DNA of 47,569 bases from Oscillospiraceae bacterium (GTDB lineage: Bacteria; Bacillota; Clostridia; Oscillospirales; Ruminococcaceae): NCBI GenBank assembly GCA_017555565.1, contig JAFZGF010000052.1:1-47569 (forward strand). Direction: 5' to 3'. The first letter of the stretch is position 1. Every line of letters starts with the position of its first letter. The translations under genes were made by a program, and so were the position numbers. The notes under the pieces are model-generated. The model had not been told where the DNA came from. It made no database searches and saw only the letters and a program-made list of their open reading frames with translations. Positions 1 through 47,569 of this stretch are shown piece by piece.

Positions 1-141
1 AAAGCGGCTATCGATGATACTACCATTGCATGGCTGCATGAATGGGCACATGAAATCACTTCCCATATGCAACGAAACTGCAAGATGGATGACAATGGTC
101 AGCTTCGTGGTTCCTATGCCCATGTTGTTGATGAAAACAAG
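1..141. repeat. 141-bp terminal direct repeat (copy 1), circle junction
   Basis: These bases are identical to 47429-47569. The repeat lies inside a coding exon and the reading frame continues across it, so it reads as an assembly overlap of a circular or terminally redundant molecule rather than a biological repeat. The unique genome is then 47,428 bp. The length of 141 is an odd number typical of a large assembly k-mer, which is an inference. Confidence 0.95.
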
Positions 142-195
142 GGCAAAGCCACCATTGGCACACCATTGGAATCTGGATTTTGGGAAGAGTTCGGT
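1..195 (+). CDS. HK97 gp10-like head-tail protein, exon 1 (3' part)
   Basis: This is frame 1 from base 1 and continues the gene that starts at 47393. It encodes KAAIDDTT through SGFWEEFG and then meets TGA at 196. In the HK97-gp10/minor-tail family the conserved E-F-G-T motif sits here and is followed by a Gly/Trp-rich stretch. That missing continuation, T-G-E-H-A-D, begins at 1002. Exon 1 (47393-47428 plus 1-195) and exon 2 (1002-1259) together give 162 aa, a normal length for the family. The protein is placed between the head-tail joining protein and the tail terminator, where it would help complete the connector or tail top. Unspliced RNA would give only 77 aa. Confidence 0.85.
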
Positions 196-1001
196 TGAAA
201 ACCTGTGCCGAACTAAAATCGGGCAAAATCGGTGAAAGCTAAACTTTTGAAAATAATCATACTGTATAAGGAGATTATTATGAGAAACGGAAAAGGGCAG
301 TTCCAAAATATGCGTGAAGACCTGACCGGGCAGCGATTCGGCAGGCTTGTTGCGCTTCATTTTTCACACAAAGACCGCAACCGCAAAACGTATTGGGATT
401 TCATGTGCGATTGTGGCGAAATTAAAACCCTGCGCAGTGACGGTGTAAAAAGCGGTCGCATTAGGTCATGCGGATGTTTGAAAGCCGAACAGGATGTATT
501 GAATATGCGTACTGAAAGGCGGCTTGATAAAACAATTCCTATGGATGAAACCTATGTGACGCTGGGGCGAAGATGGGCGGCAATGAAAAGCAGATGCTAT
601 GACACGCATTCGCCCATGTACAAGCATTACGGTGCCAGAGGAATCCAAGTGTGTGATGAATGGTTGTACAGTTTCAGGAATTATTATAACTGGTGCATCG
701 AAAACGGATATGATAAAAGCCTTGAACTTGACAGAAGAAATAACGATGGGAATTACGAACCATCGAACTGCCGTTTCGTTACTCATCAGGTGAACATGAA
801 CAACACCAGAGTTTCAAAAGCATGCCGATACCGAGATAACTTCACAGATTGCGCAAGGCTGTGAAGCATTGTAGAGCATAGACAGTGAACAAATATAATC
901 TGTCCAAGAGTGCCCGACACATATTGTGAAAATATATGCCGAGCTTGTGAGAAATCACAAGAAACATCAGATAAAAAGCTGATGTGATAACAAATGTTCT
1001 G
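196..1001 (+). ncRNA. group I self-splicing intron carrying an HNH endonuclease gene
   Basis: The 5' splice site follows T195 and the intron ends with G1001, as group I introns require. An internal guide at 201-213 (ACCTGTGCCGAAC) fits both exons. Its 3' half GCCGAAC (207-213) pairs with exon GTTCGGT (189-195), with a U.G wobble exactly at the splice site (P1). Its 5' half ACCTGT (201-206) pairs perfectly with exon 2 ACAGGT (1002-1007) (P10). TCGGGCA (219-225) pairs with TGCCCGA (911-917) as a P3 candidate. A perfect GAAA-loop hairpin lies at 944-961 (P9 candidate) and another hairpin at 965-984. Removing the intron restores E-F-G-T-G in the host gene. P4, P6 and P7 were not assigned with certainty, so the subgroup is unknown. 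Confidence 0.88.
280..864 (+). CDS. intron-encoded HNH homing endonuclease
   Basis: This 194-aa protein starts at the ATG at 280, seven bases after AAGGAG at 268-273. The open frame extends upstream to 232 but has no better start. The N-terminal part (about residues 15-70) is an LTGQRFGRL module with a CDCG...SCGC four-cysteine knuckle, as in AP2/NUMOD-type phage endonucleases. The middle has YGARGIQVCDEW. The C-terminal part has LELDRRNNDGNYEPSNCRF followed by N-rich residues, the HNH-like catalytic segment of this family. It should cut intron-less copies of the gp10-like gene and spread the intron; this role follows from family and location. About 137 nt of intron core follow its stop. Confidence 0.87.
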   Translation: MRNGKGQFQNMREDLTGQRFGRLVALHFSHKDRNRKTYWDFMCDCGEIKTLRSDGVKSGRIRSCGCLKAEQDVLNMRTERRLDKTIPMDETYVTLGRRWAAMKSRCYDTHSPMYKHYGARGIQVCDEWLYSFRNYYNWCIENGYDKSLELDRRNNDGNYEPSNCRFVTHQVNMNNTRVSKACRYRDNFTDCARL

Positions 1002-1259
1002 ACAGGTGAGCATGCTGACACTGGAAAGAACGGCGGCAAACCCGGTCGTAAAGGTTGGTGGGTGTACAGTGATGAAGTGAAGGGCAATGGCGGCAAAACG
1101 CGCACAGAAGCGCAGGCAAAGGCCATTGCAGCAAGTGACCCCACGCTGCATGCAACCAACGGACGCGAACCGAATTACACGGTAGAAAACGCATTTAAGG
1201 CCAACAGAAACAAAGCGGAAGCTGACCTGAAACGAAGACTGAAAGGAATGGGCGAATGA
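1002..1259 (+). CDS. HK97 gp10-like head-tail protein, exon 2
   Basis: Exon 2 starts with ACA GGT GAG right after the intron's terminal G. It encodes TGEHADTGKNGGKPGRKGWW and a Lys/Arg-rich helical end (KADLKRRLKGMGE-like), matching the C-terminal part of HK97 gp10-like proteins. Read alone, the frame opens at a GTG at 984 with no ribosome site, and those bases form the last intron hairpin. It is therefore very unlikely to be a free-standing gene. It overlaps the next gene by the ATGA at 1256-1259. Spliced with exon 1 the protein is 162 aa. Confidence 0.85.
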   Translation, partial: TGEHADTGKNGGKPGRKGWWVYSDEVKGNGGKTRTEAQAKAIAASDPTLHATNGREPNYTVENAFKANRNKAEADLKRRLKGMGE

Positions 1260-1636
1260 AGGAAAGCACAGCAAAGCTCTTTAACGAGCGCATGTCTGCC
1301 GTAGTTCAGTACGCCCTTGGACGCTGGAAGGGCAAACCGGCAGACGAAAATTCCTGTTACTGGACGGGCGAAACCACCGAACTTGATTCCCCAAACAGGG
1401 AAGAAAACGGCATGCAGGAAATCAGCGTGATTCTGCGCGGCTTCACCCGTGGCTCTTTTATGATGCTGGAACAGGAGAAGGACAGGATTGCCAATCGCGT
1501 TCCCATTACCACGGTGCTTCCTGATGGTACAGGCGTTGTGATTCTGTACGATTACGGCATGATGGTGCCAACGGGCGATGCGGAACTGAAAAGCATGAAA
1601 GTCAATATGACAATTCAAGAATGGAGGGTTAACTAA
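1256..1636 (+). CDS. tail terminator / tail completion protein
   Basis: This 126-aa protein sits between the gp10-like gene and the tail tube gene, the usual place of the tail terminator in HK97/SPP1-like siphophages. It has no recognisable catalytic motif. It mixes short strands and helices (ISVILRGFTRGSFMMLEQEK, then IANRVPITTVLPDGTGVVIL). Its start overlaps the upstream stop (ATGA), so translation is probably coupled. The function is assigned from position and size; a second connector protein is possible. Confidence 0.6.
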   Translation: MKESTAKLFNERMSAVVQYALGRWKGKPADENSCYWTGETTELDSPNREENGMQEISVILRGFTRGSFMMLEQEKDRIANRVPITTVLPDGTGVVILYDYGMMVPTGDAELKSMKVNMTIQEWRVN

Positions 1637-1637
1637 T

Positions 1638-2255
1638 ATGATTCAGAGTGGTGTTACTACTGGCACTCCGTCCAAAATCCTTTTTGGCGCGGGTGTTTAT
1701 TTCAAGGGCATTACCTACAATGAAAAGGTTGCTCCCACCGAGCAGGAGGTGCGAGCCGCCATTATTGGTGCTACCCAGGAGGGCGGCGCTGTAACCATTA
1801 CGCCCCAGTTCTTCATGCCGGAACTGGATGATGTGCATGTGGCTGTAAAGGAGCTTCAGACCAAGATTGGCGAAACCGCCCAGATGGAAGTTAGCTTTGC
1901 GGAACTTTCTGCTGATCTGGTTGCCAACATGGTGATTGGCGAAACCGCCGAAAGCACTGATAAGAAGTATGACGTGATCACTTCTTCCAGCAACATTGAA
2001 GCAGGCCACTTCTTTGAAGGCTTCGGCTATTACGGTCATCTGATGGACGGCCGTCCTGCCATCATCGTGTTCAAGCATGCTCTTTGCACCAGCGGTTTTA
2101 CCACTGATCCCAAGAGCAAGACCAACGCCCTGTTCAAGGGTACTTTCGAGTGCCAGTCTGACATTTCGTACAGCCTGACCAAGCTGCCCTATGTCATCTT
2201 CATTCATAAGCAGGACGGCTGGACTCCCGTTGACCCTGACGAAGTAACTGCCTGA
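1638..2255 (+). CDS. major tail tube protein
   Basis: This 205-aa protein directly precedes the G/GT chaperone pair and the tape measure, the fixed position of the tail tube gene. Features common to the family are the N-terminal GVTTGTPSKILFGAGVYFKG segment, a beta-rich core with GGAVTITP, and a C-terminal strand region with FECQSDISYSL. It would polymerise into hexameric rings around the tape measure to form the non-contractile tube. GGAGGG stands upstream of the ATG. No Ig-like C-terminal extension is present. Confidence 0.8.
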   Translation: MIQSGVTTGTPSKILFGAGVYFKGITYNEKVAPTEQEVRAAIIGATQEGGAVTITPQFFMPELDDVHVAVKELQTKIGETAQMEVSFAELSADLVANMVIGETAESTDKKYDVITSSSNIEAGHFFEGFGYYGHLMDGRPAIIVFKHALCTSGFTTDPKSKTNALFKGTFECQSDISYSLTKLPYVIFIHKQDGWTPVDPDEVTA

Positions 2256-2297
2256 TTTTGAGGATAAACACCTATGAGCGATAAGGAGAGATGCGAA

Positions 2298-2645
2298 ATG
2301 GAAGAAATGAAGAAGCCCTACACTCTGCGCAGACTGGATGGCGAAGACCTGTGGCCTGTGCTTGACATTGTGGGCAAGGTGCTGCCGGATGATCTGGCAC
2401 CCGTGTTCACGGAGATTGCAACTGGCGAAAAGTCTGCCGCTGAAGTGGGCGGCGTTGTGGTGTTCCGTCTGGTATCCGCCATTGTGAAGGATATCAAGAA
2501 GGTAAAGCATGAAGTGTATGAATTCCTGACCAGTGTTTCTGGTCTTACGAAGGATGAAATCAACGCGCTTGGCCTGATGGCGGTTCCCAAAATGATCTGG
2601 GAGATTTACAACGCTGAAAAGGATTTTTTCGAGCATCAAGCCTAA
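2298..2645 (+). CDS. tail assembly chaperone, short form (lambda G-like)
   Basis: This mostly helical 115-aa protein starts at the ATG at 2298, nine bases after AAGGAG (2283-2288). An in-frame ATG at 2274 has a weaker site and would add 8 residues. Family position is between tube protein and tape measure. The protein should bind the tape measure and recruit tube subunits. Its last codons contain a T-TTT-TTC slippery run (2624-2630), so a fraction of ribosomes should shift to -1 and make the longer GT-like form through the downstream gene. Confidence 0.8.
   Translation: MEEMKKPYTLRRLDGEDLWPVLDIVGKVLPDDLAPVFTEIATGEKSAAEVGGVVVFRLVSAIVKDIKKVKHEVYEFLTSVSGLTKDEINALGLMAVPKMIWEIYNAEKDFFEHQA
2624..2630 (+). 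promoter_or_regulatory. -1 programmed ribosomal frameshift site (T TTT TTC)
   Basis: In the zero frame the codons are GAT TTT TTC GAG, which is a canonical X-XXY-YYZ heptamer. The -1 frame has no stop from the heptamer to the ATG at 2672 and continues in frame to 2992. This geometry is the standard G/GT arrangement of siphophage tail chaperones. The fusion would be about 231 aa (codons 2298-2630, then 2630-2992). No obvious strong downstream pseudoknot was identified. Confidence 0.82.
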
Positions 2646-2671
2646 TCGCTCAAATAGGTGAAATCAGATTC

Positions 2672-2992
2672 ATGGACTTGCTGTATTCACGTTACAGCAG
2701 TCCTATGGATCTGATGGACAGGTACATTAAACAAGGGCGGTTTGGCAAGTTCGTACACGGCTTCATGGAAGCTGAGTATGAGCGCAAGAAACAGGAAGCA
2801 GAACGGGATAACGAATGGAAGCTGTGGGTGGCATACGTTCACAGCTATTCAGAAAAGACGTATGACGAATGGAAAAAGCAGATTTTCGGGACAAGCACCA
2901 CAAAGCCCGGAAAGTCTGATGCGGATTTGACGGACGAAGGAATCAAATCCATCATTGATTCACTGTTCACTGACCCAAAGCCCCGGGAATGA
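2672..2992 (+). CDS. tail assembly chaperone, T extension (made as G-T fusion)
   Basis: This frame is in -1 relative to the short chaperone and stays open back to the slippery site, so it is probably translated mainly as the C-terminal half of a GT fusion. An ATG at 2672 could allow independent synthesis of 106 aa, but no good ribosome site precedes it. The sequence is helical and strongly charged (EAEYERKKQEAERDNEWKLW), as seen in T domains that contact tube subunits. Its stop codon TGA lies inside the leader box before tape measure 1. Confidence 0.78.
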   Translation: MDLLYSRYSSPMDLMDRYIKQGRFGKFVHGFMEAEYERKKQEAERDNEWKLWVAYVHSYSEKTYDEWKKQIFGTSTTKPGKSDADLTDEGIKSIIDSLFTDPKPRE

Positions 2993-3021
2993 TAGGCCTT
3001 CACACTTTGAAGGGGTGAAGG
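2985..3021 (+). promoter_or_regulatory. leader element copy 1 (box GGGAATGATAG plus hairpin), before tape measure 1
   Basis: Box GGGAATGATAG (2985-2995) is followed by a hairpin CCTTCAC (2997-3003) / GTGAAGG (3015-3021). The inner TTGAAGG can compete for the same left arm. A tiny ORF runs from the box ATG at 2989 to TGA at 3018 (MIGLHTLKG). It ends 12 nt before the GTG start of the next gene. Three more + strand copies share this layout at 15155, 23361 and 24195. Confidence 0.6.
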
Positions 3022-3030
3022 GTTACGGAC

Positions 3031-4806
3031 GTGTTTACATTGCTTGGTACAATCGCTATCGAGAATACCAAAGCAATCAAGGCGTTGGAAGAAACATCCG
3101 AAAAGTCAGAAGAAACAGCCGTAACGGTTGAAAAAACTGCTGACAAAACGGAAGAAGCAGGAAAGAAAACGGAAAACGCCTTTACAGGCATAGGCAATGC
3201 CGCGCTTGGGCTTGGAAAGTTCGTTGTGAAGGCAGGCACAGCCATTGGCGGCGCGTGGTTTGCGGCAGTTGAGGGAACACGGGAATACCGTGCTGAAATG
3301 GGCTTGCTGGATGCGGCATTTCTGAAAAGCGGTCATACATCAGCAGAAGCCAAACAGACATATTCAGACCTGAATGCCGTGCTTGGCGATACAGGGCAGG
3401 CCGTGGAAGCCGCACAGCACATTGCGCTGATTGCAGACAATGAAAAAGAGATGAACGAGCTTACGCACATAGGCACGGGCATCTTTGCAAACTTCGGTGC
3501 AAGCCTTCCCCTTGAAGGACTTTTCGAAGCCGTGAACCACACAGCCAGTTTGGGAGAGGTGCAAGGCAGTCTCGCCGATGCCCTCGAATGGTCAGGCATT
3601 ACCGTTGAGGAATTCAATGAAAAGCTTGAGAAATGCACCACAGAGGAAGAACGGCAAGACCTGATTGTAAAAACCTTGCAGGATACCTATGGGAAAGCCG
3701 GAGATCAGTACAAGGAAACCAACAAGGATGTCATGGAAGCCAACAAAACCCAGGAACGTCTGACGGATGCTTTTGCAGAGTTCGGTCGGGTCAGTGACCC
3801 GATCTTAAGCACCATCAAAAACGCTGTAGCGGCATTTGTAGAAGCGGCGGTACCGAAGCTTGAAGAACTGATTCAGAAAGTCAAAGACGTGAAAACGTGG
3901 GTGCAGGAGAACGAACAGACCATCAAAGACTGGGCAGCTGTGATTGCAGGTGCTACCGTCAGCATTGGATTGTTCCTGCTGATCCTGAATTGGGGCAAAA
4001 TCATGGGCGCGGCAAAGACTGCCATTCTTGGCGTTAAAACGGCTGTACTACTGTTGAACGCAGCTATGAAGGCGAATATCATTGGCTTGATTGTGAGCCT
4101 GATTGCAGGCCTTGTAACAGCGTTTGTACTGCTGTGGAAGAACAACGAAGACTTCCGAAAGTTCTGGCTGGATTTGTGGGCGAAGATCAAAAGTGCCTGT
4201 TCGACTGCTGTAGACTGGATCGAAGATAAGCTTGACAGCCTTGGTAAGGTGGCAAAGAAGGTTGGAGACTGGTTCGGTGATATCAAAGATTCTGCCGTTG
4301 AAAGTTTTGATGACGCATGGAAATCCGTCAAAAAGGTGATCGACAAAATCACAGGGCTGTTCCCGCTGAACATCGGAAAGATTTTTGATAATATCAAAAT
4401 CCCCAAAATCACGGTAAGTGGCGGCGAAGCTCCCTATGGTATTGCAGGCTTCGGCAAATTGCCCAGCTTCAAAGTCAAATGGAACGCTGAAGGCGTGATT
4501 TTCAACAAGCCAACGGTGTTTGATACGCGAATGGGCTATCAGGGAGTTGGTGAAGGCCGGGATGCTGAAGCGGTTACGCCTATTGGCAAACTGCTTGACT
4601 ATGTGACAACGGCTGTCAGAAGCGAGAACGGAAACCTGGGGCAGATCATCATTGACCAGAACCGAATGCTGATGGATTTGCTTGCAAGGATCATGCCACA
4701 TGATGTGCGGTTAAGCACAGGTGCGCTTGTTGGTGAACTGATTCCTGCTGTTGATACGGGGCTGGCAAACAGGTATGCACACGTTGGGCGCGGCAATGTT
4801 AGGTAA
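3031..4806 (+). CDS. tape measure protein 1 (shorter paralogue)
   Basis: This 591-aa protein starts at a GTG preceded by GGGGTGAAGGG. It opens with LLGTIAIENTKAI, close to the start of the second tape measure (LFGTIAINNDDAN). The N-terminal half is Glu/Lys/Thr-rich coiled coil. Two hydrophobic stretches lie at about 303-320 and 349-371. The C-terminus AEGVIFNKPTVFDTRMGYQ also matches its paralogue, but the usual VGEAGAEAV motif has become VGEGRDAEAV. It should set tail length and may help DNA entry through its membrane-active helices. It follows the chaperones directly, as the main tape measure should. A terminator comes right after it, which is unusual in a tail operon. Confidence 0.78.
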   Translation: MFTLLGTIAIENTKAIKALEETSEKSEETAVTVEKTADKTEEAGKKTENAFTGIGNAALGLGKFVVKAGTAIGGAWFAAVEGTREYRAEMGLLDAAFLKSGHTSAEAKQTYSDLNAVLGDTGQAVEAAQHIALIADNEKEMNELTHIGTGIFANFGASLPLEGLFEAVNHTASLGEVQGSLADALEWSGITVEEFNEKLEKCTTEEERQDLIVKTLQDTYGKAGDQYKETNKDVMEANKTQERLTDAFAEFGRVSDPILSTIKNAVAAFVEAAVPKLEELIQKVKDVKTWVQENEQTIKDWAAVIAGATVSIGLFLLILNWGKIMGAAKTAILGVKTAVLLLNAAMKANIIGLIVSLIAGLVTAFVLLWKNNEDFRKFWLDLWAKIKSACSTAVDWIEDKLDSLGKVAKKVGDWFGDIKDSAVESFDDAWKSVKKVIDKITGLFPLNIGKIFDNIKIPKITVSGGEAPYGIAGFGKLPSFKVKWNAEGVIFNKPTVFDTRMGYQGVGEGRDAEAVTPIGKLLDYVTTAVRSENGNLGQIIIDQNRMLMDLLARIMPHDVRLSTGALVGELIPAVDTGLANRYAHVGRGNVR

Positions 4807-4813
4807 AAAGAAA

Positions 4814-4837
4814 GGACGCTGTGAAAGCGTCCTTTTT
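4814..4837. terminator. bidirectional terminator between tape measure 1 and the Ig-like gene
   Basis: Stem GGACGC / GCGTCC with loop TGTGAAA is flanked by an A-rich run on the left and TTTTT on the right. It can therefore end transcription from both sides. It lies between convergent stops at 4806 (+) and 4840 (-). Confidence 0.85.
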
Positions 4838-4839
4838 CT

Positions 4840-6072
4840 TTAGTCGAGAAGTCTGTAGCCATCAATGTGGCTATCTGTAAAGTACGGGCACATGTAGGTC
4901 AAGCCAGTTTCGGAAACATATTCGTCAAAATCGGATAACGTTCCGTAGATTGTATGTGTATCACCAACTTTTAGAAGTCTGGCATATTCAAATTCGAAGA
5001 TGACATAACGTCTTTCGTCATCTTCTTTAAGTGTCCCGTAAACAAAACCTCTGTAAAGCTTGTCAGGTTCGTTCTTTGGAACAATTTTGACGATCTCACA
5101 TTTAACATGGGTTTTTGTTCCTATGCTTTCTTCTGGAGATCCCAGAAGTTTTGAAATCTTCACTGTGGGATAAGATACGTTGTCATATACAGCGGAGTGT
5201 TCAACTTTGATCTTAACTGTACGGACTGTTTTCCCGTTTTTTATGAAAGAAAGAGAACCTTCTCCAGCTTTCAACGGGATAATCTGCAACCACTCCAAGC
5301 CGTCAGCTTCGTCCAAGGGTTCAAACGTTGCGATGTTTCCACTTGTTTTAATGTTATATGTTGTGATTCCGTTAGTCCTGGCATGAACATAACCAAGGGT
5401 AACACCTTCTGGTTCAGTAATGGTGACATTTTTTTCGGTTACATAGCACGAAGGTACTGTAACTTCAATTTTTACGGTCTTACCTGATCCATCGGTTGCC
5501 TTGCCTGTAATGGTTGTGGTGCCGGAACCTTCACCAAATATTGTCCCATCGGCTGCTACACTTGCAATTCCAGAGTTTGCAGATGACCATTCCAGTGTTT
5601 GGTTTGTAGCATCAGAGGGCGTGATTGTGATTGCGGGCTTGTACATGAAATGGCCTTTGATTTCTCTACCCATTTCATAATAGGTCTTGCTGGCAAATGG
5701 AGCCATTGCAATTTCTATCTTTTGCTTTTCTGCTTTGATGGATGTGATGGGAACAATAACTTGCACTGTGCATTTGGCAAAATATTCAGTCCCATCTTCG
5801 GCAGTAGCTTTGCAAGAAATAACAACATAACCACCTGACACACCCTTAACAACACCAGCATTTACGGTAGCTACATTTTCATTACCTGATTGCCAAACGT
5901 AGGACAGCTTACCTGAAATGCCTTGGGAAATGATTTTGGGTTTGACGGTTTGACCGACAAGAACAGAGTAATTCGCATCTTCAAATGCAACGATCTGTGT
6001 TTCAGCAAAGCCAACAGTAACAAACAACAGTAGAGCAACCAAAATGGAACAAATAGAAACTAATTTTTTCAT
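4840..6072 (-). CDS. secreted Ig-like (Big_2) domain protein, moron
   Basis: This 410-aa protein is encoded against the tail operon. The start at 6072 follows AAGGAG by 8 nt and gives a clear signal peptide (MKKLVSICSILVALLLFVTV, then GFA-ET). Two Big_2-like Ig folds follow: VLVGQTVKPK...VATVNAGVVKGVSGG and ITPSDATNQTLEWSSANSG...GEGSGTTTI. The C-terminal roughly 100 residues (THVKCEIVKIV...GDTHTIYGTLSDF) look like an OB-type beta barrel. It has its own promoter and terminator, so it is likely expressed from the prophage and exported, perhaps changing surface adhesion or phage adsorption. No sortase LPxTG motif is seen. The function is inferred from domains only. Confidence 0.8.
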   Translation of the reverse strand: MKKLVSICSILVALLLFVTVGFAETQIVAFEDANYSVLVGQTVKPKIISQGISGKLSYVWQSGNENVATVNAGVVKGVSGGYVVISCKATAEDGTEYFAKCTVQVIVPITSIKAEKQKIEIAMAPFASKTYYEMGREIKGHFMYKPAITITPSDATNQTLEWSSANSGIASVAADGTIFGEGSGTTTITGKATDGSGKTVKIEVTVPSCYVTEKNVTITEPEGVTLGYVHARTNGITTYNIKTSGNIATFEPLDEADGLEWLQIIPLKAGEGSLSFIKNGKTVRTVKIKVEHSAVYDNVSYPTVKISKLLGSPEESIGTKTHVKCEIVKIVPKNEPDKLYRGFVYGTLKEDDERRYVIFEFEYARLLKVGDTHTIYGTLSDFDEYVSETGLTYMCPYFTDSHIDGYRLLD

Positions 6073-6093
6073 GAAAACCACTCCTTTTGAAAT

Positions 6094-6122
6094 ATTGTAG
6101 CCCCATGTTGGGCAAACAACAA
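6094..6122 (-). promoter_or_regulatory. sigma-70-type promoter of the Ig-like gene
   Basis: On the minus strand TTGTTG (plus 6117-6122) and TACAAT (plus 6094-6099) are separated by exactly 17 nt. They lie just upstream of the AAGGAG and ATG of the Ig-like gene. With the terminator at 4814-4837 this makes an autonomous transcription unit. Confidence 0.65.
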
Positions 6123-6157
6123 TGTTCAGAATGGTAAAAAAGGAGGTGCAGCACCAC

Positions 6158-8191
6158 ATGAATGTGTTTGAATTGTTCGGTACCATTGCCATTAACAATG
6201 ACGATGCAAACCGAAAGATTGACCAAACTGGCAAACTGGCAAACAACCTTACTTCTATTTTCAAGAAGGTTGGCACTGCTGTTGCTACTGTTTTTGCAGT
6301 CGATAAGATCAAGGACTTCGGGCAGGCATGTGCACAAACCTACGCAACCATTGCAGCTGAGAATTCAGCCTTTGCGCAGATTATGGGTGACTATTCTGAT
6401 ATCGCCAAAGAGAAGATGCAGAAGGTCGCAGACGAAACGGGTGTTGTGGCATCCAGATTGACACCCTACATGACATCAATGACAGCCAAATTCAAGGGAC
6501 TTGGCTATGGAATTGATGAAGCAACATCCCTTGCAACAGAAGGCTTGACGATTGCTTCTGACGCTGCTGCTTTTTGGGACAAATCACTTGATGAATCTAT
6601 GAGCCACCTGAACAGCTTTATCAACGGCAGTTATGAAGGTGGTGAAGCAATAGGCCTGTTTGCAAACGACACGCAAATGGCTTCCTATGCGGTAAGGCAA
6701 GGGGTTGTAAGGGAAACAAAAGAGTGGTCGAAGCTGGATGAAGCGAAGAAACAGGCATTGCGCATGCAGTATGCAAAAGAAATGTACAAGCAATCCGGCG
6801 CGACTGGACAGGCAGCAAAGGAATCTGGTGAATATGCCAATGTGCTTGCAAACCTGAAGGAACACTGGCGGCAACTGCAAGGCATTATCGGCAAGCCAAT
6901 CATGCAGAAGATGGTTCTTCCTGCGCTTCAAAAACTGAACGTGCTGATGCCTAAAATCAACGAAAAGGTGCAGGACATTACCGAAAAGGTGACGGAAGGC
7001 TTTGAAAGTATGGTTTCCTATTTCAAAGGCACGTTTGAGGATGTGTTCACAGAAGACGGAATCAACCTTTCTGGCGTTCCGAAGGCCTTTGCAAAAATGT
7101 TCGGTGACCTTTCACAGAAGGCACATGGTTGGCTGTCTAAATATGGTGTGAAACTATCAAACGTTTGGACTGGCAGTGTGTGGCCGTCTATACAGGAATT
7201 TATGAAAGTGCGCTTTGGCGTTGAAATGCCTTCGTGGGCAGAAACGGAACAGAAGGTTTCTGGCTGGTGGGGAAACGTACAAGCATGGTGGGAAGATAAA
7301 AAGGGCTATGTAACGGAAAATGTAAACTCTTTTACAAGTGAAGCAATCACAGCACTTTCGGACGTGTGGCAATGGGCAATCGGTGACGGTTCCGACTTCA
7401 TCAAAGCCGTTGCGCAAATTTGGATTTCAATCAAAGGGATCGGGCTTGCGCTTGCTGCACTTAGCAATCCGCTTCTGGTGCTTGCTGTCGTGGCGGCGTA
7501 TGTGATTACGAATTGGGAACAGGTCAAAGGAGCCGTTGACACTGCATTTGATACAACGGTTAGCTGGTTGGAAAAGAATATTGGCTCGCCAATGGAAAAG
7601 TTCCGCGAAAATGTGATTGAGCCACTGAAAAAACAATGGACTGAAATTGTTGTTCCGGCAATCACAAGCGCAGCAACGGCAGTTGACAATTTCCTTGGAA
7701 TCGGCCTTGTTAGCGGTTGGGACAGCCTTACAACGAACTTGAAGCAAACTTGGGAAAACGTTCGTGCAGCTGTTGTGGCTGCGACTGAAGCAGTGAAAAC
7801 GTTCCTTGGTTTGGAAGGCAATGCTGGTCTTGGCGGTGCAGATGCAAGACCTTGGTATGTGAAGGATCACCCAGAACTGTACACAAAACAAAGCACGGGC
7901 GGCGGTGGAGCGAGAAGAAGCCCGACTGTAACCGAAAACGCAGAAGGTGCCATTTTCAGCAAGCCTACAATCTTTGACACCAGACTTGGATATCAAATGG
8001 TTGGTGAAGCCGGGGCTGAAGCTGTTGCTCCAATCAGCAAACTGCAACAGTATGTTTCTGATGCTGTGAAAAACACGGTTGGTGCCATGCAGTTCAATGT
8101 TGTGCTTGATACGGGTGTTCTGGTAGGTCAGCTTGCACCACGGATGGACATGCAGCTTGGCACCTTGGCAAACAGAAAGGGGCGTGGATAA
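6158..8191 (+). CDS. tape measure protein 2 (longer paralogue)
   Basis: This 677-aa protein begins at the ATG at 6158, ten bases after AAGGAGGTG. It starts MNVFELFGTIAINNDDANRK. Residues about 60-250 are the conserved tape-measure core (FAQIMGDYSDIAKEKMQKVA, TPYMTSMTAKFKGLGYGIDE, SFINGSYEGGEAIGLF). A hydrophobic helix lies at about 428-449. The C-terminus has AEGAIFSKPTIFDTRLGYQ and the typical VGEAGAEAVAPI motif. It determines tail length and is injected with DNA in related phages. It is more canonical than the copy at 3031 but is cut off from the chaperone genes by the moron and a terminator, so its promoter is unclear. Confidence 0.85.
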   Translation: MNVFELFGTIAINNDDANRKIDQTGKLANNLTSIFKKVGTAVATVFAVDKIKDFGQACAQTYATIAAENSAFAQIMGDYSDIAKEKMQKVADETGVVASRLTPYMTSMTAKFKGLGYGIDEATSLATEGLTIASDAAAFWDKSLDESMSHLNSFINGSYEGGEAIGLFANDTQMASYAVRQGVVRETKEWSKLDEAKKQALRMQYAKEMYKQSGATGQAAKESGEYANVLANLKEHWRQLQGIIGKPIMQKMVLPALQKLNVLMPKINEKVQDITEKVTEGFESMVSYFKGTFEDVFTEDGINLSGVPKAFAKMFGDLSQKAHGWLSKYGVKLSNVWTGSVWPSIQEFMKVRFGVEMPSWAETEQKVSGWWGNVQAWWEDKKGYVTENVNSFTSEAITALSDVWQWAIGDGSDFIKAVAQIWISIKGIGLALAALSNPLLVLAVVAAYVITNWEQVKGAVDTAFDTTVSWLEKNIGSPMEKFRENVIEPLKKQWTEIVVPAITSAATAVDNFLGIGLVSGWDSLTTNLKQTWENVRAAVVAATEAVKTFLGLEGNAGLGGADARPWYVKDHPELYTKQSTGGGGARRSPTVTENAEGAIFSKPTIFDTRLGYQMVGEAGAEAVAPISKLQQYVSDAVKNTVGAMQFNVVLDTGVLVGQLAPRMDMQLGTLANRKGRG

Positions 8192-8194
8192 AAC

Positions 8195-8620
8195 ATGCAC
8201 GGTGTAACATTCGGAACCAAACACAGCTACACCACATGGGGCTTGTGGTTGAAAAGCAGGCCTGAAATCAGCCCTCCCAAGCCTAAAACAAAGCTGATCC
8301 AAGTGCCGGGAACAAACACAGTAATTGACCTGACAGAAAGTTTGACAGGTGGAGAAGTAAAGTACGAACCGCGCCAGATTCGATGCGAATTTTGCGTGAT
8401 AGGCGGAAGGTCAAATTGGCCTTCCGTTTATTCGTACATTCTGAACACGCTTCACGGCAAACGAATGCAGATCATCATGGATGATGATCCAGACTATTAC
8501 TACGAAGGCCGTGTGGCTGTTGACCAATGGGAAAGTGATGAAGTGACTGCAACCATTGTGATTACTGCGGAAGTGAACCCGTACAAGACAGCAACGGACG
8601 GAAGCGGGGTGTCATTGTAA
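8195..8620 (+). CDS. distal tail protein 1 (Dit-like)
   Basis: This 141-aa protein starts MHGVTFGTKHSYTTWGL, the signature of Dit proteins (x-G-I/V-T-F-G-x-x-H-S-Y). IQVPGTNTVIDLTE and a C-terminal TAEVNPYK strand follow. Dit forms the hexameric hub at the tail end and carries Tal and the receptor-binding proteins. The size fits the N-terminal Dit core without a carbohydrate-binding extension. The gene overlaps Tal1 by one base. A second Dit lies at 11524. Confidence 0.85.
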   Translation: MHGVTFGTKHSYTTWGLWLKSRPEISPPKPKTKLIQVPGTNTVIDLTESLTGGEVKYEPRQIRCEFCVIGGRSNWPSVYSYILNTLHGKRMQIIMDDDPDYYYEGRVAVDQWESDEVTATIVITAEVNPYKTATDGSGVSL

Positions 8621-11106
8621 TGTATACCATTTACGTTGATGACAAACTGCTGTTTGACAGCACTTCGGAAGATGTGGCAAGCATTGTTCTTTCTCCGAAA
8701 CTGTCATTGGATGTAAACAAGCCCGGTTCGCTTTCCTTTGTTGTTCCTCCCGGCAATGCAAGACATGGACAGCTGAAAAAGCTAAAAAGCATCGTTGTTG
8801 TGAAACAAGGCAGCACGGTGCTGTTTCGCGGTCGCGTTCTGGAAACGGAAACGGATTTTTACAACCAGCAAACTGTGTACTGCGAAGGTGACAAAGCTTT
8901 CCTTATGGACAGCCTGTGTGAACCTTACACCTATTCCGGCACGGTTAGGGGATTGTTTCAAAAGCTTGTTCAAAGACACAACGCAAATGTGAACAGCGCA
9001 CAGAAGCTGACACTTGGCGTTGTTACAGTTGATGATGCTGATGAACCCGTTGAAGTGGAAAGTGACGCATGGTCAAGCACATACAGCGAAATTGAAAACA
9101 GGCTGTTGAATGTGTATGGCGGTTATCTGAGAACAAGAACGGTATCCACACTGAACATGATTGACTGGGTAAAAGACTATGTGAGCGCGAACACACATGC
9201 ACAGCCCATTGAGTTCAGCGTGAATTTGCTTGATCTGTCTGAAAAGGTGGATGCAAGCGAGGTTTTCACCTGCCTGATCCCGCTTGGAGCTTCCGAAATT
9301 GGCGAAGATGGAGAATACCTTGATCCTGTTTCCATCGAAAGTGTAAACAACGGAAAGAACTATATTCAGGATTTTAAAGCAACAACGGTGTACGGCCAAA
9401 TCTGGCGAACGCACACATGGAGCTACGAAACCGACCCGGCGAAACTTCTTGAAAAGGCTGAAGCGTATCTGGCAACGGGTGTTGCACTGGAAACCCTGAC
9501 GCTGAAAGCCATTGACATGAACTTTATCAGCGGCAGTGTGAGTGTCATTCGCATTGGCAGCAATGTACACATCTTGTCAAATCCTCACGGGATTGACAGG
9601 GTGATGCTTTGTTCACAGATGGAAATTGACCTGCTGAATCCTGAAAACACGGTGTACACGTTCGGTGAAAGACCACGCACGTTGAGTGAAAACATTGTAA
9701 AGGCTGAAGAAGACCTTGATGTGTTGAGGGGCGGCGGCGGTGCCATCAAAAAAGAGGTTGGCGAGGTCAAAACGTGGGCACAGGTGACCGTGAATGAACA
9801 GCAGGCCAACATCAATATGATTGCTTGGGACATCAATGACATTACCAACCGTCAAAGCCAAGCAGAAATCAACATTGATGGCATGCAAGCGGCAATTACA
9901 CTGAAGGCTGACCGTTCAATTGTCGATGAAATTGAATCGCGTGTGTCATCTGCCGAAATTGCAATCGATGCGGCGAATTCGAAGATCAACCTACTGACGA
10001 GCAACGAAGAGGTGAACAATCTTCACAAGCGAGTATCACAGGCTGAACTTGCCATTGACGCTGCTAACGCAAGGATTGATCTGATTGTTGATGGCAGAGA
10101 AATCACCGACCTTGTTGATCGCGTAGGCAGTGCGGAAATCCGAATGAACGGGTTGGAAGGCCAAATCAACCTGAAGGCCAGCAGTGAGACGGTGACGGCA
10201 CTTAGTGACCAAGTCAACCTTCGTGATGAACAGATCGAAGGCCACGAAATGCGGCTTATTGACACAGAAAGACGTGTTGGCAATGCGGAAATTGCTATTA
10301 ATGCAGCCAATGCGCGAATTGACATGAAGGCTGATTTGAGCATCACGAATTCACTTTCTGAACGTGTTTCCAATGCTGAAATTGCTATTGACGCTGCGAA
10401 TGCACGGATTGATTTCAAAGCTGATCTCACTGTCACTAACGAATTAAGCAGTCGCGTAAATCGGGCAGAAATCGATATCAATGCTGCGCATGCGCGTATT
10501 GATATGAAGGCTGATTCAGATTTGGTTGACCAATACGGCAGACGTATTTCAAAAGCGGAAGTCAATATTGATGGCCTGAATGCGAAAATTGAACTGAAGG
10601 CAAGCAAAGACCAAGTTGATGAATACGGTGAACGTTTGGGGAAAGCAGAAGCCTCAATCGTTGTGAATAGTGATTCCATCAGCTCAAAGGTAAGCAAGAA
10701 TGGCGTGATTTCCGCTATCAACCAGACCGCTGAGGAAATCAAGATTCAGGCCAGCAAGATCAACCTTGAAGGCTATGTGACGGCAAGCCAGCTGAGTGCT
10801 GAAATTGCAGCGATCAAAAACATCTTTGGTGGTACAACCACTGTTGAAAAATTGAATGTCAGCGGCACGATTATGACAACAAATCTGGATGTTGCAAGCA
10901 ACATGAAAGTGTTTGGGTCTTACACTGGTTGGGATACCGTAACCCTGTACAAGGGCGGTCATGTTGGCATTAACTCCACCACGTCTGCAACAGTATTTGA
11001 TTTTTCTGGCAATCCAATCGGCAAAGTAAGCGGCATTCCGAGCGGATTTTATTTCACACCGTCTTCCAACGGTGAAATCACATATCTTGCACAGGCGGAG
11101 GGATAA
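8620..11106 (+). CDS. tail-associated lysin/endopeptidase-like protein 1 (Tal/gp18) with coiled-coil repeats
   Basis: This protein has 828 aa. Residues 1 to about 370 are the prophage tail (gp27/gp18-like) hub domain: KLSLDVNKPGSLSFVVP, LKKLKSIVVVKQG, LFRGRVLETE, and later VRIGSNVHILSNPHGIDRVM-type motifs. Residues about 413-675 hold about eight 30-residue repeats with the core AEIAIDAANARIDLK, predicted to form a trimeric coiled-coil stalk. The end (GTTTVEKLNVSGTIMTTNLD) resembles tail-spike attachment regions. No peptidase or lysozyme active site is evident. It would close the tail tip and open for DNA release. Tal2 at 12162 has the same N-terminal fold. Confidence 0.83.
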   Translation: MYTIYVDDKLLFDSTSEDVASIVLSPKLSLDVNKPGSLSFVVPPGNARHGQLKKLKSIVVVKQGSTVLFRGRVLETETDFYNQQTVYCEGDKAFLMDSLCEPYTYSGTVRGLFQKLVQRHNANVNSAQKLTLGVVTVDDADEPVEVESDAWSSTYSEIENRLLNVYGGYLRTRTVSTLNMIDWVKDYVSANTHAQPIEFSVNLLDLSEKVDASEVFTCLIPLGASEIGEDGEYLDPVSIESVNNGKNYIQDFKATTVYGQIWRTHTWSYETDPAKLLEKAEAYLATGVALETLTLKAIDMNFISGSVSVIRIGSNVHILSNPHGIDRVMLCSQMEIDLLNPENTVYTFGERPRTLSENIVKAEEDLDVLRGGGGAIKKEVGEVKTWAQVTVNEQQANINMIAWDINDITNRQSQAEINIDGMQAAITLKADRSIVDEIESRVSSAEIAIDAANSKINLLTSNEEVNNLHKRVSQAELAIDAANARIDLIVDGREITDLVDRVGSAEIRMNGLEGQINLKASSETVTALSDQVNLRDEQIEGHEMRLIDTERRVGNAEIAINAANARIDMKADLSITNSLSERVSNAEIAIDAANARIDFKADLTVTNELSSRVNRAEIDINAAHARIDMKADSDLVDQYGRRISKAEVNIDGLNAKIELKASKDQVDEYGERLGKAEASIVVNSDSISSKVSKNGVISAINQTAEEIKIQASKINLEGYVTASQLSAEIAAIKNIFGGTTTVEKLNVSGTIMTTNLDVASNMKVFGSYTGWDTVTLYKGGHVGINSTTSATVFDFSGNPIGKVSGIPSGFYFTPSSNGEITYLAQAEG
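9870..10645 (+). repeat. 90-bp intragenic tandem repeat in Tal1
   Basis: The 30-aa unit (R-V-x-x-AE-IAIDAANARIDxKAD) recurs about eight times and is encoded by 90-bp units of differing DNA identity. One unit carries a roughly 21-residue insertion (near 10200-10262). The repeats extend a stalk and could change in number by recombination. Confidence 0.8.
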
Positions 11107-11111
11107 AAAAG

Positions 11112-11288
11112 ATGTGCAAACAAGAAACAGCCAAAGAACTGAAAGCATATGCTGAATACTTGCGGCGTACACGATTGCCAGTAGGCGAAAAGGAAGCCAT
11201 TGAGCGAATCCTTAACTGCTCTGTATGCCTTGAAAAACTTGCAAAGGAGCTTGAGGAAGATGAAGCTGACAACCAGCAAGGGGAATGA
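11112..11288 (+). CDS. small hypothetical protein between Tal1 and Dit2
   Basis: This 58-aa ORF starts at an ATG 3 nt after GGATAAAAAAG and ends at TGA 11288. The protein (MCKQETAKELKAYAEYLRRT, then two Cys and a Glu-rich helix) looks like a short helical protein with NCSVC. The next gene starts inside it at 11260. Tight packing in the tail operon supports it being real. The function is unknown. Confidence 0.6.
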   Translation: MCKQETAKELKAYAEYLRRTRLPVGEKEAIERILNCSVCLEKLAKELEEDEADNQQGE

Positions 11289-11520
11289 ATACACGGTTGA
11301 CTGGATTGACGGCACTACCATCATTAGCGGGGAAGTTATCCTGCAAATGAACGACCCTCGCGGCCTTGGTGTGATTGCATCGGAATTTGACGGTCTGGAA
11401 TGGCTGAAGCGTGAAGACGAGGATCAGGGAAACAAGGAATTTGTGGGCTTTAATGTTCTGAAGAACATTTCCAGAATGAACAATAACAAAGTACAGATTG
11501 CGTTAAGCAAGGAGGAATAA
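11260..11520 (+). CDS. small hypothetical tail-operon protein
   Basis: This 86-aa protein starts at the ATG at 11260, after TTGAGGAAG. The frame extends upstream to 11200, but that part is out of frame inside the preceding small gene. Sequence features are VDWIDGTTIISGEVILQMND and FDGLEWLKREDEDQG, a compact beta/alpha protein with no known motif. It ends at TAA 11518-11520. Dit2 follows in the same frame, so only this stop separates the two. Confidence 0.6.
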   Translation: MKLTTSKGNEYTVDWIDGTTIISGEVILQMNDPRGLGVIASEFDGLEWLKREDEDQGNKEFVGFNVLKNISRMNNNKVQIALSKEE

Positions 11521-11523
11521 TAT

Positions 11524-12162
11524 ACGAAAGGAATCACTTTCGGTAACTATCATTCATACAACGACCTGAAATTGCTACTGAATTCCAAAGAAATCGGTTC
11601 ACCACCTGTGAAAGAAAACAAAATTGACATTCCCGGTGGTGATGGCTCCATTGACCTGACAGATTTCTTTGGCGAACCAAAGTATGAAGACGTACAACAC
11701 AAATTTGAGTTTACAACCATAGAACCGCAAAGTGATTTCCTTTCGCAGTATTCCCAAGTGAAAAACGCAATCCATGGAAAGAAGGTGCGGATCATCCTTG
11801 ACGATGATCCCACCTTCTTCTATTTGGGGCGTTGCCATGTAAGCAGCTTCACAAGCTCCAAGGGCATAGGCACAATCAGCGTGGAATGCGATTGCGAACC
11901 GTACAAGTACAAGCTGAATAAAACCGTTGTAACGCGCACTGTATCAGGCACGGCAGACATCACCTTGACAAACAGCCGTAAACGTGCAGTGCCGGAGATT
12001 ACCACCTCAGCGGCAATGACCTTTGTGTTCGGGGATGGATCGTGGACAAAAGCGGCTGGAACCTTTACCATTCCAGAACTGGAATTGTTCGCAGGTGCGA
12101 ATAATGTCACGGTGACAGGAACGGGAAGTGTTACCTTCACATGGCAGGAAGGTGATCTGTAG
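11524..12162 (+). CDS. distal tail protein 2 (Dit-like), apparent ACG start
   Basis: The Dit signature KGITFGNYHSYNDLKLLL is encoded from 11527 on, so the protein must begin near 11524. The codon there is ACG, eight bases after GGAGG (11511-11515), exactly where ATG is expected. The first usable alternative is TTG at 11572, which would remove the conserved start. With ACG the protein is 212 aa: a Dit core (IDIPGGDGSIDLTDFF, VECDCEPYKYKL), then a beta-rich C-terminal domain (VTRTVSGTADITLTNS to TFTWQEG) absent from Dit1. It overlaps Tal2 by one base. Either a rare start codon or a point change has weakened the gene. Confidence 0.75.
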   Translation, partial: TKGITFGNYHSYNDLKLLLNSKEIGSPPVKENKIDIPGGDGSIDLTDFFGEPKYEDVQHKFEFTTIEPQSDFLSQYSQVKNAIHGKKVRIILDDDPTFFYLGRCHVSSFTSSKGIGTISVECDCEPYKYKLNKTVVTRTVSGTADITLTNSRKRAVPEITTSAAMTFVFGDGSWTKAAGTFTIPELELFAGANNVTVTGTGSVTFTWQEGDL

Positions 12163-13580
12163 TGTATCGGGTATACAGTGACGGTTTGCTTTTGTACCAC
12201 AGCAAACTGGAAAACCTGAAAATCTTCAATCCTTCTGTGGAGTTGGAAGTCAACAAAACAGGTTCCTTTCAGTTCACCATATTCCCTGACCATTCGCGGT
12301 ATAACCTGATAAAGAAGCTCAAGTCAATCATCACGGTGTATCAGGATGATTATTTGCTGTTCCGTGGTCGTGTGTTGGATGACGAAATCGGCTGGCACAA
12401 CGAAAAGGTCATTTCCTGCGAAGGGGAACTGGCCTTTTTGCTTGACAGCATCATGCGACCGTATGAGTTCACAGGAAGCATCAGGGATTATCTGAAAATG
12501 CTTCTGGACAGACACAACAGCCAAGTGGAAGAAGAAAAGCGGTTTGTGCTGGGCAACGTGACGGTTGCGGATGCGAATGACTACATTGTACGGTCAAACA
12601 TCGAATACACCGACACATGGAAAGAACTGAATGACAAACTGCTTGGCCTGCTTGGCGGTTACATTGTTGTTCGGCATGAAAACGGTGTGCATTATCTGGA
12701 TTACCTGCAAGACTTCACCCTGCTTGCACCACAGACCATCACGTTTGGCAAAAACCTTCTGGATTTGAAACGCATTCGCAATGGTGCGGACATTGCAACG
12801 GCTGTCATTCCCCTTGGCGCGAAACTGAAGGATGCAGAAGGTAATGACACGGATGAACGCTTGACCATCGAAAGCGTAAACGCTGGCGTTGATACCATCG
12901 TTGATGAAAGTGCAAAAGCACAGTATGGCCTAATTGTCAAGACGGTCATATTTGACGATGTGACCGAAGCCGCAAACCTGCTGACCAAGGGCAAAGCACA
13001 TCTTGCACAGCTTGTCAAGTTGCCAGAAACCATTGAACTGACGGCGGCTGATATGGCTGCTGTTGGTGCAAACGTGGCATCCTTTCACCTTGGCACAAAG
13101 GTCAGAGTGGTAAGCGATCCGCATGGTATCGACCAACTTTTCACGGTGAGCAAACTATCTATCAATCTGTTTGAACCTGCATCCAACAAGCTGACGCTTG
13201 GTGGCGTGGTAGACACCTTCACCACCAAAACCAGCAAAACAGTTGTCCAGAGTGCCAAGGATGGGCGCGATGGGCAGGACGCTGTGACCTTGCGGATTGA
13301 CAGTAGCCGGGGAACGGTGTTCAAAAACAGCGATGTTTCGACCGTGCTAAACGTTGTGATCTTCAAAGGCGGGAAAACCATCACTGATCCAGATTCCATG
13401 AGAAGGGAATTCGGGAGCAATTCATACTTGGAATGGCACTGGCAACGCATTGGGGAAGAAGGCTTCGGCACGATTCTTGCAACGGACAGCAGGATATCTA
13501 ACGAAGGTTTCTCGCTCTCGCTCTCACCAAGCGATGTAGACACCAAGGTTGTTTTCAAATGTCAACTGGTAACGGAATGA
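12162..13580 (+). CDS. tail protein 2 (Tal/gp18-like) with fibre-type C-terminus
   Basis: This 472-aa protein starts at a GTG that overlaps the Dit2 stop. The hub domain (residues 1 to about 370) parallels Tal1: ELEVNKTGSFQFTIFPDHSR, LIKKLKSIITVYQDDYLLFR, VIPLGAKLKDAEGNDTDERL and TKVRVVSDPHGIDQLFTVSK. There is no coiled-coil repeat region. Instead residues about 375-472 form a small beta domain (DAVTLRIDSSRGTVFKNSDV) that recurs in the next gene. It would be the hub of an alternative tail tip, or stack with Tal1. Confidence 0.8.
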   Translation: MYRVYSDGLLLYHSKLENLKIFNPSVELEVNKTGSFQFTIFPDHSRYNLIKKLKSIITVYQDDYLLFRGRVLDDEIGWHNEKVISCEGELAFLLDSIMRPYEFTGSIRDYLKMLLDRHNSQVEEEKRFVLGNVTVADANDYIVRSNIEYTDTWKELNDKLLGLLGGYIVVRHENGVHYLDYLQDFTLLAPQTITFGKNLLDLKRIRNGADIATAVIPLGAKLKDAEGNDTDERLTIESVNAGVDTIVDESAKAQYGLIVKTVIFDDVTEAANLLTKGKAHLAQLVKLPETIELTAADMAAVGANVASFHLGTKVRVVSDPHGIDQLFTVSKLSINLFEPASNKLTLGGVVDTFTTKTSKTVVQSAKDGRDGQDAVTLRIDSSRGTVFKNSDVSTVLNVVIFKGGKTITDPDSMRREFGSNSYLEWHWQRIGEEGFGTILATDSRISNEGFSLSLSPSDVDTKVVFKCQLVTE

Positions 13581-13602
13581 TGAAAAAGAAAGGAGATAGC
13601 AT

Positions 13603-14247
13603 ATGGCAATCAAATCGGTAGACCAAATTTCAATCGTTGACGTAACTGATGCGTATTCCGTAATCCTCACGTCCGAAACACATGCTTTCCTTGGCTCGAC
13701 CAACGCAGCCAGGGCGGGTTCGACCACTACACAGATCGTTGCCCTGCAAGGTGCTTCGCAGGTGGCTTGTAGCGTGACTGTATCCGAGATCACCAAACCC
13801 ACTGGCGTTACTGTTTCCAGCGATGGACATGCCATGTCTCCCACTTTGACCATTTCCGTTACCACAAGCGTTACCACTGGCGGTGTGATCAAGATTCCGG
13901 TGCATATCGGAGATATCACCATCACAAAGGAATTCACGTTCACAATTGCTTTCACTGGTGCGACTGGTTCAACTGGCCCGACTGGTGCGGCTGGTGCTGA
14001 TGCAATCACGCTTACGATCACGTCCAGCAACGGAACCATCTTCAAAAACAGTGCCATTGCAACGGTGCTTACCGCCCATGTGTACAAGGCTGGTGCAGAA
14101 CTGACAGCGGCACAGATTTCCGCACTTGGTAGCATCAAATGGTATAAGGACGGCGCTGCAACAGCCGTTGGAACTGGTGCAACGCTGACCATTGACGCAG
14201 GAGACGTGAGCCATAGGGCAAGCTATGTGGCACAGTTGGAGGGCTGA
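13603..14247 (+). CDS. tail fibre / upper baseplate protein with collagen-like hinge
   Basis: This 214-aa protein starts after AAAGGAG. The N-terminus MAIKSVDQISIVDVTDAY is a short attachment segment also seen in modified form at the start of the next protein. A Ser/Thr-rich beta region follows, then a Gly-x-y hinge GATGSTGPTGAAGADA (about residues 118-133). The C-terminal domain (ITLTITSSNGTIFKNSAIAT) is homologous to the C-terminus of Tal2. It is probably a homotrimeric fibre subunit. Receptor specificity cannot be read from the sequence. Confidence 0.7.
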   Translation: MAIKSVDQISIVDVTDAYSVILTSETHAFLGSTNAARAGSTTTQIVALQGASQVACSVTVSEITKPTGVTVSSDGHAMSPTLTISVTTSVTTGGVIKIPVHIGDITITKEFTFTIAFTGATGSTGPTGAAGADAITLTITSSNGTIFKNSAIATVLTAHVYKAGAELTAAQISALGSIKWYKDGAATAVGTGATLTIDAGDVSHRASYVAQLEG

Positions 14248-14249
14248 CA

Positions 14250-15152
14250 ATGGCTGTAAAGGCATCGGGGCAGATCACGCTTTCAAGCGTGGTTGATGTG
14301 TACGCCACATATCGGTATTATCTGCTCCAATCCTCAACGGCGGCAGCACCATCGAAACCAACCACCTTCCCGCCAAGTAGCGCATGGAAAGATGCAGAGC
14401 CGGGATACACCGAAGGAAGCACCAACAGCCTTTATATAGTTGATTGTTCGGTGTTCAGCGATGGAACGTTTGCCTATTCGCTGGTTTCTCTTTCGTCCAG
14501 CTATGAAGCGGCAAAAGCGGCCTATAACAAGGCAACAAATGCCCTTCAGCATACGGTGGTGCAGAGTACAACAGCACCTTCAATCACCACCTACATGTGG
14601 CTTGATATCAGCGTAGAACCGCCAATCCTGAAACGATACAACGCAGAAACAGCTTCGTGGGTGATAGTGAATGATACCACGGAAATCATCTACAACTTGG
14701 AGCAGAACCTTGAAGCTTCCATCACCAAAAGTGCGCAGGATATCACGCTTGCTGTATCCGAAGATTACTATCTGAAGGATGAAACGGACAGCCTGATTTC
14801 CTCCGTTGGTACGTTGATTGAGCAGACCAAGAACAGTGTTGAAATCCAGTTCAACCAGTTCAGTGCAGACATTGAAGCGGTAGCCAATGGCGCGGATGCA
14901 GAGTTTGAGGAAATACGCAAGTACATACGTTTTGAAGACGGCAAAATCATGCTTGGTGAAACGGGAAATGAACTGGAATTGGTGATTGCCAATAACAGAA
15001 TCAGTTTCTTGCAGGACGGTGCAGAGGTGGCGTACTTCAGCAACCGCAAACTGTACGTGACGGATGGCGAATATACGCATTCTTTGCGCGTTGGAAGGCT
15101 TTCAATCACGCCAAGATCAAATGGTAACACTTCCATCAACATAGTGACTTAA
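14250..15152 (+). CDS. tail fibre / tail tip protein
   Basis: This protein has 300 aa. It begins MAVKASGQITLSSVVDVYAT, like the preceding fibre. It then contains a helical middle (IYNLEQNLEASITKSAQDIT, YYLKDETDSLISSV) and the common tip motif YIRFEDGKIMLGETGNELEL...ISFLQDGAEVAYFSNRKLYV, which often ends Tal-type proteins in Bacillota phages. It appears to be a separate gene encoding what is usually a Tal C-terminus, so it may dock on Tal2. Confidence 0.75.
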   Translation: MAVKASGQITLSSVVDVYATYRYYLLQSSTAAAPSKPTTFPPSSAWKDAEPGYTEGSTNSLYIVDCSVFSDGTFAYSLVSLSSSYEAAKAAYNKATNALQHTVVQSTTAPSITTYMWLDISVEPPILKRYNAETASWVIVNDTTEIIYNLEQNLEASITKSAQDITLAVSEDYYLKDETDSLISSVGTLIEQTKNSVEIQFNQFSADIEAVANGADAEFEEIRKYIRFEDGKIMLGETGNELELVIANNRISFLQDGAEVAYFSNRKLYVTDGEYTHSLRVGRLSITPRSNGNTSINIVT

Positions 15153-15154
15153 AA

Positions 15155-15196
15155 GGAATGATAGGCGTTTCTACCCTGAATAAAGGGGGTTGAAAC
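15155..15196 (+). promoter_or_regulatory. leader element copy 2, before the DUF859-like tail protein
   Basis: Box GGAATGATAG (15155-15164) is followed by a hairpin GTTTC-t-ACCC (15167-15176) / GGGT-t-GAAAC (15187-15196). A tiny ORF from ATG 15158 to TGA 15193 reads MIGVSTLNKGG and ends 3 nt before the GTG of the next gene. The layout matches copies at 2985, 23361 and 24195. Confidence 0.62.
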
Positions 15197-16993
15197 GTGG
15201 CAACATCCGGCACCATTCAACAGGCCATAACAACGGGATACCGCTTGCAGATTGCATGGACGGCTGACAGCCAGTCTGTGGCAAACAACACAACCACTGT
15301 TACAGCAAAAGTGCAGCTTGTTTCCACAGGATCAAGCTATACCATCGTTTCCAGCGCAAGCAAAAGCGGAAGCCTAACCATTAACGGCACCAAATACAGC
15401 TTTACATTTTCGGCAGCACTATCCGGCAACCAAACCAAAACGATATTCCAAAAACAGGTCAGCGTATCACATGATGCAAACGGCACGAAAACATGCGCTT
15501 TTTCTGCCACCTGTGGCATCAATGTTACCCTGTCCGGCACTTACTATGGCAACATTACAGCCAGCGGCAACGGCGTATTTGACACTATTGCAAGAGCTTC
15601 CACAATCAGTAGCGTAACGGCTTCTGTGGCTGTGAATGGTACAAACACGGTGACGGTCAACATCACCAGAGCTTCCAGCAGTTTCACGCATACCGTTGTA
15701 TTCAGCTTTGGAAGCAATTCAAGCACGGTCAACAACGTTGCCACTTCTACTTCATACGCTATCCCGACAAGCTGGTTAAACGCCATACCAAACGCAACCA
15801 GCGGTACTGCAACGGTGACTGTGACAACGTACAGCGGTAGCACAAAGATCGGTACAGCAGTAAGCAAAAACTTCACGCTGACGGTTCCTGCAACTGTTGT
15901 TCCCACCATCACTTCCGTTACGCTTTCGGAAGGAACGGCAGGCATTGCCGCACAGTTTGGCGCGTATGTGCAGGCCAAGTCACGGCTGACGGTTGCCATT
16001 GTGGCGGCTGGTGCGCTGTCTTCAACGATCAAAAGCTATAAAACGGTTGTGCAGGGCGTAACCTTCACGGGAGCTACGATCACATCCGGCATTATGATGC
16101 ACAGCGGTACTTCCAATGTGACAATCACAGTCACAGATAGCCGTGGCAGGACAGCAACAGCCACACGGAGCATCACGGTTGTAGCGTATGCGGCACCCAA
16201 AATCATCAGTTTTCAGGGCTTCAGAGCCGTTTCGGGCGGTGCTGAGAACTACAACGGCACGTTCATCAACGCAGCTGTAAACTTCAGTATTTCAGCCGTT
16301 GGCAACAAGAACACCAAGTCACACAAGCTGGAATACAGGCAGAAGGGTGCAACCACATGGACAGCCTTGACAAGTGGCAGCGTTTATGCGTTGAACCAGT
16401 CTGTCATCAGTTCTTCCGGCGTTCTGAACGTAAACAACAGCTATGAAGTGCAGCTGACGGTCAGCGATTTCTTTTCCACTGTTACCAGCATCATTGAGAT
16501 TCCAACGGCTTTTACGCTGATGGATTTCAATGCAAGCGGCAAAGGGCTGGCCTTTGGCAAAGTTTCGGAACAGTCGGCTGGGATGGAAATTGCTATGGAC
16601 GTTGAATTCCTTGGCAAGATTACAGGCACGATCTTTGACGCGATTCTTCCTGTTGGCAGTATCGTGTTGCGCTATGACCACACCAACCCTGGCACACTGT
16701 ATCCCGGCACAACGTGGACACGCATTGCAAGTGCATTTCCGTGGTTTACGGATACCGCTGGTCAAATTGGCACAACAGGCGGCGAACGAAACGTAACGCT
16801 TACGGTGGACCAGATACCTGCCCATTCACACGGCTCTGTATACTCACAACATGCTCCCGGCACAAAGGGGCAGGCATGGTATACCACGGCTGGCACTTCG
16901 CTGGCCTATGGTGCGGTTTCAACTGGCGGCGGAGGAGCGCATAACAACATGCCGCCATACATTCAACTTTCAGCATGGAGAAGAACAGCATAA
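15197..16993 (+). CDS. receptor-binding tail protein (DUF859-like) with phage collar C-terminus
   Basis: This 598-aa protein starts with a GTG. Residues 1 to about 430 are Ser/Thr/Asn-rich repetitive beta structure (SASKSGSLTINGTKYSFTFS, DANGTKTCAFSATCGINVTL), typical of DUF859 siphophage proteins. A TLMDFNASGKGLAFGKVSEQ segment links to a C-terminal tail-collar domain: GTTGGERNVTLTVDQIPAHSH...GGGGAHNNMPPYIQLSAWRR. The collar motif with IPAHSHG and the MPPY end is characteristic of fibre tips. It is the best candidate for the main host-recognition protein. It is one of four genes preceded by the leader element. Confidence 0.82.
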   Translation: MATSGTIQQAITTGYRLQIAWTADSQSVANNTTTVTAKVQLVSTGSSYTIVSSASKSGSLTINGTKYSFTFSAALSGNQTKTIFQKQVSVSHDANGTKTCAFSATCGINVTLSGTYYGNITASGNGVFDTIARASTISSVTASVAVNGTNTVTVNITRASSSFTHTVVFSFGSNSSTVNNVATSTSYAIPTSWLNAIPNATSGTATVTVTTYSGSTKIGTAVSKNFTLTVPATVVPTITSVTLSEGTAGIAAQFGAYVQAKSRLTVAIVAAGALSSTIKSYKTVVQGVTFTGATITSGIMMHSGTSNVTITVTDSRGRTATATRSITVVAYAAPKIISFQGFRAVSGGAENYNGTFINAAVNFSISAVGNKNTKSHKLEYRQKGATTWTALTSGSVYALNQSVISSSGVLNVNNSYEVQLTVSDFFSTVTSIIEIPTAFTLMDFNASGKGLAFGKVSEQSAGMEIAMDVEFLGKITGTIFDAILPVGSIVLRYDHTNPGTLYPGTTWTRIASAFPWFTDTAGQIGTTGGERNVTLTVDQIPAHSHGSVYSQHAPGTKGQAWYTTAGTSLAYGAVSTGGGGAHNNMPPYIQLSAWRRTA

Positions 16994-17011
16994 CAGAAAG
17001 AGGGATAACCA

Positions 17012-17320
17012 ATGCAGATTACATTGACATGGCAAACCATCATCACGGCTTCAGCGTTTCTTGGTGCTGTTGTTGCGATTGCAACGTACTTCAGCAAAAT
17101 TGTACGCTGGGTGGACAGGCAGAAAAAGCAGGATGAAGATATCAAGAATCTTCGGAAACACCACGAAGAGGATATGGCAATCATCAAGGAGGAAAACACA
17201 CTGCTTGTATTTGGCATTCTGGCATGCCTGAAAGGTTTGCGTGAACAAGGCTGCAATGGCCCGGTTACTGAAACGATTGACAAAATTGAAAAATACCTGA
17301 ATCAAAAAGCGCACAAGTAA
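17012..17320 (+). CDS. small membrane-anchored protein (XhlA/holin-accessory-like)
   Basis: This 102-aa protein has an N-terminal membrane helix (about residues 8-27, IITASAFLGAVVAIATYFSK), a charged coiled-coil middle (RQKKQDEDIKNLRKHHEE) and a C-terminal ILACLKGLREQGCNGPVTET segment. The layout resembles small holin-associated proteins found after the tail genes in Bacillota phages. The real holin and endolysin are far away at 43586-44619. It is the last gene of the tail operon and is followed by a strong terminator. Confidence 0.6.
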   Translation: MQITLTWQTIITASAFLGAVVAIATYFSKIVRWVDRQKKQDEDIKNLRKHHEEDMAIIKEENTLLVFGILACLKGLREQGCNGPVTETIDKIEKYLNQKAHK

Positions 17321-17323
17321 GAA

Positions 17324-17352
17324 AGCCGGGGAGTGATCCCCGGCTTTTTTTG
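17324..17352 (+). terminator. rho-independent terminator of the tail operon
   Basis: Perfect stem AGCCGGGGA / TCCCCGGCT with a GTGA loop is followed by seven T. It separates the late operon from the lysogeny region. Confidence 0.95.
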
Positions 17353-17426
17353 TTTGTGTCGAAATGTGCCGAAAGCCACACAGGAATGGGAAAGCATGGC
17401 ATAATATGCCCGGAGGTTGATTTTTA

Positions 17427-17630
17427 ATGGATTATGTGCTTCTTGGGAAACGTGTACGGATCAGGAGAACGGTTTTGGAGCTTACACAGGAAGGGCTTGC
17501 TGAAAAAATTGGGGTTAGCACTTCATTTATCGGGCATATTGAGCGCGGCAGCAGGAAGCTTTCCGTTGAAACGCTGTACAGCCTTTGCGTTGCACTTGAT
17601 GTGTCTGCTGATTTTCTGATTGGAATATAA
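17427..17630 (+). CDS. XRE-family helix-turn-helix regulator (small)
   Basis: This 67-aa single-domain protein contains LTQEGLAEKIGVSTSFIGHI, a classic HTH_3 helix-turn-helix, and ends right after the fold. GGAGG lies 9-10 nt upstream of the ATG. TAATAT at 17402 may be its -10 element. Two similar stretches TGTCGAAATG and TGCCGAAAGC just upstream could be operator half-sites. It stands alone between two terminators, opposite the integrase unit. It may control integrase or lysogeny; its target is unknown. Confidence 0.75.
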   Translation: MDYVLLGKRVRIRRTVLELTQEGLAEKIGVSTSFIGHIERGSRKLSVETLYSLCVALDVSADFLIGI

Positions 17631-17654
17631 AAAAGAAGGCTACATGAGCCTTCT
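17628..17654 (-). terminator. terminator downstream of the integrase gene
   Basis: Stem AGAAGGCT / AGCCTTCT (17634-17641, 17647-17654) is followed on the minus strand by a run of T (plus A-run 17627-17633). It would end minus-strand transcription of the integrase unit. On the + strand it lacks a T-tract. Confidence 0.75.
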
Positions 17655-17714
17655 AAATTGTAACAGTAACAATATCGTTCCCAATGGAAAAGGTGAATTA
17701 CTGGAACAACGAGG

Positions 17715-19127
17715 TTAAAAAAAATTAACTCTCGTTATTTCTTTTTTTGTGTCATTCCAGTTGATTTCTATTGATTGTATAACAGAACGCCAGAAGGAGC
17801 GTTTGTGTTCATCGTCAAGACTGTTGTAAACTTCGCGCCATCCGCCTTCAAGGATTTTTTCAATTTTGCTAAAGTCTTTTACTTCAACCGTGTTGTGTTC
17901 GCGTTCTGCCGCTTCAAGTTTTTCTGTCAGTTCGGCAAAATCTTTTTCGTACTGTTCAACCTTTTTAATTTTGCCTGTTCTCCATGAGTAATTCAAACGT
18001 TCTATCTGTTCGTTGATTTCGTCAATGTCAAACTGCTTCATACCGTTATCTTCTGCATCAAGAACATTGGCAGCACTGATTTTTGCATTTTCCAGATGCT
18101 TTTCCAGATCGGCAAGGAGCATTCTTTCAAGAACGTTTTCGCTGATGTATTTTACGAATGTGCATCTGCTGTTTTTTCTTTGGTTATCACAGCGATATTT
18201 TTTATACGGTAACACATTGCCTGCTGTAGTCTTTCTGTGCTGTGTGCATCCAGCAAGCGTAAAGTTGCACTCAGGGCATTTGATCATTCCAGAAAAAAGG
18301 TAAGACCTATTCCCGGCGGTATTGTTTTTGATGTTGCGTTTGCCGATTTCCTGTAATCTGTCGAATGTATCTTTGTCGATGTATGGTTCGCAGTATGCAG
18401 GGTTATCTCTGTATGCACCATACAGCATTGGGTTTGCAAGAATTCTGGCAACGGAATTATAGGCTATATCAATGTTGTGTTTTGCTTTCAGATAGCTGAC
18501 AACCTTCCGTTTGCTTTGGTGTTTCAAACAGTAGTCAATGGCACCCGTGATAGCCTGTTCTGTTTCAGGGTTGCGGACAATCTTTTTTCTGCCGGTCTCT
18601 TTATCTGTGCAGATGATCCACGGAATTTGCATTTTTCCTGTGAGCGGTTGACCTGTTGACACTTTATAGTCATTTGTAAGATCGATTCGTTCTCCTGTTT
18701 GGTCGGCTTCCAATTCTGCAATGGTCAATTTCATGTTGACAAGCAGTCTGCCGTTTGCCGTGGTGAGATTGTACTGTTCTTCGGTTGCAGTCCACAGTAC
18801 AGGTTCAATGCGTTTCATGCACTCATGATACTCAGCCACGGAGCGGAAGAAACGGTCAAGCTTGATAAAAATGATACGGTCAAACTTGCCTTTTTCGGCA
18901 TCCTGAATCATTCGCTGTAATTCTGGCCTTCTTGCAATCTTCTTTCTGCCGGATACACCTTCATCTACATACCAGCCGACAATCTTCATGTTGTTTTCTT
19001 TTGCGTATTCTTCCAGCTTCATTTTCTGGGCATCCAGTGATAGGCCGTGAAGCTTTTGTTCCTGTGTGGATACACGGACATATGCCGCCACTGATTCTAT
19101 GATGTTTTGTTTTTCAAATACTGTCAT
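17715..19127 (-). CDS. large serine recombinase (integrase)
   Basis: This 470-aa protein starts at the ATG at 19127, after GGGAGAG; an upstream TTG at 19154 is less likely. The resolvase domain has AAYVRVSTQEQ with catalytic Ser20, then VDEGVSGRKKIARRPELQRM and FDRIIFIKLDRFFRS. A Recombinase domain follows (VSYLKAKHNIDIAYNSVARI), then a zinc ribbon with CPEC...C...C and a coiled-coil C-terminus (INEQIERLNYSWRTGKIKKV). Enzymes of this class integrate phage DNA between short attB and attP sites without host factors. A separate directionality factor would be needed for excision and is not recognised. attP is expected nearby. Confidence 0.93.
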   Translation of the reverse strand: MTVFEKQNIIESVAAYVRVSTQEQKLHGLSLDAQKMKLEEYAKENNMKIVGWYVDEGVSGRKKIARRPELQRMIQDAEKGKFDRIIFIKLDRFFRSVAEYHECMKRIEPVLWTATEEQYNLTTANGRLLVNMKLTIAELEADQTGERIDLTNDYKVSTGQPLTGKMQIPWIICTDKETGRKKIVRNPETEQAITGAIDYCLKHQSKRKVVSYLKAKHNIDIAYNSVARILANPMLYGAYRDNPAYCEPYIDKDTFDRLQEIGKRNIKNNTAGNRSYLFSGMIKCPECNFTLAGCTQHRKTTAGNVLPYKKYRCDNQRKNSRCTFVKYISENVLERMLLADLEKHLENAKISAANVLDAEDNGMKQFDIDEINEQIERLNYSWRTGKIKKVEQYEKDFAELTEKLEAAEREHNTVEVKDFSKIEKILEGGWREVYNSLDDEHKRSFWRSVIQSIEINWNDTKKEITRVNFF

Positions 19128-19175
19128 TTCTTTTCTCTCCCTTTGTTCCTCCAAATTTGTATTGCTATTTATTTA

Positions 19176-19598
19176 TTACTGACCAAGAAGCTTGTCAATG
19201 ATCCTGGCCTTGCGGTCATTTTCCTTTCGCCAGTAGTCGATTTCTTCAAGCAGTTTATTCACCTTTTCGGTTGCAGTTCCGTCATTGTAATCAAGTTCGC
19301 AAATGTGCCTGCCGACATCGCCAACGATAACAAGTTCGATTCTTCTTGCGGTGGCTCTCATAATGTCCTGATCAATGTTGATAGCCATGATGCGTTCTAT
19401 AGTCTTGATGGACACTTCTGCCGCCTGCGCTATATATGCGTTTGTCAAACGCGCAACATCCTTCACATCGCGCATGTACTCACACCAATTTTGCAAATCC
19501 ATTCCTCGCGTTGGTATTCCTCCGCATGCTTTTCTAAAATTCTGGCATGACAGACAGCGGTAGTATGGCTTCGTTGACGGGTCTTGCCTTGTTTTCAT
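19176..19598 (-). CDS. integrase-linked HTH protein with N-terminal Cys motif
   Basis: This 140-aa protein starts at the ATG at 19598, after GTGAGGAC; an upstream GTG adds 5 residues. The N-terminus carries YYRCLSCQNFRKACGG...NWCEYM, a possible zinc knuckle. TNAYIAQAAEVSIKTIERIM is a likely helix-turn-helix. The C-terminal 40 residues form a coiled coil (VNKLLEEIDYWRKENDRKAR). It is upstream of and in the same direction as the integrase, probably cotranscribed. Its role could be integration control or a directionality factor; this is inferred from position only. Confidence 0.65.
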   Translation of the reverse strand: MKTRQDPSTKPYYRCLSCQNFRKACGGIPTRGMDLQNWCEYMRDVKDVARLTNAYIAQAAEVSIKTIERIMAINIDQDIMRATARRIELVIVGDVGRHICELDYNDGTATEKVNKLLEEIDYWRKENDRKARIIDKLLGQ

Positions 19599-19863
19599 AT
19601 TTTTTGTCCTCACATCGTAAAATGGTACTGTTTTTCGCTAAAATAACGGGGGATGGTTACCGCATATATTTACACAGTAATCCGTGCATATTACATGGCA
19701 ATCCGTTTATGATAGGCTGTATTATCGTGCTAAAACATGATACCATTCAGGTGGGTCAGAGATGGCCTATCATTCCGGGCGGCGGGTGTGATCGGGTGGT
19801 GCTGCGTCGCACCCGCTTGTTCTCTACTTAAAGTTTTTAATATTTCGAATGTGGCAAAAGGTA
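19599..19863. promoter_or_regulatory. integrase/repressor intergenic region with nested inverted repeats, candidate attP or operator
   Basis: No gene is seen here. ATGATAGGC (19709-19717) is inverted at 19765-19773 (GCCTATCAT). Between them lies TATCGTG-ctaaaa-CATGATA (near 19724-19743), a smaller imperfect inverted repeat. GCGGGTGTG ... CGCACCCGC (about 19783-19817) forms a third, GC-rich hairpin. A large serine integrase usually keeps attP next to its gene, so an approximately 50-bp attP could lie in this symmetry. An operator for the divergent units is an equal alternative. Confidence 0.4.
19740..19776 (-). promoter_or_regulatory. leader-like box copy 5 (minus strand, degenerate)
   Basis: On the minus strand GGAATGATAG (plus 19767-19776) is followed by GCCATCTCTGACCCACC. 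This shares GATAG-n-CC-n-CTGACC spacing with the copies at 23361 and 24195. Its tiny ORF is only MIGHL. It lies about 170 nt upstream of the minus-strand HTH gene, not directly before a start, so it may be a relic or part of the inverted repeat. Confidence 0.4.
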
Positions 19864-19913
19864 TTGCCGATTCAGAAATATTTTTGTAGGATAACTTTTA
19901 GAACGTTCGTTCT
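19864..19913 (+). promoter_or_regulatory. promoter with LexA/SOS-box-like operator
   Basis: TTGCCG (19864-19869), a 17-nt spacer and TAGGAT (19887-19892) form a plausible promoter. AGAAC-gttc-GTTCT (19900-19913) lies over the expected start point and matches the Gram-positive LexA pattern GAAC-N4-GTTC. This suggests damage-inducible transcription of the gene at 19952. Confidence 0.5.
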
Positions 19914-19951
19914 CATAAAACCAAAGCCCCGGTTGAGAGGAGAAACCCCGT

Positions 19952-20173
19952 ATGACCAACGTAGAAAAACTAATTGCCTTCATCAAGACATTGACAAAAG
20001 AACAGGCAGATAAGCTTGTTGTCATGCTCCCGCGATTGGCTGAGTTGATCGAAGAACCAATCAATGAAAAGGAAGAATACATATCAGCCATCACAATGGC
20101 GCTTTACAAAACAACCGATGTTGCCATGTTAGACTTGATTCTGCAATTACTTCAAAAGAGTCGAAACGCTTGA
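19952..20173 (+). CDS. small helical protein, candidate induction factor or antirepressor
   Basis: This 73-aa protein (MTNVEKLIAFIKTLTKEQAD, then KLVVMLPRLAELIEEP) is almost entirely helical, with no known motif. GAGAGGAG lies upstream. Its gene is convergent with the CI-like repressor gene and overlaps its 3' end by 27 nt. An SOS-box-like site sits over its promoter. Since the repressor has no S24 peptidase domain, a LexA-controlled antirepressor, or antisense interference from this transcript, would explain induction. This role is an inference. Confidence 0.6.
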   Translation: MTNVEKLIAFIKTLTKEQADKLVVMLPRLAELIEEPINEKEEYISAITMALYKTTDVAMLDLILQLLQKSRNA

Positions 20174-20515
20174 TAGCTTTTCGGCGTCGAGTTCATACAA
20201 CGCTTCTACGGCAGTCAAAAAAGCTTTATCAGTTCTCAAACGTACAATGATATTCGCAAGAGTATCATTGCTTTTTTGCATTTCCCTTCTTTCCTCTGTT
20301 TTTTCTTCGATCAGGTCTGATTTCAGAATGCCGAAGTAATCAGCAAGTTTTTGCACCTTATCAATTCGCGGGAACTTTTTGCCTTTTACCCACTCGTGGA
20401 ATGTTGGTGCTGTAACACCCATAATTTCAGCAAGTTCTTTTTGTGTTTTTCCCGAACGCTCCATATACATTTGAAGGTTCTTAGAAAAAACTTCTTTCGA
20501 CCATTCATTCGTCAC
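20147..20515 (-). CDS. CI-like repressor (XRE HTH, no peptidase domain)
   Basis: This 122-aa protein starts at a GTG after AGGGAGGTGAT. Residues about 24-45 (KTQKELAEIMGVTAPTFHEW) form an HTH_3 motif with a WVKGKKFPRIDKVQKLADYF follow-up helix. The C-terminal 50 residues are helical and could mediate dimerisation. No S24/LexA-type Ser-Lys protease domain is present, so RecA-driven self-cleavage is not expected. Transcription runs away from the early operon, with ATTAGCTT-type operators overlapping both promoters. Confidence 0.82.
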   Translation of the reverse strand: MTNEWSKEVFSKNLQMYMERSGKTQKELAEIMGVTAPTFHEWVKGKKFPRIDKVQKLADYFGILKSDLIEEKTEERREMQKSNDTLANIIVRLRTDKAFLTAVEALYELDAEKLSSVSTLLK

Positions 20516-20543
20516 TTTATCACCTCCCTTGCTTTCTATATTA

Positions 20544-20577
20544 TAGAAGAAATTAGCTTAAAAAGCAATAAAAAAGT
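20544..20577 (-). promoter_or_regulatory. repressor maintenance promoter (minus strand)
   Basis: On the minus strand TTGCTT, a 17-nt spacer and TATAAT stand upstream of the repressor's AGGGAGGTGAT. The operator-like ATTAGCTTAAAAAGCAAT (20552-20569) lies within the promoter, so the repressor probably controls itself. Confidence 0.65.
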
Positions 20578-20584
20578 TTAAAAA

Positions 20585-20655
20585 ATTAGCTAAAAGCTAT
20601 TGACAATTGGCTAACGCTATTGTAATATAACATTGCGATTAGCTTTAAGCTAATC
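20585..20655 (+). promoter_or_regulatory. early lytic promoter with repressor operators
   Basis: TTGACA (20600-20605), a 17-nt spacer and TAATAT (20623-20628) form a near-consensus promoter. ATTAGCTAAAAGCTAT (20585-20600) touches the -35 box. GATTAGCTTTAAGCTAATC (20637-20655) is a perfect 19-nt palindrome at the start point. Together with GCTAACGCTA in the spacer they give several half-sites of the form AGCTAAT. The same palindrome recurs at 21384. Confidence 0.82.
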
Positions 20656-20833
20656 CAAAGGAAGCAGGGACGGTAAACGGTTAGGCTGAGATAAGAGTAC
20701 GGCTTAAGCCTGAGAACGCCGCAAGACAGGGCAACACCGGACGGTGAACCTACTTGGGTGCAGGTGGGGGCGTGAATCCTAACCACCCTGCAAGTAACCG
20801 AACCAACCGACCGACTAACGGGAGGGGAACACG
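20656..20833 (+). ncRNA. long structured 5' leader of the early operon
   Basis: About 180 nt without a convincing ORF separate the early promoter from the first gene. GGTTAGG (20679-20685) can pair with CCTAACC (20778-20784), while TGCAGGTGG (20759-20767) can pair with CCACCCTGCA (20783-20792). The two pairings overlap at 20783-20784 and are partly exclusive. GGCTTAAGCC (20701-20710) and CACC-gga-CGGTG add local stems. This may be an attenuator, an antitermination site or a small RNA. No known riboswitch class was recognised. Confidence 0.4.
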
Positions 20834-21130
20834 ATGGAAAAGACGATGGCTCGCGCAATCTACAAGCTGATGGAAATCGGCAAGCCCTACACAAGCATGC
20901 AACTGCGCGATCTTCTCGGGGATGATTACTACAAGTACATCCCGGTTGAGATGCAGGGCAAGGACGTGCGCAAGATCGTGAACGCTGAGATGTGGAAGGT
21001 TGTCAACTCTGGTTATGCCAGAAGCTACACCGAGCAGGAAAACCTCGCGATTGTGCGTGGAATCCGCTACGGTAGCAAGCCCACTGCGTTTCAGTCCTAC
21101 ACCTTCCGCTATTGGGTCAGATTGAAGTAA
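20834..21130 (+). CDS. early operon protein, unknown function
   Basis: This 98-aa protein is the first gene after the early leader and follows GGGAGGGGAA. It has AIYKLMEIGKPYTSMQLRDL and KDVRKIVNAEMWKVVNSGYA, then an Arg/Tyr-rich end. The spacing of helices is compatible with a winged-helix fold, but no family is recognised. As the first lytic gene it may be a regulator of early transcription. Confidence 0.65.
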   Translation: MEKTMARAIYKLMEIGKPYTSMQLRDLLGDDYYKYIPVEMQGKDVRKIVNAEMWKVVNSGYARSYTEQENLAIVRGIRYGSKPTAFQSYTFRYWVRLK

Positions 21131-21190
21131 TGACAACCCACAACGGAGATTGTCACACTGACGATGGCACCTTGGAAAGGAGGGGAGAAA

Positions 21191-21382
21191 ATGCCGAAGA
21201 TCACGCTGAAGGCCGCAAGAGTAAACGCGAACCTGACGCAGGCCGAAGCAGCCGCAAAGCTGGGTGTTGCTGTAAGCACCCTGAAGAACTGGGAAACCGG
21301 GAAAACATTTCCTAACAAGCCGAAGATTGACAGACTCTGCGAAGTCTACGGAATCACTTTTGATGTTCTTTTTTTTGGCTAA
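21191..21382 (+). CDS. Cro-like XRE regulator
   Basis: This 63-aa protein starts at the ATG at 21191, after GGAGGGGAG. It is a bare HTH domain: LKAARVNANLTQAEAAAKLG, then VAVSTLKNWETGKTFPNKPK. Small size and position just behind the early promoter fit Cro-type control. A repressor-type operator lies directly after its stop. Confidence 0.8.
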   Translation: MPKITLKAARVNANLTQAEAAAKLGVAVSTLKNWETGKTFPNKPKIDRLCEVYGITFDVLFFG

Positions 21383-21383
21383 T

Positions 21384-21401
21384 GATTAGCTTTAAGCTAA
21401 T
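21384..21401 (+). promoter_or_regulatory. remote copy of the repressor operator
   Basis: GATTAGCTTTAAGCTAAT repeats the palindrome at 20637-20655 almost exactly, about 745 bp away and inside the early operon. It could be a road-block site, a looping site, or the operator of a second weak promoter (TTGATG near 21359, 14-nt spacer, TAATGA). Confidence 0.72.
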
Positions 21402-21437
21402 TTCTTATGTGATGCACTGAGCAAAGGAGCGAACACC

Positions 21438-21590
21438 ATGATTGTTCTGAAGTTCCAAGCCCCGAACGGTGAAGTGGGATTCACCGAAGCCAATAGCGAG
21501 CAGGAAGCCATGAGAACTGTGAAGCTTTACATGGCAGATGGCTACACACTGCTGGAGCAGTACAACTGGGAGGATGAACACAATGCCTAA
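21438..21590 (+). CDS. small early protein
   Basis: This 50-aa ORF follows AAAGGAG by 8-9 nt. The protein (MIVLKFQAPNGEVGFTEANS, then EAMRTVKLYMADGYTLLEQY) has a beta-beta-alpha look with no known family. It overlaps the next gene by 8 nt, which supports coupled translation. Confidence 0.65.
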   Translation: MIVLKFQAPNGEVGFTEANSEQEAMRTVKLYMADGYTLLEQYNWEDEHNA

Positions 21591-21819
21591 CAACTGGCTG
21601 ACCGATGAAGCCGTAGAAGCGGAAATCGCAAGGCTTCAGCAATCGGAGTTCGTAAAGCTGGCGCGGAAGGAAATGCGGCTGAAGTACAAGCGGCGGCAAG
21701 CCCTGTACCAGCTTCGCAATCTGGACAAGCGCGGCAAGGAACTTGCCAAGGCTGGGATCACGCCTGAGAACATCGAAGCGACGATCGCCCTGGCAGAAGC
21801 TGAAAACCAAGAAATCTGA
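21583..21819 (+). CDS. small helical early protein
   Basis: This 78-aa protein starts at an ATG inside the end of the previous gene. It is rich in Arg, Lys and Leu (KLARKEMRLKYKRRQALYQL) and should be a basic two-helix protein. The function is unknown. Confidence 0.6.
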   Translation: MPNNWLTDEAVEAEIARLQQSEFVKLARKEMRLKYKRRQALYQLRNLDKRGKELAKAGITPENIEATIALAEAENQEI

Positions 21820-21859
21820 ACATTCAGATAATCGCAAGCAAGCGAAAGGAGCAACCAGA

Positions 21860-21991
21860 ATGGCAGGAATAAACAAACCACCTTCTGCAAAGAAAATCCT
21901 TTCGATTCTGGTTGAACTGTACGCAGACCAGATGGGCGTGAAAGTGCAGTACCAGATCGAGACAAACGAAGAATCGGAGGAAGCAATATGA
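21860..21991 (+). CDS. small early protein
   Basis: This 43-aa protein follows GAAAGGAG. Its sequence is MAGINKPPSAKKILSILVEL, then YADQMGVKVQYQIE and an acidic end. It is the only ORF with a good ribosome site here and joins the next gene through an ATGA overlap. The function is unknown. Confidence 0.55.
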   Translation: MAGINKPPSAKKILSILVELYADQMGVKVQYQIETNEESEEAI

Positions 21992-22164
21992 AGACCATTG
22001 GCAATATCGTAACCACTCTGGCGGCATTCATGTTCATGCTGGGCATGTGTTCCATTGACGGAAACCCGGCTTGGGCATTCGGCCTGATGTTCGTTTCCGG
22101 CATTGTGCTGGCGGTTTTCGGCTACCAGTACGAAGAAAAGCGGCTGAAGGAGGGGAAACGCTGA
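21988..22164 (+). CDS. small two-helix membrane protein
   Basis: This 58-aa protein starts at the ATGA overlap after GGAGG. It has two hydrophobic segments (about residues 5-22 and 28-46; FGLMFVSGIVLAVFGYQYEE marks the end) and a basic tail KRLKEGKR. It is likely an inner-membrane early protein, for example a superinfection factor. That role is a guess. Confidence 0.6.
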   Translation: MKTIGNIVTTLAAFMFMLGMCSIDGNPAWAFGLMFVSGIVLAVFGYQYEEKRLKEGKR

Positions 22165-22490
22165 TGTTTCGATACACGGATGATCCTGTAGCCGATGCAG
22201 AAGCGTACTACAACGAACTGGCAAGGCTGGAAGAACAGGTGCCAAGGTGCTGTGAGCATCCCGGCCCAGTAATGGAAAATTTCTATTACGAACTGAACGA
22301 TGACAGGCCAGTTTGCGCGGAGTGCCTTGATAAGAACCACAAGCTGGAAATCGAAGAAGGCCAAACGCTGGTGTGCGATTACTGCGAACATGCCATAGAA
22401 GATGATTGCGCTTACAGGAACGACGATGACGAAGTGTTCTGCAAGGCGTGTGTGGACAAGCATTTCAGGAAGGAAGTGGTGGTGGAATGA
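22164..22490 (+). CDS. zinc-ribbon-like protein
   Basis: This 108-aa acidic protein has repeated Cys pairs: RCCEHPG, CAECLDKNH, CDYCEHAIEDDC and CKACVDKHF. They can form two zinc knuckles. Start and stop overlap with neighbours (TGATG, ATGA). It lies directly before the C5 methyltransferase gene. It may bind nucleic acid or a protein partner. Confidence 0.65.
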   Translation: MFRYTDDPVADAEAYYNELARLEEQVPRCCEHPGPVMENFYYELNDDRPVCAECLDKNHKLEIEEGQTLVCDYCEHAIEDDCAYRNDDDEVFCKACVDKHFRKEVVVE

Positions 22491-23356
22491 AGGTTTTAAG
22501 CCTGTTCGATGGTATCAGCTGCGGACGGCTTGCGCTGGAACGGTCCGGCATTCAAGTTGACGAGTATGTGGCTTATGAGATTGACGAAAGTGCAATCAAG
22601 ATCAGCAAAAAGAACTGGCCTGACATACAGCACAAAGGCGATGTGACGAAGGCCGATTTCACCGAATATCAGCATTTCGACCTTCTGATTGGTGGAAGCC
22701 CGTGCCAAAGCCTTTCGATCATTCAGGCACATAAGCGCCAGAATCTGAAAGGCAAAAGTAAGCTGTTCTTTGAGTTTGTCAGGGCTATGGAGGAAATGAA
22801 GCCAAAATATTTCTTGTTTGAAAACGTGGCAAGTATGAACGAAGAAAGCAAGCAAACCATTTCGGAACTGCTGGGCTGTCAGCCCATCCTTATCAACGCA
22901 AATTGTTTCCTACCACAAGACAGGCCACGCCTGTTTTGGACAAACATACCTGTGGAAGTGGACAAACTTCAAGAGTGCAGTGCCAAGTTGCGCGACATCA
23001 TGCAGAAGGATGTTCCAGAAAAATACTTCTACAATTACACGCTTGAAGGCGTGGACATGGCCAAAAAAGTATGTGCACACGTTGTGTGTAAAAACTTAGA
23101 AATGCACAGGCGCGTATACAATCCAGAACACAAAGTTGGTTGCCTTACTGCCGTTTGTGGTGGAGGTCAGCATCGGAAAATCCTTGATGGTGGAAGAGCA
23201 CGAAAAATGACAGTGCTGGAATATGAGCGTTGTCAAGGCCTTACGGATGGATACACTGCCGGAGTAAGCGATAGCCAAAGCTACAAGGCAATTGGAAACG
23301 GCTGGCCTGTACCTGTAATTGCTCATGTTTTCACAGGTTTGAAGGACAAGCAATAG
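22487..23356 (+). CDS. DNA (cytosine-5) methyltransferase
   Basis: This 289-aa protein starts with the SAM-binding motif MKVLSLFDGISCGRLALERS. Catalytic motif IV is GGSPCQSLS with Cys73, motif VI FENVASM, motif VIII QDRPRLFW and motif X AIGNGWPVPV, all in the usual order. Length and motif spacing suggest a complete enzyme with a short target-recognition region. It transfers a methyl group to C5 of cytosine. No restriction endonuclease is adjacent, so it is an orphan methylase that probably protects phage DNA from host restriction. Confidence 0.92.
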   Translation: MKVLSLFDGISCGRLALERSGIQVDEYVAYEIDESAIKISKKNWPDIQHKGDVTKADFTEYQHFDLLIGGSPCQSLSIIQAHKRQNLKGKSKLFFEFVRAMEEMKPKYFLFENVASMNEESKQTISELLGCQPILINANCFLPQDRPRLFWTNIPVEVDKLQECSAKLRDIMQKDVPEKYFYNYTLEGVDMAKKVCAHVVCKNLEMHRRVYNPEHKVGCLTAVCGGGQHRKILDGGRARKMTVLEYERCQGLTDGYTAGVSDSQSYKAIGNGWPVPVIAHVFTGLKDKQ

Positions 23357-23360
23357 CCCC

Positions 23361-23406
23361 GGAATGATAGTCCGTTTTCTGACCACTATGTCAAGAAAGT
23401 AGTGGT
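23361..23406 (+). promoter_or_regulatory. leader element copy 3, before the beta-class methyltransferase
   Basis: Box GGAATGATAG (23361-23370) is followed by a hairpin ACCACTA (23382-23388) / TAGTGGT (23400-23406). A tiny ORF from ATG 23364 to TAG 23402 reads MIVRFLTTMSRK and ends 7 nt before the next start. The left arm is preceded by TTTTCTG, as in copy 4. Confidence 0.6.
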
Positions 23407-23409
23407 TGA

Positions 23410-24192
23410 ATGGTCTTACAAAATGGCGATTGTTTGGATTTGCTTAAATCATTAGATGCCGAAAGCGTTGATTTGACTGTTACAAGCCCACCATATGACA
23501 ACCTTCGTACATATAACGGAAGCATTAATCAGTGGTGTTATGAGAAGTTCCAAGCCATTGCATATGAACTGTTCCGTGTGACTAAGAAAGGCGGTGTGGT
23601 TGTTTGGATTGTTGCTGATGCAACAGTGAACGGAAGCGAAACAACTTCCAGTTTCAAACAGGCTTTGTGGTTTGTGAAACTGGGGTTCAGCCTGTTTGAC
23701 ACAATGATTTGGAAAAAGCCACATTGCGGAGCAATAGGCGGCATGAACAGATATGAAAATGTTTTTGAGTATATGTTCATATTTTCCAAAGGGAAGCCCA
23801 AAACAACAAACATCATCAAGGACAAGCCCAACAAGTGTTGCGGAAACATTCAGCATGGATCTGCAAGGCAAGCGGATGGAACAACCATAAGAACGACTGG
23901 CTACGGGAAAAGGAGAATTGCTGAATATGGCAGACGGCATAACGTTTGGGAAATAGCACCTGAAAAAAGCAATGCAAAACGATGCCATCCAGCACAATTC
24001 CCTGAAGCCTTGGCACACGATCACATCATATCGTGGTCAAAACCTAACGATACCGTTCTTGATCCATTCATGGGCAGCGGAACAACTGGAATCGCTTGTT
24101 TGCACACGTGTAGGGAATTCATCGGTTTTGAAATTGATGAAACATACTTCAGGATAGCCACCAAAAGACTGGAAAACGAAACTATTGGATAA
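23410..24192 (+). CDS. DNA N6-adenine or N4-cytosine methyltransferase (beta class)
   Basis: This 260-aa protein has motif IV TSPPYDN near residues 25-31 and motif I DPFMGSGTTGIAC near 217-229. The order IV before I defines the beta class. IWKKPHCGAIGG and FEYMFIFSKGKPK are further family features. TSPPY is common to N4 and N6 enzymes, so the base modified is not decided. It is the second orphan methylase in a row and is separated from the first only by the leader element. Confidence 0.9.
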   Translation: MVLQNGDCLDLLKSLDAESVDLTVTSPPYDNLRTYNGSINQWCYEKFQAIAYELFRVTKKGGVVVWIVADATVNGSETTSSFKQALWFVKLGFSLFDTMIWKKPHCGAIGGMNRYENVFEYMFIFSKGKPKTTNIIKDKPNKCCGNIQHGSARQADGTTIRTTGYGKRRIAEYGRRHNVWEIAPEKSNAKRCHPAQFPEALAHDHIISWSKPNDTVLDPFMGSGTTGIACLHTCREFIGFEIDETYFRIATKRLENETIG

Positions 24193-24194
24193 CC

Positions 24195-24240
24195 GGGAAT
24201 GATAGACCGTTCTGACCTCAATAAAAGAAAGGGGTCAGAA
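24195..24240 (+). promoter_or_regulatory. leader element copy 4
   Basis: Box GGGAATGATAG (24195-24205) is followed by a hairpin TTCTGACC (24210-24217) / GGTCAGAA (24233-24240). A tiny ORF from ATG 24199 to TGA 24246 reads MIDRSDLNKRKGSET. Its stop overlaps the ATG of the next gene at 24243 (ATGA). This is the clearest case for translational coupling. Confidence 0.62.
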
Positions 24241-24242
24241 AC

Positions 24243-24443
24243 ATGAAGGAATGCAAGCACCAGACGGATACATACAAAGCGGCTTTGGAACAGCTGGAAC
24301 AGATTATTGAAGTCATTGATCCTGTCGAAACAGTGAATGTGAAGGATATCACAGGCCGGATCAAACTTGCAGACCGCAACACCGAACTTACCGAAGCAAC
24401 CATCATGTTGCTGAATAAGTACGGCATTGATTACAGGGAGTGA
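24243..24443 (+). CDS. small early protein downstream of a leader element
   Basis: This 66-aa helical protein (KECKHQTDTYKAALEQLEQI, DRNTELTEATIMLLNKYGID) has no known family. The start is fixed by the ATGA overlap with the leader ORF. AAGGGG, seven nt upstream of the ATG, is part of the hairpin's right side, so hairpin folding could hide the ribosome site. Confidence 0.65.
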   Translation: MKECKHQTDTYKAALEQLEQIIEVIDPVETVNVKDITGRIKLADRNTELTEATIMLLNKYGIDYRE

Positions 24444-24448
24444 AAACA

Positions 24449-24616
24449 ATGGTGGAAGCAACAGTTGCCCTTCGAAGCGGTGAAGTGGTGACCGTTTATG
24501 CAGACGATTTTTTGGAGCTTGACAAAAAGGTTGCATGGGAAGACGTGGTTCAGATCGTAGGCAAGACCATCAGGCTTCAGGACATGCGACAAGGAAAGGA
24601 GCGATTGCAAGCATGA
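24449..24616 (+). CDS. small early protein
   Basis: This 55-aa ORF starts 5 nt after the previous stop and overlaps the next ATG (ATGA). Its sequence MVEATVALRSGEVVTVYADD, then VAWEDVVQIVGKTIRLQDMR, is beta-rich, like a small SH3-type or DUF fold. The function is unknown. Confidence 0.6.
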   Translation: MVEATVALRSGEVVTVYADDFLELDKKVAWEDVVQIVGKTIRLQDMRQGKERLQA

Positions 24617-24819
24617 GCAATACAGTCATCCCCGTACCGTATCGGCTTGAAATGGTGATTGGCTTTCACCCGAAGGCCATCAACTGCGATGGATGCCCGT
24701 TCTGTCTGACGGACGCATTCAACCGCGACCGCAAGCGATGCGTGTTGACTGAAGAAGTGCTTCAATTCACAAAAGACATGGGCTTGCGTTGCCCACTGAC
24801 ACCAGTAGAAGAGGAGTGA
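24613..24819 (+). CDS. small Cys-rich protein
   Basis: This 68-aa protein contains NCDGCPFCLTD, a central Cys and a later Cys-Pro (RCPLTPVEEE). A possible zinc or Fe-S binding knuckle is formed by the CDGCPFC group. It follows by ATGA overlap and precedes the recombination genes. Confidence 0.6.
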   Translation: MSNTVIPVPYRLEMVIGFHPKAINCDGCPFCLTDAFNRDRKRCVLTEEVLQFTKDMGLRCPLTPVEEE

Positions 24820-24824
24820 ACATC

Positions 24825-25361
24825 ATGTGCATGTTCCGTGATTTGAGAGCGGATGAAATTGAATGCCGTGTGGCACAGGCAAAGCAGACTGGCGTTTCGA
24901 TCCTACTGTACAAGGATGCCAGGTGTGATCAGAACATTCTGGACGAAACCGTTGGTGCCATGAACTGGCAGCGGCAGCACACCAGAGATAATGCAAACTG
25001 CTTTGTGTCCATCTGGGACGATAAGAAACAGCAGTGGATCAGCAAAGAAGACACCGGCACCGAAAGCAACACCGAAAAGGAAAAAGGGCTTGCCAGTGAC
25101 AGCTTCAAACGAGCCTGCTTCAACTGGGGCATTGGGCGCGAACTGTACACAGCCCCGTTTATCTGGATCAAGGCGGCTGACTGCACTGCCCTTTCCGGCG
25201 AAGGTGCCAAGTGGAAGTGCTATGACAGCTTTGAAGTGGAAAAAATCGTGATCGAAAACAAACGGATTGTTGCCATTGCCATCAAGAACAGCAAGAGCGG
25301 GAAGCGTTGCTTTGTATGGCAGGACGAAAAGTGGATGAAAAACAAGGAGGATAATAAGTAA
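24825..25361 (+). CDS. Rad52-like single-strand annealing protein
   Basis: This 178-aa protein starts at the ATG at 24825, after GAGGAG. The conserved block MNWQRQHTRDNANCFVSIWD, then EDTGTESNTEKEKGLASDSF and KRACFNWGIGRELYTAPFIW, is typical of the Rad52/DdrA-type annealing family common in Bacillota phages. These proteins anneal complementary ssDNA and drive phage recombination. The SSB gene follows with overlap, the usual pairing. No exonuclease partner was recognised beside it. Confidence 0.78.
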   Translation: MCMFRDLRADEIECRVAQAKQTGVSILLYKDARCDQNILDETVGAMNWQRQHTRDNANCFVSIWDDKKQQWISKEDTGTESNTEKEKGLASDSFKRACFNWGIGRELYTAPFIWIKAADCTALSGEGAKWKCYDSFEVEKIVIENKRIVAIAIKNSKSGKRCFVWQDEKWMKNKEDNK

Positions 25362-25795
25362 TGATGAACGTGATTTGCCTTCAGGGACGCTTGGTGCGTG
25401 ACCCGGAACTGAAACAGACCAACAGCGGCATTGCCGTTGCCAACTTTACCATTGCCGTTCAGCGTAATGTAAAGAGCCAGAACGGCGAACGGGAATCCGA
25501 TTTCATTGATATTGTGTGCTGGCGGCATACGGCTGAGTTTGTGAGCAACTACATTCGTAAGGGCAATCTGGTTTGTCTGAATGGCACTTTGCAGACCCGC
25601 AGTTACGAAGACAAGAACGGCAACAAGCGCAAGGCTTTTGAAGTGGTTGCAGACAACGTACATATTGCTGGTGATCGCGCTGCCAAGAGCGAGGAAGAAC
25701 CCGAAACCGAACAGCAGCGGTTTACCGCACCTGCACAGCCTGCAGCACCGAAGGGATTTGTGGAAGTTGACCTTGACGATGATCTGCCCTTCTAA
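25361..25795 (+). CDS. ssb: single-stranded DNA-binding protein
   Basis: This 144-aa protein has an OB-fold: NVICLQGRLVRDPELKQTNS, VANFTIAVQR, FIDIVCWRHTAEFVSNYIRK and GNLVCLNGTLQTRSYEDKNG. A Gln/Pro/Ala linker and the acidic tip DDDLPF complete it. The tip is the protein-interaction tail of bacterial SSB. It coats ssDNA in replication and recombination. The ATGATG start overlaps the previous stop. Confidence 0.95.
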   Translation: MMNVICLQGRLVRDPELKQTNSGIAVANFTIAVQRNVKSQNGERESDFIDIVCWRHTAEFVSNYIRKGNLVCLNGTLQTRSYEDKNGNKRKAFEVVADNVHIAGDRAAKSEEEPETEQQRFTAPAQPAAPKGFVEVDLDDDLPF

Positions 25796-25807
25796 GGAGG
25801 TAAAACA

Positions 25808-26215
25808 ATGGCTGAATCATTGCTGAAATCGGTAAGCATTCAGGAATTACAGGAGATGCGCGACAACGGATTGTCAAACCGCGAAATTGCGGAACAACTG
25901 GACGTTGGCTACAGCACCATTTGCCGTTACCTTGGGCGCGGCAAAAGTTGGACAAGGGCACCATATGGATCGCTTAAAACCAAGGCTAAGGATGTAGAAA
26001 AGTCCGTAGTAAAACCGCCCGTTTTGAAATGCGTTTCGAAAATTATGGAATTTGAAGGTGCGCATATGAGGTACACGGTGCTTCCGGACGCAGGCAATGT
26101 GCGTATGGCCGCGAAATCCGGTGCTGGTGAAACCTACATCTTTAACAAAGAAACGCTTGAAACGTTCATCACAGAATTGATCGACCTGATTGGAATGATT
26201 TCGGAGGGAACATGA
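25808..26215 (+). CDS. HTH protein of the early operon
   Basis: This 135-aa protein follows AAGGAGG. Residues about 10-45 (IQELQEMRDNGLSNREIAEQ, LDVGYSTICRYLGRG) are a helix-turn-helix of the HTH_23/38 kind. The C-terminal half has strands MRYTVLPDAGNVRM and a helical end. It is probably a DNA-binding accessory of replication or regulation. No specific family is recognised. Confidence 0.65.
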   Translation: MAESLLKSVSIQELQEMRDNGLSNREIAEQLDVGYSTICRYLGRGKSWTRAPYGSLKTKAKDVEKSVVKPPVLKCVSKIMEFEGAHMRYTVLPDAGNVRMAAKSGAGETYIFNKETLETFITELIDLIGMISEGT

Positions 26216-26598
26216 GCAACAGAGCATCCCGGCGGTCAGACAAGAAGAAACTGTCACGCTATCAGCGCATGACACCCGAACAGAAGGAAAAGGCGATGGC
26301 CAAGAACGGTATCACCCAAAAGGATTTAGATGATGCCTACAACCGGGGATACAACGATGCCGTGGACATCACAACCAGCTTTTGCCTGAAAGATGCTTAT
26401 GCGGGGTTTCTGTTGGCCGCACATGAGGAATTCGGATTTGGACACGCACGGTGCAAACGCCTGTTGCATGCTGCGGACAGGAAGGTTGTATACTCGCTTT
26501 CCTCTGAAGAAGCCATCAACGAAGTGTTCAAAAAGCTGGGTTTGAGCATTAACTTCTACGATCCATCCAGAATTACAGACATCTTGGAAGGTGATTGA
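26212..26598 (+). CDS. hypothetical early protein
   Basis: This 128-aa protein starts by ATGA overlap. The N-terminus is very basic (MSNRASRRSDKKKLSRYQRM). The rest is helical with DDAYNRGYNDAVDITTSFCL and AAHEEFGFGHARCKRLLHAA. Similar basic-start proteins are common beside SSB in gut phages. The function is unknown. Confidence 0.6.
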   Translation: MSNRASRRSDKKKLSRYQRMTPEQKEKAMAKNGITQKDLDDAYNRGYNDAVDITTSFCLKDAYAGFLLAAHEEFGFGHARCKRLLHAADRKVVYSLSSEEAINEVFKKLGLSINFYDPSRITDILEGD

Positions 26599-26600
26599 CA

Positions 26601-26837
26601 ATGGCAAAGACCGTTACCATTTCTCAAGCGGAATACGAATACATGAAAACGGTGATTGCCCATGACGGCATGACCCTTGCACGGTATGAAGTAGAGCTTG
26701 CACAGGCCAAGGAAGATATCAAGCGGTTGCTTGTTTTGGGTGGAAATTCGGCCTGTGAATTCTGCAAAGTGAAGCCGCCCATGTGCAACTGTTGTGAAAA
26801 CGAAGCCGAATGGCGCGGATATCAGAAAGGAGATTGA
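26601..26837 (+). CDS. small Cys-rich protein
   Basis: This 78-aa protein starts at ATG 26601. It has a helical N-terminal half (ISQAEYEYMKTVIAHDGMTL) and a C-terminal Cys cluster CEFCKVKPPMCNCCENEAEW that could bind zinc. It is one of several Cys-rich small proteins in this operon. Confidence 0.6.
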   Translation: MAKTVTISQAEYEYMKTVIAHDGMTLARYEVELAQAKEDIKRLLVLGGNSACEFCKVKPPMCNCCENEAEWRGYQKGD

Positions 26838-26840
26838 TAA

Positions 26841-26981
26841 ATGGGATTTACAGAACTGCTGACCGCTTTGCTTTTCGGCATGCTGGTGCTTGTGATCATT
26901 GCATTACCGATTGGCGTTCTGTGCGCTTTTATGGCTTGGATCAACACTTACACCTACCGCAAAAGGGGTGGGAAATGGTGA
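26841..26981 (+). CDS. small single-pass membrane protein
   Basis: This 46-aa protein has one long hydrophobic helix (about residues 6-33, LLTALLFGMLVLVIIALPIG) and a basic tail YRKRGGKW. AAAGGAG precedes the ATG. It overlaps the next gene by 7 nt. The role is unknown. Confidence 0.6.
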   Translation: MGFTELLTALLFGMLVLVIIALPIGVLCAFMAWINTYTYRKRGGKW

Positions 26982-27352
26982 TTAACAGCAAACAGAAAGG
27001 TGCTCGCTTTGAAAGGGCATTGGCATCATTCTTCCGTTCACAGGGTTATGAAGCCAGACGAACTGCCCAGTATTGCGGGAACACGGGGGACGCATCTGAT
27101 GTGGTTGGTCTTCCCGGCATCCATGTGGAAGCAAAGCACTGTGAGCAGATGAGACTATATGAATGGATGGCACAGGCCAAGCGGGATGCTGAAGCGGGGG
27201 GCGGCAACGCCCTCCCGGCAGTGTTCCACAGGAAGAACCATGCTGAAATTCTGGTAACGATGACCATTGATGACTGGTTCAACCTTTACCGTGAATGGGA
27301 AGCTGGACATGATTTGAAATCAAGAGAGGAAAAGCAAAATGCAGATCAATGA
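26975..27352 (+). CDS. PDDEXK-type nuclease, Holliday-junction resolvase-like
   Basis: This 125-aa protein starts at the ATG at 26975. KQKGARFERALASFFRSQGY, then QYCGNTGDASDVVGLPGIHV and EAKHCEQMRLYEWM, give the PDDEXK pattern: E in helix 1, then D-(V-V-G-L)-x-E-A-K. Archaeal Hjc-type and VRR-type nucleases share this arrangement. The enzyme probably resolves branched DNA before packaging. No RusA or RuvC is present elsewhere, which fits. Confidence 0.75.
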   Translation: MVINSKQKGARFERALASFFRSQGYEARRTAQYCGNTGDASDVVGLPGIHVEAKHCEQMRLYEWMAQAKRDAEAGGGNALPAVFHRKNHAEILVTMTIDDWFNLYREWEAGHDLKSREEKQNADQ

Positions 27353-27674
27353 ATATCAGCAGTTGGCAATGCGGACAAGCAACAAGCTGCTTACACCCAC
27401 TGGACACCTTGAGAATGGCATTTTGGGCATTGCCGGGGAAGGTGGAGAAGTTGCCGATTTGGTGAAGAAACACCTGTTTCAGGGGCATCCGCTAGATTAT
27501 CAGCACATTGCCAAGGAGCTTGGTGATATCTGCTGGTACGTTGCAGAAACGGCAACGGCAATCGGCTATGACTTGGAACACATCATGCGGATGAACATTG
27601 ACAAGCTCAAAGCCAGGTATCCTGAAGGTTTTGAAACGGAAAGGAGCCTGAACAGACAGAAAGGAGATATTTGA
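27339..27674 (+). CDS. MazG-like nucleotide pyrophosphohydrolase
   Basis: This 111-aa protein has the all-alpha NTP-PPase pattern: GEGGEVADLVKK with Glu34 and Glu37, then HIAKELGDICWYVAE with Glu60 and Asp63. These acidic residues bind Mg2+. It would hydrolyse (d)NTPs or a related nucleotide and may adjust pools or alarmones during infection. It overlaps the resolvase gene by 14 nt. Confidence 0.82.
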   Translation: MQINEYQQLAMRTSNKLLTPTGHLENGILGIAGEGGEVADLVKKHLFQGHPLDYQHIAKELGDICWYVAETATAIGYDLEHIMRMNIDKLKARYPEGFETERSLNRQKGDI

Positions 27675-27889
27675 TGGCGAACGACAAACTAACGCACAAA
27701 CAGCAGATTCTGAAACATCTGCAAAAGCACGGAAGCATAACACCTTTGGAAGCTTTGCAACTGTACGGTTGTTTCCGTTTGGGTGCAAGAGTGTGTGACC
27801 TTCGAAAAGAGAAGCATCCCATTCTGACACGTCACGCAGACGGTAAACGATATGCAGTATATGTATGGGCAGGTAATGCTGATGGCTGA
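27674..27889 (+). CDS. winged-helix early protein
   Basis: This 71-aa protein (LTHKQQILKHLQKHGSITPL, EALQLYGCFRLGARVCDLRK, then GKRYAVYVW) is the phage helix-turn-helix domain often encoded near replication genes. It starts at the ATG overlapping the MazG stop. It is probably a small DNA-binding regulator. Confidence 0.75.
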   Translation: MANDKLTHKQQILKHLQKHGSITPLEALQLYGCFRLGARVCDLRKEKHPILTRHADGKRYAVYVWAGNADG

Positions 27890-28700
27890 TGTGAAGTGGA
27901 TCAAGATTACAACGGATATTTTCGATGATGAGAAAATCCTGTTGATTGAAAGTCTTCCTGATGCCTACTCCATTATTGTTGTGTGGTTCAAGCTCCTTTG
28001 TCTGGCTGGCAAGCAGAACAACAGTGGCGTTTTCATGATGAACGATAAGATTGCATACACAGACAAGATGCTTGCAACCATCTTCCGAATGAAGGAAACC
28101 ACAGTACAGCTTGCCCTAAAGACATTTGAAGAATTCGGAATGGTCGAAATTGTAGATGGCGTGATTACCATTCCAAACTGGGGAAAACATCAGAACCTTG
28201 ACCAGCTTGAATCCAAGAAGGAATACATGCGCAACTATATGCAGGAATACAGGGAGAAACAACGCCTTTTATCTTCTGGTAAATCTAACTGTAAAACTAA
28301 CAGTAAAGCTAATGTTAGCCAAGCAGATAAAGAAGGAGAAGAAGAAAAAGAAGGAGATAAGAAAGAGAAGATAGATTATCAGCTGATCGCTGATATGTAC
28401 AACTCCATCTGCAAATCCTTCCCTTCCCTTCGTTCTTTGTCTGATGCACGAAAGAAAGCCATAGCTGCCAGATTGAAAACATACACGGTTGATGATATCA
28501 GGGCTGTGTTTGAAAATGCTGAAGCTTCTTCCTTCCTGAAAGGCGGTAACAACCGCAACTGGACTGCAACCTTTGACTGGCTGATGAATGGTACCAACAT
28601 GGCAAAGGTACTGGACGGTAACTATTGCGACAAACGAAAAGCCGCAGCCAACCAGATCAACCCAAACGATTACGACAACGGCGATCAGGTGCCGTGGTAA
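27882..28700 (+). CDS. replisome organiser / DnaD-like replication protein
   Basis: This 273-aa protein starts MADVKWIKITTDIFDDEKIL, followed by LIESLPDAYSIIVVWFKLLC. This is the N-terminal winged-helix of phage replisome organisers. GVITIPNWGKHQNLDQLESK and a low-complexity EGEEEKEGDKKEK linker follow. The C-terminal domain (ARLKTYTVDDIRAVFENAEA, NRNWTATFDWLMNGTNMAKV) is DnaD-like. It should bind the origin and recruit the DnaC-like loader encoded next. The origin may lie within the linker-coding region, as in many relatives, but no clear iterons are visible. Confidence 0.82.
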   Translation: MADVKWIKITTDIFDDEKILLIESLPDAYSIIVVWFKLLCLAGKQNNSGVFMMNDKIAYTDKMLATIFRMKETTVQLALKTFEEFGMVEIVDGVITIPNWGKHQNLDQLESKKEYMRNYMQEYREKQRLLSSGKSNCKTNSKANVSQADKEGEEEKEGDKKEKIDYQLIADMYNSICKSFPSLRSLSDARKKAIAARLKTYTVDDIRAVFENAEASSFLKGGNNRNWTATFDWLMNGTNMAKVLDGNYCDKRKAAANQINPNDYDNGDQVPW

Positions 28701-28712
28701 GGAGATGATGAC

Positions 28713-29567
28713 ATGGAAGCTGGATTGTTCGCCAAAATACTGGAACCAGCATTAAGGCGCGACAACAGCGCAGAAGACGATCTTTTTAACGAGGAAGGGT
28801 TCTGCGTGTGTGCACATTGCAATGAGCCTAAAGAAGCGTGGTTTGAGGTTAAGGGCTTGATCCCAAAGTGCGTAAGACCGCGAATGTGCAAGTGCGAGCG
28901 GGACAAGCGCGAAGCGGAGGAAGCCGAACGGAAACGGAAGGAAAGACAGCTTCGAATTGAGCGCTACCGCCACACCTGCCTGGCAGATGAGCAGTACAAG
29001 GAATGCACCTTTACAGCTGATGATGGTGCAGACCCAGAAGCAAGCGGACGTTGCAGGAAGTATGTTGAGAAGTGGGATAAGATGGCAGAAAACAATATCG
29101 GCTTGCTGCTTTGGGGTGATGTTGGCGGCGGCAAGACGTTTCTTGCCGGGTGCATTGCCAACGCGCTGATTGACATGGACATTCCTGCCACCATGACCAC
29201 CATTCCCAAGCTGGTGGCAGCGATGACCAAAGACTTTGGAGCGGAACGTGGGAATGTGCTGCACATGGTGGCAAACGCTCCTCTGCTGGTGCTGGATGAC
29301 GTAGGCACGGAGCGCAACACCGAATACAGCAACGAACAGGTTTATGAGATCATAAACACCCGTTACAAGGCAAAGAAGCCGCTGATCATTACAACGAACC
29401 TGACGATGAAGGCAATGAAAGAAACCGATGATGTGACGAAAAAACGCATTTATGACCGTCTGGTTGAAATGTGTACGCCTTGCAAGGTGACATCAACCGG
29501 CAGGCGGCAGCAGGCGGCACGAAGCAAAATGGAATTGATGATGCAACTGTTTGAATCGGAGGAATAG
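28713..29567 (+). CDS. DnaC-like helicase loader ATPase
   Basis: This 284-aa protein has an N-terminal Cys cluster (CVCAHCNEPK, PKCVRPRMCKCERDKR) and a charged coiled coil. The AAA+ domain carries Walker A GDVGGGKT (135-142), Walker B LLVLDDVGTE and sensor-1 PLIITTNLT. It should load the host replicative helicase onto DNA opened by the DnaD-like protein. No phage helicase or polymerase is present, so host enzymes replicate the genome. Confidence 0.9.
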   Translation: MEAGLFAKILEPALRRDNSAEDDLFNEEGFCVCAHCNEPKEAWFEVKGLIPKCVRPRMCKCERDKREAEEAERKRKERQLRIERYRHTCLADEQYKECTFTADDGADPEASGRCRKYVEKWDKMAENNIGLLLWGDVGGGKTFLAGCIANALIDMDIPATMTTIPKLVAAMTKDFGAERGNVLHMVANAPLLVLDDVGTERNTEYSNEQVYEIINTRYKAKKPLIITTNLTMKAMKETDDVTKKRIYDRLVEMCTPCKVTSTGRRQQAARSKMELMMQLFESEE

Positions 29568-29570
29568 CCA

Positions 29571-30215
29571 ATGAAAGTAACCCTGCTGGATAGACCTGAC
29601 CCCACTGTATGCGCAACGGCAGCTGGCATGTGCTACAACGCCAAAGACCCTTGGAAGGCTTTGCTGAATGCTATGGCTGGTGGGCATGAAAGTGTTCTGG
29701 AACACTGTAAATTCAGTTTTATGATCGAAGGGGTGAGCCGCGCACTGCTTGCACAGCTTACCCGGCACAGGATCGCTTCATTCAGCGTTCAGAGCCAGCG
29801 TTACGTGAGCTACAAAGATGGATTTGATTATGTAACGCCGCCTGCCATTCTTGCCCTTGGTGCAGATGCCGAAAAACGCTATCACAACCAAATGGAAATG
29901 ATGCACATGTGGTACTGCGAATGGCTGCAAAACGATGTTACGCCGGAGGATGCAAGGTTCGTGCTTCCCAACGCATGCGCAACAAAGCTGGTTGTGACCA
30001 TGAACGCCCGTGAACTGCGGCACTTCTTTTCCCTGCGCTGTTGCAATCGCGCACAGTGGGAAATCAGAGAGATGGCTGATGAAATGCTGAGAATTTGCAA
30101 GGAAAATGCATATTCACTGTTTGCTGACGCTGGCCCAGGTTGTGTGCGTGGTGCATGCCCTGAAGGCAAACACAGCTGCGGGAAACCGCGAAACAAAGAG
30201 CAGGTGAGTGTGTAG
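29571..30215 (+). CDS. thyX: flavin-dependent thymidylate synthase
   Basis: This 214-aa protein has the ThyX motif RHR-x7-S (Arg65, His66, Arg67, Ser75). HESVLEHCKFSFMIEG precedes it and NARELRHFFSLRCCNRAQWE provides the catalytic region. The enzyme makes dTMP from dUMP with methylene-tetrahydrofolate and FAD, releasing tetrahydrofolate. A Cys-rich tail (CVRGACPEGKHSCG) is added. It works with the dCMP deaminase and FolD encoded downstream. Confidence 0.95.
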   Translation: MKVTLLDRPDPTVCATAAGMCYNAKDPWKALLNAMAGGHESVLEHCKFSFMIEGVSRALLAQLTRHRIASFSVQSQRYVSYKDGFDYVTPPAILALGADAEKRYHNQMEMMHMWYCEWLQNDVTPEDARFVLPNACATKLVVTMNARELRHFFSLRCCNRAQWEIREMADEMLRICKENAYSLFADAGPGCVRGACPEGKHSCGKPRNKEQVSV

Positions 30216-30440
30216 GTGCATAGCTGGTATAAGGGCATGGAAGGCGTGACACGTGTCAGGCCAGAGTGCAAACGGGATTGCCCTAACAGAAGCTGGGATT
30301 GCCACACCAAGTGCGAAATATACATCAACTACCGCCATGAATGCGATGCTGAAAGAGAAAAACGCGCATTGGAACGGGTTGTAATGTCCGAATTTGCCGA
30401 AACATCTGAACGTATAAGAAAGAAGAGAAGAATCAAATGA
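30216..30440 (+). CDS. small Cys-rich basic protein
   Basis: This 74-aa protein starts at a GTG directly after the ThyX stop. CKRDCPNRSWDCHTKCEIYI gives four Cys plus His, a probable zinc knuckle. A basic helical tail follows (RKKRRIK). It overlaps the deaminase start (ATGA). The function is unknown; nucleic-acid binding is possible. Confidence 0.65.
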   Translation: MHSWYKGMEGVTRVRPECKRDCPNRSWDCHTKCEIYINYRHECDAEREKRALERVVMSEFAETSERIRKKRRIK

Positions 30441-30835
30441 ACAGACTGAACAAGGATGAATATTTTCTGGGAATTGCTGAAGCTGTAGCAAAACGTTCCA
30501 CCTGCATTCGCAGGCAGTATGGTGCCGTTATCGTGAAGGATGATGTGATTGTATCTACTGGATACAACGGATCACCCAGAAACGTTGATAACTGCTGTGA
30601 TGTTGGTTCCTGCTGGCGAGCTACACACAATATTCCCCACGGCGAACGGTACGAAATGTGCCAGGCGGTTCACGCAGAAGCCAACGCCATTATCAATGCA
30701 AACAGGGCTGACATGAACGGTGCAACGCTGTATCTGGTTGGCCTTGAGAATGGCAAACGGATTGAAAAGGCAGAACCGTGCCTGTTGTGCCGGAAGCTGA
30801 TTCGCAATGCTCAGATCAGGAGGGTGGAAAGCTGA
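30437..30835 (+). CDS. dCMP deaminase (ComEB-like)
   Basis: This 132-aa protein has the zinc-dependent deaminase motifs HAE (79-81) and PCLLC (114-118), plus STCIRRQYGAVIVKDDVIVS, TGYNGSPRN and CDVGSCWRATHNIPHG with additional zinc ligands. It converts dCMP to dUMP, the substrate of ThyX. It lacks the final Tyr-rich segment of longer relatives but is close to family length. Confidence 0.92.
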   Translation: MNRLNKDEYFLGIAEAVAKRSTCIRRQYGAVIVKDDVIVSTGYNGSPRNVDNCCDVGSCWRATHNIPHGERYEMCQAVHAEANAIINANRADMNGATLYLVGLENGKRIEKAEPCLLCRKLIRNAQIRRVES

Positions 30836-30990
30836 TGAAGGAATTATTCAAATTTATCGTATCGGTGTCGATTGGATTTGTTGTTGGCCTCGCTTTGATA
30901 GAAACAGTACTTCCAACTTGGGCGGGATCAATCGCCGCTGGTGCTGTAACCTGCATGGTCTCTGTGTGGCTGTCGGATAAAGGATGGTGA
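30835..30990 (+). CDS. small membrane protein
   Basis: This 51-aa protein (MKELFKFIVSVSIGFVVGLA, then TWAGSIAAGAVTCMVSVWLS) has two hydrophobic segments. It starts at an ATG overlapping the deaminase stop. The function is unknown. Confidence 0.55.
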   Translation: MKELFKFIVSVSIGFVVGLALIETVLPTWAGSIAAGAVTCMVSVWLSDKGW

Positions 30991-30996
30991 AATATA

Positions 30997-31080
30997 GTGG
31001 CCACAACACTCGTTTTGGTTGCTATCCTGTTCGTTTTCCTTGGCGTGTATCTGAATGAGGTGAAATTCCATGACGATTGA
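30997..31080 (+). CDS. membrane micropeptide
   Basis: This possible 27-aa ORF starts at a GTG (MATTLVLVAILFVFLGVYLN, then EVKFHDD), 7 nt after the previous stop. It has a single hydrophobic helix. Its stop overlaps the next ATG at 31070 by 11 nt. It fills an otherwise empty gap in a tightly packed operon, but it is short and lacks a strong ribosome site. Confidence 0.35.
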   Translation: MATTLVLVAILFVFLGVYLNEVKFHDD

Positions 31081-31279
31081 GGAACTCAAAAGGGCGTTGG
31101 TGGAGGTAAGAGGAATCTGTGTGGACACACTGTGCGTAGACTGCCCGTTTCGTAAAAAAAACGAATACACAGGCTTTCCGGTTTGCCCTCTTGGCGTAGC
31201 AACAAGGGCTTTTGAAGCGCATTATCCTTGCCAATGGGAAATTGATGACTGGGAGGAGGATTCCAATGCGACCGATTGA
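31070..31279 (+). CDS. small Cys-rich protein
   Basis: This 69-aa protein has an N-terminal helix (TIEELKRALVEVRGICVDTL) and Cys residues in CVDCPFRKK, FPVCPLG and PCQW. The order C-x2-C...C...C suggests metal binding. GAGGTG stands upstream. A similar plan is seen in the protein at 33269. Confidence 0.6.
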   Translation: MTIEELKRALVEVRGICVDTLCVDCPFRKKNEYTGFPVCPLGVATRAFEAHYPCQWEIDDWEEDSNATD

Positions 31280-31535
31280 CGCGGATGCGCTGCAGTTTAA
31301 GCCTTGTGTGCTTTCGGACGATGTTGGTTTTAGTATTTGTTCTGCAATCAAAAAAAGTGAAATCGATGCTGCACCAACCCTCGACTACGCGCCTGTGAAG
31401 CATGGCTTCTGGAAGAAGTGCGGTCAGCTTTCGCGCACTCAATGGTTGCATCGCTGTAGCTTGTGCGGATGCCCTCAGGATTATGCGCACAACTACTGCC
31501 CCAATTGTGGGGCGCGAATGGATGGTGAACAATAA
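31266..31535 (+). CDS. zinc-ribbon protein
   Basis: This 89-aa protein starts at the ATG at 31266, after GGAGGA. It contains MRPIDADAL, a segment frequent in phage proteins of this type, then APVKHGFWKKCG and a zinc ribbon HRCSLCGCPQDYAHNYCPNC with the end GARMDGEQ. It is paralogous at its C-terminus to the next protein. Confidence 0.7.
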   Translation: MRPIDADALQFKPCVLSDDVGFSICSAIKKSEIDAAPTLDYAPVKHGFWKKCGQLSRTQWLHRCSLCGCPQDYAHNYCPNCGARMDGEQ

Positions 31536-31819
31536 TGCTCTTGCTTGTTGCTGATGATTATCCTTGCCGTAGTTGCGAAAAGAAATATTGTCAACAAAAT
31601 TGCCAAAAGTTTAATACGTGGCTTGACACGATCATTGAAGCCGAACCCGTAGTGCATGGACGGTGGGAAAAAATGGATGAATACTGTAACCATTCAAGGG
31701 AGTTCAAGTGTACCGCTTGCAAGCAATCCGTGTTCTATGATCATTTTACAAGGTTTTGTGAATATGACTATTGCCCCAACTGCGGCGCGAAGATGGATGG
31801 AGTGAAGAAGGATGGCTGA
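31535..31819 (+). CDS. zinc-ribbon protein, paralogue of the preceding gene
   Basis: This 94-aa protein has two Cys groups: CRSCEKKYCQQNCQ at the N-terminus and CTACKQSVF...YDYCPNCGAKMDG at the C-terminus. EAEPVVHGRWEKMDEYC parallels APVKHGFWKKC in the neighbour, so the two probably arose by duplication. The function is unknown. Confidence 0.7.
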   Translation: MLLLVADDYPCRSCEKKYCQQNCQKFNTWLDTIIEAEPVVHGRWEKMDEYCNHSREFKCTACKQSVFYDHFTRFCEYDYCPNCGAKMDGVKKDG

Positions 31820-32012
31820 ATGGATCAGCGTGAAGGACAGGTTGCCGGAGGATGATGCGGATTATCTGGTTTGGGTAGCTGATGCCTGCACGGTTGAAAG
31901 AGCTATGTACTATGGCGATGGCGAATGGTTGACAGAAGATCTTGAAAACCTCACAAGGCTTGTCACCCACTGGATGCCGCTGCCCGAACCGCCGAAGGAG
32001 GAAGAAAAATGA
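31812..32012 (+). CDS. DUF551-like protein
   Basis: This 66-aa protein reads WISVKDRLPEDDADYLVWVA, then VTHWMPLPEPPKEEE, the pattern of the DUF551 family found in many phages. It overlaps its upstream and downstream neighbours by a few bases. The biochemical role is unknown. Confidence 0.8.
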   Translation: MAEWISVKDRLPEDDADYLVWVADACTVERAMYYGDGEWLTEDLENLTRLVTHWMPLPEPPKEEEK

Positions 32013-32341
32013 GCCTTGATATACGTTTCCGCAAGGAGATTGATATTCCTTGCCCACATTGTGGCAAACCAGTATACCGCAACACCCTTTGCGAATTGAA
32101 CAGTGGTGGGCATGGCTGGCGTGAACTTTTGGAATCTATCGGTTATTATGTGCCGTTTGAGCAAAGAACGGAGGAAAATGACTGGTACGCAAAAGACATG
32201 ACTCTCACTTCTGAACAAATGAAAGAAGCTTGCCTGTTTGCGAGAAAAAACAGCGATTTGTATGATGCTGAAGCAATCCACAGCATGATCGCAAGTGCAA
32301 TCGTATGCAATGAAAAAATTGTTGTGAATGCGGACTGGTAA
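32009..32341 (+). CDS. hypothetical early protein with CPHC motif
   Basis: This 110-aa protein has KEIDIPCPHCGKPVYRNTLC near the N-terminus, a likely zinc knuckle, and a helical C-terminal half (KEACLFARKNSDLYDAEAIH). It starts by ATGA overlap. The function is unknown. Confidence 0.62.
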   Translation: MSLDIRFRKEIDIPCPHCGKPVYRNTLCELNSGGHGWRELLESIGYYVPFEQRTEENDWYAKDMTLTSEQMKEACLFARKNSDLYDAEAIHSMIASAIVCNEKIVVNADW

Positions 32342-32357
32342 GCAAGGAGGATTCCGA

Positions 32358-32513
32358 ATGACACAGGAACAGCGTGAAAAGCTCTTTGAAATAATGGGGA
32401 GAATTGACGGTTTGGGCTGGGGTGTTGAAAATCAGCAAATCAGCGAAGGATTCTGTGGTGTTGTGGAAGACCTTGCCGAGCTTCTGAAAGAGGATGGTGC
32501 GAAAAATGATTAA
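32358..32513 (+). CDS. small early protein
   Basis: This 51-aa helical, acidic protein (MTQEQREKLFEIMGRIDGLG, then GVVEDLAELLKEDG) follows AAGGAGG. It overlaps the folD start by 8 nt. The function is unknown. Confidence 0.55.
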   Translation: MTQEQREKLFEIMGRIDGLGWGVENQQISEGFCGVVEDLAELLKEDGAKND

Positions 32514-33282
32514 CTGCAAAGCCTACGCTGATGAAATCCTCGACAGCATCACTGGTAACGGCCATCTTGCTGTCATCTCTGTTGGTAACGATCCTGCTTC
32601 TCAAAGCTATATCAAGGGCAAGAAGAAGGACTGCGAACGTGTTGGTTTCGGATTTACGCATTGTGCTTTCAAGGATGGCGCTATTCAGGACGAAATAGCA
32701 GACTGCATACGGTCGTTGAACGAGAACAGCGAAGTAACAGGTATCATCCTTCAGTTGCCTGTGCCAGAATCCTATGATGCAGAATGGCTTTCCAGCTTGA
32801 TTTACAGCAGCAAAGATGTTGACGGCCTGAGTGATATCAGCCAATTCAAACCCTGTACGCCCGAAGGCATTGTGTATCTGCTTAAAAAGGAACTGGGTGA
32901 GTTGACAGGCAAGCATGCTGTTGTTATCGGCAGAGGGAAGCTGGTTGGCAAACCACTTTCAAAGATGTTGTTGGATGAGGATATGACGGTAAGCGTGTGC
33001 CACAGCAAAACCACTCCGTTTGACTTGGAAGCTTTGACAGAAAACGCAGATGCTGTGGTTGTGGCTGCTGGTGTTCCGAAACATTTCAAGCTCGCTTTTG
33101 TCAGCCCCGATGCAGTTGTTGTTGACTGTGGTATCCACCGTATGAAGGACGGCAAGCTCTGCGGCGATGTTGATTTTGCTGGCACAGAACGCATAACACC
33201 TGTTCCCGGCGGTGTTGGATTGCTGACCAGAGCGATGCTGATCAAACATGTGGAAAGGAAGCGGGAAGATGAAAACGCCTGA
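32506..33282 (+). CDS. folD: methylenetetrahydrofolate dehydrogenase / cyclohydrolase
   Basis: This 258-aa protein starts at the ATG at 32506. All family blocks are present: SYIKGKKKDCERVGF with catalytic Tyr35 and Lys39, IILQLPVPE, SSKDVDGLSD, FKPCTPEGIVYLL, VIGRGKLVGKPLSKMLL (NADP-binding), SVCHSKT and ITPVPGGVGLLTRAML. It interconverts methylene- and formyl-tetrahydrofolate. It is somewhat shorter than cellular FolD but looks active. In a phage this would recharge or balance the folate pool used by ThyX, which is an unusual addition. Confidence 0.93.
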   Translation: MINCKAYADEILDSITGNGHLAVISVGNDPASQSYIKGKKKDCERVGFGFTHCAFKDGAIQDEIADCIRSLNENSEVTGIILQLPVPESYDAEWLSSLIYSSKDVDGLSDISQFKPCTPEGIVYLLKKELGELTGKHAVVIGRGKLVGKPLSKMLLDEDMTVSVCHSKTTPFDLEALTENADAVVVAAGVPKHFKLAFVSPDAVVVDCGIHRMKDGKLCGDVDFAGTERITPVPGGVGLLTRAMLIKHVERKREDENA

Positions 33283-33601
33283 GGAGATCAAGAAGGGGCT
33301 TTACCATTGCGGAACAATAGATGTCAGTTGCACTAATTGCCCTTACGATGAAGATTGCCACACGCAGGGCGATGGATATTGTTCCGTAGAAGATGACGCT
33401 TTAATCTATATCCAGCAGCTTGAAACCCGCCTTGCACAGGTTGAGCGGGAGAGGGATGCGGCGGTGCGTGATCTTGCCAAAGCGATGTCATTGGATGGAG
33501 TGGAGGACTGCAGTTTTTGCAAGAACATCAAAAAACCGTATTGCGATCCGTGCAAATGGGAATGGCGCGGCGTTTGCAAGGAAAACACGAAGGGGGATTG
33601 A
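33269..33601 (+). CDS. Cys-rich early protein
   Basis: This 110-aa protein starts at the ATG at 33269. It has CTNCPYDEDCHTQGDGYC, a coiled-coil middle (IYIQQLETRLAQVERERDAA) and a C-terminal Cys group CSFCKNIKKPYCDPCKWEWR. Two separate metal sites joined by a helix are likely. It overlaps folD by 14 nt. Confidence 0.62.
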   Translation: MKTPEEIKKGLYHCGTIDVSCTNCPYDEDCHTQGDGYCSVEDDALIYIQQLETRLAQVERERDAAVRDLAKAMSLDGVEDCSFCKNIKKPYCDPCKWEWRGVCKENTKGD

Positions 33602-33603
33602 CC

Positions 33604-33936
33604 ATGAAACACTTCGGAAAACCATACAACAAAAAGGTTGTCACCAAACAATACCATGATCTTGAATACATCACCTGTGACGAATGCAAAAAGAAAATCC
33701 TTCCTTGTGAAATACGGGATGAAGATTCGCGATATGTTAAAGTCCACACATGGCACAGTGATTGGGGCTATGAAAGCGCCGAAAGCCATGAATACATGGA
33801 TTTGTGCACGGAATGCGCACCGAAATATGTTTCAAAGTACATTTCTGAAATGCGTGGAACCGAAGAACTTGAACTTGAAAACGAATATTTGTGGAAAGAA
33901 ACGGAAGAAGCCATTAATGGTGATGTGGGTGAATAA
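33604..33936 (+). CDS. Cys-rich early protein
   Basis: This 110-aa protein starts two bases after the previous stop. ITCDECKKKILPCEIRD and MDLCTECAPKYVSKYISEMR provide two Cys pairs that fit one zinc site. The middle holds a His/Trp-rich strand region (VKVHTWHSDWG). The C-terminus is acidic and helical. The function is unknown. Confidence 0.62.
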   Translation: MKHFGKPYNKKVVTKQYHDLEYITCDECKKKILPCEIRDEDSRYVKVHTWHSDWGYESAESHEYMDLCTECAPKYVSKYISEMRGTEELELENEYLWKETEEAINGDVGE

Positions 33937-34099
33937 CCCCTGCAATCCACTTTCCTGCCCACTGTATGCATCTGGCTACTGCGAATATGACTTCGCAACA
34001 GGTCAGATCATGCCGATGGATGAAAACAACTGCCCTTTGATGAAGGAGGAATCAACATCACACGGGAGGAATACCGATCCAATTTCCCCAAAAGGCTGA
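33923..34099 (+). CDS. small Cys-rich protein
   Basis: This 58-aa ORF starts at ATG 33923 (an ATG at 33917 is also in frame) and overlaps the next ATG (TGATG). NNPCNPLSCPLYASGYCEYD and ENNCPLM contain four Cys. It is in the same style as its neighbours. No ribosome site is strong, so translation is probably coupled. Confidence 0.5.
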   Translation: MWVNNPCNPLSCPLYASGYCEYDFATGQIMPMDENNCPLMKEESTSHGRNTDPISPKG

Positions 34100-34347
34100 T
34101 GAAGCTGACAGCCGAACGGGGCTGGTCTTATTACGATGTTGCAAAGAAAGCCGGGATGTCACCATCAACCCTGTACAAATATTATCATGGCTGCAAACTG
34201 CCGTATGTTGATTCACTGGCTTCACTGGCTGATGTGTTCGATATGACGATGGATGAACTGATTGGAAGGAATGTGAAAGGAGTGAATGAACAGAGTGAAA
34301 GCAAAAGATTACCTTCGCCAGCTTCAAAAGCTGGACAAGCTGATTGA
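34099..34347 (+). CDS. XRE-family HTH protein
   Basis: This 82-aa protein has SYYDVAKKAGMSPSTLYKYY followed by CKLPYVDSLASLADVFDMTM, a complete XRE HTH domain. The C-terminal tail overlaps the next gene by 62 nt. It is late in the early operon, so it may time the switch to late expression. The target is unknown. Confidence 0.75.
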   Translation: MKLTAERGWSYYDVAKKAGMSPSTLYKYYHGCKLPYVDSLASLADVFDMTMDELIGRNVKGVNEQSESKRLPSPASKAGQAD

Positions 34348-34756
34348 AAACAAATTAGCCGAAAAGGAACAGTGGAAGGCCATGGCTACCAGCACCACAC
34401 AGCAGTTGTCTGCTGATCGTGTACAGACCTCTGGCAATCCACAAAAGATGGCAGATGCTATATGCAAAATCATTGAAATAGAAGCCGAAATAAACGCTTT
34501 TGTTGATAGGTTGATAGATACCAAGCGTGATGTCATCAGCACCATTGAAAGGCTAAATCCGACCGAATATGACCTGTTGCACAAGGTGTATGTACAATAC
34601 TTCACTTTGGATGATGTTGCGATCAAGAACAACAAGTCGTACAGTTGGGCAACAACAATTCACGGTATCGCCATGAAGAATGTACAACTTATGCTGGATG
34701 AAAGGGAAAAGAATGCGACTGATAACAAGCAAGGAAAACCGCAAACGAGGTTGTGA
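34286..34756 (+). CDS. late-gene transcription regulator (ArpU/RinA/DUF1492-like)
   Basis: This 156-aa protein has KAKDYLRQLQKLDKLIENKL, a helical middle, and a sigma-region-4-like C-terminal HTH: IERLNPTEYDLLHKVYVQYF, then LDDVAIKNNKSYSWATTIHG. Proteins of this class activate late transcription in Bacillota phages. It is encoded directly before the late promoter region and terminases, the standard place. Confidence 0.75.
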   Translation: MNRVKAKDYLRQLQKLDKLIENKLAEKEQWKAMATSTTQQLSADRVQTSGNPQKMADAICKIIEIEAEINAFVDRLIDTKRDVISTIERLNPTEYDLLHKVYVQYFTLDDVAIKNNKSYSWATTIHGIAMKNVQLMLDEREKNATDNKQGKPQTRL

Positions 34757-34946
34757 ATGGTGTCTGGATCACAGATGGTTCAAAAGCGGTTATGTAAAAA
34801 GAAGCCATGCCTGTGCTCATGATGATGGATGCCCGTATCACGAACTGGACAAGTATGATACTTATGAACAGTATCTGAAGCATTCCAATAACGAGGGATT
34901 TGATAAACTGCTTGGTTCTGTGTTCAAGCTGCAAAGGGATTTGTGA
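34713..34946 (+). CDS. small Cys-rich protein at the end of the early operon
   Basis: This 77-aa protein starts at the ATG at 34713, after AAAGGGA, inside the end of the late regulator gene. RGCEWCLDHRWF and HACAHDDGCPYH give four Cys and several His, a probable zinc site. The function is unknown. Confidence 0.6.
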   Translation: MRLITSKENRKRGCEWCLDHRWFKSGYVKRSHACAHDDGCPYHELDKYDTYEQYLKHSNNEGFDKLLGSVFKLQRDL

Positions 34947-35017
34947 TCCATAAAACTGAAAATATTTTTGATCATTTTGTATATGATTGTATGTTTTTTG
35001 ACTTTTTTGTATAGCCT

Positions 35018-35047
35018 TTGACTTTTTGAGTGTGATATCATTATACT
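35018..35047 (+). promoter_or_regulatory. candidate late promoter
   Basis: TTGACT (35018-35023) and TATACT (35042-35047), 18 nt apart, form a good promoter in the 278-bp gap before the terminase genes. A second TTGACT lies 20 nt upstream (34998) in an AT-rich stretch that could bind the late regulator. The region 35091-35215 holds no gene of convincing size; a second weak promoter (TTGGGC, 16-nt spacer, TATATT) lies near 35079-35106. Confidence 0.6.
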
Positions 35048-35056
35048 GTCGAAAGA

Positions 35057-35090
35057 AGCCTGACAGGGAAAACCCTGTTGGGCTTTTTCT
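35057..35090 (+). terminator. terminator directly after the late promoter
   Basis: AGCC / GGCT (35057-35060, 35081-35084) and ACAGGG / CCCTGT (35063-35068, 35073-35078) form a two-part stem with an AAAA loop, followed by TTTTTCT. It would end the early operon. It lies only about 3-10 nt after the expected start of the late promoter, so late transcripts must be antiterminated or begin downstream. Confidence 0.78.
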
Positions 35091-35224
35091 ATTTAATATT
35101 ATATTGGAGTGCAGATGGGGCGTAATCGCTTTATGGGGGGCGAATAGCCCTATTTTTGATGTCTGCGGGATTCTCTCCTTGCTGGTGGGGGTAGGGAGCT
35201 AATTAAGAAAGAAAGGTGATGATT

Positions 35225-35716
35225 GTGGCAAAGCTAACGGCTAAACAACAGCGGTTCTGTGATGAATACCTGATTGACCTGAATGCTACTCAGGCTGCAA
35301 TCAGAGCCGGGTATTCTGAGAAAACAGCGGCAGTAATTGCAACTGAAAACCTAAGAAAACCTAACATCATGGAATATATCGAAAAACGGATGGCTGAAAA
35401 GGAATCAGAACTGATTGCTGATCAGGATGAGGTGTTGCGTTACCTGACTTCTGTAATGCGCAGAGAGCTTTCCGAACATGTGGTTGTTACCCTTGTAAAT
35501 GAAAAATCCTATTATGCGCTGGATGAAGATGGCAAAATGAGAAAGCGCACCGAAAAGAGGGAAACTCCAAAAATTGTGGAGATTCCTTCACGGCTGTCAG
35601 ATTCCAACAAGGCAGCTGAATTGCTTGGCAGACGATACAGTCTGTTCACCGACAACGTTGATGTGAACGGCGTTGTTCCCGTTGTGATTTCTGGGGGTGA
35701 AGAACTTGAAGATTGA
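35225..35716 (+). CDS. terS: terminase small subunit
   Basis: This 163-aa protein starts at a GTG at 35225, well spaced from AAAGG; an ATG at 35219 is too close to it. MAKLTAKQQRFCDEYLIDLN, then ATQAAIRAGYSEKTAAVIAT, is the Terminase_2 DNA-binding HTH. The C-terminal half is an oligomerisation region. It recognises phage DNA and starts packaging with TerL. The packaging site often lies in or near this gene. Confidence 0.9.
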   Translation: MAKLTAKQQRFCDEYLIDLNATQAAIRAGYSEKTAAVIATENLRKPNIMEYIEKRMAEKESELIADQDEVLRYLTSVMRRELSEHVVVTLVNEKSYYALDEDGKMRKRTEKRETPKIVEIPSRLSDSNKAAELLGRRYSLFTDNVDVNGVVPVVISGGEELED

Positions 35717-35888
35717 TAACATTGAAGAGTATATGTTGCACACTGTTGAAGAAGTAATGTGTTGGCGGTGCGGTCACAGATGGGTTGCAGTTCATCCTGA
35801 TGGTACATTGCTGAAAGACCTTGAATGCCCTAATTGCAACAAACAGGGATTCGCCTTTTGTACGGGTCAAGTGATATTGGATGAATGA
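35697..35888 (+). CDS. small zinc-ribbon protein between the terminase genes
   Basis: This 63-aa protein starts at a GTG inside the end of terS and overlaps terL by 8 nt. MCWRCGHRWVAVHPDGTLLK, then LECPNCNKQGF, is a clear C-x2-C...C-x2-C zinc ribbon. Similar small genes accompany terminases in many gut phages. The role is unknown. Confidence 0.72.
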   Translation: MKNLKIDNIEEYMLHTVEEVMCWRCGHRWVAVHPDGTLLKDLECPNCNKQGFAFCTGQVILDE

Positions 35889-37188
35889 ACCAACGGCAAA
35901 CAAAATAAGCCTTCCTGATGTTGTCGGTGGCGGCTACGGCACATATTGGCGGTTTAGGGGTCGTTATTGTGCTTGTAAAGGCAGTCGAGCCAGTAAAAAG
36001 AGCAAGACAACAGCACTGTGGTTCATTGTAAAAATGATGGAGTATCCAGCGGCTAACACACTGGTGATCCGCAAGACATACCGAACGCTGAAGGATTCCT
36101 GCTATACAGAATTGAAGTGGGCTGTGCATCGTCTGGGCGTTGATGCTTGGTGGGATTTCAAGCTGAATCCGCTGGAAGCCACATACAAGCCCACAGGCCA
36201 GAAGATTTACTTCAGAGGTCTTGACGATCCGCTGAAGGTTACGTCCATCACGGTTGATGTTGGTTGCCTTTGCTGGGGATGGCTTGAAGAAGCTTATGAG
36301 ATTACCAGAGAAGATGATTTCAACATGCTGGATGAATCCATCCGTGGCGAACTGCCGGAAGGACTGTTCAAACAGTGGAGAATCACTTTCAATCCGTGGT
36401 CTGAAAAGCACTGGCTGAAGAAACGCTTCTTTGATGAAATTGTTGGCTACGACACTGAAGGAAAGCCAATCTACAAGGAGCGGAAGACCCAGACCAGCGA
36501 GGATGGGAACATCCTTGCCATCACCACCAACTACATGTGCAACGAATGGCTTGATGGTTCTGACATCAGGATGTTCGAGGACATGAAGAAACGCAACCCA
36601 AGGCGTTATGCTGTCGCAGGTCTTGGTGGTTGGGGTGTAACAGACGGCCTTGTGTACGAAAATTGGCGTGAAGAAGCATTCAACCTTGACGAAGTGCGGA
36701 AACAACCCGGCGTTGTTTCTGCCTTTGGCCTTGATTTTGGTTATACAAACGATCCATCAACACTATTTTGTGGGCTGCTTGATCTGACGAACAAGCGGCT
36801 TTTTGTGTTTGATGAAATGTATGGCAAGGGCATGAGCAATAAAAAGATTGCCGATACCATCAAAGAAATGGGATACGGCAAGGAGCGAATCACTGCCGAT
36901 TCTGCCGAACCGAAATCCATTGACGAACTGAAAAGCCTTGGACTTCGCGTGAAAGCCGCGCAAAAGGGCAAGGACAGCATTCAGAACGGTATCCAGTGGA
37001 TTCAGGACTTGGAAATCATCATTCATCCCAAGTGTGTGAACTTCCTGACGGAAATCAGCAACTACACATGGGATAAGGACAAGTTTGACAACAAGCTGAA
37101 TGTGCCGATTGATGATTTTAACCACCTTATGGATGCCATGAGGTACGCACTTGAACAGCACATTTCCAAGAAGAAGTGGCTGACATAA
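35881..37188 (+). CDS. terL: terminase large subunit
   Basis: This 435-aa protein has a divergent Walker A (ACKGSRASKKSKTT, near residues 31-44), Walker B CLCWGWLEEAYEI and a coupling region RITFNPWSEKHWLKKRF. The C-terminal RNase-H-like nuclease carries FGLDFGYTNDPST, ITADSAEPKSIDEL and DDFNHLMDAMRYAL, with the expected Asp residues. It belongs to the PBSX/Terminase_3 group, whose members pack by headful or cos mechanisms, so the end type is not settled by sequence. Confidence 0.95.
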   Translation: MNEPTANKISLPDVVGGGYGTYWRFRGRYCACKGSRASKKSKTTALWFIVKMMEYPAANTLVIRKTYRTLKDSCYTELKWAVHRLGVDAWWDFKLNPLEATYKPTGQKIYFRGLDDPLKVTSITVDVGCLCWGWLEEAYEITREDDFNMLDESIRGELPEGLFKQWRITFNPWSEKHWLKKRFFDEIVGYDTEGKPIYKERKTQTSEDGNILAITTNYMCNEWLDGSDIRMFEDMKKRNPRRYAVAGLGGWGVTDGLVYENWREEAFNLDEVRKQPGVVSAFGLDFGYTNDPSTLFCGLLDLTNKRLFVFDEMYGKGMSNKKIADTIKEMGYGKERITADSAEPKSIDELKSLGLRVKAAQKGKDSIQNGIQWIQDLEIIIHPKCVNFLTEISNYTWDKDKFDNKLNVPIDDFNHLMDAMRYALEQHISKKKWLT

Positions 37189-37237
37189 ACATCCCGCAGC
37201 ACCAACTGAACCGGGATAAGAAAGGAATGACCACGGA

Positions 37238-37540
37238 ATGATTATCAGAGGAACAACGCCGGATCTTGAATTTGAGCTTCCGCTCGACACAAGCCAGCTT
37301 GCAAAAGGCTTTGTTACAGTTGTGCAAAACGACACTGTTGTGTTGGAAAAGCCGCTGGCTGATTGCATTCTGACTGACAACAAACTGACTGTTGCGTTGA
37401 CGCAGGAAGAAACGCTGCGGCTTTCTGCTGATGTTTGTGCAGAGATCAGCCTTGTGGTGGTAACGGAAGACGGTGAACGCTTTGAAAATCTCCCGTTCGT
37501 TGAGCGTGTATACGACACAGCAAAGAATGAGGTGATCTGA
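37238..37540 (+). CDS. small structural or accessory protein before the fibre gene
   Basis: This 100-aa beta-rich protein (IRGTTPDLEFELPLDTSQLA, VVQNDTVVLEKPLADC, then VVVTEDGERFENLPF) starts at the ATG at 37238. A short frame ATG-ACC-ACG-GAA-TGA just before it overlaps the start. Similar proteins precede fibre genes in gut siphophages. It may form an attachment base for the fibre encoded next (ATGA-type junction at 37540). Confidence 0.6.
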   Translation: MIIRGTTPDLEFELPLDTSQLAKGFVTVVQNDTVVLEKPLADCILTDNKLTVALTQEETLRLSADVCAEISLVVVTEDGERFENLPFVERVYDTAKNEVI

Positions 37541-39510
37541 TGGCGTACAACGTAAAATTCAACAGCACTAATCAGTATTCCGTCAAAGGCAAAAGTACAA
37601 ACCAAAGCCTGAATACAAAATTTCAGAACACGCAAACAATCAACGGTCTTTCTGCTTATGAGGTTGCCGTGAAAAACGGCTTTGAAGGCACGGAGCAGGA
37701 GTGGCTTGATTCGCTTCAGGGCGAATCGGGCGTTGATGGCAAGGACGGTGCTGACGGTTATACGCCTGTCAAAGGCAAAGACTATTTTGATGGCGTGGAC
37801 GGAAGTGACGGTCAAAACGGCGAGGATGGCCGTGATGGCGTATCGCCAAAAGTGGATGTGCAAACCATTGAGGGCGGTCATCGTGTTACCGTAACGGATG
37901 CAGCTGGCTTCAAAACGTTTGACGTGATGGATGGTCAGAAAGGCGAACAGGGCGAAAACGCTGAAAACGATGAACTGTTTATTGTGCGCACTCTGGACGG
38001 AAATAAAGCTGATAAAACGGTAGCAGAGATCAGAGAAGCGGCTGCGGCTGGAAAGGTATGCTTGCTGTTGAATGAGGAAGGAACTGTATACAAATACAGG
38101 GGGGAAGAAGAACCTTTGTATGGTGGAACTGAGGAAACCGTTCCGACCTTCTACCGTGGGGCTGGTTATAATTATTCAGGCATCCAGCTTTACTACGCCC
38201 AGATTCCTGCATCGGACAACGTTGTGCGATACATGTATACTACCTGTGCCAAAACCCCCAACCCCAGCATACTCAAATTTACTGGCGCGGTAGAAGCCGA
38301 GTATGACGGTAGCAAGCAGGTGACTGTAAACATTCCAGAAGGTGGAACCGGCAGCGAAGCAACCAAAGAGCTTTTTGTTGTCAACTGGTTTGAGGAAGGT
38401 GGCGTAATTAAAAGCGATTGCAGAGCGGGTGATATTAGAAAGGCCGCAGCAGAAGGAAAATTGCCTGTTTTGTTTAATTGGGACGGCAAAGTTTACATTT
38501 ACAGTCATGATGCAGTACACACAAACGTTCACCCGACGAACAAATTGCCTACCTTCGTAAGTGCAATGGAATACGAACCTGGAGTGCTTTCATACAAAAT
38601 TTCCGTTGTAACACAAACAAGCGAAATTTGCATGTTCGGATACAGCAAGGTTAGAACCCAAACGCCGAAAAAACTTACATTCACGGGAGCGGTAGAAGCT
38701 ACATTTGACGGTGGCGAAGCTATTACCGTAAACATCCCAGAAAGCGGTGTTGACGAAGAACAGCTGGATCAGGCCGTGCAGGAAGCATTGCAGGAAGCCA
38801 AGGACAGCGGTTTGTTTGATGGCAAGGACGGCAAAGATGGCATTGACGGAAAAGATGGTTACACACCTGTTAAGGGTGTGGACTACTTTGACGGCAAAGA
38901 TGGCAAAGATGGCAAAGATGGCGAAGATGGCTATACGCCTGTCAAAGGCAAAGACTACTTCGATGGTCAGCCGGGAAGACCTGGCGCGGATGGTGCCGAT
39001 GGCAAAGACGGCGTTGACGGCTTTAGCCCTACCGTAAGCGTGAGCAAAACGGGCAAGGTAACCACTATCCGCATCACCGACAAAAACGGCACTAAAACCG
39101 CAACCATCAACGATGGCGAGGACGGGCAGGATGCAGAGGGCGGTACGGAATCAGGGGTTCCGACTTTCATGTTTATGGAAATAGATGGAGCCTTGAAGCT
39201 GATTGACCCGGACAACGGCGAGGTGTTTGAAACAAACCTTGAAGCACTGATTTCTGAATACGGGTATGGCGTTTTTGCGATTCATCTGGTTGAAACGGAC
39301 GAGGAAGGAACCGGGTATAAAACATATAGACTCGGTGAATTTGGGTATGTTGGCGAAAATATCTGCATGACCTTCGTAAGCTCGGATGGCAGTGCAGTAC
39401 GGTTGGATATGTACGGTACGTTGACGCGTGTTGAGCCAGACGATAAGTTTGCGACCGAGACGTATGTGCAAGCCTACATCGAAGAAACCCTGTTGGGAGG
39501 TGCGTGGTAA
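37540..39510 (+). CDS. collagen-like fibre / adhesin
   Basis: This protein has 656 aa. An N-terminal motif AYEVAVKNGFEGTEQEWLDS leads into Gly-x-y runs (GVDGKDGADGYTPVKGKDYF). Two homologous globular domains of about 120 residues follow (residues about 145-270 and 275-405), each starting ELF[IV]V and ending LKFTGAVEA-type plus TVNIPE. A second collagen-like block (about 430-495) and a C-terminal domain complete it. It would form trimeric fibres exposed on the virion. Its place between terL and portal is unlike usual tail fibre genes. Confidence 0.8.
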   Translation: MAYNVKFNSTNQYSVKGKSTNQSLNTKFQNTQTINGLSAYEVAVKNGFEGTEQEWLDSLQGESGVDGKDGADGYTPVKGKDYFDGVDGSDGQNGEDGRDGVSPKVDVQTIEGGHRVTVTDAAGFKTFDVMDGQKGEQGENAENDELFIVRTLDGNKADKTVAEIREAAAAGKVCLLLNEEGTVYKYRGEEEPLYGGTEETVPTFYRGAGYNYSGIQLYYAQIPASDNVVRYMYTTCAKTPNPSILKFTGAVEAEYDGSKQVTVNIPEGGTGSEATKELFVVNWFEEGGVIKSDCRAGDIRKAAAEGKLPVLFNWDGKVYIYSHDAVHTNVHPTNKLPTFVSAMEYEPGVLSYKISVVTQTSEICMFGYSKVRTQTPKKLTFTGAVEATFDGGEAITVNIPESGVDEEQLDQAVQEALQEAKDSGLFDGKDGKDGIDGKDGYTPVKGVDYFDGKDGKDGKDGEDGYTPVKGKDYFDGQPGRPGADGADGKDGVDGFSPTVSVSKTGKVTTIRITDKNGTKTATINDGEDGQDAEGGTESGVPTFMFMEIDGALKLIDPDNGEVFETNLEALISEYGYGVFAIHLVETDEEGTGYKTYRLGEFGYVGENICMTFVSSDGSAVRLDMYGTLTRVEPDDKFATETYVQAYIEETLLGGAW

Positions 39511-40263
39511 ATGGCTACTGTAGCTGAAAAAATGACCGCGATTGCAGACGCGATCCGCGCCAAAACAGGCGGCACAGATGCGCTGAGTCTGGATGGGATG
39601 GCTGCGGCGATTGCGGGGATTGAGAGCGGCGGGGGCGGTGATGAACTTGCAGAACTGCTGACAAACAAGCTGACAACGCTGAACAGCAATGTCACATCTG
39701 TAAGGCAGTACGCATTTCGCGGTGCAACGGCATTGACAACCGTCAATTTGCCGAATGCCACCACTATTGAGACCAATGCGTTTTATGGATGCACAAAATT
39801 GGTCTCAATCAATATGCCAAAGGTGAAAAAGATAGTCAGTAATGCATTCAACGGTTGCAGTATTTTGCCGCATATCGTTCTACCATCGCTGACAACTGGT
39901 GACTCATATATATTCAGATACTGCTATGCATTAAAAACGATTGATCTGCCGGTCATACAAAATATTGTGGCCAACATGTTTGGCGATTGCCGAAGATTGA
40001 CTGCGGTTGTTTTGCGGTCGCAAACAATGTGTACGCTCGCCAATACCAGCGCATTTACAAACTGCTACCATTTCTATGGAACTGTAAACTCGACCTATAA
40101 CCCCAATGGGGATAAAGACGGGTATATCTATGTTCCTGCTGCACTGGTAGACAGCTACAAAGCAGCATCAAACTGGTCAACCTTTGCAAGCCAGTTCCGT
40201 GCCCTTGAGGACTACACCGTTGACGGCACCATCACCGGCGAACTGGACAAAACCAAGATTTGA
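39511..40263 (+). CDS. BspA-like leucine-rich repeat (LRR_5) surface-binding protein
   Basis: This 250-aa protein begins ATVAEKMTAIADAIRAKTGG, a common gut-phage docking segment. Then come LRR_5 repeats: YAFRGATALTTVNLPNATTI, NAFYGCTKLVSINMPKVKKI, NAFNGCSILPHIVLPSLTTG and so on (about residues 60-170). The end (YVPAALVDSYKAASNWSTFA) is the usual capping unit. These repeats bind proteins or glycans on host cells or mucus. The start follows the fibre stop by one codon, so the two are made together. Confidence 0.85.
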   Translation: MATVAEKMTAIADAIRAKTGGTDALSLDGMAAAIAGIESGGGGDELAELLTNKLTTLNSNVTSVRQYAFRGATALTTVNLPNATTIETNAFYGCTKLVSINMPKVKKIVSNAFNGCSILPHIVLPSLTTGDSYIFRYCYALKTIDLPVIQNIVANMFGDCRRLTAVVLRSQTMCTLANTSAFTNCYHFYGTVNSTYNPNGDKDGYIYVPAALVDSYKAASNWSTFASQFRALEDYTVDGTITGELDKTKI

Positions 40264-40273
40264 GGTGCATAAC

Positions 40274-40366
40274 ATGATCCACTGGCTATGGCTGATCCCC
40301 GTTTTCATCGGCGGGATTGCCGCTGGCGCGTTCGTAATGGCGCTGGCGGCAGCAAGTAAAAACTAA
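40274..40366 (+). CDS. membrane micropeptide after the adhesin genes
   Basis: This 30-aa ORF (MIHWLWLIPVFIGGIAAGAF, then VMALAAASKN) follows GAGGTG at 7-8 nt and ends just before a terminator. It is one transmembrane helix. Similar tiny proteins are common at this place in gut phages. The function is unknown. Confidence 0.5.
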   Translation: MIHWLWLIPVFIGGIAAGAFVMALAAASKN

Positions 40367-40372
40367 TCCCTT

Positions 40373-40402
40373 GCGGGGCTGGGAAACCAGTCCCGCTTTT
40401 CT
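40373..40402 (+). terminator. terminator between the adhesin module and portal
   Basis: GCGGG-g-CTGG / CCAG-t-CCCGC with a GAAA tetraloop is followed by TTTTCT. It closes the terL-adhesin unit before the portal gene. Confidence 0.82.
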
Positions 40403-40429
40403 ATGACCTAATTGGAGGTGATGAAAAGA

Positions 40430-41878
40430 ATGCTTTCGGTAGATGAAATCAGGAAATTCATTGACAATGACGGTGCAAGCATGAAGAAGCAGCTTGCAAA
40501 GACTGGCATTCGTTATTTCGAGGGTGAACATGACATTCTGAAGAAGCGTATTTTCTTCACGGATGGGAAAGGGATCATCAAAGAAGACCTGCTGAGAAGC
40601 AATTACAAAATCCCTCACCCGTTTTTCAATCTGCTTGCCAAACAGCAAGCGCAGTACATGCTATCCGGCAAAGAAAGCAAGTTCAACAGCGATATCCCAG
40701 AATTGCAAACGGAACTGGATATCTATTTCAATGATAACAAACGATTCAAGGCACAGCTGTACAAGTTCCTGCTTGGCACCATCGTAAAGGGCTGGGAGTT
40801 CATGTACGCCTATCGTGATGACGAAGGGCGAACCGCATTTGAATGTGCTGACAGCCTTGGCGTGGTGGAAGTACGGGCGAGGGAAACACAGGATCATTGT
40901 GATTATGTGATTCGCTGGTACATTGACAGATACGATGACGAATGCAGAGCCATCAAGCGCATTGAGGTTTGGGATAAATCCCAGACCTATTATTATGTGC
41001 AGATTGATGAAGGGGACATCGAACTGGACAAAGACGAAGAGTTCAACCCCAAGCCGCACACGATGCTGAAGAAGGGCAAGAAGCTGTACCGCGATGATTA
41101 CGGTGAAATCCCCTTCTATCGCCTTGACAACAATGACAATCAGTGCAGTGACCTGAAGCTGATTAAAGCCCTGATTGATGACTATGACGTGATGAACGTT
41201 GGCCTTTCCAACAACATCGAGGACACACAGGAAGCGTTGTATGTGGTCAAGGGCTTTGAGGGCGATGATCTGGATGAACTGATTGAAAACATCAAGGCAA
41301 AGAAACATATCGGCGTTGCTGAAGATGGCGGCGTTGATGTGCAGACGGTTGACATTCCCGTGGAAGCCCGTAAAACCAAGATGGAGATTGACAAGGAAAA
41401 CATCTTCTTCTTTGGCATGGGCGTAAACACGGAAGCCCTGAAGGATTCAGGTTCAACGGTCAGCGTACAGATCAAGACGGCATATTACAATCTGGATCTG
41501 AAATGCGAAGGCCTGCTGCCCAATCTGGAAGAAGTTCTGCTGAAGATGCTTCGCCTTGTGCTGGATGAAATCAACAAGAAGAACCACACGGCTTACACAA
41601 TTACGGACGTGTACTTCAATTTTGAGCGTGAAACCATCATCAATGAGCAGGAAAAGGCACAGATTGCCCTATTGCAGGCACAGGAACAGCAGACAAGAAT
41701 CAACACCCTGCTTTCCACTGCCATGCAGCTTGGCGATGAACTGACCGTTGAACAGATCTGCGATGTGTACGATCTGGACTATGACGAAATCAAGAGCAAG
41801 CTTCCTGACCCGGAAGAAAACGATCCTTATGCAATGGTTGAGGAAGTGCCGGGTGAAGAAGGTGTGCTGATTGAATAA
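40430..41878 (+). CDS. portal protein (SPP1 gp6-like)
   Basis: This 482-aa protein starts at the ATG at 40430, seven bases after GGAGGTGAT. Family features are GIRYFEGEHDILKKRI, NYKIPHPFFNLLAKQQAQYM, LLGTIVKGWEFMYAY, GEIPFYRLDNNDNQCSDLKL, LSNNIEDTQEALYVVKGFEG and a Gln/Glu-rich C-terminus. It forms the dodecameric DNA gate and docks TerL. The next gene starts at a TTG inside its end. Confidence 0.92.
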   Translation: MLSVDEIRKFIDNDGASMKKQLAKTGIRYFEGEHDILKKRIFFTDGKGIIKEDLLRSNYKIPHPFFNLLAKQQAQYMLSGKESKFNSDIPELQTELDIYFNDNKRFKAQLYKFLLGTIVKGWEFMYAYRDDEGRTAFECADSLGVVEVRARETQDHCDYVIRWYIDRYDDECRAIKRIEVWDKSQTYYYVQIDEGDIELDKDEEFNPKPHTMLKKGKKLYRDDYGEIPFYRLDNNDNQCSDLKLIKALIDDYDVMNVGLSNNIEDTQEALYVVKGFEGDDLDELIENIKAKKHIGVAEDGGVDVQTVDIPVEARKTKMEIDKENIFFFGMGVNTEALKDSGSTVSVQIKTAYYNLDLKCEGLLPNLEEVLLKMLRLVLDEINKKNHTAYTITDVYFNFERETIINEQEKAQIALLQAQEQQTRINTLLSTAMQLGDELTVEQICDVYDLDYDEIKSKLPDPEENDPYAMVEEVPGEEGVLIE

Positions 41879-43283
41879 ACGTCAGAAACAAGTGATCCAG
41901 CATCAGCTTACAATGGAAAAGCTGGTGCTGGATGAACTTGAAAAAGAGTACAAGGAAGCTCTGAAGGACATCAACCTGAAGATCCAGATGTTTCAATCCA
42001 TGCCTGAAACGCAGTCGAGGATTTACCACAGACAGTATCAGGAAACGCTGAAGAAACAGGTGGAAGCTGCGCTGGAAAAACTGCACAGCGATGAATACAC
42101 CACCATCAATCAGTACCTGCATGACACATACACAGATGCGTTTGTAGGCACCATGTATGACCTTCATGGGCAGGATGTTCCTGTTATTGCCCCCATCGAT
42201 CAGAACGCTGCTATCAAGGCTGTAATGACCGATACAAGGCTAAATAAGCCGTTGTACACGAAGCTTGGCATTGATGTGAACAAGCTGAAACGAACGGTCA
42301 GCAGTGAGATCAGCCGTGGTATTGCAGCAGGCATGATGTATGATGAAATCGCAAGGAACATCCAGTTCCGAACCAATGCACCCATCAGCCGTGCAAAGAC
42401 CATTGTTCGAACAGAAGGCCACAGAATCCAGCAGGCTTCCGCAGAGGATGCCAGGCAGGTTGCCAAGTCAAAGGGTGCCGATGTGGTGAAACAGTGGGAC
42501 GCAACGCTTGACGGTGATACAAGACCTACTCACAGAGCACTTGACGGTCAAATTCGGGAAACTGATGAACCGTTTGAAATGCACGGCAAAAAGGCAATGT
42601 ATCCCGGTGACTTTGGCGATCCTGCCGAAGACTGTAACTGCCGTTGTGTTGCCTTGACACGTTCGCGGTCTGCGCTGGATGCGGATGAACTTGCCACACT
42701 GAAAGAACGTGCAGAATTCTTCAAACTTGACAAATCAGACAGCTTCAAAGACTTCGAAAAGAAGTACCTGAAAGCGGCTGAAACCCTTGAAAAGCAAGGA
42801 AAAAGTGGTATAATTAATACGAAGAAAACTGTCAGGAAAATCAAGGATGGAACGACAGTTGTTAATCCTATGGATGCTTCGAAGTACGCCAAACTGAAGG
42901 CAAATCTTCAAAAGAAAGGCGTTACTGTATTGCAAGCCACTGGTGATGATCTGGCGTATATGCAAGTGTTTGGCGCTGAAGCAACTTACGGTGGCGGCTA
43001 TATCATGCACATTGGCGAAATTCCTTCTGCATCTGCTTTGTATGAAGAAATCATTCACTGGACACAAGCTGTGAAGTACGGTGAACTGTCCAGCACAGAT
43101 CCAGTTGAATTGTGTGCAAGAGAAGTTGCGGCAAACAGAAAGCTATTGCGAAACGGCTATGCGTATGGCTTTGATGACGTGGATTTTGAAGACATTGAGC
43201 GAAACCTTGCCACATGGGAAAGCAAGTTTGAAGAATTGGTAGGTGTGACATATGACGAAAGTGATTACCGAAGGGACGTTTAA
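41871..43283 (+). CDS. minor head protein (MuF / SPP1 gp7-like) with extra C-terminal domain
   Basis: This 470-aa protein starts at a TTG, the only start near the portal stop, after GAAGAAGG. The MuF domain (about 140-270) has IARNIQFRTNAPISRAKTIV, RTEGHRIQQAS and CRCVALTR. Residues about 300-470 are an added domain: YGGGYIMHIGEIPSASALYE, EIIHWTQAVKYG, ELCAREVAANRKLL. The E-E-I-I-H and distal Glu resemble a degenerate zincin pattern, which is uncertain. MuF proteins of temperate Bacillota phages often carry C-terminal toxins delivered with the virion. The small gene at 43252 overlaps its 3' end, as an immunity gene would. Confidence 0.83.
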   Translation: MNKRQKQVIQHQLTMEKLVLDELEKEYKEALKDINLKIQMFQSMPETQSRIYHRQYQETLKKQVEAALEKLHSDEYTTINQYLHDTYTDAFVGTMYDLHGQDVPVIAPIDQNAAIKAVMTDTRLNKPLYTKLGIDVNKLKRTVSSEISRGIAAGMMYDEIARNIQFRTNAPISRAKTIVRTEGHRIQQASAEDARQVAKSKGADVVKQWDATLDGDTRPTHRALDGQIRETDEPFEMHGKKAMYPGDFGDPAEDCNCRCVALTRSRSALDADELATLKERAEFFKLDKSDSFKDFEKKYLKAAETLEKQGKSGIINTKKTVRKIKDGTTVVNPMDASKYAKLKANLQKKGVTVLQATGDDLAYMQVFGAEATYGGGYIMHIGEIPSASALYEEIIHWTQAVKYGELSSTDPVELCAREVAANRKLLRNGYAYGFDDVDFEDIERNLATWESKFEELVGVTYDESDYRRDV

Positions 43284-43446
43284 CACGTCTATGGGCTTAA
43301 TCCTAAGGGTTAAGAACGATAGAGTGTTCAAGGTTGGCGAAACAGTAACCACCGAATCTGACAAGTATAAAATCGACAGGATCATGCCTTCTACCAATCC
43401 GAACGATTTTGACTATGTGGGTTTGGTTGTGTCTAAAGTAAATTAG
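43252..43446 (+). CDS. small partner of the MuF protein, candidate immunity protein
   Basis: This 64-aa beta-rich protein (TKVITEGTFNTSMGLILRVK, GETVTTESDKYKIDRIMPST) starts 32 nt inside the MuF gene and is closed by a terminator. It has no known family. Tight coupling to the variable 3' end of a MuF gene fits an immunity role, but it could be a structural SH3-like protein instead. Confidence 0.62.
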   Translation: MTKVITEGTFNTSMGLILRVKNDRVFKVGETVTTESDKYKIDRIMPSTNPNDFDYVGLVVSKVN

Positions 43447-43447
43447 T

Positions 43448-43543
43448 AAAGCACCTGCCAAAAGGCGCGGTGCTTTTTTGATGCCGTGAAAGGGGATGAT
43501 TCCATTGGAGTTCCCGCAAGCACCTGACAAGGGTGCTTTTTTT
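43448..43543 (+). terminator. two tandem terminators before the lysis cassette
   Basis: The first is AAAGCACC / GGTGCTTT (43448-43455, 43469-43476) followed by T. The second is AAGCACC / GGGTGCTT (43518-43538) followed by seven T. Both stems share the sequence GCACC, so one may be a copy of the other. A 19-codon ORF (MIPLEFPQAPDKGAFFMPK) between them has no support. Confidence 0.82.
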
Positions 43544-43585
43544 ATGCCCAAATAATCATGTGATTTTGAAAGGAGAAATGGAAAT

Positions 43586-43837
43586 ATGATCGATTGGAAA
43601 ACCAAACTGACTTCCCGCAAGCTGTGGATTGCAATTACCGGCTTTGTGAGCATGCTCCTGCTTGCCTTTGGCATTGCGGAAAATACCGTAACGCAGGTGA
43701 CTGCTATTGTGATGGCTGGTGCTGAACTGATGGCATACATCATTGCCGAAGGTCTTGTGGATGCCAAGGCGGCATCTGATACTGTGATTGTGCCTGCCGT
43801 TGAACATGTCGAAGCCGCTGAAGGGGCTGACATGTGA
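43586..43837 (+). CDS. holin
   Basis: This 83-aa protein (MIDWKTKLTSRKLWIAITGF, then VSMLLLAFGIAENTVTQVTA, IVMAGAELMAYIIAEGLVD) has two transmembrane segments and the WKxKLTSRKLW start of a widespread Bacillota holin family. It forms membrane lesions that release or activate the endolysin. AAAGGAG precedes it. Its stop overlaps the endolysin ATG. Confidence 0.88.
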   Translation: MIDWKTKLTSRKLWIAITGFVSMLLLAFGIAENTVTQVTAIVMAGAELMAYIIAEGLVDAKAASDTVIVPAVEHVEAAEGADM

Positions 43838-44619
43838 TGGCACTTGAGATCAGAAAACAATTTCTAACCAAAAACGACTGCTACAAAGCCGGGAGGAAGA
43901 TTACGCCTTCAGGCATTGTAGTTCACAGCACTGGCGCGAATAACCCGAATCTGAACCGTTATGTAGCTCCTGATGACGGTGTGCTTGGCAAGAACAAATA
44001 CAACAATGACTGGAACCGTTCCGGGATCAGCAAATGTGTGCATGCCTTCATCGGCAAAGCGGCTGACGGCACGGTGAAAGTCTACCAGACATTGCCGTGG
44101 GATCATCGCGCCTGGGGCGTTGCAAGCGGCAAAAAGGGAAGCTACAACAACAGCCACATCCAGTTTGAAATCTGCGAAGACAACCTGAACAATGCTGACT
44201 ACTACAAGAAGGCATTCGATGCCGCTGCTGAACTGTGTGCATACCTTTGCAAGGAATACAGCATTCCTGTCAGCAATGTAGTTGGTCACTATGAAGCATA
44301 TGCCGCAGGCTATGGCAACAATCATGCAGACCCGCGCAACTGGCAGAAGAAACACGGTGACAGCATGAACGCATTCCGTGAACGTGTGGCGGCTTTGATT
44401 GGCGGTGTGAAGGTTGAAACGCCTGCCGAACAGCCGAAGCAGGAAGCGGCAAGCACAGAAACAGCCACGATTTACACTGTGCAGAAGGGTGACAGCTTGT
44501 GGAAGATTGCAAGCAAGCACCTTGGAAGCGGCACGAAATACAAGCAAATCCAAAGCGTGAACGGTATGAATGATACGCTGATTCACGTTGGACAGAAACT
44601 GAAAATTCCCAAGGCGTGA
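43837..44619 (+). CDS. endolysin: N-acetylmuramoyl-L-alanine amidase with LysM
   Basis: This 260-aa protein starts at the ATG at 43837, overlapping the holin stop. The Amidase_2/PGRP-like domain (about 1-185) has GIVVHSTGA with zinc-ligand His30, then VCHAFIGKAADG-like and HWDHRAWG-type motifs (YQTLPWDHRAWGVASGKKG) and VVGHYEAYAAGYGNNHADPR with the second His. A Pro/Glu/Thr linker leads to one LysM repeat (IYTVQKGDSLWKIASKHLGS, LIHVGQKLKIP). It cuts the amide bond between peptidoglycan sugar and stem peptide. Its place in the head gene cluster is unusual. Confidence 0.93.
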   Translation: MALEIRKQFLTKNDCYKAGRKITPSGIVVHSTGANNPNLNRYVAPDDGVLGKNKYNNDWNRSGISKCVHAFIGKAADGTVKVYQTLPWDHRAWGVASGKKGSYNNSHIQFEICEDNLNNADYYKKAFDAAAELCAYLCKEYSIPVSNVVGHYEAYAAGYGNNHADPRNWQKKHGDSMNAFRERVAALIGGVKVETPAEQPKQEAASTETATIYTVQKGDSLWKIASKHLGSGTKYKQIQSVNGMNDTLIHVGQKLKIPKA

Positions 44620-44621
44620 AG

Positions 44622-44646
44622 AGGGTGCGGAAACGCGCCCTTTTTA
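44622..44646 (+). terminator. terminator after the endolysin gene
   Basis: AGGG-t-GCG / CGC-g-CCCT with a GAAA loop is followed by TTTTT. Together with 43448-43543 it isolates the lysis cassette from the flanking head genes. The roughly 85 nt up to the scaffold gene contain no further ORF. Confidence 0.82.
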
Positions 44647-44731
44647 CATATAAACACGCCGGGGGCGGCGTTAAACACCTATTCCAAATCGTGATGCAAC
44701 CACGTGAAAAGCGTAGAAAGGAATGGAGAAA

Positions 44732-45379
44732 ATGACCCTTAATGAAATCCTGAATGCAAATGGGGTAGCCGAAGACGTTGCGACCGCTATTCTGGCGGCG
44801 ATGAAGGAAAACAAAATCTTTACTGCGTCTGAAGAAAATCTGGACATCCGTTATGGCAAGCTGAAGACCGATCATGAAGGCGTGACCAAGCAGCTGAACG
44901 AAGCCAATGCAACCATTGAATCTCTGAAAAAGAGCACCAAGGGGCAGGAGGAAGCACAGCAGAAGATCACGGCCTATGAACAGCAGGTTCAGCAGCTTAA
45001 CCAGCAGTTGGCTGATGAAAAGTGGCGTAACCGTGCAAGGCTTGGCCTGATGCAGGCTGGTGCAGATGACATTGATTATGTGCTGTACAAGCTTGAAGAA
45101 AGCATGACCAAGGAAGGTAAGGAACGCAAGCTGACCGATGCAGACGAAATTGACGGTTGGGAAGACCTGCTGAAGAACATGCAGACCCAGCTTCCCCAGC
45201 GTTTTGCCAAGTCTGATGACAACGATGATGGCTATCAGGTTTTGAACCCCAACAAGCTGAAGGGTGGAGACAACGGCGATTTGACCGTTACCAAGGAAAA
45301 GTTTGCTTCGATGGGCTATGAAGAACGCATGGCTATCAAGCAGAAGAACGAAAAACTTTACAACTCTCTGGTGAAGTAA
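44732..45379 (+). CDS. scaffolding protein (phage GP20-like)
   Basis: This 215-aa protein starts at the ATG at 44732, nine nt after AAAGGA; ATG 44723 is too close. It is Glu/Gln/Lys-rich with a long coiled coil (QEEAQQKITAYEQQVQQLNQ, QLADEKWRNRARLGLMQAGA). The basic C-terminal end (MGYEERMAIKQKNEKLYNSL) is the capsid-contact region seen in scaffolds. It directs capsid assembly and is then lost. The position right before the capsid gene supports the call. Confidence 0.87.
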   Translation: MTLNEILNANGVAEDVATAILAAMKENKIFTASEENLDIRYGKLKTDHEGVTKQLNEANATIESLKKSTKGQEEAQQKITAYEQQVQQLNQQLADEKWRNRARLGLMQAGADDIDYVLYKLEESMTKEGKERKLTDADEIDGWEDLLKNMQTQLPQRFAKSDDNDDGYQVLNPNKLKGGDNGDLTVTKEKFASMGYEERMAIKQKNEKLYNSLVK

Positions 45380-45410
45380 TCACCACAAACAAGAAAGGAT
45401 GAATTGAACT

Positions 45411-46436
45411 ATGGCACGTACTGGCACTTTTGGCGGTTTCCATTTTGATCCCGAGGTTTTCACTGCAATGATGAACGAAGCCGATTATTGGAGCAATCCG
45501 ATTCTGGCTTCTGGCGTTATCCGTGAGGATGCTTCCATCATGAACGCTATCGGCTCCCACGGCAACGTGGCAACTCTGCCCTTCTACACTCCCATCAACC
45601 TGTTCGATGACGGCATGGCCGCGCTGAACAACGATGGTGAAACCAACAACACCCCTGTTGAAATCACTGGCAACAAGCAGACCTGCATGCTGATCCAGCG
45701 CATGAAGGCTTTCAAGGCCAATGATTTCACTCAGGAACTGACTGGCGCGAACCCCATTGACCATGTGAAGGGCAAGGTTCAGAACTATTACACTCAGGTC
45801 TGGGAGAACGAGCTGATGAACATCATCAACGCCATTCTGGGTCTGGATGCGATGGCTGAACATGTAACTGACCTGTCCGTTACCACTGGCACCATTGCCG
45901 AAAAGAACCTGATCAACGAAACCACTGCCATTGACGCAGAGGAAGCCGCGCTGGGCGATATGGCTGGCGGTCTGGGCCTGATGGTGATGCACTCCAAGGT
46001 GTTTGCCAACTATCAGAAGCGTCAGCTGGTGGAATATGAGAAGTACACCGTGGGCAACGCCATCAAGCATGATATCACCCTGCCTACCATCAACGGCAAG
46101 GTTGTTCTGCGCACCAATGTTCACACTGTTGACACGAAGGTTTCTGGCTTCCCGGTTTACAAGACTTATCTGCTGGGTGCTGGCTCCATTCTGGGCGCGA
46201 CCAAGGGCAACTACAAGGAGCCTTATTATGTGGACTACGATCCCGAAACTGCTGCTGGTGTTGAAATGCTGTACACCAAGCAGGGTCGTGTGCTGCATCC
46301 CAACGGCTTCAGCCTTGCGGTTGACAACATCGCCAAGGAATCTCCCACTCTGGCTGAACTGGGTGCCAAGGCCAACTGGAACCTGAAGTTCAACCACAAG
46401 AACATCAAGCTGGGTCTGATCAAGTCCAACGGCTAA
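45411..46436 (+). CDS. major capsid protein
   Basis: This 341-aa protein reads FHFDPEVFTAMMNEADYWSN, GSHGNVATLPFYTPINL, KQTCMLIQRMKAFKANDFTQ, GLGLMVMHSKVFANYQKRQL and AAGVEMLYTKQGRVLHPNGF. These are features of the HK97-fold capsid proteins used by SPP1-like and related Bacillota phages. No N-terminal delta domain is present, in line with a separate scaffold. Codon use (many CTG, ACC, GGC) is more biased than in neighbours, as expected for a highly expressed gene. Confidence 0.93.
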   Translation: MARTGTFGGFHFDPEVFTAMMNEADYWSNPILASGVIREDASIMNAIGSHGNVATLPFYTPINLFDDGMAALNNDGETNNTPVEITGNKQTCMLIQRMKAFKANDFTQELTGANPIDHVKGKVQNYYTQVWENELMNIINAILGLDAMAEHVTDLSVTTGTIAEKNLINETTAIDAEEAALGDMAGGLGLMVMHSKVFANYQKRQLVEYEKYTVGNAIKHDITLPTINGKVVLRTNVHTVDTKVSGFPVYKTYLLGAGSILGATKGNYKEPYYVDYDPETAAGVEMLYTKQGRVLHPNGFSLAVDNIAKESPTLAELGAKANWNLKFNHKNIKLGLIKSNG

Positions 46437-46454
46437 TAAAGGAGGGCGGCAACC

Positions 46455-46703
46455 ATGAATCGCTTTGTGATCGTGGATGACCTGCCCTATCTTTTCGCCA
46501 ACGGCAAGACCTTTGCTGTACGTTGGGATGATGAAGGCTTTACGGTTGGGGCAGAAGTCAAGCTGGCTTCTGTCCCTTCCTTTACCCACGGCGAACACGC
46601 TGTGAAAGCCAAGTGTGCCATTCTTGACAGCATTGGCGAAAAGAAGAAGGCAGGCAGAAAGAAAACCGCAAAGGCGGTGGAAGACAATGATTCTGACAGT
46701 TGA
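46455..46703 (+). CDS. small head protein of unknown function
   Basis: This 82-aa protein follows AAGGAGG. MNRFVIVDDLPYLFANGKTF, then AVRWDDEGFTVGAEVKL, is beta-rich; the end is Lys/Ala-rich (KKKAGRKKTAKAVED). Position right after the capsid gene suggests a decoration or head-tail accessory protein. The 3' end overlaps the connector gene. Confidence 0.6.
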   Translation: MNRFVIVDDLPYLFANGKTFAVRWDDEGFTVGAEVKLASVPSFTHGEHAVKAKCAILDSIGEKKKAGRKKTAKAVEDNDSDS

Positions 46704-47052
46704 GGAACTGCGCAGGCACATTGAAACGGATGAAACGGATGACGTGTTGACCATGTGGCTGGAAGCCATGACACAGATGGTGCATAACCACACGCACAAC
46801 AGCTTTGAAAAGTACATGGTGTATGGCGAAATCAACTATCCTGCTGATGTGAAAATGGGCGTTGTGAACCTGATGAAGTGGGAACTGAACAGCCGTGAAA
46901 AGACGGGCGTTGCTGCCGAAAGCATTTCCAGGCATTCGGTCACCTATCGTGATGAAACAGCTGCAAATATCAACGGTTATCCTGCAATGCTGATGGGCTT
47001 TTTGAAGCCGTACAAACGAGCAAGGTTCGGGCAGTGGGGTGGTCATTCGTGA
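46687..47052 (+). CDS. head-tail connector (gp6-like DNA packaging protein)
   Basis: This 121-aa helical protein (MILTVEELRRHIETDETDDV, LTMWLEAMTQMVHNHTHNSF, YPADVKMGVVNLMKWELNSR) matches the HK97 gp6 / Phage_connect_1 pattern of VEELRxHL...D..L..ll..A. It forms the adaptor ring under the portal. It starts at the ATG at 46687 inside the preceding gene. Confidence 0.85.
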   Translation: MILTVEELRRHIETDETDDVLTMWLEAMTQMVHNHTHNSFEKYMVYGEINYPADVKMGVVNLMKWELNSREKTGVAAESISRHSVTYRDETAANINGYPAMLMGFLKPYKRARFGQWGGHS

Positions 47053-47393
47053 AGGGTATTGGCGGTAACACAGCGGCAACCATTCAAGTGCCGACTATCA
47101 CCAAAAATGCGATTGGCGAACAGGTTGAAACGTGGGAAAACGTGCAGACCATCAAAGGCTGGCTTGACCTTTCCAGCGGCAATTCGGGCTATTCCAACTA
47201 CTATGCAAAGATTCAGGAAAGCACACACATTTTCGTTTCCGATTATGTGAAGCTGAACAGCAAAATCCAAGCCGAAAATTCCCGGGCAATTATCAACGGC
47301 AAACGTTATGACATTATGCTGATTGACAACCCGATGGAAATGGGCAGCGGATCACAGCTGGAAATCTACCTGAAGTACACGGGTGGTCAGTGA
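47049..47393 (+). CDS. head-tail joining protein (SPP1 gp16 / HK97 gp9-like)
   Basis: This 114-aa beta-rich protein has KNAIGEQVETWENVQTIKGW, then a core typical of Phage_H_T_join and AENSRAIINGKRYDIMLIDN. The GTG at 47049 overlaps the upstream stop (GTGA); a GTG at 47034 would add 5 residues. It closes the connector and joins it to the tail. It overlaps the gp10-like gene (TGATG). Confidence 0.83.
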   Translation: MKGIGGNTAATIQVPTITKNAIGEQVETWENVQTIKGWLDLSSGNSGYSNYYAKIQESTHIFVSDYVKLNSKIQAENSRAIINGKRYDIMLIDNPMEMGSGSQLEIYLKYTGGQ

Positions 47394-47569
47394 TGGCAGT
47401 TAAATTTGAGGATTACAGCCTGAAGGTGAAAGCGGCTATCGATGATACTACCATTGCATGGCTGCATGAATGGGCACATGAAATCACTTCCCATATGCAA
47501 CGAAACTGCAAGATGGATGACAATGGTCAGCTTCGTGGTTCCTATGCCCATGTTGTTGATGAAAACAAG
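47393..47569 (+). CDS. HK97 gp10-like head-tail protein, exon 1 (5' part and duplicate of the window start)
   Basis: The gene starts with ATG at 47393 (MAVKFEDYSLKVKAAIDDTT) and runs off the contig end at the Lys codon of DENK. Bases 47429-47569 equal 1-141, so the frame continues at base 142 to the intron at 196. Only 47393-47428 is unique sequence. Confidence 0.87.
   Translation, partial: MAVKFEDYSLKVKAAIDDTTIAWLHEWAHEITSHMQRNCKMDDNGQLRGSYAHVVDENK
47429..47569. repeat. 141-bp terminal direct repeat (copy 2)
   Basis: This is an exact copy of bases 1-141 and marks the circle junction. Confidence 0.95.

Follow-up and report, generated by a model that had tools for sequence, protein, structure and literature searches.

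Trans-activating small RNAs of bacterial hosts, such as DsrA acting on rpoS and RNAIII acting on hla, free a Shine-Dalgarno (SD) sequence that is hidden by the mRNA leader. In the synthetic toehold switch, a short box lies beside an SD-hiding hairpin, which opens once a trigger RNA has paired with box and 5′ arm. The closest precedent for the locus described here is IsrK of the Salmonella prophage Gifsy-1, a small RNA which destabilises in trans an RBS-hiding helix on a phage transcript and thereby activates translation (PMC4825925). IsrK is reported to act on a single target transcript originating from read-through of its own locus, with coupling via orf45 (PMC4825925). The c4 RNA of P1 and P7 is a phage antisense RNA directed against phage mRNA near the RBS and is described as blocking translation (PMC12197685).

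The window, i.e. the whole analysed stretch of 47,569 nucleotides from an Oscillospiraceae bacterium, probably encodes a phage-borne trans-activating small RNA of ca. 68 nt together with a regulon of toehold-switch-like leaders. In the proposed mechanism, this one small RNA would serve scattered leaders of its own genome in trans. Each leader consists of an address box, GGAATGATAG, and a subsequent hairpin whose 3′ side holds the SD just upstream of the start codon. With its 5′ end, the small RNA would bind the box and the hairpin 5′ arm (usually ...TTCTGACC), and this pairing would displace the 3′ arm and give the ribosome access. Both systems share a prophage small RNA, trans action on phage mRNA and an unmasking of the RBS, the last two being predicted in the present case. 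Unlike the IsrK target, however, the phage targets are multiple leaders that follow one standard pattern and lie scattered outside the small-RNA locus, and a micro-ORF is neither conserved nor needed. In contrast to DsrA-rpoS and RNAIII-hla, the RNA is phage-encoded, each target carries a shared short address box, and the pairing region is 5′-terminal. The likeness to the toehold switch lies in a hairpin that hides the SD and whose 5′ arm is also the target of the trigger; unlike the synthetic device, the phage version is natural, its SD is placed in the 3′ arm or at the loop edge, and its box does not clearly exceed the surroundings in openness (0.52 versus 0.48 in a longer context, with 26 of 45 leaders reaching at least 0.5). 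From c4, likewise a phage antisense RNA against phage mRNA close to the RBS, it differs in that c4 blocks translation, and in that neither the small RNA nor the leaders have an Rfam match. At the gathering threshold, Rfam models match the window only once (GP20-b at 44657), and with E values up to 10 no match was obtained at 19753–19820 or at the leaders; C4 antisense RNA or another Rfam family was rejected as the identity.

Exact copies of GGAATGATAG were found by a window scan at the four plus-strand box positions listed in Table 1 and once on the minus strand at 19776–19767. Five copies compare with a mean of 0.11 expected from 100 dinucleotide-preserving shuffles, whose counts always stayed below five, and the rest of the 2.08 Mb assembly contains the exact box only once more, on contig C16. 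The initial annotation had correctly noticed the four plus-strand copies, although two starts were displaced by one nucleotide and the minus-strand copy was not listed. This fifth exact box is the key to the leader system. All four hairpins are present, with stabilities above those of their respective dinucleotide shuffles (p = 0.030, 0.005, 0.045 and 0.010 for leaders 1–4); the four leaders are a genuine recurrent element. Among them, leader 1 pairs most weakly with the small RNA. The stop codon of the gene upstream of leader 1 overlaps the ATG of the box.

Table 1. Leaders, small-RNA locus and adjoining sequence elements in the window.
Feature	Position	Strand	Description
Leader 1	2986..3030	+	box 2986-2995, hairpin 2997-3021; tape-measure-like gene starts at 3031; duplex -27.3
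Leader 2	15155..15196	+	box 15155-15164, hairpin 15167-15196; tail gene starts at 15197; duplex -32.4
GGCTGT block at -38	19715..19720	+	equivalent place in 21/37 loci
-10-like element TACCAT	19741..19746	+	6 nt upstream of predicted start
Putative trans-acting small RNA gene	19753..19820	+	extent as given by covariance model
Antisense 5′ end of small RNA, GGGTCAGAGATGGCCTATCATTCC	19753..19776	+	complements leader box plus hairpin 5′ arm
GC-rich small-RNA hairpin, GGTGGTGCTG in loop	19777..19815	+	
Leader 3	23361..23409	+	box 23361-23370, hairpin 23381-23407; DNA methyltransferase gene starts at 23410; duplex -32.5
Leader 4	24196..24242	+	box 24196-24205, hairpin 24210-24240; 66-aa gene starts at 24243; duplex -31.5

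The antisense box (exact at 19767–19776) lies within the 5′ end of the putative small RNA, at whose locus the covariance model R1, built partly from the same sequence, scores 76.9 bits. Covariation in the GC-rich hairpin amounts to 0.550 against 0.201 after shuffling (37 loci; 0 of 500 shuffles as high), and at every one of the 37 loci the hairpin folds more stably in the orientation of the small RNA than in the opposite one. Of the 37 related loci, 36 have TAnnnT at the fixed -10 place, and the GGCTGT block is a possible activator site. The -35 region is poor, and a generic sigma-70 scan detected no full promoter in 19600–20000. The small RNA is predicted to be produced and to end at its own hairpin, inside which a weak terminator-like site is located (19798–19813). 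A second, inverted ATGATAGGC is found inside the small-RNA promoter of many phages.

Outside its own locus, the small RNA has its best predicted partners within the window in the four leaders, to which it is complementary and from which it is encoded 4–17 kb away. The antisense copy at 19753–19776 explains the conservation of the box. For comparison, 45 leaders of 27 phages were compiled as distinct sequences with a box before tail, small, tape-measure or methyltransferase genes; near-duplicates (e.g. G013, G015, G017, G021, G022, G329, G330, L141 and L142), genes without box and box sites before other genes (e.g. G004 16117, G011 12572, G003 27234 and G019 33903) were excluded. Box position 3 matches the phage's own small RNA in all 45 leaders: it is A in 31/31 leaders (18 phages) where the small RNA has U, and G in 14/14 leaders (9 phages) where it has C. 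Many A-type contigs were retrieved with position 3 fixed as A in one element, and G-type contigs by protein or with positions 1–3 left free. The 450 box cells comprise 441 Watson-Crick, 3 wobble and 6 mismatched pairs. The G phages do not form a single clade on the tail-protein tree (p-AU 5.8e-8), whose pair test, both labels being the same list, shows only the number of independent changes in the tree. A second co-change, at box position 8, was seen in a GenBank phage retrieved by DNA similarity and likewise in G336; the leader GGAATGACAG of G004, outside the 45-leader set, mismatches at this position. The base before CTGACC was examined as a candidate for a third co-varying position, but co-variation there was not established. 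Without removal of phage relatedness, the own small RNA pairs better than phage-shuffled ones (0/20000), also when the box is left out (0/20000), and pairing of the hairpin 5′ arm with the own small RNA exceeds that with shuffled ones. At the sequence level there is strong support for the base pairing and its co-evolution, for the hairpins of leaders and small RNA alike, and for the -10 element at its fixed place.

In related phage contigs, a leader of like kind stands before the homologue of the tail gene, before tape-measure genes and before further genes. All six contigs that were retrieved via the leader alone and measure at least 30 kb possess the small RNA locus. Exceptions are G327 (42.7 kb), which contains the small RNA without a strong leader, L159, where small RNA and tail homologue are present and the homologue lacks a leader, the leaderless tape-measure genes of G326 and MT835521.1, and the leaderless tail gene of G324. 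The methyltransferase relatives L007–L010 contain no exact box. A scan of genome contigs yielded 21 stretches, of which by inspection one is real (L054) and 20 are chance-like. A loop-based scan of viral contigs returned at least 120 stretches; among the matches listed, 74 loci were newly fetched, with the seed present in 4 and absent in 70. Across 297 genomes of the window's family, the small-RNA pattern matched only in the window's own genome. A covariance-model match in G076 was taken as chance, its sequence being coding-like by eye and the stretches read containing no matching leader. The combination of AATGATAG and CTGACC has three matches, all on the window contig and none at a host-chromosome site, and megablast of window positions 1–25000 against named phages gave no match.

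The earlier proposal of a functional RNA that affects translation and whose stems vary in sequence but keep their pairing holds across the 45 leaders: when arms are swapped, 0 of 5000 shuffles pair as well, and the hairpin reaches p ≤ 0.05 in 43 leaders. Since the 3′ side of the hairpin contains the SD, pairing with the small RNA should free it. In the modelling of 43 leaders, SD openness is 0.30 for the leader alone, 0.64 with the own small RNA and 0.29 with shuffled RNA; the own small RNA causes a rise of more than 0.1 in 37 leaders and a fall in none. The models thus suggest that pairing frees a hidden SD and would activate rather than silence. That the box pairs first we infer, as we do the timing of expression. 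A hairpin-free class of leaders exists in G003, G004 and G011, where pairing would cover the SD region and block rather than open it.

This class is also what one would expect if the small RNA paired as described but silenced its targets, either because RNase III cuts the duplex or because transcription terminates prematurely, in the manner of an immunity-type prophage RNA. Long and stable predicted duplexes (mean -34.8 kcal/mol) and the repression exerted by the known phage antisense RNAs c4 and OOP (PMC12197685) point the same way. We nevertheless consider silencing unlikely, because a pure repressor needs no SD-hiding hairpin, which is yet kept across the 45 leaders, and because in hairpin leaders the SD stays outside the pairing and its modelled openness increases. 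Far less probable is a box serving as a DNA site of the operator or stoperator type or as a binding site of a phage protein, with letter changes following the protein. A changed binding protein would likewise alter all sites together, and the inverted ATGATAGGC in the promoter fits such a site; however, a DNA site would require neither hairpins with exchanged stems nor a fixed -10 element before the antisense copy nor stem-side pairing beyond the box, and the hairpin behind the antisense copy is strand-biased.

The notion that the leaders act alone, with translation of a Met-Ile micro-ORF opening the hairpin by coupling, appears hardly credible. The four micro-ORFs of the window do exist as initially read, their ends lying at most 12 nt from the start that follows, and the overlap of stop codon and box ATG at leader 1 would suit coupling, but the micro-ORF is not conserved among relatives. 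Among 41 leaders, 20 have a micro-ORF that terminates ahead of the gene start and 3 have one that overlaps this start by at most 30 nt; in another 15 it extends deeper into the gene, and in 3 it shares the gene's reading frame. Coupling was dropped on account of the last two groups, 18 leaders in all. Moreover, an additional leader, GGAACGATAG before the small gene of G010, has a box without ATG, and coupling leaves both the antisense locus and the co-change unexplained. The served genes differ in function, as the initial annotation had remarked; its suggestion of a mobile or recombination linker at module borders is not supported because the box stays in step with a distant intergenic locus.

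Returning to the trans-activating small RNA, we consider the chances about even that, in a family of gut phages, one small RNA licenses the translation of scattered modules, namely tail, tape measure, DNA methyltransferase and a radical-SAM gene, via standardised natural toehold-switch leaders. As the address varies by phage group, a gene acquired by recombination would, under such a licence, have to be re-addressed before it can be expressed. If true, phages would have independently evolved the toehold-switch architecture of synthetic biology, for a gene set instead of a single gene, and would provide natural trigger/switch pairs with distinct addresses (A, G and position-8 types). The system would then clearly exemplify the co-evolution of RNA addresses within mosaic genomes and would open a way to study how translation is timed or licensed by phages whose gut-bacterial hosts are uncultured.

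The exact box GGAATGATAG occurs five times in the window, compared with a mean of 0.11 in shuffled sequences, none of 100 of which reached five. The initial annotation had already described four plus-strand copies adjoining genes, each followed by a hairpin, and these are present; the fifth copy is intergenic and points the other way. Four genes follow the leaders. One product is tape-measure-like according to PHROG hits, another is a tail protein carrying DUF859 and Gp10_C, the third is an N6_N4 DNA methylase, and the fourth, of 66 aa, has no match in Pfam or PHROG. The window is one entire contig of a 2.08 Mb assembly, and its direct terminal repeat is what an assembler leaves on circular sequence, so that the phage may be complete as assembled. 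It also carries an Rfam GP20-b RNA (RF03003; 37.6 bits, cut-off 36.2), at which no box is present.

Positions of the described features, in the window unless a related contig (G) or fetched stretch (L) is named
Feature	Position	Strand	Remark
Direct terminal repeat, 141 bases	1-141 and 47429-47569		
Exact box GGAATGATAG	2986, 15155, 23361, 24196	+	directly before genes, hairpins after
Fifth exact box GGAATGATAG	19776-19767	-	opposite orientation to the four leaders
Second ATGATAGGC	19709-19718	+	overlaps the small-RNA promoter region
GAACGTTCGTTC	19901-19912	+	148 nt past the small-RNA start
GP20-b RNA	44657-44715	+	gene at 44723 right after
Radical-SAM protein (CGCQHDCAYCYAKSLL)	L103 3267-4078	-	homologues in other phages
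Hairpin-free box before holin-like gene	L110 (G003 33391)	-	
Hairpin-free box before holin-like gene	L111 9789 (G004)	+	
Hairpin-free box before holin-like gene	L011 5526	+	

Read antisense to the box, the opposite copy gives GGGTCAGARATGGCCTATCATTCC and continues into a GC-rich hairpin. A TAnnnT hexamer occupies positions −12 to −7, counted from the start of this putative small RNA, in 36 of 37 loci; at no other place between −60 and −16 does it occur in more than 18. The covariation score of the hairpin, from a model-fitted alignment and hence biased towards the model, is 0.550 against 0.201 for shuffled versions (0/500 as good) and 0.277 for the best slid one. Moreover, the hairpin is more stable on its own strand than on the complement in all 37 loci (mean −28.1 versus −16.7 kcal/mol; 181 versus 7 G-U pairs). 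This points to a transcript from the small-RNA strand that begins, at its extreme 5′ end, with sequence antisense to the leaders. Its putative promoter has a poor −35 region, a GGCTGT block stands at −38 in 21/37 loci, a generic sigma-70 scan found no full promoter in the small-RNA region of the window, and a weak terminator-like site lies inside the hairpin there. The second ATGATAGGC, which forms an inverted repeat in the DNA with the small-RNA 5′ end, occupies the same place in many relatives and is missing from some phages, e.g. L011, L014 and L118. Further downstream, GAACGTTCGTTC resembles the SOS box of Gram-positive bacteria, and GAACnnnnGTTC is found 135–203 nt past the small-RNA start in 20/37 loci (0.1 expected in shuffles); the rightward operon may thus be LexA-controlled.

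Further leader copies precede homologous genes in related phages. An IMG/VR scan with the box plus CTGACC returned 30 stretches, 29 of them related phages on inspection and one (L026) apparently a chance match, and a scan with the arm bearing the Shine-Dalgarno (SD) sequence returned 22; the stretches of both scans also contain the intergenic opposite copy. As a test of co-occurrence, it was present in 6/6 contigs of at least 30 kb taken from the latter, leader-first scan (G001, G002, G004, G006, G019, G020). The commonest target among relatives is the tail gene (MAASGTIQQAIRTGYRLQ...).

Box and small RNA change together. Tail-gene homologues were collected by protein without use of the box, and 24 from the best 80 of 136 were examined; the box reads GGGATGATAG in L140 and L142 and in L141, L143 and L144, and the opposite copy is changed to ...TATCATCCC in L140, L141 and L143, the stretches that include it. 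A scan with box positions 1–3 free gave 43 stretches, and the co-change set comprises 45 distinct leaders from 27 phages. At position 3, all 31 leaders facing a small-RNA U have A (A phages) and all 14 facing a C have G (G phages). Of the 450 box cells, 441 form Watson-Crick pairs with the phage's own small RNA, 3 form wobble pairs and 6 do not match; these mismatches are at position 8 (second small-gene leader of G019, L020), position 5 (small-gene leader of G010) and position 1 (tail leaders of G320, G326 and G328). The tail-protein tree rejects a single clade of G phages (p-AU 5.8e-8) and requires four changes, at least three of them on well-supported branches; with only three independent pairs, the sample is too small for a sign test. 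MT835521.1 from human faeces, found by similarity search with the small-RNA region, combines a small RNA reading ...GCCTGTCATTCC with the tail leader GGAATGACAG; position 8 has changed in both, and the apparently close relative G336 agrees. L366 retains GGAATGATAG against this type of small RNA, giving a U·G wobble, and a G004 leader with GGAATGACAG faces an A, a mismatch. When small RNAs were dealt among phages, with phage relatedness not removed, duplexes as good as the own ones arose in 0/20000 shuffles for all phages, 4 for A and 202 for G phages; with the box removed the figures were 0/20000, 2 and 259.

The leader hairpins are stable (mean z −3.82; p≤0.05 in 43/45) and their arms match their own partners better than those of others (0/5000 swaps), which bears out the earlier proposal that stem pairing is kept; the Met-Ile micro-ORF from the box ATG, proposed as a coupled-translation part, is not conserved. 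Modelled SD openness is 0.30 for the leader alone, 0.64 with its own small-RNA 5′ end and 0.29 with shuffled RNA, rising by more than 0.1 in 37/43 leaders and falling by as much in none, and the mean leader–small RNA duplex (−34.8 kcal/mol) exceeds the leader hairpin (−14.0) in stability. According to these models, pairing of the small-RNA 5′ end with the leader would free the SD and should thereby make the gene accessible. When more flanking sequence is included, openness of the box (0.52) hardly differs from that of its surroundings (0.48), and both the hairpin 5′ arm (0.19) and the SD window (0.17) are closed. Eight phages were scanned for partner sites. In the window the four leaders, at −32.5 to −27.3, come immediately after the complement of the small-RNA locus itself, and the site following them reaches −24.3. 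Tail and small-gene leaders are top-ranked in the other phages, where weaker leaders mix with background, e.g. the G001 tape-measure leader (−25.1).

Several phages depart from this arrangement, which weighs against the proposed mechanism. The partner-site scan of G327 (42.7 kb) found no strong leader, the small RNA being present; L159 likewise has the small RNA and a tail homologue without leader, in G326 and in MT835521.1 the tape-measure genes have no leader, and in G324 the tail gene has none. In a small hairpin-free class (G003, G004, G011) the box is part of the SD region, immediately upstream of the start codon of a short holin-like gene. Pairing there would mask the SD region and block the gene; in G322, G014 and G007 the homologous gene lacks a box at that place.

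Among 18 relatives compared at the place of the 66-aa gene, 17 encode a protein with an MKEYKSFYK-like start (269–282 aa where complete) and G009 encodes the window-type protein; the G001 protein matches Radical_SAM barely over the cut-off. The radical-SAM protein of these phages is replaced by a 66–68-aa protein in the window and G009; in most relatives compared, its gene is under predicted small RNA control. IsrK of Gifsy-1 activates phage transcript translation by destabilisation of a helix hiding a ribosome-binding site (PMC4825925), and a review (PMC12197685) covers c4, OOP, aQ, IsrK, VpdS and others. No description of a phage small RNA with several such leaders was found in the literature searched, subscription papers being mostly outside reach.
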